A DNA stretch of 38,816 bases, taken from positions 1-38,816 of the forward strand of contig JAEELJ010000047.1 of NCBI GenBank assembly GCA_016288855.1, read 5' to 3'. Numbering within the stretch: the stretch's first letter is position 1; each line of letters begins with the position of its first letter. The position numbers were made by a program, and so were the translations under genes. The notes beneath the pieces were generated by a model, which was not told the DNA's origin, did no database searches, and worked only from the letters and a program-made list of their open reading frames with translations. Below are positions 1 to 38,816 of the stretch, in pieces. Source of the stretch: Acholeplasmatales bacterium (GTDB lineage Bacteria > Bacillota_I > Bacilli_A > Acholeplasmatales > Anaeroplasmataceae).

Positions 1-95
1 CATATTTAAAAACCCCTTTTGATGAATTTTAAAAAAATTACCATATCAATTATACTAGAAGATAGAAAAAATTACAAACATTATTGAAAGAAAAA

Positions 96-119
96 AAGAA
101 ACACTTTGCTGTGTTTCTT
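96..119 (-). terminator. Rho-independent terminator after ptsI
   Basis: A 9-bp perfect stem (AAGAAACAC / GTGTTTCTT) with a 6-nt loop is followed on the minus strand by a run of T. It overlaps the ptsI stop codon and ends the ptsI/PHP transcription unit. Confidence 0.85.
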
Positions 120-1626
120 ATTTATTATTAATGTATTCATCGTATGCCATATTTAGCATAACCATAGATGCAGGTGATACACTTAAGTTCTTTATACCTA
201 TTTTATAGAATTCCTTTGCGACATCCTTAATAGATGCAAGCTCACCACATATTGAAAGACAAATATCACGTTTTTTGCAGAATTCTACAACCTTCTTTAA
301 TGATTCTAATAATTCTTGAATATGATTAAATATCTCATTAGTTTCATCATCTCTTGAAATATTATATAACTCATGAGTTAAATCATTAGTACCAATAGAT
401 AAGAAGTCAGGCTCTATAAATGTTTCTATTGTTGCTAAAGCCTTTTTAGTTTCTAGCATCATACCAATCTTAGGTATATTATATCCACCCTCATTTGCAA
501 GCCTTAATACCCAATTCTTTAAATATATAAATTCTTCTTCTGTTTCAATCATAGGAAACATTATTCTCATGTTATTATATTTATTTGCACGAAGTAATGC
601 CTTAACCTGATCTTCAAATATTTTAGGATTCTTTATATAATTATCAAAGCCTTTATGATTTGTAACTAAATATTCTATTTGCTTATCATCACCAACATCA
701 AATGTTCTAAACGTGATAAACTTATCCTTCATTAATTCTGTTGCTTCACTATATATAGTATATTGCTCTTCTTCAGTATAAGGTTTTTTAGAATTCATAA
801 ATATTAATTCTGTTCTATATAACCCTATCGCATCAAAATTAGAATTTAAAACTCTATCAATATCCTTATTAGTAGAAACATTTGCTAAAAATAAGAAATC
901 ATTATGTTCTATCGCAACATTTTCATATGAAGACTTCTCTTCTATTTCCTTCTTACATTTTTCTATTAAATCTGATTCAGGAGAAACTATTACTATATTC
1001 TTTCTTGTATCAATAATTATGATATCACCATCATTTAATTTTGGTAATTCCTCTAATACAACATATGGAATACTCCAGCTTCTAGATAATATTGCAGAAT
1101 GTGATGTAAAGCCACCAACTCTAGAAATAATACCTAATATGTTTTTATGGTCATGTATTAAGGTTGAAGGTCTAACCTTATCACATATTAAAATATAGCT
1201 TTCATCTTCCTTATTTTTAATATCATAATCTATATTACTATTGATAATTTGAACAACATCCTCTAAATCAGCAATTCTTTCCTTTAGGTAAGCTGATGTT
1301 GATTTATTTAAATTAGTAATAAAATCATTCATAGCTTCCTTAAAAGCTTTTTTTGCAGGAAGACCTTGTTCTATCAATTCCTTTGCCTTACTATAAAGCA
1401 TTGGATCTGAAATCATAAATCTTTGAGCTAAAAAATAATCCTTTAGCTTTGGTTCCTTAACTTGAGTTTCATCGATATCTTTTAAGCTTTTCTTTATTGC
1501 ATTATCTAAAATTTTAAGCTCTCTTTTTACACCCTTATAAAAGGATTTATCTTCACTTTGTAATTCAGTTTTAACAGGTCCTAGTGTATATCCATTAGAT
1601 AACACTAAATCAATTTTTATTTTCAT
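118..1626 (-). CDS. ptsI: PTS Enzyme I-like phosphotransferase (short form)
   Basis: Enzyme I takes phosphate from PEP onto a histidine and passes it to HPr in the cytoplasm. At 502 residues it is about 70 shorter than the usual ~570. Visible landmarks: phospho-His loop GGFTSHSAI with H176; GLYRTE with R271; RTFDVGDDK with R307; IGTNDL (N414, D415) followed by R425; CGELAS with the catalytic-type C460; closing SVSPASM. All main PEP-site residues are therefore present. The NPxLGxRAIR stretch that normally follows RTLDIGGDK is replaced by an unrelated sequence, and the N-terminal HPr-docking part is reduced. AGGAAG precedes the ATG. It lies 11 bp after the PHP gene, so the two are probably co-transcribed. 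No HPr gene is seen nearby. It could be a diverged EI paralogue with a regulatory job and not the main sugar-uptake enzyme. Confidence 0.85.
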   Translation of the reverse strand: MKIKIDLVLSNGYTLGPVKTELQSEDKSFYKGVKRELKILDNAIKKSLKDIDETQVKEPKLKDYFLAQRFMISDPMLYSKAKELIEQGLPAKKAFKEAMNDFITNLNKSTSAYLKERIADLEDVVQIINSNIDYDIKNKEDESYILICDKVRPSTLIHDHKNILGIISRVGGFTSHSAILSRSWSIPYVVLEELPKLNDGDIIIIDTRKNIVIVSPESDLIEKCKKEIEEKSSYENVAIEHNDFLFLANVSTNKDIDRVLNSNFDAIGLYRTELIFMNSKKPYTEEEQYTIYSEATELMKDKFITFRTFDVGDDKQIEYLVTNHKGFDNYIKNPKIFEDQVKALLRANKYNNMRIMFPMIETEEEFIYLKNWVLRLANEGGYNIPKIGMMLETKKALATIETFIEPDFLSIGTNDLTHELYNISRDDETNEIFNHIQELLESLKKVVEFCKKRDICLSICGELASIKDVAKEFYKIGIKNLSVSPASMVMLNMAYDEYINNK

Positions 1627-1637
1627 AAAACCACTTC

Positions 1638-2465
1638 CTAGTGATGAATAACCATCTTATCTAAAACCTTAATGCCTACTACATCAATTAATTCATAAAT
1701 CCTTTTTAAATGATCTCCATATAGCATTTTAGGGTCATGTGCATCAACACCAACAATTATTTTTAATTCAGGATAGTCCTTTGCAATCCTCCAAAAATCT
1801 ATATATGGGTATAAGAATTCCATAAAATCTTTATCATAATCATTTTTTATACCATTTGCGTTAATCTCAACATATATATCATTTTTTATACATACTTCAA
1901 TAATTCTTTTTGTTGCATTTATTGCAGCATCATCAAATTCTCTTTTCCCATCTTTATTATGATAATCATACATAAATAAGTCAGGATGCACTAATGTATT
2001 AAATAATCCAGTTTCTAATGCATCTTCTATAGTTTTTACATAATATTCTAAAGAATTATAATCAACCTCACTATAAGTATCATAAAGCTTGCCATTATTA
2101 TCATTAAAGAAATGAATACCTAAATTTAAGTAATTAACCTTTCTTCTAAGCATATGATAATAATCATCATGACCATATAAATATTCAGTTTCAAAGCCAG
2201 AATAAATTTTTAATTTATCCTTAAATTCTAATCTTGAATCATTTATTTGAGCTAAGTATGAATCTATTTGCTCAAGCTTCATATTTTCATAAGACCAAGT
2301 ACGACGGTAGTCGTCCTCATTCATAAAATCTAGAGGGATTGGTGCGTGATCAGTCATACCAAGCTCTTCTAAATTAGCTTTAATTGCCGCAAGACAATAA
2401 TCTCTTACATCACCAACTGCGTGATTGCAAAATCTCATATGTGTATGATAATTATTCTTTAGCAT
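1638..2465 (-). CDS. PHP-domain phosphoesterase, histidinol-phosphatase (HisK/HisJ) family
   Basis: 275 residues, the usual size of the PHP histidinol-phosphatase family. Metal-ligand motifs are in order: HTH near residue 8, CNHAVG, TDHAP near 40, GFETEY near 92, a histidine in LGIHFF, LVHPDLF, and a final VDAHDP. These support a trinuclear-metal phosphoesterase fold acting in the cytoplasm. No other histidine-biosynthesis gene is nearby, so the substrate may be another sugar or amino-alcohol phosphate; the family name alone does not prove histidinol-phosphate. AGGAGGG lies 5 nt before the ATG. The gene starts 8 bp after the stop codon of the split rlmI remnant, so in the uninterrupted chromosome it was probably rlmI's operon partner and now must be read from a promoter in the element or nearby. 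Confidence 0.85.
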   Translation of the reverse strand: MLKNNYHTHMRFCNHAVGDVRDYCLAAIKANLEELGMTDHAPIPLDFMNEDDYRRTWSYENMKLEQIDSYLAQINDSRLEFKDKLKIYSGFETEYLYGHDDYYHMLRRKVNYLNLGIHFFNDNNGKLYDTYSEVDYNSLEYYVKTIEDALETGLFNTLVHPDLFMYDYHNKDGKREFDDAAINATKRIIEVCIKNDIYVEINANGIKNDYDKDFMEFLYPYIDFWRIAKDYPELKIIVGVDAHDPKMLYGDHLKRIYELIDVVGIKVLDKMVIHH

Positions 2466-2473
2466 ATTCCCTC

Positions 2474-2764
2474 CTATATAATTCTTAATGTAATACTCTT
2501 TAAATATAAATCTACATCTGTTGATATTAATGATGGATGATCAGGAGATTGAATTCTTTGATCAATAATCATACAACGTCTACCTGAATCTCTTACAGCT
2601 TCTCTTACCATTTGTAAGAATAAATCCTCTTTCATATGCTGTGAACAAGAAAAAGTCATTAAAATACCATTTGGTCTAATCATTTTAATAGCCTGTAAAT
2701 TAATTTCCTTATATCCACGATATGCTTTCTTTACTGTATCCTTAGATTTAGTAAACGCAGGTGG
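2474..2764 (-). pseudogene. rlmI: 3' fragment of the rlmI-like methyltransferase, cut off by the element
   Basis: The frame reads PPAFTKSKD, KKAYRGYKEINLQ, LMTFSCSQHM and QSPDHPSL up to the stop. This matches residue for residue the last ~95 residues of the intact copy at 9667-10830, which begin with DPPAFSKNKD. Homology stops abruptly upstream of the Pro-Pro codons at about 2764, where the mobile element starts. The open frame continues to 2857 but only through element sequence, so those residues are not a real N-terminus. The matching 5' part is at 22245-23123. Without motifs I-III this piece cannot bind S-adenosylmethionine and is presumably dead. Confidence 0.93.
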
Positions 2765-2765
2765 G

Positions 2766-2839
2766 TAGTTCGTTATCCGTAGTGCCATAACCGAAAACAC
2801 TAGTAATAAAGCCACTTTTTTAACCAAACACCAGTGTTT
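2766..2839. repeat. Left end of the element: inverted core-type sites and AAACAC motifs
   Basis: Just inside the border, GTTAT (2772-2776) and ATAAC (2787-2791) face each other across 10 nt. AAACACTA follows at 2795-2802, then a palindrome AAACAC-CA-GTGTTT at 2826-2839. The right end has the same arrangement (GTTAT-N10-ATTAC, and AAACACTA twice). These are most easily read as recombinase binding sites, core-proximal plus arm-type. Binding is inferred, not shown. Confidence 0.6.
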
Positions 2840-2877
2840 ACACCTCTTTTTTAACAATTATATTTTAAAATGTGATT

Positions 2878-3333
2878 CTAAGTATTACCTTTCTTTTTTA
2901 TTTCAATTATTATTTTATTTCCTGATAGTGATTCGATTTCTGTCTTATATATTTTATCATTTTCATCTAAAATATAGTTAATACTTTTTATCTTATTATG
3001 ATCTAAACCAATTCCGTTATCTGCAAGGGTTGAATATAATATTTCCTTTGGAATAACAAACGGAAACTGTTTACCTTGTCCATAACTTCCTCTAGTTTTT
3101 TTTAAAAAATTATCTTTTTTCACCTTCTCACCAACTGTACTATTATCTTCAATCATCTTTCTAATTTCTGGATTATTATATAAAAATGTTTTTGAGATAC
3201 CTAGCTCAGTCGCAATTAATGAAAAGCTAATTTTTTGATGATATTCAATTTTATTGTTTATAAAATCAATTACTCTTTTTTCTTTTTCAATTACATCTCG
3301 TCTTTTTTTTCTTTCTTTTTTGATTTCAGACAT
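2878..3333 (-). CDS. Small TnpC-like HTH protein of the element (second copy)
   Basis: 151 residues counted from the ATG at 3333, chosen because AGGTGAT lies about 6 nt upstream; an in-frame GTG at 3342 sits inside that ribosome site. The N-terminal third is very basic. A helix-turn-helix-like stretch follows (SLIATELGISKTFLYNN, about residues 45-61), then EIRKMIED. The same order, HTH then a (F/Y)(L/V)xxNxEI(R/K)xxI motif, occurs in the neighbour at 3376-3792, so the two look paralogous. Tn554 encodes one such small accessory protein (TnpC), which influences integration orientation and frequency. The C-terminal half (IPKEILYSTL onward) replaces the coiled coil of the other copy and I do not recognise it. 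It is the last gene of the recombinase operon. Confidence 0.6.
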   Translation of the reverse strand: MSEIKKERKKRRDVIEKEKRVIDFINNKIEYHQKISFSLIATELGISKTFLYNNPEIRKMIEDNSTVGEKVKKDNFLKKTRGSYGQGKQFPFVIPKEILYSTLADNGIGLDHNKIKSINYILDENDKIYKTEIESLSGNKIIIEIKKKGNT

Positions 3334-3375
3334 AAATATCACCTATTGAAATTTTATACTAAAATTAGTACTTTT

Positions 3376-3792
3376 TCAAGATATTGTGTCTAAATGTGCC
3401 TGAATCAAATTAGCGTTTTGCTCAATTAGTTTTTTGTTTATTTCTTCTAATTCTTTAATCTTATTATCTTTTACAACTATTTCTCTTGATAATGACGATA
3501 CCTTCTTTTCTAAATTAGCAATTCTTAAATTTGCAATTGAAAGAGTTGCAATCTCTCTTTTTGTTTTATTCTCACGATTAATATAAGGAGATTTTTCTTT
3601 AATAATCTTCTTTATTTCTTCATTATGCTTTACAAAAGAGATTGAAACATCGGCTAATTTTGACACATTTCCATAAGTTATAGGCTCTCCCATTTTTTGC
3701 AACTCTTCTACTGCATCATAACATGCCTTTAAGCATTCCTCTGTCGTTAATTTAGGTTTTCTAAGTTTTGATACTTTTACATTTTTCTTCAT
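3376..3792 (-). CDS. tnpC: TnpC-like accessory protein (HTH plus coiled coil)
   Basis: 138 residues, close to Tn554 TnpC (about 125). It has a basic start, a predicted HTH (ITYGNVSKLADVSISFVKHN, roughly residues 39-58), and a C-terminal half made of leucine/isoleucine heptads (LSIANLRIANLEKKVSSLSRE onward) that should form a coiled coil. This layout is typical of the small protein encoded after the Tn554-type recombinases. AAGGAGATGAT precedes the ATG. It starts 14 bp after the third recombinase ends, so it belongs to the same operon. Role by analogy: accessory DNA-binding factor for transposition. Confidence 0.7.
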   Translation of the reverse strand: MKKNVKVSKLRKPKLTTEECLKACYDAVEELQKMGEPITYGNVSKLADVSISFVKHNEEIKKIIKEKSPYINRENKTKREIATLSIANLRIANLEKKVSSLSREIVVKDNKIKELEEINKKLIEQNANLIQAHLDTIS

Positions 3793-3806
3793 AACATATC
3801 ATCTCC

Positions 3807-5606
3807 TTACGCACAACTAATGTTACTCTTTAACAATTCAAGTTTTATTTTTTCTAAAATTTTTAATAGTTTTATATTGCTTTCAAGTAAAATATCAAAT
3901 CCATTTAATCTTGCAATCTCAATATCCTTATTACAATCATTGATCATTAAACTAATTGACTCTAAATAATATGCTTTATTAATTGGTTTAAAGAAATTAC
4001 ACTTCAAGCATCCATAACCAGCACCAGAATTACAACTATTTGAATTAACTAATGTACAACCACCAACTGCTGTTTTTCTAACATATTCATTTTCAGAATT
4101 AATTCTTACTCCTAGCGATTCATCACCAATACACTTAAGCAATTTATCTAATTGATCAAAATATGGTTTTTTATATTGCATAATTGTAGCAGGAGAATAC
4201 TTTGTATAGTATAATTGTGTATTTAAATTTGAATGTCCCAAAAGCTCTTTTACTAAATGTGGATCATTATATTTATTAATTGCATTAGTACCAAAAGTAT
4301 ATCTAAATCTATATCCATATGCGTGTAAAGGTTCACCATTTCTATCAAGTATATTGTGAGCTTTAATTATTTTTTGCAATTTAGGCATAATGTCTTCTGT
4401 AACATTAAACGGATAATCCTCGTTCTTTTGGAATATATATATTGCCTTCTCTTTAAATTTTTCTATTGAAATATCGATATTCTTTTTTAAAATTTTATAT
4501 ACTGTATCGCTTAATTCTAGCGATTCATATTTATCTTCTTTATTGATTTCAATCACATTATATCTATTTACTTTATTCATATAAACATTTAATCGACAGC
4601 CATTATTTGATTCAATCAAATCGGTTATTGTTAACGTGGATGTATCAGCAGGTCTTAATCCTAATGAATGCATTACAAATAACATATCCCTACTTAATTC
4701 ATCCAAATATTGATAACATTTAATTACACTTTCCTCTTCTTCAGGTGTAAAAGGATCAAGCCTTTTTTCTATATAACATTTTGGCATTTCACTTTTTAAT
4801 ATCAATTTATCACAATTTAAAAAATGACAATCTAGATATAAATAATTTAAAAAGCTCCTACATTTATATAATACTCTATAAGTTTGTCTAGAATTATTTT
4901 CACTTTTTTTGATAAATATAATGAAATGTTTCATAATCTCTCTATTTAATAAAGATAAATTATCTAAGACAAAATTATAATTATCTTTCAAAAAATTATA
5001 AAATACCTTCAATGATTTCATTTCATTCATAGCACTTGCATATGAATATTTTTTCAATATATTATATGTATATTTCTTAACATATTCTTTAAAGTATGCT
5101 GATGAAAAGTAGGTAAATACAATTCTTGTCAGTCTTTTATTTTTCGGAATTTTAACTGGAAAATCAAAATTATTAACATCCCATGTGTCATTATCATATT
5201 CGTTTGTACTCCTATATTTTTCTTCTATCATCGAATAAAGAACACTAATCGAAGTTTTTGATTGTCTAACTATCTTTCCATATTTATTTAAACTATATTC
5301 TTCATATCTTTTCATATACTCTTCATATGAGTATTTTAAAAAATCCTTTTCACATGTGAATTCATTTACAAACTCACAATTTTTTCTTATATATACTATT
5401 TTTGTTTGAGAACTTCTTCCTCCATAACTCAAAATATAATTTCTAATAATTTCTCTAATTCCATCATTAAATATCTTTAAGTCAATAGTTATCCAACGAG
5501 TTATTCTTTTTCCATTGCATGAATCTATATATTTAACTGAAATAATATCCCCATCAATCTTAACATCTTCACTATCCAATTTAGAAAGCATTAGTGGGTT
5601 TCTCAT
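3807..5606 (-). CDS. Tyrosine recombinase, TnpB-like with C-terminal Cys cluster (third of three)
   Basis: 599 residues from the ATG at 5606, chosen for the GGAGAG about 8 nt upstream; an earlier in-frame start at 5645 would overlap tnpB more deeply and lacks such a site. The catalytic domain shows box I Arg in LGLRPADTSTL (R318), box II YRFRYTF (R435) and ELLGHSNLNTQLYY with H458 and the presumed nucleophile Y467, nine residues after the His as in its two neighbours. The usual His of HxxR is a Tyr (Y432). A C-terminal cysteine cluster (CTLVNSNSC...GCLKC) resembles that of Tn554 TnpB-type proteins and of the 927-aa neighbour. It overlaps the end of tnpB by 26 bp. It acts with the other two recombinases in moving the element. 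Confidence 0.85.
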   Translation of the reverse strand: MRNPLMLSKLDSEDVKIDGDIISVKYIDSCNGKRITRWITIDLKIFNDGIREIIRNYILSYGGRSSQTKIVYIRKNCEFVNEFTCEKDFLKYSYEEYMKRYEEYSLNKYGKIVRQSKTSISVLYSMIEEKYRSTNEYDNDTWDVNNFDFPVKIPKNKRLTRIVFTYFSSAYFKEYVKKYTYNILKKYSYASAMNEMKSLKVFYNFLKDNYNFVLDNLSLLNREIMKHFIIFIKKSENNSRQTYRVLYKCRSFLNYLYLDCHFLNCDKLILKSEMPKCYIEKRLDPFTPEEEESVIKCYQYLDELSRDMLFVMHSLGLRPADTSTLTITDLIESNNGCRLNVYMNKVNRYNVIEINKEDKYESLELSDTVYKILKKNIDISIEKFKEKAIYIFQKNEDYPFNVTEDIMPKLQKIIKAHNILDRNGEPLHAYGYRFRYTFGTNAINKYNDPHLVKELLGHSNLNTQLYYTKYSPATIMQYKKPYFDQLDKLLKCIGDESLGVRINSENEYVRKTAVGGCTLVNSNSCNSGAGYGCLKCNFFKPINKAYYLESISLMINDCNKDIEIARLNGFDILLESNIKLLKILEKIKLELLKSNISCA

Positions 5607-8364
5607 ATTTTTCACTCTCCTCTTTATAATTAATATATGTTTCAATACTTGATATAATATCGATTAACTTATTTCTCGTATCAATTAGTTCTTGTTCTAT
5701 TAATTCCTTTTTGTTAATAGTTTTATATCTTTCGATGATTTTATCTATTTGATTCTTTAAAGCAACATAATCTGATAATTTATCAGGTTGTGGCACAAAA
5801 CTAGGACAATTGAAGCAATTATTAGAACCCTTACCACACTTAGCTTTCTCTCCTAACACAGTCTTTTGATAACACATACCATACATAACTGGTCTTATTT
5901 TTGCCAATTCTTTATCATCAAATGATATATCAAATTTTTCTTGAAGAATTCCTTGTTTTCTAAAATCATCAGGAATATTATTTTTTATTCTTGATACTCT
6001 ATCAAAAGAATGATTGTTATAAATTACAGTATTCTCAATGTTAGCATGATTTAAAGATACTTGAATTATATTTTCAGGAACCTCAAAATCTTGCAACATT
6101 GAAGCAACAGTATGCCTAAATTGATGCGTCGTTATATGAAGAATTTTACCATTTGAACCTTTTATTTCTTCTTCTTTAAAAAAATCATTTATATCTTTAT
6201 TAACTCTATTACAATTTAAAACTCCAAATTTCCTATCATAAACAATGTATTTACATCGTCTTTCATGTGTTTTTATATAATCTGAAATATAATCATATAA
6301 ATCTTTTGAAATTAAAGTTGATTGATATTTTAAAGCTTTTGTTGAATAGGAGTTTAAATAATAATATCCATTATTACAGTATAGGCAATCTCTTTCTAAT
6401 GATGCTACTTCACTAAATCTTAATCCTGTATATACAAGAACAACGATAATAAACATATACCTTTCATCCAATTTATTTATTACAGAAAAAATTCTTTGAA
6501 TATCTGATAAATTTATATCATTATTTTTATACTTTCTACTTCGATCGTATTTATAGTCTGATTCATTTACAATATTATTTTTAACAAGTCCCTCAGCAAT
6601 TAAATAATCATAAAAGTTATCAATTGCATGAATTTTAGTATTAACTGTATTGATAGATACTTTTAAGTTGTTTTTATAATTAAGAAGCATATTTCTACTT
6701 ATTTTTTCATATGAACACGATGTATAATTTAGAAACTCTGAAATCTGATTTATAGTACTTTGAATACATTCATATTTCCTTTCAGTATAAATTATTTGAT
6801 TTTCAGCATAATTATAAAGCACTGTATAATTCTCCGGCGTATTTAAGTTATTAAACCTAATCACCTTTTTCTCCTTACCGACATATGTTCTTTCTAACCT
6901 TTCGGTGTTCTCATATTTACCAATATATAATACAGGATATTTATCTATTTGATGACTTATAACAATTCTTTCATCAATATAATTGTTAGCATATAAAAAA
7001 TGAAGAAAATCATCAGGAGAACTTAAATATTTTCTTGTAGCGTCATAGCACTGATTTAAGTTTCTAATGTAAAGCTTATAAGCATCTATAATTTCATAAT
7101 TAATTTTAGACAATTCTATTTTATTTTCAGATATATAATTAAAAAAACATGACAAATAATTAAGTTTCATTTTCAAATATGTCGTTTTAAAGCCTTTATC
7201 CTTTTTTAATGCATCTATATAGTCAATAACTATTTGCCTATACTTTTCAGGAAACCTTTCAAAACAAATATCATCAACAGTTTTTCTTTTTGTTACAACC
7301 TTTTTTTTCCTTTTACTTACTATAGATATACATCCACTGATCAAATATTCTCTATAAACGACCATTTTATTCTTGATACTGTCATTACAATTCAAAGAAT
7401 CAATTTCATTTATTTCGCATATATTAGTTTTATATAAATTTAAATACCATTTTGCCCCAACAATTGTATCTTCAAAAGATATATGGGGTAAATCTAAAGT
7501 TAACATGTAATTAACAAATTTTTTGAATTCGTAATAATTATTTAAATCCTTCATATCAAACAATTTAAATGAATGCTCCTTATTCTTATAATTTGTTACA
7601 ATTTCACGTCTAGATATCTCTTTATACGCCATTGGATTATTTACCATGTAGTTATTAACATAATAATCAATAAAAACTTTGAAATGTGCCATTTTTAGCC
7701 TCATATACTTTTTGTTAATCTTGCCAGAGCATACTTCATTTACATAATTAATAACTGATTGTTCAGTAATTATTCCTTCATCTACTTCCGCATTTTTCAT
7801 AAATTCATCTAAAAATCTTACTTTCATAACAATATCGCCTAAGGTATTTTCGGTATTTTCGATTAGATAATTTAAATACTTTTTAATAATCTCAGTCTTG
7901 TCATCACTAAGCCATGAAATTCCTATATTCTTAATACAATTACTTGTTTTAGGTTTGCCTTGCTTATGCTTCAATTCAATTTCCGGTGTAACATGAAATA
8001 TGATATTTGTAGTTGTATAATCAATCAATCTAATTTTTACTAGTTCTTTTAAATATAAACAATCGAAAAATTCTTTAATAATGAAAATATTAGTTGGTCT
8101 ATCTAAGTTTTCTCTGACCCAATCACAATATTTATTAAAATCTTCTTGACTATATTCTTTTACACTTTTATCCTTCAAAGATATCAAGAAATTACTAGAA
8201 GTATTAAAATGTCTTCTAGCTGTTTTTAATTTATTCTTGCCATCAAAAATCCAATAGCAATATTCTATTAAAGCCTCCCTATTAGAGTCACTGGGAATAT
8301 CCTTTATTATAATAAATTCATCTTTATATTTTTTATTAAATCTTGATAATAATACTCTCTCCAT
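5581..8364 (-). CDS. tnpB: Large tyrosine recombinase, TnpB-like (second of three)
   Basis: 927 residues, longer than Tn554 TnpB (about 630); the first ~380 residues look like an extra SAM-like DNA-binding region joined to a standard integrase. Catalytic residues by position: R649 in YTGLRFSEV, H747/R750/H751 in THQFRHT, H773 in SLNHANIEN and Y782 in TVIYNN, so the set is complete. A C-terminal cysteine cluster follows (GMCYQ ... CGKGSNNCFNC). AGGAGG lies 8 nt upstream of the ATG. The gene begins 4 bp after tnpA ends and overlaps the third recombinase, which shows tight translational coupling. Mobile-element transposase, cytoplasmic and DNA-bound. Confidence 0.9.
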   Translation of the reverse strand: MERVLLSRFNKKYKDEFIIIKDIPSDSNREALIEYCYWIFDGKNKLKTARRHFNTSSNFLISLKDKSVKEYSQEDFNKYCDWVRENLDRPTNIFIIKEFFDCLYLKELVKIRLIDYTTTNIIFHVTPEIELKHKQGKPKTSNCIKNIGISWLSDDKTEIIKKYLNYLIENTENTLGDIVMKVRFLDEFMKNAEVDEGIITEQSVINYVNEVCSGKINKKYMRLKMAHFKVFIDYYVNNYMVNNPMAYKEISRREIVTNYKNKEHSFKLFDMKDLNNYYEFKKFVNYMLTLDLPHISFEDTIVGAKWYLNLYKTNICEINEIDSLNCNDSIKNKMVVYREYLISGCISIVSKRKKKVVTKRKTVDDICFERFPEKYRQIVIDYIDALKKDKGFKTTYLKMKLNYLSCFFNYISENKIELSKINYEIIDAYKLYIRNLNQCYDATRKYLSSPDDFLHFLYANNYIDERIVISHQIDKYPVLYIGKYENTERLERTYVGKEKKVIRFNNLNTPENYTVLYNYAENQIIYTERKYECIQSTINQISEFLNYTSCSYEKISRNMLLNYKNNLKVSINTVNTKIHAIDNFYDYLIAEGLVKNNIVNESDYKYDRSRKYKNNDINLSDIQRIFSVINKLDERYMFIIVVLVYTGLRFSEVASLERDCLYCNNGYYYLNSYSTKALKYQSTLISKDLYDYISDYIKTHERRCKYIVYDRKFGVLNCNRVNKDINDFFKEEEIKGSNGKILHITTHQFRHTVASMLQDFEVPENIIQVSLNHANIENTVIYNNHSFDRVSRIKNNIPDDFRKQGILQEKFDISFDDKELAKIRPVMYGMCYQKTVLGEKAKCGKGSNNCFNCPSFVPQPDKLSDYVALKNQIDKIIERYKTINKKELIEQELIDTRNKLIDIISSIETYINYKEESEKYEKPTNAF

Positions 8365-8368
8365 TATA

Positions 8369-9526
8369 TTAATCCTCCTCTTTTATTTTGTTTAATTTAA
8401 GCTCGTTTGCTCTTTCAACCATCAATTTTTGAGCTTTTCTTGCATGAATATACCTATCTGAAGATTCAAGTCGTTTATGCCCTAATATTGTCTGTAATGA
8501 TATTTGATCTTGAGTCGAATCATAAAAGTCAGTAGCAAATGCATGTCTTAAATCATGTGGATGAATTTTATAATCTTCATCAATCCATCCTTGCTCTAAT
8601 AATATTTTTTGATATATATTAAATTCACTTTTTATTACATTATCCGTCAACGCTTTGCCAATATTCTTTCCAGAATATGACACAAATAAATAATCACTTG
8701 GAAAATGATTTTGAGAAACAATCAAAAGTGTAATAATATGATTAGCTACTTCTTCATCGACAGATAAAATTCTATCTTGTGTTTTTGATAATGCTTCGTT
8801 TTCGTTATCTTCTCGATGAAGAATTTCAATATTACCCTGACCAATATCAGATAAATCATCTAGTCTTAACCCAAGTATTTCCCCAACTCTTAAACCACAA
8901 TTAATTGCAAGTTCTAAAAACACTATTCTTCTTAACATTGTTAATTCTTTAATTCCCATTTTAGATGTAATACCTTCACATAAATAAGGTACTTTGTTTA
9001 TTAAATAAATTATCAGTTTTTCTATAACAGTTCTATCAATCGGATTATTTGGCTTTGCACGTTCAGTTTTATAATCAATATTAAATTTAAACTTTTCTTT
9101 ATGATACTTTTTACCGATAAATTCATTAAAGACTGAATTTGAACTTTCACTGATCAAAGTAAAACTATTAAGTGATACTATTTCCTCATCAGCTAAAAAC
9201 GAATAAAAAGATACAACATCAGAACATCTTTCGTTACAAGTAATATTTTCTACATTTCTAACATTAGATAAGTAATCACTATATTTAGAAAAGAAACTTC
9301 GTATTTCTTTTATATTAGCAACATCAAGAACATTCATATTATTTACTTCTAAATAATTAAAGAAAATCATTAATGATGTTGCGTATCTTTTTAATGTATG
9401 TCTTGATCTATTTAACCTTGCTAAATGAATTATAAATTTTGATGAATAAACTTCAGGTATCCCATTTCTATCAACTACTATCCATAAAGTTTTATTATCT
9501 CTTTTAACACTTTTAAAAGAATACAT
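8369..9526 (-). CDS. tnpA: Tyrosine recombinase, TnpA-like (first of three)
   Basis: 385 residues, similar to Tn554 TnpA (361). An N-terminal SAM-like core-binding domain (about residues 25-115) is followed by the catalytic domain with all residues present: R213 in NCGLRVGE, H324/R327/H328 in HPHDLRHAFAT, H350 in ILGHKRLESS and nucleophile Y359. It is the first gene of the recombinase operon, read from a near-consensus promoter at 9561-9589. AAAGGG about 9 nt before the ATG is a modest ribosome site. The C-terminus overlaps nothing; tnpB starts 4 bp on. Confidence 0.93.
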   Translation of the reverse strand: MYSFKSVKRDNKTLWIVVDRNGIPEVYSSKFIIHLARLNRSRHTLKRYATSLMIFFNYLEVNNMNVLDVANIKEIRSFFSKYSDYLSNVRNVENITCNERCSDVVSFYSFLADEEIVSLNSFTLISESSNSVFNEFIGKKYHKEKFKFNIDYKTERAKPNNPIDRTVIEKLIIYLINKVPYLCEGITSKMGIKELTMLRRIVFLELAINCGLRVGEILGLRLDDLSDIGQGNIEILHREDNENEALSKTQDRILSVDEEVANHIITLLIVSQNHFPSDYLFVSYSGKNIGKALTDNVIKSEFNIYQKILLEQGWIDEDYKIHPHDLRHAFATDFYDSTQDQISLQTILGHKRLESSDRYIHARKAQKLMVERANELKLNKIKEED

Positions 9527-9543
9527 TTTAACCAGCCCTTTCT

Positions 9544-9602
9544 GTACTAAGCTTAGGAACAGTATACAACGTTTTTACCATTTAGTCAACTAACCTTAGT
9601 AC
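9544..9602 (-). promoter_or_regulatory. Strong promoter of the recombinase operon flanked by an inverted repeat
   Basis: On the minus strand TTGACT (9584-9589) and TATACT (9561-9566) are exactly 17 nt apart, nearly a perfect sigma-A promoter. It is bracketed by an 8-bp perfect inverted repeat, CTTAGTAC at 9595-9602 and GTACTAAG at 9544-9551. This suggests an operator that could be closed by a looped or dimeric repressor. The regulator is unknown; the TnpC-like HTH proteins are candidates. Confidence 0.75.
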
Positions 9603-9610
9603 GGTTTTTA

Positions 9611-9648
9611 AAAATTAAAAAAGCAATTAGTTTAACACCAATTGCTTT
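9611..9648 (-). terminator. Terminator after the element-borne rlmI
   Basis: A stem AGCAATT / AATTGCT (9622-9646) is followed on the minus strand by a T-rich run. It separates the rlmI/RM transcript from the recombinase promoter just downstream. Confidence 0.8.
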
Positions 9649-9666
9649 TACAATTATTTTAATAAT

Positions 9667-10830
9667 TTATTTTACTCTTAAAATCATGCATTTCAAATAT
9701 AACTGTTCTTCTGATTGTAATAAGGCTGGATGGTCAGGGGCTTGAATTCTAAAATCCAAAAATTGAACAGTTCTTTTAGCATCATGAGCTGCTTCATTTA
9801 CCATTTGCATAAATAAATCTGGAGTCATATGCTGGCTACAACTAAACGTTAATAAATAACCACCAGATTTAATAATCTTCATAGCCTGCATATTAATTTC
9901 CTTATATCCTCTATAAGCTTTCTTTAAAGAATCCTTATTTTTAGAGAAGGCTGGTGGATCCAAGACTATAACGGAATACTTATTCTTAATTTCTTCACTA
10001 TGAAGGTAATCGAAAACATCCGTACATATAGTGTTCAACTGCGTATAACCATTTAATTTTGCATTTATAGCAATTTCATCACAAGCCCTTTGTGATATAT
10101 CACAGGCGTCTACATGTTTTGCTCCATATTTACAAGCGTGTAATGCAAAGCCTCCAACATTAGAAAATGCATCTAATACAACTTGGTCTTTAGCATATAA
10201 TCTTAAGATATCTCTATTTAACTTTTGATCTAAGAAATAGCCTGTTTTTTGACCATTTTCCATATCAACCATCATCTTTATTCCATCTTCGACAATCTCT
10301 ACTCTAGGATCAAATTTACCATATAAGAAACCTTTTACTTGTTCAAGACCTTCTTTTTCTCTAACAGGCATATCGCTACGTTCATAAATACCTTTGCAAC
10401 CAGTTAATTCAACTAATATATCAACTATATCTTGCTTAATCATATCCATTCCTAAAGACATAAATTGCACTGATAAATAGTCACCATATTTATCAACAAC
10501 AAGTCCCGGCAAGAAATCAGCTTCGCTGAATACTAAGCGTGTTGCACTCCAACCCAAATTCTTTCTATGCTCAATTGCATAAGCTATTCTTTTCTTAAAA
10601 AATTCTTTATCTATAACTTCATTTTCATCTAATGATAAAATTCTAACCATAATCTTAGAATTGGTATTTAAGAATCCATAACCAACAAATTTATGGTCAA
10701 AGGTATATACACTACAAACCTTACCGTTTTCAATAGTGCCTTCGAAATTAATTATTTCATTATTAAATACCCATGGATAGCCATTCAAAACATTATCCTC
10801 TTCATGCTTATTTAATATTACTTTTAGCAT
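9667..10830 (-). CDS. rlmI: Intact RlmI-like 23S rRNA (m5C) methyltransferase carried by the element
   Basis: 387 residues, close to E. coli RlmI (396), which methylates C1962 of 23S rRNA. Order: N-terminal PUA-like domain (NGYPWVFNNEI), a linker with KYGDYLSVQ and GIYERSD, GQKTGYFLDQ, SAM motif I DAFSNVGGFALHA, motif IV VIVLDPPAFSK, then KKAYRGYKEIN and a catalytic-type Cys in LLTFSCSQHM. The ATG at 10830 is chosen because AAAGGACG lies 7 nt upstream; upstream in-frame codons to 10872 have no site. By eye it is clearly homologous along its whole length to the two halves of the split chromosomal copy (22245-23123 plus 2474-2764), roughly half identical and thus not a recent duplicate. It sits between hsdR and the recombinases. 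Inference: cargo that replaces the function lost on insertion. Confidence 0.9.
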   Translation of the reverse strand: MLKVILNKHEEDNVLNGYPWVFNNEIINFEGTIENGKVCSVYTFDHKFVGYGFLNTNSKIMVRILSLDENEVIDKEFFKKRIAYAIEHRKNLGWSATRLVFSEADFLPGLVVDKYGDYLSVQFMSLGMDMIKQDIVDILVELTGCKGIYERSDMPVREKEGLEQVKGFLYGKFDPRVEIVEDGIKMMVDMENGQKTGYFLDQKLNRDILRLYAKDQVVLDAFSNVGGFALHACKYGAKHVDACDISQRACDEIAINAKLNGYTQLNTICTDVFDYLHSEEIKNKYSVIVLDPPAFSKNKDSLKKAYRGYKEINMQAMKIIKSGGYLLTFSCSQHMTPDLFMQMVNEAAHDAKRTVQFLDFRIQAPDHPALLQSEEQLYLKCMILRVK

Positions 10831-10862
10831 GTAATCACGTCCTTTTTTATACAAAAAGCATT

Positions 10863-10920
10863 GATTAATCAAATAAATCGAGCTTTTTTTAAAAATTTTC
10901 TCAATGCTATTTGATTAATC
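10863..10920. repeat. 13-bp perfect inverted repeat between hsdR and rlmI
   Basis: GATTAATCAAATA at 10863-10875 is exactly complementary to TATTTGATTAATC at 10908-10920, with 32 nt between, and the outer arm overlaps the hsdR stop codon. In RNA it would form a long-looped hairpin in the hsdR-rlmI gap. It could be a terminator/attenuator, an mRNA-processing site, or the trace of a module joint. Confidence 0.7.
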
Positions 10921-13900
10921 GTTATACTTTTTAAAATTTTCTACTTGTTTTAATATTTCATCATATGCTTCATCTATTGGTTGAGCAGGTGGATAACCAT
11001 TTTTTCTCAATAGAACTGCAACATCTGAATATAATTCATCTTTAATATCTTGTCTATGGGTCCAATCTGTGTACTTTGATTTATTCACAACAAATTTCTT
11101 TATTTCTTTAGCAAGATATATAAATTTTTCTTCTTCAATTTTATCTTTAAATTTATATTTTTCAGCCACTTCAACTAGAATATCATAGAATGCTTTTTCA
11201 TCAAAAGATATACCTAACTTTTCAAAAGATTGTTTTTCATCTTTAAGCTCATTAAAGATAGTTTCCAATTCTTCACTTAGGTTATCTACAACATCTTCAA
11301 TAATTTCTTCTATTTCACCTAGTTCATTACGTGTATTATATCTATCAATTACAGATTGTAACTTCTTTGAGAATACAGATGCTTTTAACTTATTTGTTTT
11401 ACCAAATTCTTTAATTGCTTTTTTCAACAATTTAATTAAAGCTTGATATCTTGTATTAGAGAATTTAATCTTTTTAATACTATTTAAGAATTCATCACTA
11501 AATATATTAGTTGCATCTTCTTTTGAATTCTCAAAATTAAATTCTTTACCATCATATGTAGAGGAAATAGCTCTATCCACTAATTCCTTTACTTTTCTAT
11601 TCATTAATGTTGCATCAGGCGTATCGTGAATTGTCATTTTGTAAATGACAGATCTAACGCACATATAGTAATGTAATCTATCAACCTCACGAGTTTCAAT
11701 ATCAGGATGACCAATACAAATGTCAAAAGCCTTTTTGGCTCTTAAAGTAAATCCCATAAAATTATCCGTTCTATTCTTATCTGATAAAACATATTCTACG
11801 CCTGTTTGAATAATAATAAGTCTTTCAAGCGAACTAATTGTTTCATCAAAGAACTTAGAGAAATTGCACTCATTCATTAATGCATCAATCTTAGACATAA
11901 AATCTTTAAAGATTGTTAAGCATACATCAACACCATTCACTGGTTTTAAGTCACCATTGTAAAGTGCCATCGCCTTCTTTAAAGCAGATTCAAGTCCGAT
12001 ATAATCAACAATTACACCTTCCTCTTTACCCTTAAATACACGATTAACACGTGAAATTGTTTGAATTAAATTATGAGTTTCAATTGGCTTATCTAAATAC
12101 ATAGTATCCAAAGATGGAACATCAAAACCAGTAATCCACATATCTACTAATATTGCAATTTTAAAATTAGATTTAACATCTTTAAATGCCTTAGCGTATC
12201 TCTTTCTATCTTCAGATGAACCGATAACTTCTTGCATTTCTTTAGAATCATTTTTACCATTAGTACAAATTAGCTTTACTTTTTCAATTTCTTCTTCATC
12301 TTTTGTTCTCTCGCTACCTTCGTACTCTTTTGCAAAAATCTTCTTTTCAAACCATTCAGGTCTCAATGCTTTTATTCTCTTATATACTTCAAAGGCAATT
12401 TCTCTATCATAACATACAAACATTGCCTTTTGGTTAATAGTAGCATTTTCGCTACAACGAAGTTCATAATGCCAAATAAAGTGTTTAACAACAACATCTA
12501 GTCTATCTGGATTTCCTAAAATAATCTTTAATTTTGTCATATCCTTCTTAGACTGTTCTATTTGATATTTATTGGCACCTTCTTTTTGTTGAAGTTCATA
12601 ATACTTATCGCAAGCTTCAGCAATTTTTTCATCCAATTGAACTTCACGAGGACCATTGATTCGTGTGATTCTTACTGTTGCACCATCATCTATAGCCTGC
12701 TTCATAGTATATTTTACAACTGGATCACCAAAAACTCTCAATGTAGCATCTACTGGAGTTCCAGTAAATCCAACATAAGTTGCATTAGGGAATGAATCTC
12801 TTAAATACTTAGCAAAGCCATAGCTCTTTTTTGCTTCTTTATCAGTAATAGTAATCTTTTCACCAGTATTAGTTTGTGTTCTATGAGCCTCATCTGAAAT
12901 ACAAATAATATTTCTTCTATCACTTAATAGATTAATATCTTCGCTAAACTTCTGGATAGTCATTAAGTATATACCACCACTTTGAACATTGCCAAGCTTT
13001 TTCTTTAACATATCTCTATTCTTAATAGATAATGAATTTTCATCTACAAGATATGTTTTAGCATTTTCAAAATCTTCCGATAATTGCTCATCCAAGTCAT
13101 TTCTATCTGTAAGTAATATAATTGTTGGTTTATCTAGTTCTAATGACACAGTAAGTCTTTTTGATAGGAATAACATAGTGTATGACTTACCACATCCAGT
13201 AGCACCCCAATAAGTTCCACCTTTACCAGACTTTAATGCATATTCTTTAAGAATGTGATTATACATTTTTTCTGCGCCATAGAATTGATAATACTTTGGT
13301 AATATAACAATATCATCATCACTTGAATCTGGAATAAACACATAGTTCTTAATAATTGTTAATAGTGTTTTTGGTTCAAACAAACCATTAATTAATGTTT
13401 TAATACCTTCAATGCCATCAGTATTATCATAATCTTCACCATCATTAGAGTTCCATTTAAAATAGAATTCATAATCACTAAATAATGCACCATATTTAGT
13501 ATTTGCACCATCTGATATTACATTAATAAAATCAAATTTCATTAATGACGGAATATCTTGGGCATATCTAATATGAGTTTGGTCATATGCATCTTTTATA
13601 TCTACAGTTGCATCTGCAGGATTCTTTAATTCAAAGACTGAAACAGGAATACCATTTATAAAGATTACTATATCAGGTCTTCTTTCCTTATACTCACTAA
13701 ATTCAAATTGATTAACACATTTAAATATATTGTTATCTAAATTATCATAATCAAAGAATTCAATTGAAGTTTTCCTTCCATCTTCTCTATCAATTGTGAA
13801 TGTAGATGTAATAATCTTATATGTTTCTTTTAAAGAACGATATAAAGATATATTAGAAAAATGTGTTAAATGAGAAATAACTTGCTTAATCTCATCATCA

Positions 13901-14073
13901 TTAAAATATCCGTATCTATTTTCAAGATATCTTTTAATATCATTGAATAAAATAATATCTTTCTTTTCTCTATGAATATCATATCCACATTCATATTCAT
14001 ATTCTGGGTGTTGACACAAAAGTTCTAGAACAGCACTTTCATAATCATCTTCATAATATTTAAAATTAGGCAT
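10915..14073 (-). CDS. hsdR: Type I restriction enzyme, R subunit (HsdR)
   Basis: 1052 residues, normal for HsdR. The N-terminal nuclease shows a PD-(D/E)xK signature: RRPDIVIF (D134) and VFELKNP (E148, K150). The SF2 translocase follows with Walker A GATGCGKS (290-297), SDEAHRTQ (D394-H397), FTGTPVD, WITGFDVPSLDTMYLDKP and ISRVNRVFKGK. It cleaves DNA that lacks the HsdM methylation pattern after ATP-driven translocation, in complex with HsdM and HsdS. GAAGGAGG lies 8-9 nt before the ATG. It starts 1 bp after hsdS ends. No frameshift or missing motif was seen, so the nuclease looks active. Confidence 0.95.
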   Translation of the reverse strand: MPNFKYYEDDYESAVLELLCQHPEYEYECGYDIHREKKDIILFNDIKRYLENRYGYFNDDEIKQVISHLTHFSNISLYRSLKETYKIITSTFTIDREDGRKTSIEFFDYDNLDNNIFKCVNQFEFSEYKERRPDIVIFINGIPVSVFELKNPADATVDIKDAYDQTHIRYAQDIPSLMKFDFINVISDGANTKYGALFSDYEFYFKWNSNDGEDYDNTDGIEGIKTLINGLFEPKTLLTIIKNYVFIPDSSDDDIVILPKYYQFYGAEKMYNHILKEYALKSGKGGTYWGATGCGKSYTMLFLSKRLTVSLELDKPTIILLTDRNDLDEQLSEDFENAKTYLVDENSLSIKNRDMLKKKLGNVQSGGIYLMTIQKFSEDINLLSDRRNIICISDEAHRTQTNTGEKITITDKEAKKSYGFAKYLRDSFPNATYVGFTGTPVDATLRVFGDPVVKYTMKQAIDDGATVRITRINGPREVQLDEKIAEACDKYYELQQKEGANKYQIEQSKKDMTKLKIILGNPDRLDVVVKHFIWHYELRCSENATINQKAMFVCYDREIAFEVYKRIKALRPEWFEKKIFAKEYEGSERTKDEEEIEKVKLICTNGKNDSKEMQEVIGSSEDRKRYAKAFKDVKSNFKIAILVDMWITGFDVPSLDTMYLDKPIETHNLIQTISRVNRVFKGKEEGVIVDYIGLESALKKAMALYNGDLKPVNGVDVCLTIFKDFMSKIDALMNECNFSKFFDETISSLERLIIIQTGVEYVLSDKNRTDNFMGFTLRAKKAFDICIGHPDIETREVDRLHYYMCVRSVIYKMTIHDTPDATLMNRKVKELVDRAISSTYDGKEFNFENSKEDATNIFSDEFLNSIKKIKFSNTRYQALIKLLKKAIKEFGKTNKLKASVFSKKLQSVIDRYNTRNELGEIEEIIEDVVDNLSEELETIFNELKDEKQSFEKLGISFDEKAFYDILVEVAEKYKFKDKIEEEKFIYLAKEIKKFVVNKSKYTDWTHRQDIKDELYSDVAVLLRKNGYPPAQPIDEAYDEILKQVENFKKYND

Positions 14074-14074
14074 A

Positions 14075-15169
14075 TTATCTAGCCTCCTTCATAGCTCCTG
14101 CAATTAATATAGGGCAAATATTTGAAATCCTATTTTTTAGAACTTCAACATATTTTTTGCGTTTATTATATATTTTAAAAACATTTGAAATATTTTTTTG
14201 AACATCAATAGTTGGTATTGGAATTTTTACATTTATTAAATCATTCCAAGTGAATGTTTCTCTTGCACTTCCCCAAGAATGAAATCTAGCATATCTATCA
14301 AATTCTTTCCTATTAAAGAACATACATAAATATTCAGGGAGTAAATATTCTAAATCTGATTCAAATACCTCATTAACTGATGAAACAACTATATCATCAT
14401 CTGTATCATTTAGTGCATATGCAAAAACTTTTTCGTTATGTGTCGTTTGTACAAAAGAAATTTGGTTCGGTTTTACAACTTTATAATTCTTCAATTCATT
14501 ACGATTTACTTTCGAAGTTGGTTCATTAAAACACTTATAGACACTAACATTTTTCACATTTTTAATTTTATTATCAGAATTCTTAATATCAACTCTACTA
14601 ATATATTTGCCTATTTTTTTACATTCACAGTTTTTTTTCAAATTTTCAATATAACCATCACAAACAAGCTTCAAATCATCTAACTTAGATTCATAAACCT
14701 TCAAATTATATTGCAATGCTTTATAAATTTTTACATATTTTTTTTGGACTTCTAATGGTGGTAAATCAATCTCAAATTCTCCCAAATTATATGTTCTAAA
14801 ATAGTTTCTAGCAGATCCAATTGCATCAAAAGAACATCTTCTTGCAAATTCATTTCTTTTGATAAATAGATTCAAATATTCGGGCAATAATATATCATTT
14901 CTAGAAACATAAAAAATTTCATATAGTGAAGAACATATTCCTTTTTTTATCTCGGTATTTAATGCAATTGAATTTAATTCCATTCTAGCTGGATTAAACA
15001 CAAAATCATTTTGATAAAACACATTATAAATTGATAAATCAGCATTTTCCTGCTTTGGACTAATAAATCCATCTCGACTTACCCCTCGTATAGGAAGTTC
15101 TTCTATACCATTGTATTTTTCTCTACGTTGAATAATTAATTGTGACAATTTATATCTATTCAATGCCAT
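14075..15169 (-). CDS. hsdS: Type I restriction-modification specificity subunit (HsdS)
   Basis: 364 residues from the ATG at 15169, preceded by GAGG and overlapping hsdM by 14 bp; the longer frame to 15223 lies wholly within hsdM. It has two target-recognition domains, each ending in a similar block: LLPEYLNLF...EFARR...GSARNYF with LPPLEVQKK near the middle, and LLPEYLCMF...EFDRY...GSARETF with IPIPTIDVQKN near the end. Each block is followed by a helix that sets TRD spacing. The two domains read the two halves of a bipartite DNA site. The target sequence cannot be predicted from the protein by eye. Confidence 0.92.
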   Translation of the reverse strand: MALNRYKLSQLIIQRREKYNGIEELPIRGVSRDGFISPKQENADLSIYNVFYQNDFVFNPARMELNSIALNTEIKKGICSSLYEIFYVSRNDILLPEYLNLFIKRNEFARRCSFDAIGSARNYFRTYNLGEFEIDLPPLEVQKKYVKIYKALQYNLKVYESKLDDLKLVCDGYIENLKKNCECKKIGKYISRVDIKNSDNKIKNVKNVSVYKCFNEPTSKVNRNELKNYKVVKPNQISFVQTTHNEKVFAYALNDTDDDIVVSSVNEVFESDLEYLLPEYLCMFFNRKEFDRYARFHSWGSARETFTWNDLINVKIPIPTIDVQKNISNVFKIYNKRKKYVEVLKNRISNICPILIAGAMKEAR

Positions 15170-16739
15170 ATCCAATGCCTCTAAATGCCTCTTCAAGCTC
15201 TTTTTGCGATTGTTTTTCATCATCTAACAGAGTCTTCATTTCCTTTTGAATACGAGCCATTTCTTTCTCGAAATCTATTTCTAAATCGTGGTCAACAAAC
15301 TCAATGTATTTTGAAGGGATTAAACTATAACCTTTCTTTGCAATTTCATCCTTAGTTGCGGAATAGCAAAATTCTGGAACATTTTTATATTTTTCTTTCC
15401 ATTCAGGAGATTGCCAAGCGAATAGTGTATCTTGAATTTTTTTCTTATCTTCCTCTTTTAATAAAACATATCCTTCATCATTTTTGCCTTCGTCGCCTAA
15501 CCTTCTAGCATCGATAAACAAGATTTCATTTTCACGGTTTCTTAATTTAACATCAACGTCATTTCTTCTTACGGTCTTTTCTTTTTTATGATTTCCAATA
15601 ATCCATAATGTTACCGAAATATCTGTATAATAAAACATTTCTCTAGGTAAAACAATAATTGCTTCAACTTTATTGTTTCTAATTAAATTTTCTCTTATCT
15701 TAGCTTCATCACCATCAGCACCTAATGCACCATTTGCAAGTAAGAAAGCTCCTGTTCCATTATAAGACAATCTTGACAACATATGTAAAATCCAAGCATA
15801 ATTAGCGTTGCTTACAGGTGGAATAATATGTTTATTTTCATCGTTATCCCATCTTCTATCATTAGTTAATTCATCTTCTGTTCTCCAAGCCTTTTGGTTA
15901 AATGGAGGATTTGCTAGGATAAAGTCTGCTCTTAAATCTTGATGTAAGTCGTGACTAAATGTATCGGCATCACTTTCACCAAGGTCACAGTTTAATCCTC
16001 GAATTGCTAGATTCATTCTAGCCATTTGATAGCTTTTAGGGTTATACTCTTGTCCGTAAATTGTTATATTCTTTGTATTACCTTTATGTTCCTTAATAAA
16101 CTTTGCAGACTGAACGAACATACCGCCTGAGCCACAGCAAGGATCGTAAACCTTGCCAGCATAAGGCTGAATTAACATTGTCATCAATTCAACTATATTT
16201 CCCGGAGTATAGAACTCTCCCTTTTCATCCTTAGCTTTAATACAGAAATTCTTTAAGAAATATTCATATACTCTACCGATAACATCATCTGACTCATCTT
16301 GTGAATATTCAATCTTATTTATTTCATCAATTAAAGATGAAAACTTAGATGCTTCAATATGTAATGTTAAATAAAATCCTCTAGGTAATGCTCCTTTTAA
16401 TGAAATGTTATTCTTTTCAATATTAGTAAAAGCATCATCAATAATTGTTAAAATATTGCTTTGTTTTGAATGATTTTTAATGTAATCCCATCTATCTTCT
16501 TCAGCTAAATAGAATACGTTATCTTTACTGTAAAATCTTGGTGAATCAACAAAGTCTTTTGTATCTTCATTTGATAGAATCTTTTCTCTTTGTACAATGA
16601 ATTTATCATATGCAAAACGTAAGAATAATAATCCTAAAACAACATTTACATAATCTGTTGCACTTACGCTTCCTCTTAATTTGTTGCAGGCATTCCATAA
16701 TCCTGCTTCTAAACTTACTTTTTTCTCTGTTTTTGCCAT
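15156..16739 (-). CDS. hsdM: Type I restriction-modification methylase subunit (HsdM)
   Basis: 527 residues, standard length. A helical N-terminal domain (LWNACNKLRGSVSATDYVNVVLGLLFLRF) is followed by GEFYTPG, SAM motif I DPCCGSGGMF (D199) and the N6-adenine catalytic motif NPPF (277-280), then the C-terminal helices that hold HsdS. It methylates adenine in the HsdS target. Its start is 10 bp downstream of the previous gene and it overlaps hsdS by 14 bp. Unlike its upstream neighbour it has intact catalytic motifs. Confidence 0.95.
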   Translation of the reverse strand: MAKTEKKVSLEAGLWNACNKLRGSVSATDYVNVVLGLLFLRFAYDKFIVQREKILSNEDTKDFVDSPRFYSKDNVFYLAEEDRWDYIKNHSKQSNILTIIDDAFTNIEKNNISLKGALPRGFYLTLHIEASKFSSLIDEINKIEYSQDESDDVIGRVYEYFLKNFCIKAKDEKGEFYTPGNIVELMTMLIQPYAGKVYDPCCGSGGMFVQSAKFIKEHKGNTKNITIYGQEYNPKSYQMARMNLAIRGLNCDLGESDADTFSHDLHQDLRADFILANPPFNQKAWRTEDELTNDRRWDNDENKHIIPPVSNANYAWILHMLSRLSYNGTGAFLLANGALGADGDEAKIRENLIRNNKVEAIIVLPREMFYYTDISVTLWIIGNHKKEKTVRRNDVDVKLRNRENEILFIDARRLGDEGKNDEGYVLLKEEDKKKIQDTLFAWQSPEWKEKYKNVPEFCYSATKDEIAKKGYSLIPSKYIEFVDHDLEIDFEKEMARIQKEMKTLLDDEKQSQKELEEAFRGIGYGIE

Positions 16740-16749
16740 AATAATCTCT

Positions 16750-18060
16750 TTAAATCTCCATATTTTTTAACAAAGCATTCCATACTTCGTCTATTTCTTT
16801 GTCAATTTGCTCGACAGGTCTATAATTTGTTACCTTTACTGGAACAACGTGTCTATTTACAACTAATGTTTCAGATTTAACAACAATATCCAAACAATGT
16901 TTCACCTCAGAAATATTATCTATTTCTTTCTTATTAGTAACAATATCAAAAATCATATCAATTCCTTCTGTAGTTAATTGATTAGATGATTTTTGTTTTT
17001 GAGTAAAGTTGAAATATTCATTCGTGCCTGCACTAACAAATACCACTGATTTATCCTTTTTATTCTTTGATAAAATCAAAACATTTGTTTGAATTGCAGT
17101 TGCAGACCACATTGATGGTAATTCTATAACTGCATCAATATAATTATTTTCCAATAAATACTTTCTTAATTGAACATATGCTTTTTGTTCTTTGAATAAT
17201 ACTCCACTAGGCACAGTTACAAATGCTCTACCTTTATCATTTAATGATTCTAATGTCATCAATATAGATAAAATATTACTATCTGACATATTACCCATGA
17301 TATCTTTATAAGATTGCATATATCTCATTTCATAATCACGATTTAACTTAGCGTTTATTGGTCCATCATTAAATATCAAATCAGCTTTAAGTTTGCTAGA
17401 AAATTCATTCATATAGGCATCATTTAGTTGTAATTGTACATTATTCTTTTGAGCAATAATGCATCTAATTGTAGCTAACATAAGTGTCTTAGGATTTATA
17501 TCATTACCTACAGAACTAACATCTTGAGGTAATTTACTAATAAATACACCTGTTCCAACAAAAGGATCATAGCATAGTTCCCCAGATTGAGGGTTAAGTA
17601 TTTTAATTGCTAAATTTGCTAATGAATTATTAGATGAAAGTTCGCTATACATTCTTCCAGAATTACTAATTTTCTCGTCAAAATAATCAAGAATAATTTC
17701 TCCAGAATCTTTTAAGTTCAATGTCCAAAGAGAACTCCATATTCTTCCATCTTTAAATCCTATTTGTTCATATACATCTAACAATGTTCTAGTAAATGCA
17801 TATTCACCGTTAAAACAGTTATATGTTTTTTCTATATAATTTACTAGGCATTCTCTAGAAATACCATTTATATCATGCGTAGACATTTGTAAATCTAATA
17901 ATGCATTCAATTGTTCTTCGTTTGTTGCAAACGCTCTATTATCCATTGACCATTTTAAAAACAATAAACAAAATATATTTTCAATTTCATTTGCACTTCC
18001 ACTTAGTCCTCTTATTTTATTACTAAAAGACCACAATGTATTTTCAAATTCCTTATTCAT
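16750..18060 (-). CDS. HsdM-like N6 methylase homologue with degenerate motif IV
   Basis: 436 residues, about 90 shorter than the true HsdM beside it. The N-terminal helical domain (TLWSFSNKIRGLSGSANEIENIFCLLFLKW) and motif I DPFVGTGVF (D165) are preserved. The catalytic (N/D)PP(Y/F) is replaced by NDGP (231-234), so base flipping and methyl transfer are probably lost, while SAM binding may remain. AAGGAGG precedes the ATG. It overlaps the half-S gene by 8 bp and is followed 10 bp later by active hsdM. The pair S-like/M-like therefore forms a second, non-standard module in front of a complete RM system. Possible roles: DNA-binding regulator, target-site competitor or a modifier of the HsdM complex. 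None is established here. Confidence 0.75.
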   Translation of the reverse strand: MNKEFENTLWSFSNKIRGLSGSANEIENIFCLLFLKWSMDNRAFATNEEQLNALLDLQMSTHDINGISRECLVNYIEKTYNCFNGEYAFTRTLLDVYEQIGFKDGRIWSSLWTLNLKDSGEIILDYFDEKISNSGRMYSELSSNNSLANLAIKILNPQSGELCYDPFVGTGVFISKLPQDVSSVGNDINPKTLMLATIRCIIAQKNNVQLQLNDAYMNEFSSKLKADLIFNDGPINAKLNRDYEMRYMQSYKDIMGNMSDSNILSILMTLESLNDKGRAFVTVPSGVLFKEQKAYVQLRKYLLENNYIDAVIELPSMWSATAIQTNVLILSKNKKDKSVVFVSAGTNEYFNFTQKQKSSNQLTTEGIDMIFDIVTNKKEIDNISEVKHCLDIVVKSETLVVNRHVVPVKVTNYRPVEQIDKEIDEVWNALLKNMEI

Positions 18061-18622
18061 TATTGCCTCCTTCTGAGATCATTGTTTCAATTTTCTCATT
18101 TTGCAATTTAATCATTTTTTCTAACAACATCTTATTAGTTGTCATCTTCTTATACTCTAAACCAATTCTCTTTTGTAAATCTATAGACTTATTTGGAATA
18201 TCTATGCTTTTCAATTGTCCAACAGACATGATACCAGTAACACTTCCTGTTACCATTCTTTGTACTTGCTCAACAAATAGTTTTGAATTGATATAAGCAA
18301 CAGCATAATTCTTGTCTATTTGATTATTTTCTAATCTAAGAATTGCACAAAATGAAGGAACAACTAAACCCACATGATTTGAATCTATCACGCAAGCTTC
18401 GTATGGAGTTGATAATTTTACGATTATATCACCTTCCATTGTCATTTTAGATTCATCTAATTTAGTTTTCATTTTGTTATCAACAAGTTCTGAATCCATA
18501 ACCACTCCATTGCTTATTGCTTTAGGTAATAAGACTTTTCTAATTTCAACTTCGTCAATTTCAGTTGTTATTCTAGACATTACTTGTCCTGATGTTACAT
18601 TAAATATTTCACTAATTAGCAT
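18053..18622 (-). CDS. Half-size HsdS-like protein (single recognition domain)
   Basis: 189 residues from the ATG at 18622 (GGAGG about 8 nt upstream). It resembles one half of a specificity subunit: a beta-rich segment (LLPKAISNGVV, EGDIIVKLSTPYEACVID), AVAYINSK, GSVTGIMSVGQLKSIDIP and a closing helix (LQKRIGLEYKKM...EKMIKLQNEKIETM). Only one TRD is present, so it would have to dimerise to read a palindromic or bipartite site, as reported for some half-S proteins. It overlaps the 142-aa gene by 11 bp and the degenerate methylase by 8 bp, so the three are translationally coupled. The most natural partner is the adjacent degenerate methylase. Confidence 0.75.
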   Translation of the reverse strand: MLISEIFNVTSGQVMSRITTEIDEVEIRKVLLPKAISNGVVMDSELVDNKMKTKLDESKMTMEGDIIVKLSTPYEACVIDSNHVGLVVPSFCAILRLENNQIDKNYAVAYINSKLFVEQVQRMVTGSVTGIMSVGQLKSIDIPNKSIDLQKRIGLEYKKMTTNKMLLEKMIKLQNEKIETMISEGGNNE

Positions 18623-19040
18623 AATCGTATTCCTCCATTTTATAATCAAAATAATTATTATACTTTATGAACTTCTTAATATTTCTAACAAGAGTATTTT
18701 TATAAATTGATAATTGCCTTTCAATTTTTCCTTTTTTCTTGCTAGTGTTGCACTTATCCTCTTCGATTCTCTCATATAAATTTTCAATCATATTTTGTTC
18801 TTGAACCGAATGACAATTTAAATACGGGTCTTTCGAATTAATTTCAACTAATTCGTCATATTCATTTTTATCAATTTTAACAACATCAATAATTGCATCC
18901 TTATGGTGATGTTTAACTCTTGGTAACCATCTTGCAATGCTGGCAGCTTCTTTTCTATTTTCCGCTTCAACAGGCATCCATACATTTATACAATTATTAA
19001 TTCCTACGTGACCGCATTTAACAAAAACCTTACAATACAT
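18612..19040 (-). CDS. Unknown 142-aa protein leading the RM operon
   Basis: I do not recognise the family. The start at 19040 is chosen because AGGAGG lies 9 nt upstream; the ATG at 19049 abuts that site. The N-terminal ~60 residues look like a small folded domain, with KCGHVG, then AENRKEAASIARWLPRVKHHHKDAIIDV; the Cys, His and clustered His-His-His residues could bind metal. The C-terminal half is charged and helical (EERIEED, TSKKKGKIERQ, LVRNIKKFIKYNNY) and may contact nucleic acid or protein. It is the first gene behind the repeat-flanked promoter at 19114-19142 and is translationally coupled to the half-S gene. Its position as leader of an RM operon suggests a regulatory or accessory role, but that is inference only. 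Confidence 0.6.
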   Translation of the reverse strand: MYCKVFVKCGHVGINNCINVWMPVEAENRKEAASIARWLPRVKHHHKDAIIDVVKIDKNEYDELVEINSKDPYLNCHSVQEQNMIENLYERIEEDKCNTSKKKGKIERQLSIYKNTLVRNIKKFIKYNNYFDYKMEEYDYAN

Positions 19041-19077
19041 ATTATACATCCTCCTATAAAATAATGCAATCGAAATG

Positions 19078-19167
19078 TTGTCATATTTTTTTGGTACTAT
19101 CGATTACACCTATATTGTAGCACCCAAATTATATGTTGTCAACAATTTTGTCATATTTTTTTGGTAC
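19078..19167 (-). promoter_or_regulatory. RM operon promoter flanked by two 20-bp direct repeats
   Basis: On the minus strand TTGACA (19137-19142) and TACAAT (19114-19119) are exactly 17 nt apart. An identical 20-mer, GTACCAAAAAAATATGACAA on the minus strand, occurs at 19148-19167 just upstream of -35 and again at 19078-19097 just after the likely transcription start, 70 bp apart. Two perfect copies on both sides of a strong promoter look like operators. Each copy is bipartite (GTACC, A-rich spacer, ATGAC), like a type I recognition site. Confidence 0.8.
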
Positions 19168-19180
19168 ATATTAATTGGTG

Positions 19181-19208
19181 CAAAAAAAGAACCTATTAAT
19201 AGGTTCTT
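19181..19208 (-). terminator. Terminator after the DUF262 gene
   Basis: A near-perfect palindrome (arms AAGAACCTATT / AATAGGTTCTT, 19187-19208) is followed on the minus strand by seven T. It insulates the DUF262 gene from the RM promoter. Confidence 0.9.
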
Positions 19209-19223
19209 AATTTATAAAATATT

Positions 19224-21626
19224 TTATATTTTTTCTACAAGGGCATCAATTTCTAATAAAACATTCATAATTGATTCCTTTGTTGCTTCAAAATTCTTTG
19301 AATAAAGCATATTCCATTGACGAGTCTTTTTAAACTCTAAAAAATTATTAGTCAATTTTGTTCCCAAATCCTTATTTGGAGTGTTCACCCATAGAGAAGC
19401 ATTCATTTCTTTGATATTAAAGTAAATTAATCCACTAGTATCAACCATTTCATTTGTTTCACTATTATATTTAAATTCTTCTCTTCCAAATATGCCATGT
19501 AATTTAACGGTATCAACTATAAAATTTCTATCTCCATCATATTGTTTTTTATAAATAAAATAATTGGCATTATTAGATACTATTTCATTTAAAACTTTAC
19601 CAACAGTTTCTCTATTTTTAAACAATTCATCTTTATTAGGTTTAGTATAAACTATTAAATCCTGTGGAATATAATTATCCTTTAACAAATGTTTTAAAAT
19701 TTGTTTAGCACTTCCACGATAATCTTCGCTTGGTGCAAGTATCTTTCCTATTTCATAGAAACTATACACCTTTTGTATTTTATTATTATGCTTTATAGCG
19801 ATTGGTTGAGCTCCAGTAAATAACTCATAGTTTATTTTTGTAACTGGATGAACATTACACTTTTCAAATAACGATGTATTTTCTTTTGCTTCCTCAATTG
19901 AATCAACTTTAAATAAGGCATTTGCCTGACTAACAAGATCATTATTTCTTGTATTGAAATTATCCAAATTCCATGTTGGATAGCTTGCAATATTTTTATT
20001 TAATGTAAACTTTGATTTCTTATATATTGATAACTTATAATCATATGACTTATTACTAGCATCGGTATTAGATGAAGTATCAATAAAACTCAAATTACCA
20101 ATACAATGTTTTCTTGGTGTTAAATCTTTGATTACTTGAGCATTCCAATACTCCTCTTTAGGAGTTTGTGGAAAAATATGTTCCACTCTTCTTTTCTCAT
20201 CTAAGATTACTCTTTCTTTGTGCCAAGTTGGATATCTACCATCCTCTAATGAATTTAATATTACATCACGTAATGCAGATTTATGATATAATTCACATGC
20301 TAAAAGTCTATCAACAAATTTGTCTCCAAAAATATACTCACCAAATCCATAATTTTTTGCATATTTAAAATAATTGTATATAGCCAAATACTTATCTTCA
20401 TTATTCTCAGCATTAATGTAAATTGATTGATATAAATTTACAAATAATTGACGATACTTATTTGATGTTACTCCACAAATTCTAGATTTAACTATAAATA
20501 CTAATATCAAATTTAAAATCTTATTCAATTCTTCTTTTCTATTGGAAGAACCATTAATAATTATTGGCTTAAATTCTTTACATTCAAACAATTTAATTAA
20601 AAAAGGATATACGGTCAATATATTCGTTCTATTAATTTCAGAAGTCAATCTAACCCATGATTCTTTCTTTTCTGAATCATTTAAATCTCTACACAAAATA
20701 TATCTATATACTTCTGAACAACTATATAAATCTTTTAATGCTTCTTTTTTGTAGTTGTCAGCTTTTTTCTGAGATTCAACATATTTTCTATATTCCTCAA
20801 AGACTTTATCTTCATTTACAATTTCGCCTTTTCTACTCATTACATAATTATGAATAAAAGATTCAAGATTATCTTGACCAACATTATTTTCAATTTTAAT
20901 CCAATAATTTTTATATAAGAAATCTCTATTACCTTCATTCATCAATAAATAATTTAAAACAAGATCATATTCTTTTAATCTAGCATTATTATAATTAAGT
21001 CTTTCAAAAATAATCTGAGAATCTTCGAATTTATTTAATACAATTTCAGAATTAAGCAAATACTTTATTCCTTCAACATATATATCAATGTTTTCTTTAT
21101 TTTTTAAATAATCAAATATTTCCTTATATCTTCTAGATAATACATTATCAATTAATTTTACTTGTGAATAATCATATGGAATATTTATAATCGTATTAAA
21201 AGTTGTTATATCTTCATCTTTTCTTTTATCTAAATTGATATATGAATTATCATCATCTATCATTAAAAGATTATTTAAGTACTTTCTATTATCCTCATTT
21301 GTTGTTATCAAAGATAAAGCCTTAATTATCAAAAACATAGTGATAAATCTTTGTTGACCATCAACAATTACATAATTGTCATTGTCTTTTTCTTTTTGTA
21401 AAACAAGAGTTCCAAAAAAATGATCTCTTTTTGATAAACCAATTTCATATATGTCATCAATTAGTCTTTTGCAATTGCCATCACATACACCACTTTTGTT
21501 ATCCTTATCCCAAACATAATCTCTTTGAAAGCAAGGAATAACAAATTGAACCCTAGGTTGAATATTATTTTTGTCACCATTTGGGTTATAAATCCAATCA
21601 ACAAATTTCTTATTCAAAATTTCCAT
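19224..21626 (-). CDS. DUF262/DUF1524 HNH protein, GmrSD-like type IV restriction or defence nuclease
   Basis: 800 residues from the ATG at 21626 (GTGGTGAT just upstream). The N-terminal DUF262 domain has the diagnostic IPCFQRDYVW and VDGQQR (88-93), the ParB-like nucleotidase motif. The middle is helical. A DUF1524-type HNH site occurs near residue 483 as RRVEHIFPQTP, followed by NLSFIDTSSNTDASNKS. The C-terminal ~200 residues form an extra domain. GmrSD proteins with this DUF262 plus HNH arrangement cut modified phage DNA; others of the family act in different defence settings. The gene has its own terminator and is separate from the type I operon, so the element carries two independent restriction functions. 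Confidence 0.85.
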   Translation of the reverse strand: MEILNKKFVDWIYNPNGDKNNIQPRVQFVIPCFQRDYVWDKDNKSGVCDGNCKRLIDDIYEIGLSKRDHFFGTLVLQKEKDNDNYVIVDGQQRFITMFLIIKALSLITTNEDNRKYLNNLLMIDDDNSYINLDKRKDEDITTFNTIINIPYDYSQVKLIDNVLSRRYKEIFDYLKNKENIDIYVEGIKYLLNSEIVLNKFEDSQIIFERLNYNNARLKEYDLVLNYLLMNEGNRDFLYKNYWIKIENNVGQDNLESFIHNYVMSRKGEIVNEDKVFEEYRKYVESQKKADNYKKEALKDLYSCSEVYRYILCRDLNDSEKKESWVRLTSEINRTNILTVYPFLIKLFECKEFKPIIINGSSNRKEELNKILNLILVFIVKSRICGVTSNKYRQLFVNLYQSIYINAENNEDKYLAIYNYFKYAKNYGFGEYIFGDKFVDRLLACELYHKSALRDVILNSLEDGRYPTWHKERVILDEKRRVEHIFPQTPKEEYWNAQVIKDLTPRKHCIGNLSFIDTSSNTDASNKSYDYKLSIYKKSKFTLNKNIASYPTWNLDNFNTRNNDLVSQANALFKVDSIEEAKENTSLFEKCNVHPVTKINYELFTGAQPIAIKHNNKIQKVYSFYEIGKILAPSEDYRGSAKQILKHLLKDNYIPQDLIVYTKPNKDELFKNRETVGKVLNEIVSNNANYFIYKKQYDGDRNFIVDTVKLHGIFGREEFKYNSETNEMVDTSGLIYFNIKEMNASLWVNTPNKDLGTKLTNNFLEFKKTRQWNMLYSKNFEATKESIMNVLLEIDALVEKI

Positions 21627-21684
21627 AAAAATCACCACACAGAATAGTTTTCAACAAAATAATTATAGCATTTATCACGCATTA

Positions 21685-21711
21685 AAAAAACCCTTATATT
21701 TTCATATAAGG
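21685..21711 (-). terminator. Terminator after the 96-aa orphan
   Basis: The stem CCTTATAT / ATATAAGG with a 4-nt loop (21692-21711) is followed on the minus strand by a run of seven T. Confidence 0.88.
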
Positions 21712-21724
21712 ATTCTAATTCAAA

Positions 21725-22015
21725 TCAATATTCACCTTTTAGAATACATGTTCTAACATACATATAATAAAAATATCCATCATAGTAATCATCGAAATAA
21801 TATATTTCATTTAGTGTAGTTATATTACTCCAATCAGTTTTACTAGTATAGATAAAAACACCGATAAAATAATCTACTTCCTTTTTGTTTTTTCTTGTAC
21901 CCAAAATAATATAAGGAAAGTTCTCTTCTAATTCACTTTTTGAAAAATACGAGTTGCTCCTATGTTTTCCTTCACGTATATCATCTGGTGTTCTGCCTAG
22001 TATTTTTTCCAACAT
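21725..22015 (-). CDS. Unknown 96-aa cargo protein
   Basis: Not recognised. The start at 22015 is chosen for GGGAGGTG about 8 nt upstream. It begins MLEKILGRTPDDIREGKH, continues with a segment predicted as beta strands (YIILGTRK, DYFIGVFIYTSK), and ends in a tyrosine-rich tail (YYFDDYYDGYFYYMYV). No signal peptide or clear membrane span. It has its own terminator. It is the element gene nearest the right end and thus the first accessory gene inside it; a defence-linked role is only a guess from the neighbours. Confidence 0.55.
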   Translation of the reverse strand: MLEKILGRTPDDIREGKHRSNSYFSKSELEENFPYIILGTRKNKKEVDYFIGVFIYTSKTDWSNITTLNEIYYFDDYYDGYFYYMYVRTCILKGEY

Positions 22016-22024
22016 AAAATTCAC

Positions 22025-22244
22025 CTCCCTATAAAAATGTTTATATGAAAGGCTATTTCTTTTAACAAATAAAAAAATTGATCATTTGTTCATTGTAGCC
22101 TTTCAGGCATAATTGTATCTGGGGACACATTCCCCAAACCCTTTGAACATCAACCAACTTTATCTATAAACACTATTTAACACCAATATATATTTACTAT
22201 AGATATACACCATAAACACTATTGGTAATAATACTATCGATAAC
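22025..22244. repeat. Right end of the element: nested hairpin, direct repeats and core-type sites
   Basis: No gene. A 10-bp perfect inverted repeat TGAAAGGCTA / TAGCCTTTCA (22046-22055, 22096-22105) encloses a second pair AACAAAT / ATTTGTT (22064-22070, 22084-22090). GGGGA-N5-TCCCC follows at about 22121-22135. ATAAACACTATT occurs twice as a direct repeat (22166-22177, 22212-22223). At the border GTTAT (minus, 22244-22240) faces ATTAC across 10 nt, as at the left end. These are likely recombinase binding sites and perhaps a structured leader RNA. Confidence 0.6.
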
Positions 22245-23123
22245 TAAGACAATAACATCATATTTATTGTAATTAGCTTCATCTCTTAAAAAATTAAATG
22301 TATCATCACATATAACATTAATATTATCAAATCCATTTAATTTAGCATTTTCTAATATATTATCACATGCAAGCTTTGATATATCTAATGCTGTAACAGA
22401 TTTAGCCCCATTCTTACATGCGTTTAAAGCAAATCCACCTACATTAGAAAACAAATCTAATACATCCTTATTTTTACAATAATGCTTAATATTATCTCTA
22501 TTATATTTTTGATCTAAGAAATAACCAGTCTTTTGACCATTTTCCATATCTACATAAAATTTAATACCATTTTCTTTAACTAATACCTTAGGATTAAAAG
22601 AATTATAAATAGGACCTGTGAATGCATCCATTCCTTCTTTTTCTAGTGATGCCATATCGCTTCTTTCATAAATTCCTTTTGGATTTAACAATTTAACTAA
22701 AGAATTAATAATCCAATCCTTATGCAAAGATAATCCTAAAGATGATATTTGAATACATAAGTAATCACCATATTTATCAACAACTAATCCAGGTATAAAA
22801 TCAGCTTCACTAAATACTAATCTCATACAATTAGAATCATTTAAATCTAATGATTTTCTATAATTAATTGCATCACTTAATCTCTTATAAAAGAATGCTT
22901 CATCAATAACATCATTTTTATCTAAAGATAATATTCTAACCATAATTTTAGAAGTCAAATTAAAAAAACCATATGCTAAAAATTTATGGTCAAAAGTTAA
23001 TACCTCACAAATATCTCCATCTTTTATTTCACCTTGAAAGGAATTAACCTCATTGTTAAAAACCCAAGGGAATCCTTCAAGCTTTTCCTTCTCTTCATTT
23101 TTATTTAAAATAACAGAAAACAT
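22245..23123 (-). pseudogene. rlmI: 5' fragment of the split rlmI-like methyltransferase
   Basis: About 293 residues of an RlmI homologue: PUA-like start (GFPWVFNNEVNSF), KYGDYLCIQ, GIYERSD, NGQKTGYFLDQ and SAM motif I DLFSNVGGFALNA, stopping exactly at VIVL just before the catalytic DPPAF. After that the frame enters element sequence and hits a stop about 17 residues later, at 22197. The remaining C-terminal part is at 2474-2764. The start at 23123 fits GAGGTAA 9-10 nt upstream better than the ATG at 23129. The truncated product may still fold as a PUA domain plus half a Rossmann fold but lacks the Pro-Pro and Cys catalytic motifs. Confidence 0.93.
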
Positions 23124-23160
23124 AATCATTTACCTCAAGTAAAATTATAACATATAAATA

Positions 23161-23187
23161 AAAAAAGGGAATTAATAAAAATTCCCT
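23161..23187 (-). terminator. Terminator after the ABC permease operon
   Basis: The stem AGGGAATT / AATTCCCT (23166-23187) is followed on the minus strand by seven T. It closes the 27044-23201 operon. Confidence 0.88.
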
Positions 23188-23200
23188 TATAAGCCATAGC

Positions 23201-24163
23201 TTACTGTTTTATTAAAGTAATATTATTATAGAATACTTTCTTTTTTAAATATATGATAGAAAGAATAAATACACCAATAGATATTAATAATTTAGAAAAT
23301 AAAGATACTAAAATGAATGCAATATCATATCCTCTTACTAATAATTCAAATGGATAAACAAATAATAAATCAGCAACTATATTATTTAAAAACAATGACC
23401 CAAAAGATAAAAAAATTAATATTAAACCAATAATAATTGTAATAATACTATTCTTATATAGAGATGATACAAATATACTGATTAAAAAATAAGATATAAA
23501 AGTAATAAAATATATTAATATTCCTAACCATATATAACCACTAAAGCTAATAGAAGATATATTATTACCAGTTAAAATAATATATTCACAATCACCTTTT
23601 AGATTCATTAATAATACTACCTCTAATAATAAAGATAATATAAATATTATAGATGAAATTATAAATGACAATAAAACCTTATTCTTCCATATAATAAAAT
23701 TATTCTTATTACCGCTATATACTAATTTAAAGGTTTTTTGTGATACATCATCATTAAATATCCTAACATTAATAATTAATAATATTACTGCAATCATTAT
23801 ACTATATGATGTTAGACATATCATATGAAATGATGCTTTCTCATTAAAAATAGATATTTCACTAGTTAATCTAAATTCTTCGTATTTAATATCATTTTCA
23901 TATAAATAAGTGTATAAATCTAATTTTTCTTTACTTTCATATTTATCCTTATTGTCTACAGGATTATTATAAAAATATTCATAATTATCAATTATCTCTT
24001 TTAATTCTTCTTTAGTACTATATTCTCTAACATAGGATGTTCTATCTAGATTAATAGTATTAAACATAAATAAGATAGGAACAAAGGTAATTAATATAAT
24101 TAAAATAAACCAAATAGGTAATAAAAGCTTATCATGAAATAATTTATTGACCTCTTTTATCAT
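23201..24163 (-). CDS. ABC-2-type membrane permease of the peptidase-linked transporter
   Basis: 320 residues with one membrane span near residues 15-33, a ~80-residue outside loop rich in charged residues (about 35-115), then five or so further spans (IMIAVILLIINV, SSIIFILSLLLEVVLL, SGYIWLGILIYFITFISYF, ITIIIGLILIFLSF, LISIGVFILSIIYL). This is the layout of ABC-2 exporter permeases. Its ATG overlaps the stop of the ATPase gene as ATGA, so the two are translated together and form one transporter. The substrate is unknown. Confidence 0.75.
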   Translation of the reverse strand: MIKEVNKLFHDKLLLPIWFILIILITFVPILFMFNTINLDRTSYVREYSTKEELKEIIDNYEYFYNNPVDNKDKYESKEKLDLYTYLYENDIKYEEFRLTSEISIFNEKASFHMICLTSYSIMIAVILLIINVRIFNDDVSQKTFKLVYSGNKNNFIIWKNKVLLSFIISSIIFILSLLLEVVLLMNLKGDCEYIILTGNNISSISFSGYIWLGILIYFITFISYFLISIFVSSLYKNSIITIIIGLILIFLSFGSLFLNNIVADLLFVYPFELLVRGYDIAFILVSLFSKLLISIGVFILSIIYLKKKVFYNNITLIKQ

Positions 24164-24939
24164 ATAACAAATGAAATATTCAATATTTCATATTCCTTTC
24201 TTAATTTTAATATACCATCTAATTCTTCATCAGTAACTTCAATAGTATAATCATTATTATTTATAGAATATAAGATATTATTATTTTCTAAATACTCATT
24301 AAATTTATTATTTCTAACTGTTACATTAACTAATATTTTATTATTACTTTCTACTTTTTCTAGCTTATTATTTAGTAATAATATTTCATTAGGATTTAAT
24401 TTATTAATAAAATAATAATCATGCGTTGCAATAATAATTAATTTATTCTCTTTTTCTTTATTTACTTTTTCAATAAATATATCTAAGCTTTCTTGGTCTA
24501 AGGCAATAGTTGGTTCATCAAATAATAAAATGTCATTATCTGATGAGAATACATTTAAAACCATAAGCTTTTGTTTTGTACCTAAAGATATTTTATTAAA
24601 TGTTTTATTCTTATGTTCATCAATTAATAAAGAATCATATAATTCTTTATCTATTTCATTCTTAGCTAAATAATCTAATTGATCTTTAACAATTAAATTA
24701 CTATATCCACATGCATCTTCAATAATTCCATATGGAATTGATGTTGCAGATATTTCGCCACCATTAAGCTTAATTTGGTTTAACATAGCTTTTAATAAAG
24801 TAGATTTTCCAGATCCATTTCTACCTTTAATTATATATAATCCAGGACCATTAAATTCATATGATAAATTATTAATTATATCTTTATTTTTATCATAAGA
24901 TAGAGTGATATTATTTAGTTTGATAATAATTCTTTTCAT
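24160..24939 (-). CDS. ABC transporter ATP-binding protein
   Basis: 259 residues from the ATG at 24939; the longer frame to 24978 runs deep into the upstream gene. Walker A GRNGSGKST, a signature in the variant form ISLGTKQKLMVL, Walker B ILLFDEPTIALD and the switch His in IATHDYYF are all present. It powers the permease encoded next, with which it shares an ATGA overlap. The last ~60 residues form a small alpha/beta extension. The start overlaps the end of the 210-aa gene by 29 bp. Confidence 0.88.
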   Translation of the reverse strand: MKRIIIKLNNITLSYDKNKDIINNLSYEFNGPGLYIIKGRNGSGKSTLLKAMLNQIKLNGGEISATSIPYGIIEDACGYSNLIVKDQLDYLAKNEIDKELYDSLLIDEHKNKTFNKISLGTKQKLMVLNVFSSDNDILLFDEPTIALDQESLDIFIEKVNKEKENKLIIIATHDYYFINKLNPNEILLLNNKLEKVESNNKILVNVTVRNNKFNEYLENNNILYSINNNDYTIEVTDEELDGILKLRKEYEILNISFVI

Positions 24940-25543
24940 ATATATAAAAACCTTCTTCTTCAAGTTCAAATCTAACAATAAATCCTAATATAATATCACT
25001 TGCGGCAAGAATCAAAACTTCATCACCATTAATCTGGCATATGTTACTATTTAATGTATTAAAGTAATTAATTAATGTTTCTTTACTATTTATATCAAAT
25101 ACATTATCTTCTAAAGAATCATATGAAACATAATTATAAAATTCATTTTGTTCATTTATTTTTACTTCAGGAATTATATTATCTAAAGTAAATGTTTCAA
25201 AAGAAAATATATTATCTTTAGTGTAATTAGTTACCACTATTTCACTTTTAATTATTTCAATAGTGAAATAATAACCATCATCATACATAATATATTTATA
25301 ATCATTAATACATTTATATAATTTATCAGAAGATTTAAATTCTTCTATAGTCTTATTCTTATCTTTAACATAATAAGAATCATACTTCTTTTCTAATGAA
25401 TATTTACCTAAAGATATAGTATCAGTTAAATCATATCTCATCACTTCTAATGATACTTTAGTATTCATTTTTATAATAAAAACAATAAATACTACTACTA
25501 TTAATATAATTGGTATAAAAAATAAAAATAACTTCTTTTTCAT
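24911..25543 (-). CDS. Membrane-anchored protein, paralogue of the one at 26373-27044
   Basis: 210 residues with one N-terminal membrane span (LFLFFIPIILIVVVFIVFII) and an outside domain. The C-terminal part, SYDSLEDNVFDINSKETLINYFNTLNS then QINGDEVLIL, matches in order TYESLDD...FFDIKSKEDILSFYNMINP then RIDGNEIYLK of the 26373-27044 protein, so the two are paralogues flanking the peptidase. I do not recognise the family. The ribosome site (AGGAAC) is weak. It probably works at the cell surface together with the peptidase and the ABC transporter. Confidence 0.7.
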   Translation of the reverse strand: MKKKLFLFFIPIILIVVVFIVFIIKMNTKVSLEVMRYDLTDTISLGKYSLEKKYDSYYVKDKNKTIEEFKSSDKLYKCINDYKYIMYDDGYYFTIEIIKSEIVVTNYTKDNIFSFETFTLDNIIPEVKINEQNEFYNYVSYDSLEDNVFDINSKETLINYFNTLNSNICQINGDEVLILAASDIILGFIVRFELEEEGFYIYEKNYYQTK

Positions 25544-25545
25544 AG

Positions 25546-26355
25546 TTAGTTCCTATCTGGAATATCTACACCAATAACATATTCCTCTGTAGTACCAATT
25601 GGAAAATAATCATAAGCTTCATCTATTTCATCAACAGTAGCACCTTTATAAGCAATCCCATCAACCCAACCACTGCAGCAAATAATATAATGATGGTATG
25701 ATGTTACTCTTTCGGTCCATGTATGCCATAAAAATCTATTTGTTTTGTCATAGTCAAATGAAACCTGTAGATACCCATTTGCAACCATAGAATGCCCTTC
25801 TACACCAAAAAGTTGAACCTTTCCATAAGAATCACCATTTTTTGCTTTAGTAAAATCATAAACACCTTGATATATCTTATTTTTATTTATCCATGTTGTG
25901 TGATTGATTCCTTTCATTGCAAGAATATCTGAGAAAATGGATTGTTCATAGTAATTTTTTGTACCACCTTCAGTTGGATTAAACCACCCTTTTATAGATG
26001 CATAATTATAACATGTTTCGAATAATTCGTAGTCACTTGTGTCATCTTCTAAATAAAACTGTAGTGCAACTGCAGATGAAACAATAGAGCAACTCCCTTC
26101 ACAATCTTTCCCCTTATTTCGCATGTATTTATTCATTCTACCCTGAGAAATATTTCGGCACGGTACAAAATCATATTCAACCTTGTAATTGCTAACATTG
26201 GCAAATTGAGGAAGTAATAATTTCTTTATATCTGATTGTGTATATTCAATTATATCTAAAACATTAGCTCTATTAATTTTGTAGATATAAGGTCTATAGA
26301 CATCAATTAAAACTATAATTGTAACAATAAATATTATATTAAAAAACTTTTTCAT
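25546..26355 (-). CDS. Putative membrane-anchored papain/C39-like cysteine peptidase
   Basis: 269 residues with an N-terminal hydrophobic anchor (residues 4-20). The segment CEGSCSIVSSAVALQFY places C89 at the start of a helix, as in C39/papain-like peptidases, and VEGHSMVANGYLQ supplies H188 in the typical GHS(V/M)VAxGY setting; a third residue may lie in the later SYHHYIICCSGW region. These support a cysteine peptidase fold, though the oxyanion Gln is not obvious. The ribosome site is unusually G-rich (TTGGGGGAATTAG). Sitting between two paralogous surface proteins and ahead of an ABC transporter, it may mature or degrade an exported peptide, but no small precursor gene is visible in the operon. 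Confidence 0.65.
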   Translation of the reverse strand: MKKFFNIIFIVTIIVLIDVYRPYIYKINRANVLDIIEYTQSDIKKLLLPQFANVSNYKVEYDFVPCRNISQGRMNKYMRNKGKDCEGSCSIVSSAVALQFYLEDDTSDYELFETCYNYASIKGWFNPTEGGTKNYYEQSIFSDILAMKGINHTTWINKNKIYQGVYDFTKAKNGDSYGKVQLFGVEGHSMVANGYLQVSFDYDKTNRFLWHTWTERVTSYHHYIICCSGWVDGIAYKGATVDEIDEAYDYFPIGTTEEYVIGVDIPDRN

Positions 26356-26372
26356 ACTAATTCCCCCAATTT

Positions 26373-27044
26373 TTACTCATAATTATGTACCTTACTACAT
26401 TCATAGTAAGTATCATATAATGTAATTTTATATTCTTCACTATATATATCTTTTGTCTTTAAATATATTTCATTTCCATCTATTCTAACAATGCTTGGAT
26501 TAATCATATTATAAAACGAAAGTATATCTTCTTTTGATTTAATATCAAAAAAATTATAATATTGACTACCATATTCATAATAATCATCTAAAGATTCATA
26601 TGTAATAGTTCCTACTAGGTCAGTAGCCCAACTATAACCCATAAAATATGGAATACCATAATCAAAGGTTAATGGATAAGTAATTATCCTATTACGTTCA
26701 AAAGAATCGGACTTTGTTACTGCAAAAAACATATTGTCTACATAAAATAATAAATGACCATTATCACTTATATCTTTATATAAATGGTTATCTTTTTTTA
26801 TTTCTTCATATATTTTATCTCTATCATCTTTATTATCAAAAGTATATGTATATTCTAAAGGAAATCCACAAACTTCATATTTAATTTTATCAGATTTAAT
26901 AAGTACATAATCATCTTTATATGGATAATCTAAGATTATAGATATTCTATTATCTTTCTTATGGTTAGAAAGAATAAATATCATTACTACTGCAGTAATA
27001 ATAAGAATGGTACTAGATATTATAATAATTAATTTTTTCTTCAT
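26373..27044 (-). CDS. Membrane-anchored protein, first gene of the peptidase/ABC operon
   Basis: 223 residues: an N-terminal span (IIIISSTILIITAVVMIFIL) and an outside domain rich in Tyr and Asp. It is paralogous to the protein at 24911-25543 through the ESLDD...DIKSKEDILSFYNMINP...IDGNEIYL stretch. Family unknown. The ribosome site TTGGGGGAGTAG, 7 nt before the ATG, contains GGGGAG, the exact complement of the CUCCCC motif of the RNA units at 32243-33003. It starts the operon; the divergent msrC begins 145 bp away. Confidence 0.7.
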   Translation of the reverse strand: MKKKLIIIISSTILIITAVVMIFILSNHKKDNRISIILDYPYKDDYVLIKSDKIKYEVCGFPLEYTYTFDNKDDRDKIYEEIKKDNHLYKDISDNGHLLFYVDNMFFAVTKSDSFERNRIITYPLTFDYGIPYFMGYSWATDLVGTITYESLDDYYEYGSQYYNFFDIKSKEDILSFYNMINPSIVRIDGNEIYLKTKDIYSEEYKITLYDTYYECSKVHNYE

Positions 27045-27189
27045 TTCTACTCCCCCAAAAAATCGGTTTAAATTTACATTTTTAATTATAACAAATTATA
27101 TAAAATTGTAAAGAATAATTCTTTATAATTATAACAAGATATACTACATATTTTAATTATTTTAATATATAATACTTATGGTGATTTAA

Positions 27190-27651
27190 ATGGTTAATTA
27201 TAATGAATTAAAAATGCAATTAAAAGGTTTAATAGATGGAGATGAATCAAAGATATCTATATTATCTAATGCTTCCGCATTAATTAATATGTCGCTAGAT
27301 AATCTTAATTGGTGTGGATTTTATATATTAAATGATAATTATTTATACCTAGGGCCTTTCCAAGGAAATCCTGCATGTATTAAGATTAAAGTTGGAAATG
27401 GTGTATGTGGTACGACAATAAAAGAGGATAAGACTATTGTTGTTAAAAATGTACATGAATTTAAGGGACATATAGCATGTGATAGTAGATCTAATTCTGA
27501 GATTTGTGTTCCTATTCATATAGGTAATGAAATATATGGTCTTTTAGATATAGATTCTCCTTTATTAAATAGATTTAATGAAGAAGATAAAAAAGGATTA
27601 GAAAGCTTAGTTTTAGTAATTGAAGAAGCTCTTAAAAATGCAATACTATAA
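27190..27651 (+). CDS. msrC: Free methionine-(R)-sulfoxide reductase (GAF-domain fRMsr)
   Basis: 153 residues, the full length of this family. It reduces free Met-R-sulfoxide with thioredoxin-type electrons in the cytoplasm. Family motifs are all visible: NWCGFYIL, LGPFQGNPACIKIKVGNGVCG with two of the conserved cysteines, HIACDSRSNSEICVPI with a third, and LLDIDSPLLNRF. It is one of the few plus-strand genes, convergent with the glutathione-peroxidase gene, whose thioredoxin partner lies just beyond and could serve as its reductant. Confidence 0.92.
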   Translation: MVNYNELKMQLKGLIDGDESKISILSNASALINMSLDNLNWCGFYILNDNYLYLGPFQGNPACIKIKVGNGVCGTTIKEDKTIVVKNVHEFKGHIACDSRSNSEICVPIHIGNEIYGLLDIDSPLLNRFNEEDKKGLESLVLVIEEALKNAIL

Positions 27652-27654
27652 CAA

Positions 27655-27689
27655 AAAATGGTTTGGTAATTTTTCTACCAAACCATTTT
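27655..27689. terminator. Bidirectional terminator between msrC and gpx
   Basis: A 14-bp stem AAAATGGTTTGGTA / TACCAAACCATTTT with a 7-nt loop has T-rich flanks on both strands, so it can end both convergent genes. Confidence 0.9.
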
Positions 27690-27696
27690 ATTTTTA

Positions 27697-28230
27697 TTAC
27701 TTTAATACTACTTCTTTTACTCTTTTTAAAACTTTCTTTGAAACATCATCAACTGGTTCAAAGCGATCAATGACATTACCTTCTCTATCTACTAAGAACT
27801 TAGTAAAATTCCATCTAACCTCATTATCCTTTGCGCCACTCATCTTCTTTAGCATTCCCATAGTTAAACCCTTACCCTTATATGGTTGGTTTTCTTCTAA
27901 ATACTTAAATAAAGGTGTCTTATTTTCACCAATAATTTCTACCTTCTTAAAGCGTGGGAATGTTGTATGATATTTTAATGTACAAAATTCATTAATTTCA
28001 GCATCAGTTCCTGGTGCTTGATCCTTAAATTGGTTGCAAGGGAAGTCTAGGATTTCAAAGCCCTTGTCCTTTAATTCATCATACATACTTTGTAAAGCTT
28101 CATAATGTGGTGTAAATCCACATCCTGTTGCAGTGTTTACAATTAATAATACCTTACCTTCATATTGATGAAGATTTGTTTTACTACCGTCTTGATTTAA
28201 TACCTCAATATCGTAAAATTCTCTATTCAT
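27697..28230 (-). CDS. gpx: Glutathione-peroxidase-family (probably thioredoxin-dependent) peroxidase
   Basis: 177 residues, somewhat longer than the usual ~160. The peroxidatic Cys is C37 in NTATGCGFTPHY, with the family motifs FPCNQF and VRWNFTKFLVD; a further Cys in INEFCTLKYHTTFP is in the usual resolving position. Non-selenium GPx proteins of this kind generally take electrons from thioredoxin, and trxA lies 23 bp upstream in the same operon, which supports this. It should remove organic or hydrogen peroxides in the cytoplasm. The operon promoter carries OhrR-like operators. Confidence 0.92.
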   Translation of the reverse strand: MNREFYDIEVLNQDGSKTNLHQYEGKVLLIVNTATGCGFTPHYEALQSMYDELKDKGFEILDFPCNQFKDQAPGTDAEINEFCTLKYHTTFPRFKKVEIIGENKTPLFKYLEENQPYKGKGLTMGMLKKMSGAKDNEVRWNFTKFLVDREGNVIDRFEPVDDVSKKVLKRVKEVVLK

Positions 28231-28253
28231 TATACTTACCTTACTTATCCTTT

Positions 28254-28559
28254 TTACTTACCTAATAATTCTAATACCTTACGTTCTGGAATATATCCAA
28301 CACTTCTATTAACTAATCTTCCATCTTCAAAAACTAATAAAGTTGGAATTGATGATACATTATATTCCATTGCAATATCCTCATTATCATCAACATTTAC
28401 CTTAACGAATGTTACATCAGTAACACTCTTTGATACACCATCAACAACAGGTCCTAATAATCTACAAGGTCCACACCATGGAGCCCATAGGTCAACTAAT
28501 ACCTTTTTATTATTATTTAATAATTCATTTAATTCTTTACCATTTACTTCTTTAACCAT
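28254..28559 (-). CDS. trxA: Thioredoxin
   Basis: 101 residues, normal thioredoxin size. Active site WCGPC with C29 and C32, cis-Pro in SIPTLLVF, and the C-terminal GRLVNRSVGY are in place. It is the first gene of a two-gene operon with the peroxidase and probably its electron donor. AAGGAAGG precedes the ATG. Promoter and operators lie at 28588-28642. Confidence 0.95.
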   Translation of the reverse strand: MVKEVNGKELNELLNNNKKVLVDLWAPWCGPCRLLGPVVDGVSKSVTDVTFVKVNVDDNEDIAMEYNVSSIPTLLVFEDGRLVNRSVGYIPERKVLELLGK

Positions 28560-28587
28560 ATTATTTATCCTTCCTTTACCAAATTAG

Positions 28588-28642
28588 ATTGTATACAATT
28601 TGTTTACGGTTTAATTGTACACAATTTAATTTTGGTTGTCAA
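28588..28642 (-). promoter_or_regulatory. trxA-gpx promoter with two OhrR-type operators
   Basis: On the minus strand TTGACA (28637-28642) and TACAAT (28614-28619) are 17 nt apart. The imperfect palindrome AATTGTACACAATT (28613-28626) overlaps -10, and the perfect palindrome ATTGTATACAAT (28588-28599) lies about 26 nt downstream. The known B. subtilis OhrR site is built from TACAATT/AATTGTA units, and an ohrR gene lies 1.1 kb away. Repression by OhrR is inferred. Confidence 0.8.
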
Positions 28643-28654
28643 CAATATTTTTAA

Positions 28655-28685
28655 ATAAAAAAAGATGGTTGATTTATCAACCATC
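28655..28685 (-). terminator. Terminator after the secreted 289-aa gene
   Basis: The stem GATGGTTGA / TCAACCATC (28664-28685) with a 4-nt loop is followed on the minus strand by a run of seven T. Confidence 0.9.
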
Positions 28686-28691
28686 AAACAT

Positions 28692-29561
28692 TTAGAAATC
28701 TAATATAGTTAATGCATCATAATTTTTTTCATCATAAGCATAAAATCCCATAGCATCTTTATATCTATTTAATTTGATATAATCAGTACCTTCTCTCTTA
28801 GATAAATAAGTACTTGAACAAATATATTCATATCCATCTCTTTTAATATCATAATATCTTGAATTCCAACGTCTTCCTACTTCAACCATACTATAATGAG
28901 CTTTAAAATGATATGTTGTATACACATCAAAGACAGCTCTTAATTCCATTCTATAATATGATTCTAGATCATTATGACCTCTTAAAGTAATATGTTCTGT
29001 TGAAGATTGATAATCCAAATGTTCTTTTAACCCGTTAGATCTTTTTATATGCTCAGGATAAAATCCATATAAATTGTTATCCTTTTCATATATACCTTTT
29101 TCATACATTAAAATAAAAGCAAAATTTCTTGTTGCCTCTTTATCTATATCGATAACATAATCATGACTTGGTTTTAATTCAAATATATAATTAGAATCAG
29201 CACCGATAAAAGTAGGATTTGTATAAGCACCATATATAGGATCAGAACAATAAAAAACACTTATAGTATCTACTTTATAAGAATACTTATATGTAACATA
29301 AATATCTTCTGGATAATAATCATATGTATCATCCCACCAAGGGAATAGGCCATTCTTAGTCATCCACTTTGCACTATTAACTACCTCATCTACTATACTA
29401 GCTTCACCCAAAAAATCTAGTTCTGGAGTTATCTTATAATAATCATCTATTAGTTCAAGCTCATTATTTGATGCTGCAGATATATGAATTTGTGATAAAG
29501 AATAATAGCTTAAAGCTATTAAAGATAATCCGCTTAATACCTTTATTAATTTATTTCTCAT
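28692..29561 (-). CDS. Secreted protein of unknown function
   Basis: 289 residues with a clear signal peptide (KVLSGLSLIALSYYSLSQIHISA, cleavage probably near residue 30). The mature part is rich in Tyr, Asp and aromatic residues, with no repeats, no anchor and no LPxTG motif. Middle segments predicted as beta strands (EDIYVTYKYSYKV, YRMELRAVFDVYTTYHFKAHY) suggest a beta-sandwich. No family recognised. The promoter contains a perfect ATACAATTGTAT palindrome over -10, so it may share OhrR control with trxA-gpx. It is transcribed alone between two terminators. Confidence 0.75.
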   Translation of the reverse strand: MRNKLIKVLSGLSLIALSYYSLSQIHISAASNNELELIDDYYKITPELDFLGEASIVDEVVNSAKWMTKNGLFPWWDDTYDYYPEDIYVTYKYSYKVDTISVFYCSDPIYGAYTNPTFIGADSNYIFELKPSHDYVIDIDKEATRNFAFILMYEKGIYEKDNNLYGFYPEHIKRSNGLKEHLDYQSSTEHITLRGHNDLESYYRMELRAVFDVYTTYHFKAHYSMVEVGRRWNSRYYDIKRDGYEYICSSTYLSKREGTDYIKLNRYKDAMGFYAYDEKNYDALTILDF

Positions 29562-29589
29562 TTCATACTCCCTTTAATTATATTTTCGT

Positions 29590-29623
29590 ATACAATTGTA
29601 TTACAAATATAAATAATTTACAA
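29590..29623 (-). promoter_or_regulatory. Promoter of the secreted-protein gene with an OhrR-like operator
   Basis: On the minus strand TTGTAA (29618-29623) and TACAAT (29595-29600) are 17 nt apart. The perfect palindrome ATACAATTGTAT (29590-29601) covers -10 and is made of the same TACAATT/AATTGTA halves as the trxA operators. Confidence 0.7.
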
Positions 29624-29636
29624 TGCTTAAATAAAA

Positions 29637-29664
29637 AAAGAATTGAATATTTCATCAACTCTTT
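29637..29664 (-). terminator. Terminator after ohrR
   Basis: An imperfect stem (AAAGAGTTGA / TCAATTCTTT on the minus strand) is followed by a run of T. Confidence 0.75.
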
Positions 29665-29672
29665 TTCTTTTA

Positions 29673-30113
29673 CTATTCTTCTTGTGAGATAGTACCAAGC
29701 ATTTTATATAAGATTTTATATAAGAACTCAGTTTCTTCTTTTGTTAACGCAACACACTTCCCCATTTCCATTGGAATATTCAATGCTTTGTCACGTAACT
29801 CTTCTCCTAAAGGAGTGATTTCAACATTTAAATTTCTTTCATCATCCTTACTTCTATCTCTTCTTATATAGCCTTTATCTTCTAATTTTTTTAATAAAGG
29901 TGTTAGAGTACCTGAATCAAGATATAAATGCTTACCTAATGTTTTAACATTCATTTGTTTATGTTCCCACATAACCATCATACATATATATTGTGTATAT
30001 GTTAGATCTAGTTTTTCTAAGTATGGTTTATATTTTCTTGTTGTCTCTTTCGCAACAGCGTATAATGGGAAGCATATTTGATTTTCTAATTTTAAACAAT
30101 CATATTTGTCCAT
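29673..30113 (-). CDS. ohrR: OhrR, MarR-family organic-hydroperoxide sensor
   Basis: 146 residues. It aligns by eye with B. subtilis OhrR over most of its length: KLENQICFPLYA carries the reactive N-terminal Cys (C14 here, C15 there), then TYTQYICMMVMWEH, the winged helix YLDSGTLTPLLKKLEDKGYI and the wing RSKDDERN. Oxidation of that Cys by organic peroxides releases DNA. A half-site TACAATTA lies upstream at 30156-30163, compatible with self-control. Perfect TACAATTGTA-type palindromes precede the two flanking transcription units. No ohrA gene is visible, so here OhrR appears to govern the thioredoxin/peroxidase pair. Confidence 0.93.
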   Translation of the reverse strand: MDKYDCLKLENQICFPLYAVAKETTRKYKPYLEKLDLTYTQYICMMVMWEHKQMNVKTLGKHLYLDSGTLTPLLKKLEDKGYIRRDRSKDDERNLNVEITPLGEELRDKALNIPMEMGKCVALTKEETEFLYKILYKMLGTISQEE

Positions 30114-30174
30114 ATTACATTACTTCCTTTTTTTTAATTATACCAAAAAATTTTATACAATTAAATAGCGCGTT

Positions 30175-31635
30175 TTATTTTAGGAATTCCGTATATGCCA
30201 TTACAAATGGTCCAGTGCCTTTCGCATCATTAGCACCAACTCTTTCAGAAAGATAATACTCTACTGTTCCATCTCTATATTGTTTATTAGATGGACCAAG
30301 GCCTGCGGTTATACAAATATCATTTAATTGTTGTGTATTATTATCATATGAATGGTTATATACTCCAATGTATATATTTTCCCCTATTCCATTTAATTCT
30401 TCTTTAATATAATTTAATCTTTCAGCCTTCATTAATGTATAAGAAATCATTGAAGAACCACTAGATTCTAAATAATTAGATATAAAAGCATCTGACTTAT
30501 AATCACTATTTAAAAATCTTAAATATCGATTATAATCTATATAATAACTCTCATTACCTTTATCTATAACCTGATAAAACATATTAGTATCATTATCTTT
30601 ATATTTTAGAATTGATTCTAATGCATCTTCTAGCATTTCTTTTAAATCATTTTGATAATTTAATGGGAAATACTCAATTGAATCTACAAGTGATGTTAAA
30701 AGCCATCCCATACTTCTTAACCAAAATGATTTAGAATTACCAGTATTATTATCACTCCAAAATATTTTTTCATCTGTATTATATGCTGTATCATGCCCAT
30801 GATAATATAATCCAGTATTACTGTCTTTCATATTATCTCTAATATAAATATATTGATTATATACTTCTTCATATATACTATCTATATTATACATTTTTGC
30901 GTATTGTAATAAGAATGGTACATACATATACATTCCATCTAGCCATATTTGGTTTTTATATGATGACTTATGTGAATAGCTAATACCATTTAAGGTTTTA
31001 GGTAATAATTCTTCATTTGTTAATTGATTATACGTATAATTTATTGCAGTTATATATCTATTATCATTTGTATAATCATATAATCTATATAATATATTAG
31101 ATTCACAAATAGTATCTAATTCCCCTGTTCTAAAACCATTATTAATAGTTGACTGATAATTACCATCCTCTCCTAAATAATAATATAAAAATTCTCCATT
31201 ACTATTTATATAATAATTCACATAATTAATTACAAAATTATAATAATAATCCTTATTAGAATTAGAATCTGCATAATCTAGAATAGATTTTAAAAATACG
31301 CCATCAATATAATTCCATCTTCCTTTAAAGCTTTCTTGATTCCATGCTGGAATAAATGAAGTTGTTTTATCAATTAAAGAATTAATATATGAATCAAGTT
31401 GATATTCATTTTTAATCTCTTTTGTTGTAGTATCTATTTCATTTACTGTTGAGGTAATATCACTTAATGTATTTGTTGTTGTATTAATGGTTGAAGTTTC
31501 ATTAGTATTTGAGGTACTTATAAAAGACGTTACATCTGTAACGTCAGTAGATTTTGTATTATCATTTTCACTTAAGCTACATGATACAAGCAAAGCTAAA
31601 GATGCTAAAGGAAATAATAAACCTTTTAATTTCAT
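30175..31635 (-). CDS. GH105-family lipoprotein, unsaturated rhamnogalacturonyl/glucuronyl hydrolase
   Basis: 486 residues. A lipoprotein signal ends in LLVSC (C19), followed by a Ser/Thr/Asn-rich linker to about residue 75. The (alpha/alpha)6-barrel motifs of the YteR/YesR family are visible: KGRWNYIDGVFLKS, NQIWLDGMYMYVPF with the catalytic-type Asp, LRSMGWLLTSLVDS, YLESSGSSMISYTL, and the hallmark ending DICITAGLGP...GANDAKGTGPFVMAY. The enzyme removes the unsaturated sugar from lyase-produced pectin or glycosaminoglycan oligomers. The lipid anchor puts it outside the membrane, which is unusual for GH105 enzymes, which are mostly cytoplasmic. Its ATG overlaps the previous stop (ATGA). Confidence 0.88.
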   Translation of the reverse strand: MKLKGLLFPLASLALLVSCSLSENDNTKSTDVTDVTSFISTSNTNETSTINTTTNTLSDITSTVNEIDTTTKEIKNEYQLDSYINSLIDKTTSFIPAWNQESFKGRWNYIDGVFLKSILDYADSNSNKDYYYNFVINYVNYYINSNGEFLYYYLGEDGNYQSTINNGFRTGELDTICESNILYRLYDYTNDNRYITAINYTYNQLTNEELLPKTLNGISYSHKSSYKNQIWLDGMYMYVPFLLQYAKMYNIDSIYEEVYNQYIYIRDNMKDSNTGLYYHGHDTAYNTDEKIFWSDNNTGNSKSFWLRSMGWLLTSLVDSIEYFPLNYQNDLKEMLEDALESILKYKDNDTNMFYQVIDKGNESYYIDYNRYLRFLNSDYKSDAFISNYLESSGSSMISYTLMKAERLNYIKEELNGIGENIYIGVYNHSYDNNTQQLNDICITAGLGPSNKQYRDGTVEYYLSERVGANDAKGTGPFVMAYTEFLK

Positions 31636-32114
31636 AGCTTTTCCTCAATGAATTTTAAATAATCTTGTGCCTTTTTAGTTAAAACCTCAAAACCAAAATA
31701 TTTTAATATTGCACGATATAATTCTTCACCACTTAAATCTAAATCTCTTGCAAGATTAACCATTTCCTGGTAAGGAACATCATATATTGTTCTTTCAATT
31801 CCAATTCTTAAATAGTCAACCTTAAATACTCCTTCTTTAGGCCATAATACAATATCATATAAATTATCTGTAATAACAAATCCCAATTTCTTAATTTCAT
31901 TATCTATTATAGTTTGAGCTTTTTCTCTTATTCTATCAACACCAAATGAAGTTCTTAATCTTAATTTTAATATATTCATAGTAATAGGAGCCTCAATTGC
32001 TACTATTTCTTTTAATAAATTATCAAGACGTTCTAATGCCTTAGGATTAGAAGAATATAGATCATCTAAGCTAATATTTTTTATTTTTGCAGTTTGGTAT
32101 TTAACTTCTTTCAT
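31632..32114 (-). CDS. DUF3320-like small protein
   Basis: 160 residues. The central part (LLKEIVAIEAPITMNILKLRLRTSFGVDRIREKAQTIID) and the following strand-rich half (FVITDNLYDIVLWPKEG) match the pattern of DUF3320, a domain usually fused to the C-terminus of large SF1 helicase-nuclease-like proteins. Here it stands alone, coupled by ATGA to the GH105 gene. AGGAGG precedes the ATG. No function is known; a nucleic-acid role is plausible from the fused relatives only. Confidence 0.65.
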   Translation of the reverse strand: MKEVKYQTAKIKNISLDDLYSSNPKALERLDNLLKEIVAIEAPITMNILKLRLRTSFGVDRIREKAQTIIDNEIKKLGFVITDNLYDIVLWPKEGVFKVDYLRIGIERTIYDVPYQEMVNLARDLDLSGEELYRAILKYFGFEVLTKKAQDYLKFIEEKL

Positions 32115-32160
32115 CGTAAGTCCTCCTAAATGGAATATCTAATGTTATTATATTATCTAA

Positions 32161-32189
32161 TTTGTTAAAATGATAGCGTTTTTAACAAA
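32161..32189. promoter_or_regulatory. Symmetrical TTTGTTAAA / TTTAACAAA operator-like repeat upstream of the DUF3320/GH105 operon
   Basis: A 9-bp perfect inverted repeat (32161-32169 and 32181-32189) with an 11-nt spacer lies about 50 bp before the DUF3320 start codon, just upstream of a TATAAT (minus, about 32147-32152). It resembles a repressor or activator site controlling the pectin-utilisation operon. No cognate regulator is seen. Confidence 0.5.
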
Positions 32190-32242
32190 TTTTCACATAA
32201 AATAATGGAAATAATACGATTTTTAGGCCTTATAATAAGGCT

Positions 32243-32448
32243 GTTCTTATAAAAAGAACCTATGAATTAAAGAAATACTAAAGCATCTTATATACTTTCT
32301 CCCCAATTACAAATTTATTTGATGCATTTATGTTATATGTAGCTTTTCACCTTTTTGAAGAGAGATAACATAAAAAGTATTTCTTTACTTCCCCAAATTA
32401 ATTTCATTTTTTCATTTCTCTAAAAAGCCAGTAGTTTAAGGCTTTTTT
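32243..32448 (+). ncRNA. Candidate small RNA A of a tandem CUCCCC array
   Basis: No open frame. A TATAAT at 32231-32236 precedes it. The 5' hairpin GTTCTT / AAGAAC (32243-32259) is followed by an 11-bp perfect long-range stem AAAGAAATACT (32269-32279) / AGTATTTCTTT (32376-32386). Inside, GCATC (32283-32287) pairs with GATGC (32321-32325), and CUCCCC (32299-32304) lies in that loop. A second TTCCCC is at 32389-32394. The unit ends in AAAAGCC / GGCTTTTT (32423-32447) with a T run, a terminator on the plus strand. It shares layout with units B and C. Confidence 0.7.
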
Positions 32449-32545
32449 ATTTTTCCTTTATAATTTGAAAAAATGTTCACATAATTTACAAAGATATTAC
32501 TAAATAATATTTATATTATTTCTATATTCTTTTTATATACTGTAA

Positions 32546-32752
32546 GTGTCTTAAAGAAAGGTAAGAACAAGAAAGGTGGATAGGAGATCCTGAATTATGT
32601 TTTTATATATTCTCCCCTAATATAAAAAACACAAACATAAAACTAACATAAGAAATAACATTATCTAAACAAAACAAGTTATAAATTCAAATTATAAATT
32701 CATAATTCAGCACAAAAAGAAACTCAAGACTTTTTTCTTGAGTTCTTTTTTT
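32546..32752 (+). ncRNA. Candidate small RNA B of the tandem CUCCCC array
   Basis: TATACT at 32536-32541 is followed by AAGTGTCTTAAAGAAA, which recurs almost unchanged at the start of unit C. A 10-bp perfect stem CTGAATTATG (32590-32599) / CATAATTCAG (32701-32710) encloses a hairpin GTTTTTATAT (32599-32608) / ATATAAAAAAC (32620-32630), whose 11-nt loop exposes CUCCCC (32612-32617). A direct repeat TATAAATTCA occurs before the closing arm. The terminator AACTCAAG / CTTGAGTT (32721-32744) with seven T ends the unit. There is no coding frame. Confidence 0.75.
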
Positions 32753-32857
32753 ATACTTTTTATGTTAAAAACTTTGATTTTCTTACAAAAATCACATTTT
32801 TTACACGAAGTTTTACTTTTTAAAAAAATAATTAGTCGATAATTTAGTACTATACTA

Positions 32858-33002
32858 TAAGTGTCTTAAGGAAGACAACACAATATTACTTATTAAGCTT
32901 TAGACAACATAACAAATTCATTTTCTCTCCCCAAACAAACACATACATTAAAGCTTAATAAAAAAGAAAAATATGCCAGGAACTTTTTTCCCTGGCTTTT
33001 TT
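32858..33002 (+). ncRNA. Candidate small RNA C of the tandem CUCCCC array
   Basis: TATACT at 32851-32856 is followed by AAGTGTCTTAAGGAAG, matching unit B. A 13-bp perfect stem TTATTAAGCTTTA (32890-32902) / TAAAGCTTAATAA (32949-32961) closes a 46-nt loop holding CUCUCCCC (CUCCCC at 32927-32932). The strong terminator GCCAGG / CCTGGC (32975-32996) with a T run follows. It has no open frame and is shorter than units A and B. Confidence 0.75.
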
Positions 33003-33015
33003 CTTTTTATATCAT

Positions 33016-33043
33016 AAAAGGCATAACCTAAATTGGTTATGCC
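33016..33043 (-). terminator. Terminator after serS
   Basis: The stem GGCATAACC / GGTTATGCC (33020-33043) with a 6-nt loop is followed by TTTT on the minus strand. It also separates serS from the convergent small-RNA array. Confidence 0.8.
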
Positions 33044-33050
33044 ATATTTA

Positions 33051-34337
33051 TTAATGCTTTGGAGTAAGCTTCTTTAAACCACCCATGTATGGTTGTAATG
33101 CCATAGGTACATTAATTGAGCCATCTTCATTATAGTTGTTTTCAATAACTGCGATTAATCCTCTTGGAGATGCAACAACAGTATTATTTAGAGTATGTAC
33201 TAAATATGTACCATCCTTGCCCTTTGTACGGATACCTAATCTTCTTGATTGTGCATCACCTAAAGTTGAACAAGAACCAACCTCAAAATACTTCTTCTGT
33301 CTTGGAGACCATGCTTCAACATCACAAGATTTAACCTTTAAGTCAGCAAGATCACCTGTACAGCATTCTAATGTTCTAACAGGAACATCTAGTGAGCGGA
33401 AGAATTCTACTGTATATGACCACATCTTGTTATAATAATCCATTGAATCCTCTGGCTTACAAATAACAATCATTTCTTCCTTTTCAAATTGGTGTACACG
33501 ATATAGACCACGCTCTTCAATACCATGAGCACCAACTTCCTTACGGAAGCATGGAGAATATGAAGTTAGCTTTAATGGTAAATCTTCTTCTTTAATGATT
33601 TGTCCTTTGAAACGACCAATCATTGAATGTTCAGATGTACCAATTAAATATAAATCTTCGCCCTGAATCTTATACATCATACCTTCCATTTCAGCAAATG
33701 ACATAACACCTGTTACAACATCTGAATGAATCATGAATGGAGGTACGCAATATATGAATCCCTTATTAATCATGAAGTCTCTTGCGTAAGATAGCATTGC
33801 TGAATGTAATCTTGCGATATCACCACATAAATAGTAAAAACCATTACCTGATGTTCTACCAGCACTATCCTTATCTAAGCCATCAAACTTAGCAATGATA
33901 TCTGCATGATATGGAATTTCATAATTTGGTACTACTGGTTCACCAAATTTTTCATTTTCAACATTTTCACTATCGTCCTTACCAACAGGTACACTCTTAT
34001 CAACGATATTTGGAATTACATACATCTTCTTTTGTAATTCTTCTGTTAATGAAGGAAGCTTATCATCAAGCTCTTTAATCTTATCATCATATCCACCAAG
34101 TGAATTCTTAAGATTCATAGCTTCATCCTTCTTGCCTTCACGCATTAATTGACCAATAAGCTTTGAATCCTTATTCTTTTGAGCCTTTAATGCTTCAACC
34201 TCAGTCTTGATTGCTCTAATTTCTTTATCTAATGCAATAACTTCATCAACCAAAGGTAATTTTTCGTCTTGGAATTTCTTCTTAATATTTTCCTTTACTA
34301 CTTCTGGATTTTCTCTTACAAATTTAATGTCTAACAT
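33051..34337 (-). CDS. serS: Seryl-tRNA synthetase
   Basis: 428 residues, typical SerRS length. An N-terminal coiled-coil arm (about residues 30-100) is rich in Lys and Leu with KAQKNKDSKLIGQLMREGKK. The class II core shows motif 2 CFRKEVGAHGIEERGLYRVHQFEKEE, the TSEH substrate loop and motif 3 LNNTVVASPRGLIAVIENN. It charges tRNA-Ser (and tRNA-Sec where present) with serine. AAGGAGATAA precedes the ATG. Expression is governed by the T-box leader directly upstream. Confidence 0.97.
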   Translation of the reverse strand: MLDIKFVRENPEVVKENIKKKFQDEKLPLVDEVIALDKEIRAIKTEVEALKAQKNKDSKLIGQLMREGKKDEAMNLKNSLGGYDDKIKELDDKLPSLTEELQKKMYVIPNIVDKSVPVGKDDSENVENEKFGEPVVPNYEIPYHADIIAKFDGLDKDSAGRTSGNGFYYLCGDIARLHSAMLSYARDFMINKGFIYCVPPFMIHSDVVTGVMSFAEMEGMMYKIQGEDLYLIGTSEHSMIGRFKGQIIKEEDLPLKLTSYSPCFRKEVGAHGIEERGLYRVHQFEKEEMIVICKPEDSMDYYNKMWSYTVEFFRSLDVPVRTLECCTGDLADLKVKSCDVEAWSPRQKKYFEVGSCSTLGDAQSRRLGIRTKGKDGTYLVHTLNNTVVASPRGLIAVIENNYNEDGSINVPMALQPYMGGLKKLTPKH

Positions 34338-34356
34338 GATATTATCTCCTTTTCAA

Positions 34357-34565
34357 TAAAAAAAGCCCTTAGAAAAAATATCTAAGGACGGAATTACCGC
34401 GGTGCCACCTTATTTCTTGCTTCAAGCAAGCTCTCTTACCACTAACGTAGGCAGACGTTTTCTTATCATGGTTTGATTCATTTACTATGTATGCCATATC
34501 GCACCAAACTATGGCTCTCTTAAATACATTTAAGGTAAATTACTATTTCCAATCTTTTAAGAAAA
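34357..34565 (-). promoter_or_regulatory. T-box riboswitch leader of serS
   Basis: On the minus strand the universal T-box core GGTGGCACCGCGG lies at 34397-34409, followed by a terminator stem CCTTAG / CTAAGG (34367-34387) with a T run at 34357-34364. Upstream are AGAGAG and the paired arms expected for stem I. Uncharged tRNA-Ser binding should favour the antiterminator and allow serS transcription. I could not fix the specifier codon: TCA in GAATCAAAC and AGT in CATAGTAAA are the visible serine candidates. Confidence 0.95.
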
Positions 34566-34577
34566 TATACAACAAAT

Positions 34578-34605
34578 ATTATAACATATATAAACAAGAT
34601 TTCAA
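34578..34605 (-). promoter_or_regulatory. Promoter of the T-box/serS transcript
   Basis: TTGAAA (34600-34605) and TATAAT (34578-34583) on the minus strand are 16 nt apart, right before the T-box leader. Confidence 0.75.
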
Positions 34606-34624
34606 GATTGTTAAATCAAATAAA

Positions 34625-34655
34625 AAATTAAAAGTGGTAGAGCAATCTACCACTT
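34625..34655 (-). terminator. Terminator after the ABC-2 exporter operon
   Basis: The 10-bp stem AAGTGGTAGA / TCTACCACTT (34632-34655) with a 4-nt loop is followed on the minus strand by a T-rich run. Confidence 0.88.
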
Positions 34656-34663
34656 AAATATAA

Positions 34664-35584
34664 TTATTTATAATCTCTATGTCTGACTGCTAACCAGCCT
34701 AAATATAGATTTAATGAACTAAATAATACTGGGCTCGCAAATCTTATAATTAATGAACCCATATTAAATGCTCCTAAACCCTCACTATTTGGCAAAGGAA
34801 TACCTGCCATAGAAACAATACCTTTTTCATAAATATTATAAAGTACTGTATCTGGTGAAGAGCCAATTAAACCATCAGTTGAGAAGATATTATGGAAATA
34901 ATTTATTCCTTCAAAATAATAATATACTTCATATGCATTGTGTAATTGTTCAGGTGATTTACTCATATTTTGAATAATAGCCTGAATTATTACAGGTAAA
35001 ATAACACCTAAACCAGTACCAACTGTCATTACTATAACAATACCTATTGCTGTTTTATCTAGGCAGAATGCAAATAAATTAATTATTGTAGCAATACAAA
35101 CCCATGTTAATAAAATAATTAAGAAATTTAAAATTAAATACACCGCATGTGTTTCTAATGCCCAAGCATAGCCATGAACCACCCCAAACAACATAAAAGA
35201 AATAAATGCTGTAATCATTGCTGTCGCAACATATAATCCAACAAATACAGTAATTGTAACTATAGAATTTGATACAAATATATTAGTTCTTGTCTTACCA
35301 ATAATAAGTTTATTTCTTATTGTACCTTGTCCACAATCCTTATGAACAATAATAGATAAGAACAATAAAATTATAAATCCTGCAGGTGAAAAGTAAGTAA
35401 CTAGATTAACTGGTGTAGAAATATAAAAACCACTACTTCCTCCATCAACCGCTTTAGTAATACAATCAATTACAAAAAAGAAAATTGGGAATACTATCGC
35501 AATTGAAAGACAAACAATTACAGTTGCAAGGAATAATTTATCCTTAATAACTCTTAAGAAATCATATTTGATTAAACTACTCAT
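34664..35584 (-). CDS. ABC-2-type transporter permease
   Basis: 306 residues from the ATG at 35584, chosen for GGAGGTAAGG 8 nt upstream; a longer frame to 35635 lies inside the ATPase gene. It has six hydrophobic spans: LFLATVIVCLSIAIVFPIFFF, LVTYFSPAGFIILLFLSIIVH, IVTITVFVGLYVATAMITAFISFMLF, AVYLILNFLIILLTWVCIATIINLFAF, AIGIVIVMTVGTGLGVILPVIIQAII and a C-terminal span, with a large loop before the last. Layout and the 8-bp overlap with the ATPase identify it as the membrane part of an exporter of the bacitracin/lantibiotic-immunity type (substrate unknown). Confidence 0.85.
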   Translation of the reverse strand: MSSLIKYDFLRVIKDKLFLATVIVCLSIAIVFPIFFFVIDCITKAVDGGSSGFYISTPVNLVTYFSPAGFIILLFLSIIVHKDCGQGTIRNKLIIGKTRTNIFVSNSIVTITVFVGLYVATAMITAFISFMLFGVVHGYAWALETHAVYLILNFLIILLTWVCIATIINLFAFCLDKTAIGIVIVMTVGTGLGVILPVIIQAIIQNMSKSPEQLHNAYEVYYYFEGINYFHNIFSTDGLIGSSPDTVLYNIYEKGIVSMAGIPLPNSEGLGAFNMGSLIIRFASPVLFSSLNLYLGWLAVRHRDYK

Positions 35585-36626
35585 TAGCCTTACCTCCATT
35601 AATAATTTCCATATAGAAATCTTCAATTGAACCATTTACTGTCTTCATATCATTAACAATAACTGATTCTTTTGCTAATTCAGTAATAGCCTTTGAAACT
35701 TCAAAATCAGAAGTTATTTCAATAGAATCACCATTAATTGATGCAGTTATATTTAAAGATTCTAATATTGATAAAGCCTTAGTATTATCATTAGTCTTAA
35801 TTACTGTCTTCTTCTTTGTAACTTCCATTAATTCTTCAGAAGATAATTCCTTAATTACCTTACCATGTGATATAAATCCATATCTTGTTGCAATTAAAGA
35901 TAATTCAGATAAGATATGTGAAGAAATAAAAATAGTTGCACCATGCTTATGTAGGTCTAATATTAGATTTCTTATTTCAATGATACCCTTTGGATCAAGT
36001 CCATTAATAGGTTCATCTAAGATTAAGATATCAACGTCATTTACAAACGCCATCGCAATACCTAATCTTTGTCTCATACCAAGTGAGAAATTACCAGCCT
36101 TTTTCTTAGAATTAATTTGATCAGCTAAACCAACTCCCTTAAGAATTGCTTCAATTCTATTTTTATCTGGTTCTTGTCCTGATAAAATTAAATTCATCTT
36201 TAAATTATCATAAGCATTAAAGCCTAAGAATAGGGCAGGTGATTCAATGATTGCACCTACATTTTTTCTTGCATCAGAAATCTTAGGATCATTAGATGAA
36301 ATTCCATTAATAATAAATTCACCATCATTAATAGAAATAAGTCCAGCAAGAACTCTCATCGCAGTTGACTTACCCGCACCATTCTCACCAACAAATCCAT
36401 AAATATCTCCCTTATTTACAGTTAGTGTTAAATTATCTAAAACTTTTTTATGGTCATAGATTTTAACAACATTCTTGAATTCAATGACAGGCTTACCAAT
36501 TAAAGAAGGATCTACTTCCTTATTCTTAAATAACACTGCCATTAATTCGTCACTAGATTCTAAAGTTGACTCTACCCTCTCATCAACATTAGAATCCATA
36601 ACATCAATGTTATCATTCATATTCAT
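35577..36626 (-). CDS. ABC transporter ATP-binding protein with acidic N-terminal extension
   Basis: 349 residues. An unusual ~45-residue acidic, Ser-rich N-terminal tail (DVMDSNVDERVESTLESSDE) precedes a standard ATPase: Walker A GENGAGKST (80-88), signature NFSLGMRQRLGIA, Walker B DILILDEPINGLDP and the switch His in FISSHILSEL. The C-terminal ~100 residues are the extension common to ABC-2 export ATPases. It overlaps the permease gene by 8 bp. Either of two in-frame ATGs (36626 or 36620) could be used; GGAGG sits 3 and 9 nt before them, favouring 36620. Confidence 0.9.
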   Translation of the reverse strand: MNMNDNIDVMDSNVDERVESTLESSDELMAVLFKNKEVDPSLIGKPVIEFKNVVKIYDHKKVLDNLTLTVNKGDIYGFVGENGAGKSTAMRVLAGLISINDGEFIINGISSNDPKISDARKNVGAIIESPALFLGFNAYDNLKMNLILSGQEPDKNRIEAILKGVGLADQINSKKKAGNFSLGMRQRLGIAMAFVNDVDILILDEPINGLDPKGIIEIRNLILDLHKHGATIFISSHILSELSLIATRYGFISHGKVIKELSSEELMEVTKKKTVIKTNDNTKALSILESLNITASINGDSIEITSDFEVSKAITELAKESVIVNDMKTVNGSIEDFYMEIINGGKANE

Positions 36627-36675
36627 TTTCCTCCAAACTTCTATAATTATACCATAAAAAAAACGGATATAAAAG

Positions 36676-36930
36676 TTATTTTATATTCGCTTCTTTAGCC
36701 TCAATTTCTTGATTTTTCTTTTGTTCTTTTATTTTTTCTTCTTTTTTTATAAGCTTAGTATAGAAATATGCAATTATACTACCACCTATAAAAACTAATA
36801 TTCCAACAATTAAAGTAATATACCATAAGCCCCAAATAAATTGAGCAAGTACAGCATATACAATTGTTGCAACTATAACATAGCCTAACGCAATAAGTAT
36901 TGTTCTTATATTATTTTTAATATAATCCAC
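36676..36930 (-). CDS. Small two-span membrane protein with Lys/Glu-rich tail
   Basis: 84 residues. The start codon is GTG at 36930, supported by AAGGTGAT 3-4 nt upstream; there is no nearby ATG. Two membrane spans (ILIALGYVIVATIVYAVLAQF, WYITLIVGILVFIGGSIIAYFY) are followed by a 20-residue KKEEKIKEQKK-type tail. Not recognised. It is 16 bp from the next small membrane protein, so both are probably co-transcribed. Confidence 0.65.
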   Translation of the reverse strand: MDYIKNNIRTILIALGYVIVATIVYAVLAQFIWGLWYITLIVGILVFIGGSIIAYFYTKLIKKEEKIKEQKKNQEIEAKEANIK

Positions 36931-36946
36931 GATATCACCTTATTTC

Positions 36947-37183
36947 TTACTTTTTCTTCTTTGTATTATCTTGGAAGAAAATACCTTGTACTACTAATAA
37001 AGCTAACGCAATTCCAAATAATATTGCAGCTGTAGTCCAACAAGCTGGTTTATCTACACCATAAGGTCCAATTGACCAATATCCCCAAACTGCTTCAGTA
37101 AGGAAGAATATTCCAACTATGAATAATATTATTATTGCAATTACTAAAATTGTAGATATAATTCTTCTAATTTGTTCTTTCAT
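36947..37183 (-). CDS. Small two-span membrane protein
   Basis: 78 residues with two spans (TILVIAIIILFIVGIFFLTEAVW and WTTAAILFGIALALLVVQGIFF), a short outside loop (GYWSIGPYGVDKPAC) and a basic C-terminus. Not recognised. AGGAG lies 6-7 nt before the ATG. It may act with the neighbouring 84-aa protein. Confidence 0.65.
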   Translation of the reverse strand: MKEQIRRIISTILVIAIIILFIVGIFFLTEAVWGYWSIGPYGVDKPACWTTAAILFGIALALLVVQGIFFQDNTKKKK

Positions 37184-37219
37184 ATTATTCTCCTGTTACT
37201 ACCATCACGATATATTATA

Positions 37220-37257
37220 AAGAAAAGGGGATAATAAATCAATTATTTATTATCTCC
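37220..37257 (-). terminator. Terminator-like stem overlapping the end of the glycosyltransferase
   Basis: GGGGATAATAAAT (37227-37239) and ATTTATTATCTCC (37245-37257) form a 13-bp stem with one G-U pair, overlapping the stop codon, followed by TTTTCTTT on the minus strand. Confidence 0.7.
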
Positions 37258-38463
37258 TTCATGTTTTATTTCAATCCATTCATTACCTTGTTTAATTGCA
37301 TTGATATAGCAAGGTATGAAAGTTAAGAAAAACAATGGAAAATAAAATAAGCCAATTAATATTTCTCTTAATCCCATATTCATTTCTTTTTTATTTTTTT
37401 TAATTAAATATATAGATATTATTTGTAAAAATAAATATGTAAGAACTGGTATTGATATAAATATAATTAAATTCATTAATGTTGATTCATGATTATTTAC
37501 ATTTATCCAAAAGCCTATAAATGAATTAATAAAAATAACAGCAACAGCACACATTAGTAATAATAATGGCTTAATACCATGAAATTCAGTAAATGTTCCT
37601 GCGTTTTTATTTCGCATTCTCCTTAATTCTTTTCTTCTCTTCTTTCTTACTAATTGATATCCCTTACACCAACGCGTTCTTTGAACTACTGATACTTTAT
37701 AGCTAGTTGGTTGTTCATCATAATATATAGCTTTTTTATTATATTTAGATATATATCCATCAAGTAATGCATCTATACTAAATTCATAATCTTCAGTTAG
37801 TAAATGCCATGGCCATGTTTGATATTTATCTAATATCTTACCAGAAATATAATAACCTGTCCCTGATGCAACAACAGGTTTATTTTTCTTTTCCTTTAAG
37901 TGGTTAGAAAAATCATTTAGTATAGAAAATACTAATGTTGATGCAATAGTTATTCTATTAGTTTTAAAATTATTTGACTTTCTATATCCAATTGCATAGT
38001 CATATCCATCAATATATGATTTAACCATTTCAGAAACAAATGATTTATCTAATGTATTATCAGCATCAAAAATAAAATACATATCATAATGCTTACCTTG
38101 ACTATATATCTTTTCTACTGCTTCCATTAATGCATAACCCTTTGATTTAAGATGAAGCTTTTCTCTTACAACAATAGTTGCGCCATAGTATTCAGCAATT
38201 ACTGTTGTTAGATCCTCACTTGATTCAACAATAACATATACATCCTTCATATCAATAGGATAATCTTGGTTTTTAATGGATTCTAATAAATTACGTATTA
38301 CATTAGATTCATTTCTTGCAGGTAATAAAAAACATATATTTTCTGGTTTTTTATTTTTCTTTGGGTATATCTTATCATTGTAAGATAGTCCTACACATAA
38401 TAAGATAAAAATAGATATTAAAACAATGAAAAGACATACCATATATATTATATTTACTATCAA
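37243..38463 (-). CDS. Processive family-2 glycosyltransferase, membrane-bound
   Basis: 406 residues. The start is TTG at 38463, decided by GAGGTGA 6-7 nt upstream; the first ATG, at 38442, has no ribosome site. One N-terminal span (IIYMVCLFIVLISIFILLCVGL), then the GT2 domain: LLPARNES, DAD (133-135), TED (223-225) and QRTRW (261-265), the signature of processive enzymes such as hyaluronan- or poly-GlcNAc-synthase types. Three or four C-terminal spans follow. It likely makes or extends a surface polysaccharide; the sugar is unknown. No other glycan gene is adjacent in this window. Confidence 0.88.
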   Translation of the reverse strand: MIVNIIYMVCLFIVLISIFILLCVGLSYNDKIYPKKNKKPENICFLLPARNESNVIRNLLESIKNQDYPIDMKDVYVIVESSEDLTTVIAEYYGATIVVREKLHLKSKGYALMEAVEKIYSQGKHYDMYFIFDADNTLDKSFVSEMVKSYIDGYDYAIGYRKSNNFKTNRITIASTLVFSILNDFSNHLKEKKNKPVVASGTGYYISGKILDKYQTWPWHLLTEDYEFSIDALLDGYISKYNKKAIYYDEQPTSYKVSVVQRTRWCKGYQLVRKKRRKELRRMRNKNAGTFTEFHGIKPLLLLMCAVAVIFINSFIGFWINVNNHESTLMNLIIFISIPVLTYLFLQIISIYLIKKNKKEMNMGLREILIGLFYFPLFFLTFIPCYINAIKQGNEWIEIKHEGDNK

Positions 38464-38511
38464 TATATGTCACCTCTTTATATTATTATAATACATAAAA
38501 AATTTTTAGAA

Positions 38512-38535
38512 AATAGAAAAAGCACCCAAGGTGCT
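38512..38535 (-). terminator. Terminator after the serine-hydrolase gene
   Basis: The stem AGCACC / GGTGCT (38521-38535) with a 3-nt loop and TTTTT on the minus strand. The 38540-38585 stretch before it is more GC-rich and also contains a weak CTAGC / GCTAG pairing. Confidence 0.8.
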
Positions 38536-38590
38536 CTTGTCTAGCGTCATAGCAAGGTAGTGAAAAAGTGATGCGGTATGCTAGCGGAAT

Positions 38591-38816
38591 TTATTTGGAT
38601 TCTATTGCTTTAACTATATTTTCTTCTATGTATTTAATTCTATCGAATACCATAGGTTTAAAATATCCAGTTACAGCAACTACGATATTTTTATCATAAT
38701 TAACATAGATTACATTTCCGCCATCACCAATCGCGGCTATAACATTAGATGTTCTATGTGGTAACCACCACATATATCCATAATCTTGATTACCAAATTT
38801 AAAATCTAATGAAATG
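38591..38816 (-). CDS. C-terminal end of a beta-lactamase-fold serine hydrolase (partial)
   Basis: The frame is open through the window edge; an internal ATG at 38773 is not its start, because the codons before it read NQDYGY. The sequence DYGYMWWLPH, then AIGDGGNVIYVNYDKNIVVAVTG matches the C-terminal strands of class C beta-lactamase/penicillin-binding-protein-like esterases (YGYgWW..., G..GQ.i.v.P....vvV). The catalytic Ser-xx-Lys motif lies outside the window, so activity cannot be judged. Confidence 0.75.
   Translation of the reverse strand, partial: ISLDFKFGNQDYGYMWWLPHRTSNVIAAIGDGGNVIYVNYDKNIVVAVTGYFKPMVFDRIKYIEENIVKAIESK

Follow-up and report, generated by a model that had tools for sequence, protein, structure and literature searches.

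A three-recombinase element splits a chromosomal rlmI at its catalytic motif and carries a full-length, diverged rlmI homologue

All genes between positions 118 and 23129 of the window (the whole stretch of 38,816 nucleotides analysed here) lie on the minus strand, and most of this interval is taken up by a mobile element that separates two parts of a chromosomal rlmI (Table 1). Along the direction of transcription the element encodes a GmrSD enzyme, a half HsdS, a second HsdM, HsdM, HsdS, HsdR, a complete cargo RlmI, tyrosine recombinases A, B and C (the trio), and two DUF6262 proteins. The type I locus (14075-18649) holds two HsdM-like and two HsdS-like genes, of which the second pair is diverged and the second HsdS is half-length. 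No conjugation or mobilisation genes were recognised in the element. The cargo gene is followed by its own terminator, and recombinase A is preceded by a promoter-like site; such sites are no more frequent in the region than chance would give. Around the split the genes are arranged as in relatives, with seryl-tRNA synthetase to one side, and ptsI and a PHP-domain protein to the other.

Table 1. Coordinates of the split rlmI, the element and its features, listed in the direction of transcription
Feature	Position	Strand	Remarks
Chromosomal rlmI, 5' part	22244..23123	-	codons 1-293 and first base of Asp codon
Target core TCTTAG	22244..22249	-	kept at left (upstream-of-tnpA) end; sole symmetric parse restoring VIVLDPPAF
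Whole mobile element, 19,471 bp	2773..22243	-	imperfect inverted termini TTATCGATAGTATTATTACC / TTATCCGTAGTGCCATAACC
GmrSD-type (type IV) restriction enzyme	19224..21638	-	PF03235 and PF07510
Half-length HsdS-like protein	18053..18649	-	
Second, diverged HsdM-like methylase	16750..18060	-	
Type I methylase HsdM	15156..16739	-	
Type I specificity subunit HsdS	14075..15223	-	
Type I restriction subunit HsdR	10915..14073	-	
Cargo rlmI, full length, 387 aa	9667..10830	-	DPPAF and SCSQHM motifs
Intrinsic terminator, 13-bp stem	9619..9649	-	directly after cargo rlmI; z = -4.3
Promoter-like site TTGACT-17-TATACT	9561..9589	-	upstream of recombinase A
Tyrosine recombinase A, 385 aa	8369..9526	-	PF00589
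Tyrosine recombinase B, 927 aa	5581..8364	-	PF00589; long N-terminal extension
Tyrosine recombinase C, 612 aa	3807..5645	-	PF00589; HxxR of active site is YxxR
DUF6262 protein, copy 1	3376..3792	-	PF19776, 25.8 bits, below cut-off of 29
DUF6262 protein, copy 2 (TnpC/GinD counterpart)	2878..3342	-	PF19776 above cut-off
Brought-in 6-nt core CGAACT	2767..2772	-	right (downstream-of-tnp) end; not rlmI-type
Chromosomal rlmI, 3' part	2474..2766	-	Asp codon to stop; similar to RlmI residues 291-386

The sequence-only reading had proposed that a mobile element breaks the chromosomal rlmI at its catalytic motif, and the two halves, the points at which blastn homology stops and a single parse of the junctions agree with this. 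The 5' part corresponds to RlmI residues 1-291, with matches to PF10672 and PF17785; against the intact rlmI genes of many relatives, nucleotide homology ends at 22244 and restarts at 2764-2766. The break lies within the Asp codon of the DPPAF motif, just past its first base, and the truncated 5' part is left with neither motif IV (DPPAF) nor the SCSQHM motif. When the flanks are rejoined minus one 6-nt core, an uninterrupted rlmI frame of 390 codons is restored with no stop, and stops and frameshifts are absent from both halves, which marks the insertion as recent. The boundaries proposed earlier (2765-22244) prove correct to within a few bases.

The genome itself is a metagenome-like draft of 88 contigs, estimated as 100% complete. 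Searching it with the Pfam family and the cargo protein recovered three RlmI pieces, all within the window: the two host halves and the full-length copy at 9667-10830. No other RlmI is present in this complete genome, the leftover weak matches being unrelated methyltransferases, so the further intact chromosomal gene that would have told against a replacement is not there, and the cargo rlmI is the sole intact RlmI of its own genome. Intact host-type rlmI genes in three relatives (G002, G026 and G012) provide the empty-site examples that the earlier reading had called for. An assembly chimera, in which the rlmI halves and 19.5 kb of other DNA were joined artificially, could arise in a fragmented draft, but the flanks give a continuous gene once exactly one 6-nt core is allowed for, inverted termini lie at the joints, and gene order on both sides agrees with that of relatives; we regard an artefact of this kind as exceedingly improbable.

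The ends of the element were placed by scanning break points together with core lengths on the assumption of symmetric ends, with restoration of VIVLDPPAF as the criterion. Among the symmetric parses tested, a single one satisfies it, with host sequence through G22244, a core at 2767-2772 and host sequence again from 2766. The termini so defined are inverted repeats matching at 14 of 20 positions, a level that random pairs of 20-mers from the element reach in 0.02% of trials, and AAACACTA-type repeats stand just inside both ends as shared subterminal motifs. In Tn554 and the SE elements, the core of the target remains upstream of tnpA and the donor core comes to lie on the opposite side (PMC10214605). 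The same 6-nt arrangement is found here and its polarity fits that rule, since TCTTAG lies upstream and CGAACT downstream of the tnp operon; CGAACT would then derive from the donor site. This hexamer is incompatible, on either strand, with the V/I-L-D(first base) hexamer of rlmI, for which the form T-N-T/C-T-N-G is needed, so that the previous residence was not this rlmI motif if the Tn554/SE rules apply. By analogy with those elements, the element probably resided outside the rlmI motif before its present insertion, and no other sequence evidence tells so strongly against an exclusive reliance on rlmI as the CGAACT core, read through rules that were learnt from other elements. A donor core unlike rlmI implies in turn that the cargo rlmI served no need where the element resided before, or that it was taken up on other grounds.

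By eye, alignments show the tyrosine-recombinase residues kept in A and B, while in C a Tyr replaces the His of HxxR. Recombinases B and C share about 23-26% identity with the TnpB proteins of Tn554-type transposons, a similarity that is weak but significant; the matches are to the Tn554 family on staphylococcal and enterococcal plasmids. The gene order A-B-C-DUF6262 also occurs in Lachnospiraceae loci, often with tandem DUF6262 genes. Recombinase relatives were sought in the order (160 genomes), the phylum (392), the class (395), genome_contigs (searched both by 8-mers and by alignment) and viral contigs, and no close relative was found in any of these sets. The best matches in genome_contigs are trio elements 25-27% identical in recombinase A, mostly from Lachnospiraceae; these relatives carry other genes and no rlmI, and rlmI adjoins none of them. 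The suggestion that related recombinases would be found inserted in rlmI DPPAF motifs thus gained nothing from the search, which returned no close relative and, among the distant trio loci, none with rlmI. A pattern search with the DNA of the right junction matched only the window within the order, together with six viral sequences, all without rlmI. Matches to DUF6262 in the order appeared to be mostly HTH false positives, and only one outside the window reached the cut-off; recombinase homologues were not found at the DUF6262 loci examined there.

A separate feature of the trio loci concerns their upstream side. In 26 of the 80 loci examined, and in two human-faecal contigs, a full-length gene for a DinG-like helicase lies directly upstream of the trio tnpA (L089, L090 and L103-L156; for example L109:1216-3180 and L120:453-2417). 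Identity of the helicase is uncoupled from that of tnpA (94-96% against 54-55%, both measured to L089), and Coprococcus comes MSK.16.63 has two helicase copies and two trios.

The element is a Tn554/GInt/RIT-like recombinase-trio element, and each of the known groups is resembled in part. With Tn554 and the radC-targeting Tn558 it shares an operon that encodes two recombinases together with a DUF6262 protein, weak similarity of recombinase sequence, a 6-bp core, core transfer and imperfect inverted termini (PMC10214605). Its tnpA-tnpB-tnpC(DUF6262) operon, however, has one extra recombinase and one extra DUF6262 gene, so that the two-recombinase composition is absent; its cargo lies upstream of the operon where theirs lies downstream of tnpC; and its target is rlmI, not radC. 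Judged by their described organisation (PMC5385486), GInts likewise combine three integrases and a small helical protein in one operon, as seen here, with 6-nt staggered exchange, and are non-conjugative islands whose cargo is exchanged among relatives. They differ in having the operon at the 5' end, cargo after ginD, an AT-rich 3' end and direct imperfect repeats of 10-17 nt, whereas here the cargo precedes tnpA and the repeats at the joints are inverted; GInts also sit at gene ends and leave the product intact, whereas here the target is destroyed. SEs share the 6-bp footprint, the imperfect inverted repeats and the lack of mobilisation genes, and homologues of their tfp and srap are reported only from Gammaproteobacteria (PMC10214605). 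RITs share three recombinases in a row, but all of theirs are short, at 315-410 aa (PMC10214605), against 385, 927 and 612 aa and the added DUF6262 proteins in the present element.

The earlier statement that no Tn554-like element with such a pairing of target and replacement had been described is contradicted by Tn552-II of S. aureus, a Tn554-related element that carries a gene like its YolD target and for which rescue of the disrupted target was proposed (PMC12486829). The layout is visible in a Tn552-II-like S. aureus plasmid, NZ_CP093931.1 (L091:3015-11080), where the transposon is flanked by two pieces of YolD and contains a full copy; when trio loci were compared with themselves for a split target and a cargo copy, this plasmid was the only case returned. 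Both elements are site-specific tyrosine-recombinase transposons that lie inside a gene, carry a full homologue of it (YolD-like, 'tgl', in Tn552-II) and have a short core brought from the donor site. They differ in that Tn552-II has a 7-bp att, two recombinases, one DUF6262 protein, tgl downstream of tnpC and a small YolD-like target, against a 6-nt core, three recombinases, two DUF6262 proteins, a replacement upstream of tnpA and an rRNA methyltransferase target here. Because Tn552-II shows the same layout, the general idea of breaking a target and bringing a spare is not new. What is new is an rRNA methyltransferase cut at its catalytic motif, a three-recombinase element with cargo upstream of its operon, and a replacement that is diverged and comes from a different species within the family.

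The second, diverged rlmI noted in the sequence-only reading is indeed present at full length, and its protein shares 61% identity with the host's 5' part and 59% with the 3' part. It contains PF17785 and PF10672 (PUA-like and SAM methyltransferase domains) and both the DPP and SCS motifs; in domains, motifs and length it is a member of the RlmI family, it aligns with 2as0 and it matches 3c0k. RlmI-type models of NCBIfam match it over its full length, yet below their equivalog cut-offs. At protein level it is 94%, 93% and 92% identical to the chromosomal RlmI of three members of the same family (G034, G019 and G138, respectively). In the RlmI tree it groups with G019 and G034, and the host gene groups with G004, G012, G002 and G026. 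Against G019 and G034, dS is about 1.2, which is near saturation, and dN/dS is about 0.04, a sign of purifying selection; together these values indicate that the gene is functional, comes from a family member that has not been sampled and is not a recent copy of a known one, since its nearest known relatives already stand at near-saturated dS. The cargo codons at the target site are unlike those of the host, but the same codons vary widely among relatives, so the difference need not reflect recoding for immunity.

With both catalytic motifs, its own terminator and so low a dN/dS, the cargo rlmI may plausibly replace the lost function. A different role, for instance on another rRNA or RNA target tied to the adjacent restriction genes, would suit its position between the type I restriction operon and the recombinases and the fact that the RlmI family has several targets, NCBIfam listing C1962- and C2499-specific members. 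The cargo, however, falls inside the clade of the relatives' chromosomal RlmI to which it is 92-94% identical, and its counterpart in G019 stands at the locus with the PHP and ptsI genes, which makes a separate role improbable.

The sequence-only reading had further supposed that the element makes systematic use of the DPPAF codons. Across the order (160 genomes) and class (395) samples, with roughly 150 RlmI-bearing genomes, no second demonstrably split rlmI was found, and no relative of the element was found beside rlmI. One contig, in G004, ends at exactly the insertion base (L034:3846, G004:C100), with the remainder of the gene missing from the bin; its rlmI 5' part is the closest known to that of the host (92% protein and 87% nucleotide identity). 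From its sequence this end suggests a second insertion, although it may also be due to chance. A further candidate, G595, whose contig also starts near the DPPAF motif, was rejected as two overlapping strain variants cut by contig ends, the start apparently reflecting strain variation.

These results bear on the possibility of a dedicated, self-repaying strategy, in which the conserved DPPAF codons of rlmI would be what the recombinase recognises and a replacement copy would be a constant part of the lineage's cargo. The exactness of the insertion in the most conserved motif, the full-length and apparently functional cargo, the G004 contig end and the Tn552-II precedent would all be expected of it; the donor core is not from rlmI, and the searches returned neither a relative of the element nor another split rlmI. 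We therefore think such a strategy unlikely, and a dedicated pairing of target and replacement, with one certain case, is unproven.

Nor is RlmI evidently essential to these bacteria. It is absent from three near-complete congeners (G015, G016 and G021; 96%, 94% and 94% complete), so its loss is not obviously costly and a replacement was perhaps unneeded; it is also absent from G028 (91% complete), of the same family and another genus. To judge from these gene complements, RlmI appears dispensable in the genus. The gene also moves horizontally in the group, as conflict between trees indicates: the cargo-like RlmI clade requires at least six changes on the PtsI tree, and G018 and G019 are 95% identical in seryl-tRNA synthetase and 84% in PtsI but only 69% in RlmI. 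In these two genomes (L042 and L038, respectively) the divergent rlmI genes lie near the same serS, PHP and ptsI genes, which points to replacement in place by a foreign homologue. The earlier claim that the element destroys a conserved housekeeping gene and repays its host therefore stands in part: rlmI is inactivated and the cargo is the only intact RlmI, but the necessity of repayment was put too strongly, because RlmI is absent from congeners and moves between species.

We consider it likely that a trio element with defence genes inserted site-specifically in rlmI and that its cargo rlmI supplies the lost methylation. A circular intermediate of the mobile element would have recombined into the chromosomal gene between Leu and Asp of DPPAF; the 6-nt core of the target would have remained on the side upstream of tnpA, with 6 nt from the donor set at the opposite end. 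The chromosomal gene would thereby have lost both motif IV and the catalytic-Cys motif. The element's complete rlmI, which descends from a chromosomal rlmI within the same bacterial family, would be expressed and, alone in the genome, most likely make good the missing 23S rRNA methylation. The cargo rlmI would then be retained on the element by selection for its function and not by chance. The same facts can be read as coincidence, the element having acquired rlmI in an earlier host within the same family, for a cause independent of its target, and having then landed in rlmI by accident, where the spare copy made the insertion neutral and the insertion survived. That the donor core CGAACT has an origin other than an rlmI DPP site, that RlmI is dispensable in congeners, that trio relatives elsewhere carry other genes and that rlmI is transferred horizontally in the group in any case would all fit; yet the same gene arriving independently as cargo and as target is improbable without selection or a mechanism, and Tn552-II has the same layout with another gene (PMC12486829). 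Coincidence is accordingly possible, if on the doubtful side.

Under the preferred reading, of insertion followed by replacement of function, the locus has a bearing beyond this genome. Integrative elements usually limit the harm they do, by using gene ends or by restoring the truncated end. Here, by contrast, the insertion cuts through the catalytic core of its target gene, and the element brings along an entire, diverged homologue. Since Tn552-II and the present element show the same layout at two unrelated targets, the idea of a spare copy as payment is testable. The layout also offers a route by which foreign homologues could replace core genes. It is tempting, though rather unlikely in our judgement, to see recombinase-trio and Tn554-like elements as a class whose members recurrently insert in conserved coding motifs and bring a full replacement (rlmI here, YolD in Tn552-II). 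If true, carrying a copy of the target gene as cargo would be a general way to neutral insertion in a conserved gene, and would also explain how foreign copies came to stand in the place of rlmI in relatives.

What the first reader, a model, noticed from the sequence alone, without database searches (positions are those of the whole stretch)
16750..19040. Extra module before a complete type I RM system: 142-aa protein, half-S, motif-IV-dead methylase
The genes overlap and precede intact hsdM-hsdS-hsdR. The first methylase has NDGP in place of NPPF, so it probably binds SAM and DNA but cannot methylate; its partner has one recognition domain only. A catalytically dead M/S pair with an unknown leader protein could be a regulator, a sensor of phage or SAM loss, or a competitor for target sites. 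I do not know this combination as a described system.
Basis: partly seen in the sequence, partly recalled or inferred. Interest (0 to 1): 0.78.

Follow-up and report, generated by a model that had tools for sequence, protein, structure and literature searches.

The report
Dead methylase repurposed as operon regulator
A disabled copy of a DNA-methylating enzyme, paired with half of a DNA-reading subunit, sits at the front of a bacterial DNA-defence operon and very probably acts as that operon's own on/off regulator by binding two identical DNA boxes around its promoter; such disabled pairs, each with its own boxes, occur in many other bacteria.

Summary
Ahead of a complete hsdM-hsdS-hsdR set, in one operon, lie a 142-aa protein (P142), a one-TRD half HsdS (hS) and a 436-aa HsdM-like protein (dM). 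In alignment NPPF reads DGPI; SAM motif I is kept. This is not a decaying oddity. The window dM belongs to a clade of separate dM proteins distinct from all canonical HsdM tested. NPPF is lost in 21 of 22 dM or dM-S fusion proteins, while all 25 canonical HsdM examined keep N-x-P-F/Y. The key new finding is in the promoters: 10 of 11 separate hS-dM operons carry two near-identical boxes straddling a sigma-70 promoter, against 1 of 230 control regions (p = 8e-16). In the window this is GTACCAAAAAAATATGACA x2, unique in the genome. In some relatives the boxes are Type I-style palindromes (TGGTT-N6-AACCA, GGAT-N6-ATCC, AATG-N6-CATT), as a half-S dimer should read. Boxes follow hS-dM, not P142. 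Best reading: hS-dM is a catalytically dead Type I methyltransferase turned autogenous transcription regulator, probably a repressor. DNA binding and the direction of regulation are inferred. P142 is a separate, promiscuous leader of mobile cassettes; its function is unknown.

The parts
18612..19040 (-). P142 ('GHVG' family) leader gene, 142 aa, function unknown; first gene of the operon
   Evidence: ORF; no Pfam/NCBIfam/PADLOC family; confident beta-beta-alpha-beta AF2 model; family alignment
18053..18622 (-). hS: half specificity subunit, single TRD, 189 aa
   Evidence: PADLOC Specificity_I; hS profile matches solved HsdS chains 3okg, 5ybb, 2y7c; conserved in relatives
16750..18060 (-). dM: HsdM-like protein, 436 aa, catalytic motif lost
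   Evidence: N6_Mtase; AF2 model matches HsdM structures; separate-dM clade
17356..17367 (-). dM motif IV position: DGPI in place of NPPF
   Evidence: alignments
17548..17568 (-). dM motif I (SAM-binding type): DPFVGTG retained
   Evidence: alignment
19149..19167 (-). operator box 1 (upstream of -35): GTACCAAAAAAATATGACA
19114..19142 (-). predicted sigma-70 promoter TTGACA-N17-TACAAT (11/12 matches, extended -10)
19079..19097 (-). operator box 2 (just downstream of the expected start site): identical 19-mer
15156..16739 (-). canonical HsdM (NPPF intact)
   Evidence: N6_Mtase + HsdM_N; motifs
14075..15223 (-). full HsdS of the RM system, 382 aa
10915..14073 (-). HsdR
   Evidence: HSDR_N, SWI2_SNF2, TIGR00348

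Best explanation
hS-dM is a transcription regulator built from a Type I methyltransferase. dM keeps the HsdM fold and a SAM-type motif I but has lost the catalytic NPPF, and hS supplies one DNA-reading TRD. As in half-S enzymes, hS and dM probably assemble as a dimer of hS-dM units that reads bipartite boxes. The two boxes flank the promoter of their own operon, one just upstream of -35 and one just after the start site. Binding there should block RNA polymerase and hold P142-hS-dM-M-S-R expression low (autogenous repression), with release on a signal such as SAM loss, a DNA-mimic antirestriction protein, or entry into a new host. Shown by computation: gene order, motif loss, clade, operator pairs and their association with hS-dM. 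Inferred: binding, stoichiometry, repression rather than activation, and the signal. P142 is a co-transcribed passenger or co-regulator.
For: (1) NPPF lost in 21 of 22 dM or fusion proteins; all 25 canonical HsdM examined, mostly from the same loci, keep N-x-P-F/Y; motif I is mostly kept. (2) Separate dM form one clade apart from canonical HsdM (90/88), next to partners from several HsdM clades. (3) 10 of 11 separate hS-dM operons have a direct box pair (0 of 100 shuffles each) straddling a sigma-70 promoter; controls 1/230, Fisher 8e-16. (4) Boxes follow hS-dM, not P142: six boxed loci have no P142 at all; P142 loci without hS-dM show such a pair in 2/69 (p 4e-10); hS-dM-linked P142s are not one clade. 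(5) Box similarity tracks hS identity (Mantel rho 0.57, p 0.0006); two operons whose hS are 63% identical share the same 17-mer. (6) Palindromic Type I-like boxes, some with half-sites kept and spacer changed between copies: AATG-N6-CATT (L210), TGGTT-N6-AACCA (L224, L230), GGAT-N6-ATCC (L226), and L232, L234; three of these (L230, L232, L234) come from plasmids found by protein search alone. (7) hS is more conserved than dM in all 45 pairs, the reverse of HsdS versus HsdM in control loci.
Against: No binding or expression data. The window box and its GWACAT-type relatives are not clear palindromes, so how an hS dimer reads them is unexplained. L213 (separate hS-dM) and about half of the fusions show no detectable pair. 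One dM (L210) keeps NPPF and might methylate. Box spacings (55-138 bp) fit no single DNA-loop phase. The hS loci were collected with an hS profile, which favours hS conservation.
Confidence: 0.72

Rival explanations
1. P142, the first gene, is the operator-binding regulator (as RptR is for another Type I operon); hS-dM does something else.
For: P142 is first in many operons; weak phrog_5301 'transcriptional repressor' match, E 1e-4; small first-gene repressors binding direct repeats are known for Type I operons (RptR, PMC12255303).
Against: Six hS-dM operons without P142 still have box pairs. P142 operons without hS-dM rarely do (2/69). The four hS-dM-linked P142s are not one clade yet all four promoters have boxes.
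Confidence: 0.1
2. hS-dM works at protein level: it swaps into the MTase/REase complex or occupies its sites, changing specificity or damping restriction.
For: hS and dM resemble parts of the assembled enzyme. In a related arrangement an hS lies directly before an active HsdM and a full HsdS (L187-L189, L211, L214-L222).
Against: The same module precedes several HsdM families, and solo hS-dM pairs exist without M-S-R nearby (L185, L186). It does not explain paired operators that track hS. Not mutually exclusive with regulation.
Confidence: 0.12
3. dM is an active methyltransferase with a diverged motif; hS-dM methylates its own boxes to control the promoter (CfrBI/AhdI-like logic).
For: Motif I is mostly kept and one relative (L210) keeps NPPF; regulation by promoter methylation is known in Type II systems (PMC12707154).
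Against: N of NPPF is replaced in most dM and the aromatic in many, including the window; substitutions differ between lineages, as expected for loss of activity, not for a new active site.
Confidence: 0.04
4. A decaying duplicated M/S pair without function.
For: Catalytic motif lost; long dM branches.
Against: Intact overlapping reading frames in many genomes, a conserved dM clade, hS conserved above dM, and conserved operator pairs.
Confidence: 0.02

Closest known systems
RptR (first-gene repressor of a Type I RM defence island, PMC12255303)
   Same: Regulator encoded at the front of a Type I RM operon; binds direct repeats at its own promoter.
   Different: RptR is a 79-aa all-helical protein binding TAGCTA; here the proposed regulator is a two-gene Type I M/S derivative with 17-24-bp boxes on both sides of the promoter.
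C proteins, including HsdC of Mycoplasma gallisepticum (PMC5282649)
   Same: Autogenous control of an RM operon from a first-gene regulator; in Mollicutes also of a Type I operon.
   Different: C proteins are small helix-turn-helix proteins; no helix-turn-helix family was found in P142, hS or dM.
Regulatory MTases (M.Ecl18kI, M.SsoII, M.EcoRII; reviewed in PMC12707154)
   Same: A methyltransferase protein represses its own RM promoter.
   Different: Those are active enzymes with an added helix-turn-helix domain; here the MTase is dead and its own specificity subunit would read the operator.
Half-S Type I-like MTases (M.AhdI M2S2; engineered EcoR124INT)
   Same: One-TRD S; expected dimer; symmetric bipartite target with a 5-8 bp spacer.
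   Different: Those methylate; hS-dM has lost the catalytic motif.
TldR, nuclease-dead TnpB-derived repressors (from my own knowledge; not found in the paper library)
   Same: A dead enzyme of mobile or defence origin reused as a transcription regulator.
   Different: RNA-guided and unrelated in sequence.
Ligilactobacillus salivarius megaplasmid half-S + N-6 methylase (WP_014573567/8)
   Same: Half-S followed by an M with DPPI for NPPF, no HsdR.
   Different: Its M falls among canonical HsdM, not with dM, and its promoter has no box pair; independent or different.

Membership tests
Active Type I methyltransferase (HsdM2-HsdS) | Catalytic motif IV NPP[FY] in M | tested here: not met
   DGPI in the window dM
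Active Type I methyltransferase (HsdM2-HsdS) | HsdM fold and SAM motif I | tested here: met
Active Type I methyltransferase (HsdM2-HsdS) | S with two TRDs, or a half-S that dimerises | tested here: inconclusive
   hS has one TRD; dimerisation not testable here
Half-S dimer reading a symmetric bipartite site (M.AhdI-like) | Palindromic half-site - short spacer - half-site target | tested here: inconclusive
   met for L210, L224, L226, L230, L232, L234; not evident for the window box
hS-dM autoregulator family (defined here) | single-TRD hS adjacent to a dM of the dM clade | tested here: met
hS-dM autoregulator family (defined here) | paired boxes straddling the operon promoter | tested here: met
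hS-dM autoregulator family (defined here) | sequence-specific binding of the boxes and control of transcription | not testable with these tools
   needs EMSA and reporter assays
RptR | 79-aa all-helical protein; TAGCTA-type repeats in the promoter | tested here: not met
   P142 model has beta strands; no TAGCTA in the promoter sequence
C protein / HsdC, or helix-turn-helix-fused regulatory MTase | helix-turn-helix domain | tested here: not met
   no helix-turn-helix family in P142, hS or dM
MADS | mad1-mad8 gene set | tested here: not met
   only weak mad2/mad5 hits through shared M/S domains

The most novel reading that the evidence does not exclude
hS-dM is the founding group of a new class of transcription factor, the catalytically dead Type I methyltransferase, that both represses its own RM operon and senses attack on that enzyme class. 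SAM depletion, or DNA-mimic antirestriction proteins (Ocr/ArdA-like) that bind the M-S core, would pull it off its operators and raise RM expression exactly when phages or plasmids try to switch restriction off. Solo hS-dM pairs on mobile elements would be stand-alone versions.
Probability: 0.25. Interest if true: 0.93.

Novelty: new variant of a known kind. Interest (0 to 1): 0.82.

Why it matters
How Type I RM operons are controlled is poorly known; the described controllers are helix-turn-helix C proteins, RptR and helix-turn-helix-fused Type II methyltransferases. A dead M/half-S pair with its own paired operators would be a new molecular class of regulator, would explain orphan 'inactive' M and half-S genes usually annotated as RM parts, and gives a new idea: a TRD that reads an operator instead of marking it. 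It is directly testable: the box pairs name the expected binding sites, and a relative sits on a Lactococcus plasmid. If antirestriction proteins or SAM loss release it, it also explains how a cell could sense antirestriction.

Tried and rejected
dM as an RM subunit peculiar to this genome: rejected after relatives were found. Searches with dM alone or with motif-IV fragments found no relatives in viral or genome contigs; the route that worked was through the P142 family and then the hS profile. P142 as box binder: tested by association and disfavoured. Ligilactobacillus salivarius pair as a member: rejected by tree and by lack of boxes. MADS, RptR and C-protein membership: not met. A single rule for the box, palindrome with fixed spacer: holds for some relatives, not for the window clade. 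hS next to an active HsdM (L187-L189, L211, L214-L222) as the same system: left open; box pairs mostly absent (L187 and, more weakly, L211 have one). Two later searches for an independent test set gave no new loci; the plasmid loci L230-L235 served instead. Phage and plasmid searches with P142 and hS gave at most single distant hits. Paper searches found no description of a dead Type I M/half-S regulator.

Full report
What is there. The window carries a minus-strand operon P142 - hS - dM - HsdM - HsdS - HsdR (18612-19040, 18053-18622, 16750-18060, 15156-16739, 14075-15223, 10915-14073). P142/hS and hS/dM overlap, and HsdM starts 10 bases after dM. Domain searches give N6_Mtase for dM (E 1.5e-34) and HsdM, HSDR_N/SWI2_SNF2 for HsdR, Specificity_I for hS and HsdS, and nothing in Pfam, NCBIfam or PADLOC for P142. 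The AF2 model of dM (mean pLDDT 77) matches HsdM structures best (3lkd, PacII M1/M2). In alignment NPPF of the neighbouring HsdM reads DGPI in dM; motif I is DPFVGTG.

Relatives. dM alone found no relatives in 160 genomes of its order or, through fragments, in the contig collections. The P142 family, however, is common. Of 80 loci fetched with it, three show the same order P142 - hS - dM: L099 (Erysipelothrix-labelled MAG), L117 (Candidatus Darwinimomas) and L121 (Lachnospiraceae). L117 and L121 are followed by HsdM genes of other families. An hS profile then found further hS loci in Lachnospiraceae (9 of 397 genomes), in the order of L099 (7 of 196) and in the wider phylum (12 of 398). They fall into three arrangements. 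In the first, separate hS and dM stand before M-S-R genes or alone; P142 is absent from most of these, and L184 has another 99-aa leader. In the second, dM and S are fused (558-624 aa). In the third, hS stands directly before an active HsdM without dM. Plasmid relatives of the fusion were found in Subdoligranulum, Salimicrobium, Paenibacillus, Lactococcus and Sulfuricurvum.

The catalytic motif. Of 22 dM or fusion proteins, 21 lack NPPF, with varied replacements (DGPI, DPPL, DFPL, DIPF, EPPI, APPI, VPPF and others); only L210 keeps it. All 25 canonical HsdM examined, most of them from the same loci, keep N-x-P-F/Y. Separate dM, including the window's, form one clade (90/88) away from all canonical HsdM, whose members beside them come from several clades. 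hS is better conserved than dM in all 45 pairs (mean 34% against 22%), whereas in eight control loci HsdM is far better conserved (71%) than HsdS (31%).

The operators. The window promoter TTGACA-N17-TACAAT is flanked by two identical 19-mers, GTACCAAAAAAATATGACA, 70 bp apart. In the whole genome the only other match within 3 mismatches has 3. L117 and L121 share the 17-mer ACATAAAAAACATATCA twice, 82 bp apart, around their promoters; L099 has a close variant 80 bp apart. Exact matches in those genomes occur only at these promoters. L182, L183, L184, L185, L186 and L210, none of which has P142, have their own pairs. In all, 10 of 11 separate hS-dM operons have a pair (each 0 of 100 shuffles) with a sigma-70 promoter inside; among 230 upstream regions of other genes in the same loci 1 does (Fisher 8e-16). 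In several loci the box is a Type I-style palindrome: AATG-N6-CATT (L210), TGGTT-N6-AACCA (L224 and L230), GGAT-N6-ATCC (L226), AGTAAT-N3-ATTACT (L232), TAGTAT-N5-ATACTA (L234). In L210, L224, L226, L232 and L234 the half-sites are kept while the spacer differs between the two copies. L230, L232 and L234 were found by protein similarity only, so they serve as a small prospective test; L233 was negative and L235 only suggestive.

Who binds. The boxes follow hS-dM rather than P142. They are present without P142. Of 69 P142 operons without hS-dM only 2 show such a pair (p 4e-10). The four hS-dM-linked P142s are not one clade. Box similarity correlates with hS identity across ten loci (rho 0.57, p 0.0006); dM identity correlates too, as expected for genes that travel together. 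A TRD protein is a sequence-specific DNA reader by nature, and a dimer of half-S is expected to read a bipartite palindrome (established for M.AhdI and engineered EcoR124INT).

Mechanism. Box 1 lies just upstream of -35 and box 2 just after the expected start site. Occupation of both would hinder RNA polymerase, so autogenous repression is the likeliest outcome; activation is not excluded. Spacings of 55-138 bp show no common helical phase, so a rigid loop is not required by the data. The releasing signal is unknown; kept motif I makes SAM a candidate ligand.

What P142 is. A confident small beta-beta-alpha-beta fold with helices (mean pLDDT 92), only weakly like archaeal ribosomal LX/L18a-type proteins and RNA polymerase epsilon. 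It leads phage-type anaerobic ribonucleotide reductase cassettes, VWA/PP2C/kinase operons, radical-SAM and McrBC-like cassettes, and others, and in some genomes carries an N-terminal leucine-rich-repeat-like region.

Limits. No wet data; the asymmetric boxes of the window clade are not explained; one dM keeps NPPF; about half of the fusions show no pair; only promoter-like sequences, not mapped starts, were used; loci were gathered with an hS profile and one window-derived route. The paper library covers open-licence papers only.

Noticed in passing
window 2474-23129: The region lies in a mobile island inserted in an rlmI-like 23S rRNA methyltransferase gene: N-part 22197-23129 and C-part 2474-2857 are separated by about 19 kb that carries three tyrosine recombinases (3807-9526), two small TnpC-like genes (2878-3792) and an intact second rlmI copy (9667-10872) that would replace the broken one.
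   Followed up: no
window 19224-21626: A GmrSD-type (DUF262/DUF1524) restriction gene lies directly upstream of the operon, ending in a terminator-like hairpin (19187-19208).
   Followed up: partly
L003-L050, L081-L160 (P142 family): The 142-aa 'GHVG' family is the first gene of many unrelated mobile or defence-like cassettes in Mollicutes, Clostridia, Treponema, a phage, and MAGs labelled Bacteroidales and archaea; no curated family covers it, and no function is known. A second copy is in this genome (G000:C22:8201-8587).
   Followed up: partly
L036, L037, L039, L040, L041: P142 domain at the C-terminus of 263-280-aa proteins whose N-terminal half looks like BspA-type leucine-rich repeats.
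   Followed up: no
L187, L188, L189, L211, L214-L222, L231: A half-S gene directly before an active HsdM, then a full HsdS and HsdR (often followed by a small ~240-aa gene): a second, apparently common arrangement of an extra half-S; L187 has ATCATGACAAAC twice around its promoter.
   Followed up: partly
L081, L082, L083, L035: Phage-type anaerobic ribonucleotide reductase cassettes led by P142 have their own direct repeats about 86-95 bp apart upstream; a small helix-turn-helix-like gene lies next to them.
   Followed up: no
L071:4935-6885: Ligilactobacillus salivarius megaplasmid half-S + methylase with DPPI in place of NPPF and no HsdR: an independent degenerate M/S pair without box pair.
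   Followed up: partly

Follow-up and report, generated by a model that had tools for sequence, protein, structure and literature searches.

Three tandem CUCCCC-loop units in an Acholeplasmatales contig as predicted anti-Shine–Dalgarno small RNAs of a new family

A tandem array between a DUF3320 gene and serS

The window analysed here, a stretch of 38,816 nt, is the whole of contig C56 in a draft genome of 1.77 Mb; its serS has its nearest relatives in Acholeplasmatales/Anaeroplasmataceae MAGs from gut and rumen. Between serS and a divergent DUF3320 gene lies a gap of about 900 bp (32115-33050) with no open reading frame of 60 aa or more, bearing out a preliminary description of this DNA that had spoken of 760 bp without an open frame. 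The gap holds an array of three complete plus-strand units, A, B and C (32178-33002), each of which consists of a promoter, a 5′ hairpin or a diverged start, a stem around CUCCCC and a terminator. None of the three has a gene in the same direction downstream: A and B are followed by the next unit and C by the convergent serS. The features are as follows.

31632..32114, minus strand: DUF3320-domain gene (PF11784, E 2e-6), divergent neighbour that marks the syntenic locus
32181..32206, plus strand: unit A upstream tandem box, TTTAACA..TTTTCACATAA, aligned with the boxes of 24 other units (profile match 32178-32244)
32231..32236, plus strand: unit A -10 element TATAAT, by its position in the aligned promoters
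32243..32450, plus strand: unit A predicted sRNA of ~205 nt, with predicted ends (fold z -5.07)
32243-32259, plus strand: unit A 5′ hairpin, GUUCUUAUAAAAAGAAC
32268-32279/32376-32387, plus strand: unit A outer stem of 12 bp, from the stem check
32299-32304, plus strand: unit A CUCCCC in the inner hairpin loop
32388-32394, plus strand: unit A second C-run, CUUCCCC
32422-32448, plus strand: unit A terminator
32476..32490, plus strand: unit B upstream tandem box, TTCACATAATTTACA (profile match 32471-32559)
32536..32541, plus strand: unit B -10 element TATACT, within the 23-nt match to unit C
32545..32752, plus strand: unit B predicted sRNA of ~208 nt (fold z -1.91, weak; promoter and 5′ end as in the family)
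32590-32599/32701-32710, plus strand: unit B stem of 10 bp
32612-32617, plus strand: unit B CUCCCC
32721-32752, plus strand: unit B terminator, from the terminator scan
32792..32806, plus strand: unit C upstream tandem box, TCACATTTTTTACAC (profile match 32784-32875)
32851..32856, plus strand: unit C -10 element TATACT; exact TATACTATAAGTGTCTTAA also in genomes G010 and G017
32860..33002, plus strand: unit C predicted sRNA of ~143 nt (fold z -6.18)
32861-32881, plus strand: unit C 5′ hairpin
32890-32902/32949-32961, plus strand: unit C stem of 13 bp
32925-32932, plus strand: unit C CUCUCCCC with CAU before it
32975-33002, plus strand: unit C terminator
33051..34337, minus strand: serS (Pfam seryl-tRNA synthetase domains), convergent neighbour that marks the syntenic locus

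Judging from the -10 elements, transcripts would be expected to start near 32243, 32545 and 32860. The 23 nt shared by B and C, TATACT(G/A)TAAGTGTCTTAA(A/G)GAA, include the -10 element, so that the common start noticed earlier extends into the promoter; unit A starts with a diverged version of it (TATAATAAGGCTGTTCTTATAAAAAG). The stems described before as 11, 10 and 13 bp hold for B and C, whereas A has an outer stem of 12 bp. CUCCCC does lie in the enclosed loop of all three units, with a correction for A: its predicted fold is a three-way junction with the motif in an inner hairpin of 5 bp, and the second C-run is present as well. Despite different sequences, this three-way-junction shape is common to unit A and units of genomes G003, G024 and G025. 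With z-scores of -5.1 (A), -1.9 (B) and -6.2 (C), B is the weakest on structure alone. The terminators proposed for each unit were all found, and the terminator scan gave 6 terminator-like sites against 0.5 expected.

Profile matches and conservation in sister species

We built a promoter/5′-end profile from 20 units of other genomes, with neither the window's genome nor its nearest sister in the training set. Its only matches across the 38.8 kb are the three units (C at E 1.4e-8, B at 1.8e-6 and A at 6e-4; the next best at 0.95), showing that all three carry the tandem box, -10 element and 5′ end of the new family. The scores of model R1, which we used for genome searches, are not independent for A, B and C because the model included them.

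Searching sister genomes with the B/C start revealed more sites followed by CUCCC and terminators, with three tandem copies beside serS in G010. The DUF3320 gene has orthologues in 23 of 55 genomes of the family, and about ten of these orthologues have units upstream. At this locus, G003, G008, G010, G011, G013, G014, G017, G023 and G024 have between one and three units built in the same way, in keeping with the variable copy number anticipated for related genomes. In about ten sister species, units adjoin serS, the DUF3320 gene or both, and serS-linked units are also present in other genera. The unit C orthologue in G004 is 80% identical and its 13-bp stem has one two-sided and one wobble change; between the serS-linked units of G072 and G031 there is one two-sided stem change.

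At the gathering score, Rfam left the array empty, the sole match in the window being the T-box leader of serS (34381-34565, minus strand; RF00230, 117.9 bits), an ordinary one. On the array, a permissive threshold added chance-level matches only. The outcome against which the preliminary description had set its reading, namely that one unit would prove to be 6S RNA or another known class and the others unrelated, did not occur: no Rfam family matched. A plasmid collection gave no match.

A type I paralogue branch with covarying stems

A strongly conserved RNA with two CUCCC motifs, called type I here, is predicted to be driven by the same promoter as the A/B/C-like units. Of the 160 genomes of the order, 42 contain it according to covariance model R2. 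These belong to five genera, all from the family of the window's genome, and have 1-6 copies each, partly in tandem and in several unrelated contexts. In the alignment of 76 matches, 92.8% of cells pair and 11 of 12 pairs have changed on both sides; the covariation score is 0.247. Shuffles give 0.130, with none of 500 reaching the observed score, and slid controls 0.058 at most. Among the 76 rows, three are reverse-strand artefacts from loci already included, and the alignment was fitted to the model; the low score of the slid controls argues against this as the cause of the covariation. Across genera, the type I core, UUUUUCAUAAGCAAACUAUAACUCUCCCAA, hardly varies. The window's genome (G000) has one type I copy (C27:509-593). 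At G063:C6:1-11000 (L277), in another genus of the family, four degenerate copies within 8 kb form a local expansion.

Units A, B and C gave no significant match to the R2 core model and thus constitute a separate branch, with promoter and architecture in common with type I and core sequence not. Within the window, R2 matched 3624-3695 and 26315-26371. Both places were rejected as members; they overlap coding/ribosome-site sequence of minus-strand genes and lie below significance.

A tandem promoter box linked to a response regulator

Both branches carry the tandem box TCACATA-N3-TCACATA upstream of the -10 element. In the aligned promoters it reads TCACATATTTTCACATAA, a 10-bp tandem repeat, and is followed by TATACTATA; these promoters show no -35 consensus between box and -10. 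Most units have their repeats starting about 48 and 38 nt upstream of the -10 element; in B and C they lie roughly one helical turn further upstream. The promoter model matches every one of the 27 genus genomes and, across the order, 54 of 160. CUCCC or UCCCC follows within 200 nt in 78 of 94 promoter matches, many of them related copies, compared with 9% of random stretches.

Of 25 genus genomes, at least 16 have the box, together with an sRNA or short leader, directly between the RNA polymerase delta gene and the gene for an OmpR/PhoB-type response regulator (domains Response_reg and Trans_reg_C), which comes with a HisKA/HATPase histidine kinase. The box and a short terminated leader again precede a related regulator gene in two other families of the order, and the recognition helix of the regulator, VVDDL[LM]RRLRQK, is nearly invariant. 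The window's own genome has the regulator gene at G000:C76:10536-11201, with a diverged leader only and no clear type I sRNA there. We name this regulator as the putative activator mainly because a box before its own gene is the pattern that autoregulation would give. Box promoters are also found before genes for a Trypsin_2 lipoprotein protease, a MacB_PCD ABC transporter, VTC-domain proteins and lipoproteins, a set that suggests an envelope-stress regulon behind these promoters. The common promoter box and the two-component link, both missed by the preliminary description, are stronger evidence than its own.

CUCCC loops resemble antisense to translation starts

CUCCC is predicted to be unpaired with a mean probability of 0.94; with shuffled flanking sequence the value is 0.70. 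Of 20 divergent units, 15 have a CAU no more than 16 nt 5′ of the C-run, against 6.5 expected, and 4 have one on the 3′ side; because the units are related, a p-value is only indicative here. Unit B has no CAU before its C-run. Unpaired and usually with CAU on their 5′ side, the loops look antisense to a Shine–Dalgarno (SD) sequence followed by AUG, and occlusion of ribosome binding on target mRNAs is the likely action of the sRNAs. Leader RNAs from the two other families of the order carry CUUCAUUUUUCUCUC, close to UUCAUUUUCUCUCCCC of unit C.

A search of all 27 genus genomes for sites that complement either of two conserved loops and include an SD and ATG found no conserved target mRNA. The idea of one such target was dropped, as the search yielded the sRNAs themselves and isolated single sites about as often as in the control. 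Starts of the form GGGGAG-N4-11-ATG number 26 in the window's own genome and 7 in the reversed control, a difference that SD sequences would be expected to give. Apart from some membrane proteins and lipoproteins, the genes concerned had no clear function in common. Within the window, the gene at 26373-27044 has a candidate start with GGGGAGTAGAAATG; a lipoprotein gene at G000:C47:18382 has another candidate start. Units L123, L032, L028, L168 and L033 have AGAAAGGAG, a good SD, just after the 5′ hairpin with no conserved frame behind it; this element is possibly a 5′ stabiliser.

Relation to known multicopy sRNAs

RsaE/RoxS and other UCCC sRNAs of Firmicutes block SD sequences with an unpaired C-rich motif; they are not known to form tandem multicopy families of the A/B/C architecture. 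The new family resembles them in that motif, and neither the array nor its relatives gave an Rfam match to them.

The csRNAs of streptococci, part of the CiaRH regulon, have two-component promoters in which a direct repeat precedes the -10, occur in 2-6 copies of 51-202 nt, carry an unpaired anti-SD with a CAU anti-AUG in 53 of 61 cases and end in a terminator (PMC3091779). The new family is alike in its box promoter with a direct repeat, its several copies (three units and one type I copy in the window's genome), its unpaired anti-SD with CAU (unit B being without the CAU) and its terminator. It differs in holding CUCCC in the loop of a long variable stem, in its lineage and in its regulator, whose recognition helix is VVDDLMRRLRQKM and not VVEVYVSKVRKKL. 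Against the csRNA family (RF02379), unit A reached 19.5 bits (gathering score 57; E 9.7), B and C gave nothing, and no relative matched. The CiaR repeat TTTAAG-N5-TTTAAG, which lies ten bases before the -10 (PMC3091779), gave chance-level two-mismatch matches only, the one in the array (32435) being inside a terminator.

LhrC1-5 of Listeria are multicopy, LisRK-dependent and induced by cell-envelope stress, and their repeated CUCCC, in loops or single-stranded stretches, pairs near the SD; in UCCC-motif sRNAs of Firmicutes, a C-rich unpaired motif blocks SD sequences (PMC4132741). The new family likewise is multicopy with CUCCC in loops. Unlike in LhrC, its CUCCC is not in the terminator loop; we saw no sequence similarity, and the host lineage is another one. 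At the gathering score, no match to LhrC or any other Rfam family was obtained in the array or its relatives. With the Rfam score, the CiaR repeat and the host lineage all speaking against membership, the new family would work like csRNAs and LhrC and belong to neither. The predicted sRNA family of A, B, C and type I is new, absent from Rfam and of a known kind. In the open-access literature on sRNAs of Anaeroplasma and Acholeplasma, we found nothing on it.

Model and alternative explanations

We consider it probable that each of the three tandem units is a gene for a trans-acting anti-SD sRNA of a new family, switched on by an envelope-stress two-component system and blocking translation. The OmpR/PhoB-type regulator, probably answering cell-envelope stress, would bind the tandem TCACATA box and switch on an sRNA promoter without a recognisable -35 element. 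The resulting sRNA would have a short 5′ hairpin in most members and an intrinsic terminator at its end, and a stem of variable sequence would keep CUCCC(C) open in a loop, usually with CAU a few nucleotides 5′. This loop may pair with the SD, and often the AUG, of target mRNAs to stop ribosome loading. Among copies that differ in their stems and loop flanks, targets would be either shared or divided. The model draws on conservation, architecture, type I covariation, predicted accessibility, promoter sharing and the link between box and regulator; transcription, regulator binding, the stress signal and the targets are what we infer. Synteny, type I covariation, the absence of an Rfam family and accessible antisense-like loops together support, at the level of comparative sequence data, the earlier proposal of multicopy CUCCC sRNAs that form a family of their own and act by blocking ribosome sites.

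That the array is a chance product of AT-rich intergenic DNA with terminators and C-runs is extremely improbable; inverted repeats are common in such DNA and the fold of B is weak, yet this reading is contradicted by the comparative data, with independent profile E-values down to 1.4e-8, synteny in about ten species and six terminator-like sites where 0.5 were expected. The units might instead be cis-acting leaders or attenuators, or terminated 5′ fragments, with no trans function, as could be expected from the many genomes in which a type I RNA, followed by a terminator, lies directly upstream of the response regulator gene. We hold this to be improbable, given that A, B and C have no same-direction gene after them and that type I copies occur in tandem and in unrelated contexts.

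Alternatively, the RNAs could mainly bind a protein or the ribosome as decoy or housekeeping RNAs, with CUCCC not serving as a target-pairing seed. The near-invariance of the type I core exceeds the need of a short seed and no common mRNA target was found, but multiple copies with different loops around CAU...CUCCC fit antisense to translation starts, as in csRNAs (PMC3091779) and LhrC (PMC4132741), and no Rfam class matches; the odds for a decoy seem low to us. A product on the opposite strand, in the form of small SD + ATG peptides, perhaps with the plus-strand RNA as antitoxin of a type I toxin–antitoxin pair, is very improbable. The reverse complement of several loops does read SD-spacer-ATG (unit C: GGGGAGAGAAAATGAATTTG), and a separate type I toxin–antitoxin candidate in the genome has a similar -10 and 5′ end. 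We reject the peptide reading because the peptides, which are short, are not conserved (MNLLCCLKLNK in unit C, MNLLCIKA in its G004 orthologue); moreover, the stems show compensatory changes, and promoters and T-run terminators point along the plus strand.

If A, B and C are indeed anti-SD sRNAs under two-component control, they would add a third lineage in which stress two-component systems act through multicopy sRNAs against ribosome sites. The host lineage comprises free-living relatives of Mycoplasma, for which the literature searched held no comparable sRNA circuit. With its many natural variants per genome, the family lends itself to comparisons of how anti-SD sRNAs acquire target specificity. 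The new family also makes a convergent versus an ancestral origin of the csRNA and LhrC circuits testable. An origin of such a circuit, a two-component system with multicopy anti-SD/anti-AUG sRNAs, in the ancestor of Bacilli, with csRNAs (CiaRH), LhrC (LisRK) and the order-wide new family as descendants that kept the promoter logic and CAU...CUCCC while their sequences turned over completely, strikes us as unlikely.

Other loci with related promoters

A likely type I toxin–antitoxin module with an Fst/par-like layout is present in the window's own genome (L145:1501-1700; G000:C46:14038), and also at L114, L120, L122, L133 and L137. It comprises a convergent small hydrophobic ORF (MEYLIILIVIMVLIIIINKNSYR), a shared bidirectional terminator and direct repeats, and the promoter and 5′ end of its antitoxin RNA (TATACTATAAGTGTCTTGA) resemble those of the sRNA family. 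A candidate family member, also in the own genome, is found at L144/L146 (G000:C45:7337-7381 and C49:82-126), where TATAATGTAGGTGTATTAA is followed by CCCUCCC and a terminator, with identical sequence at both contig ends.
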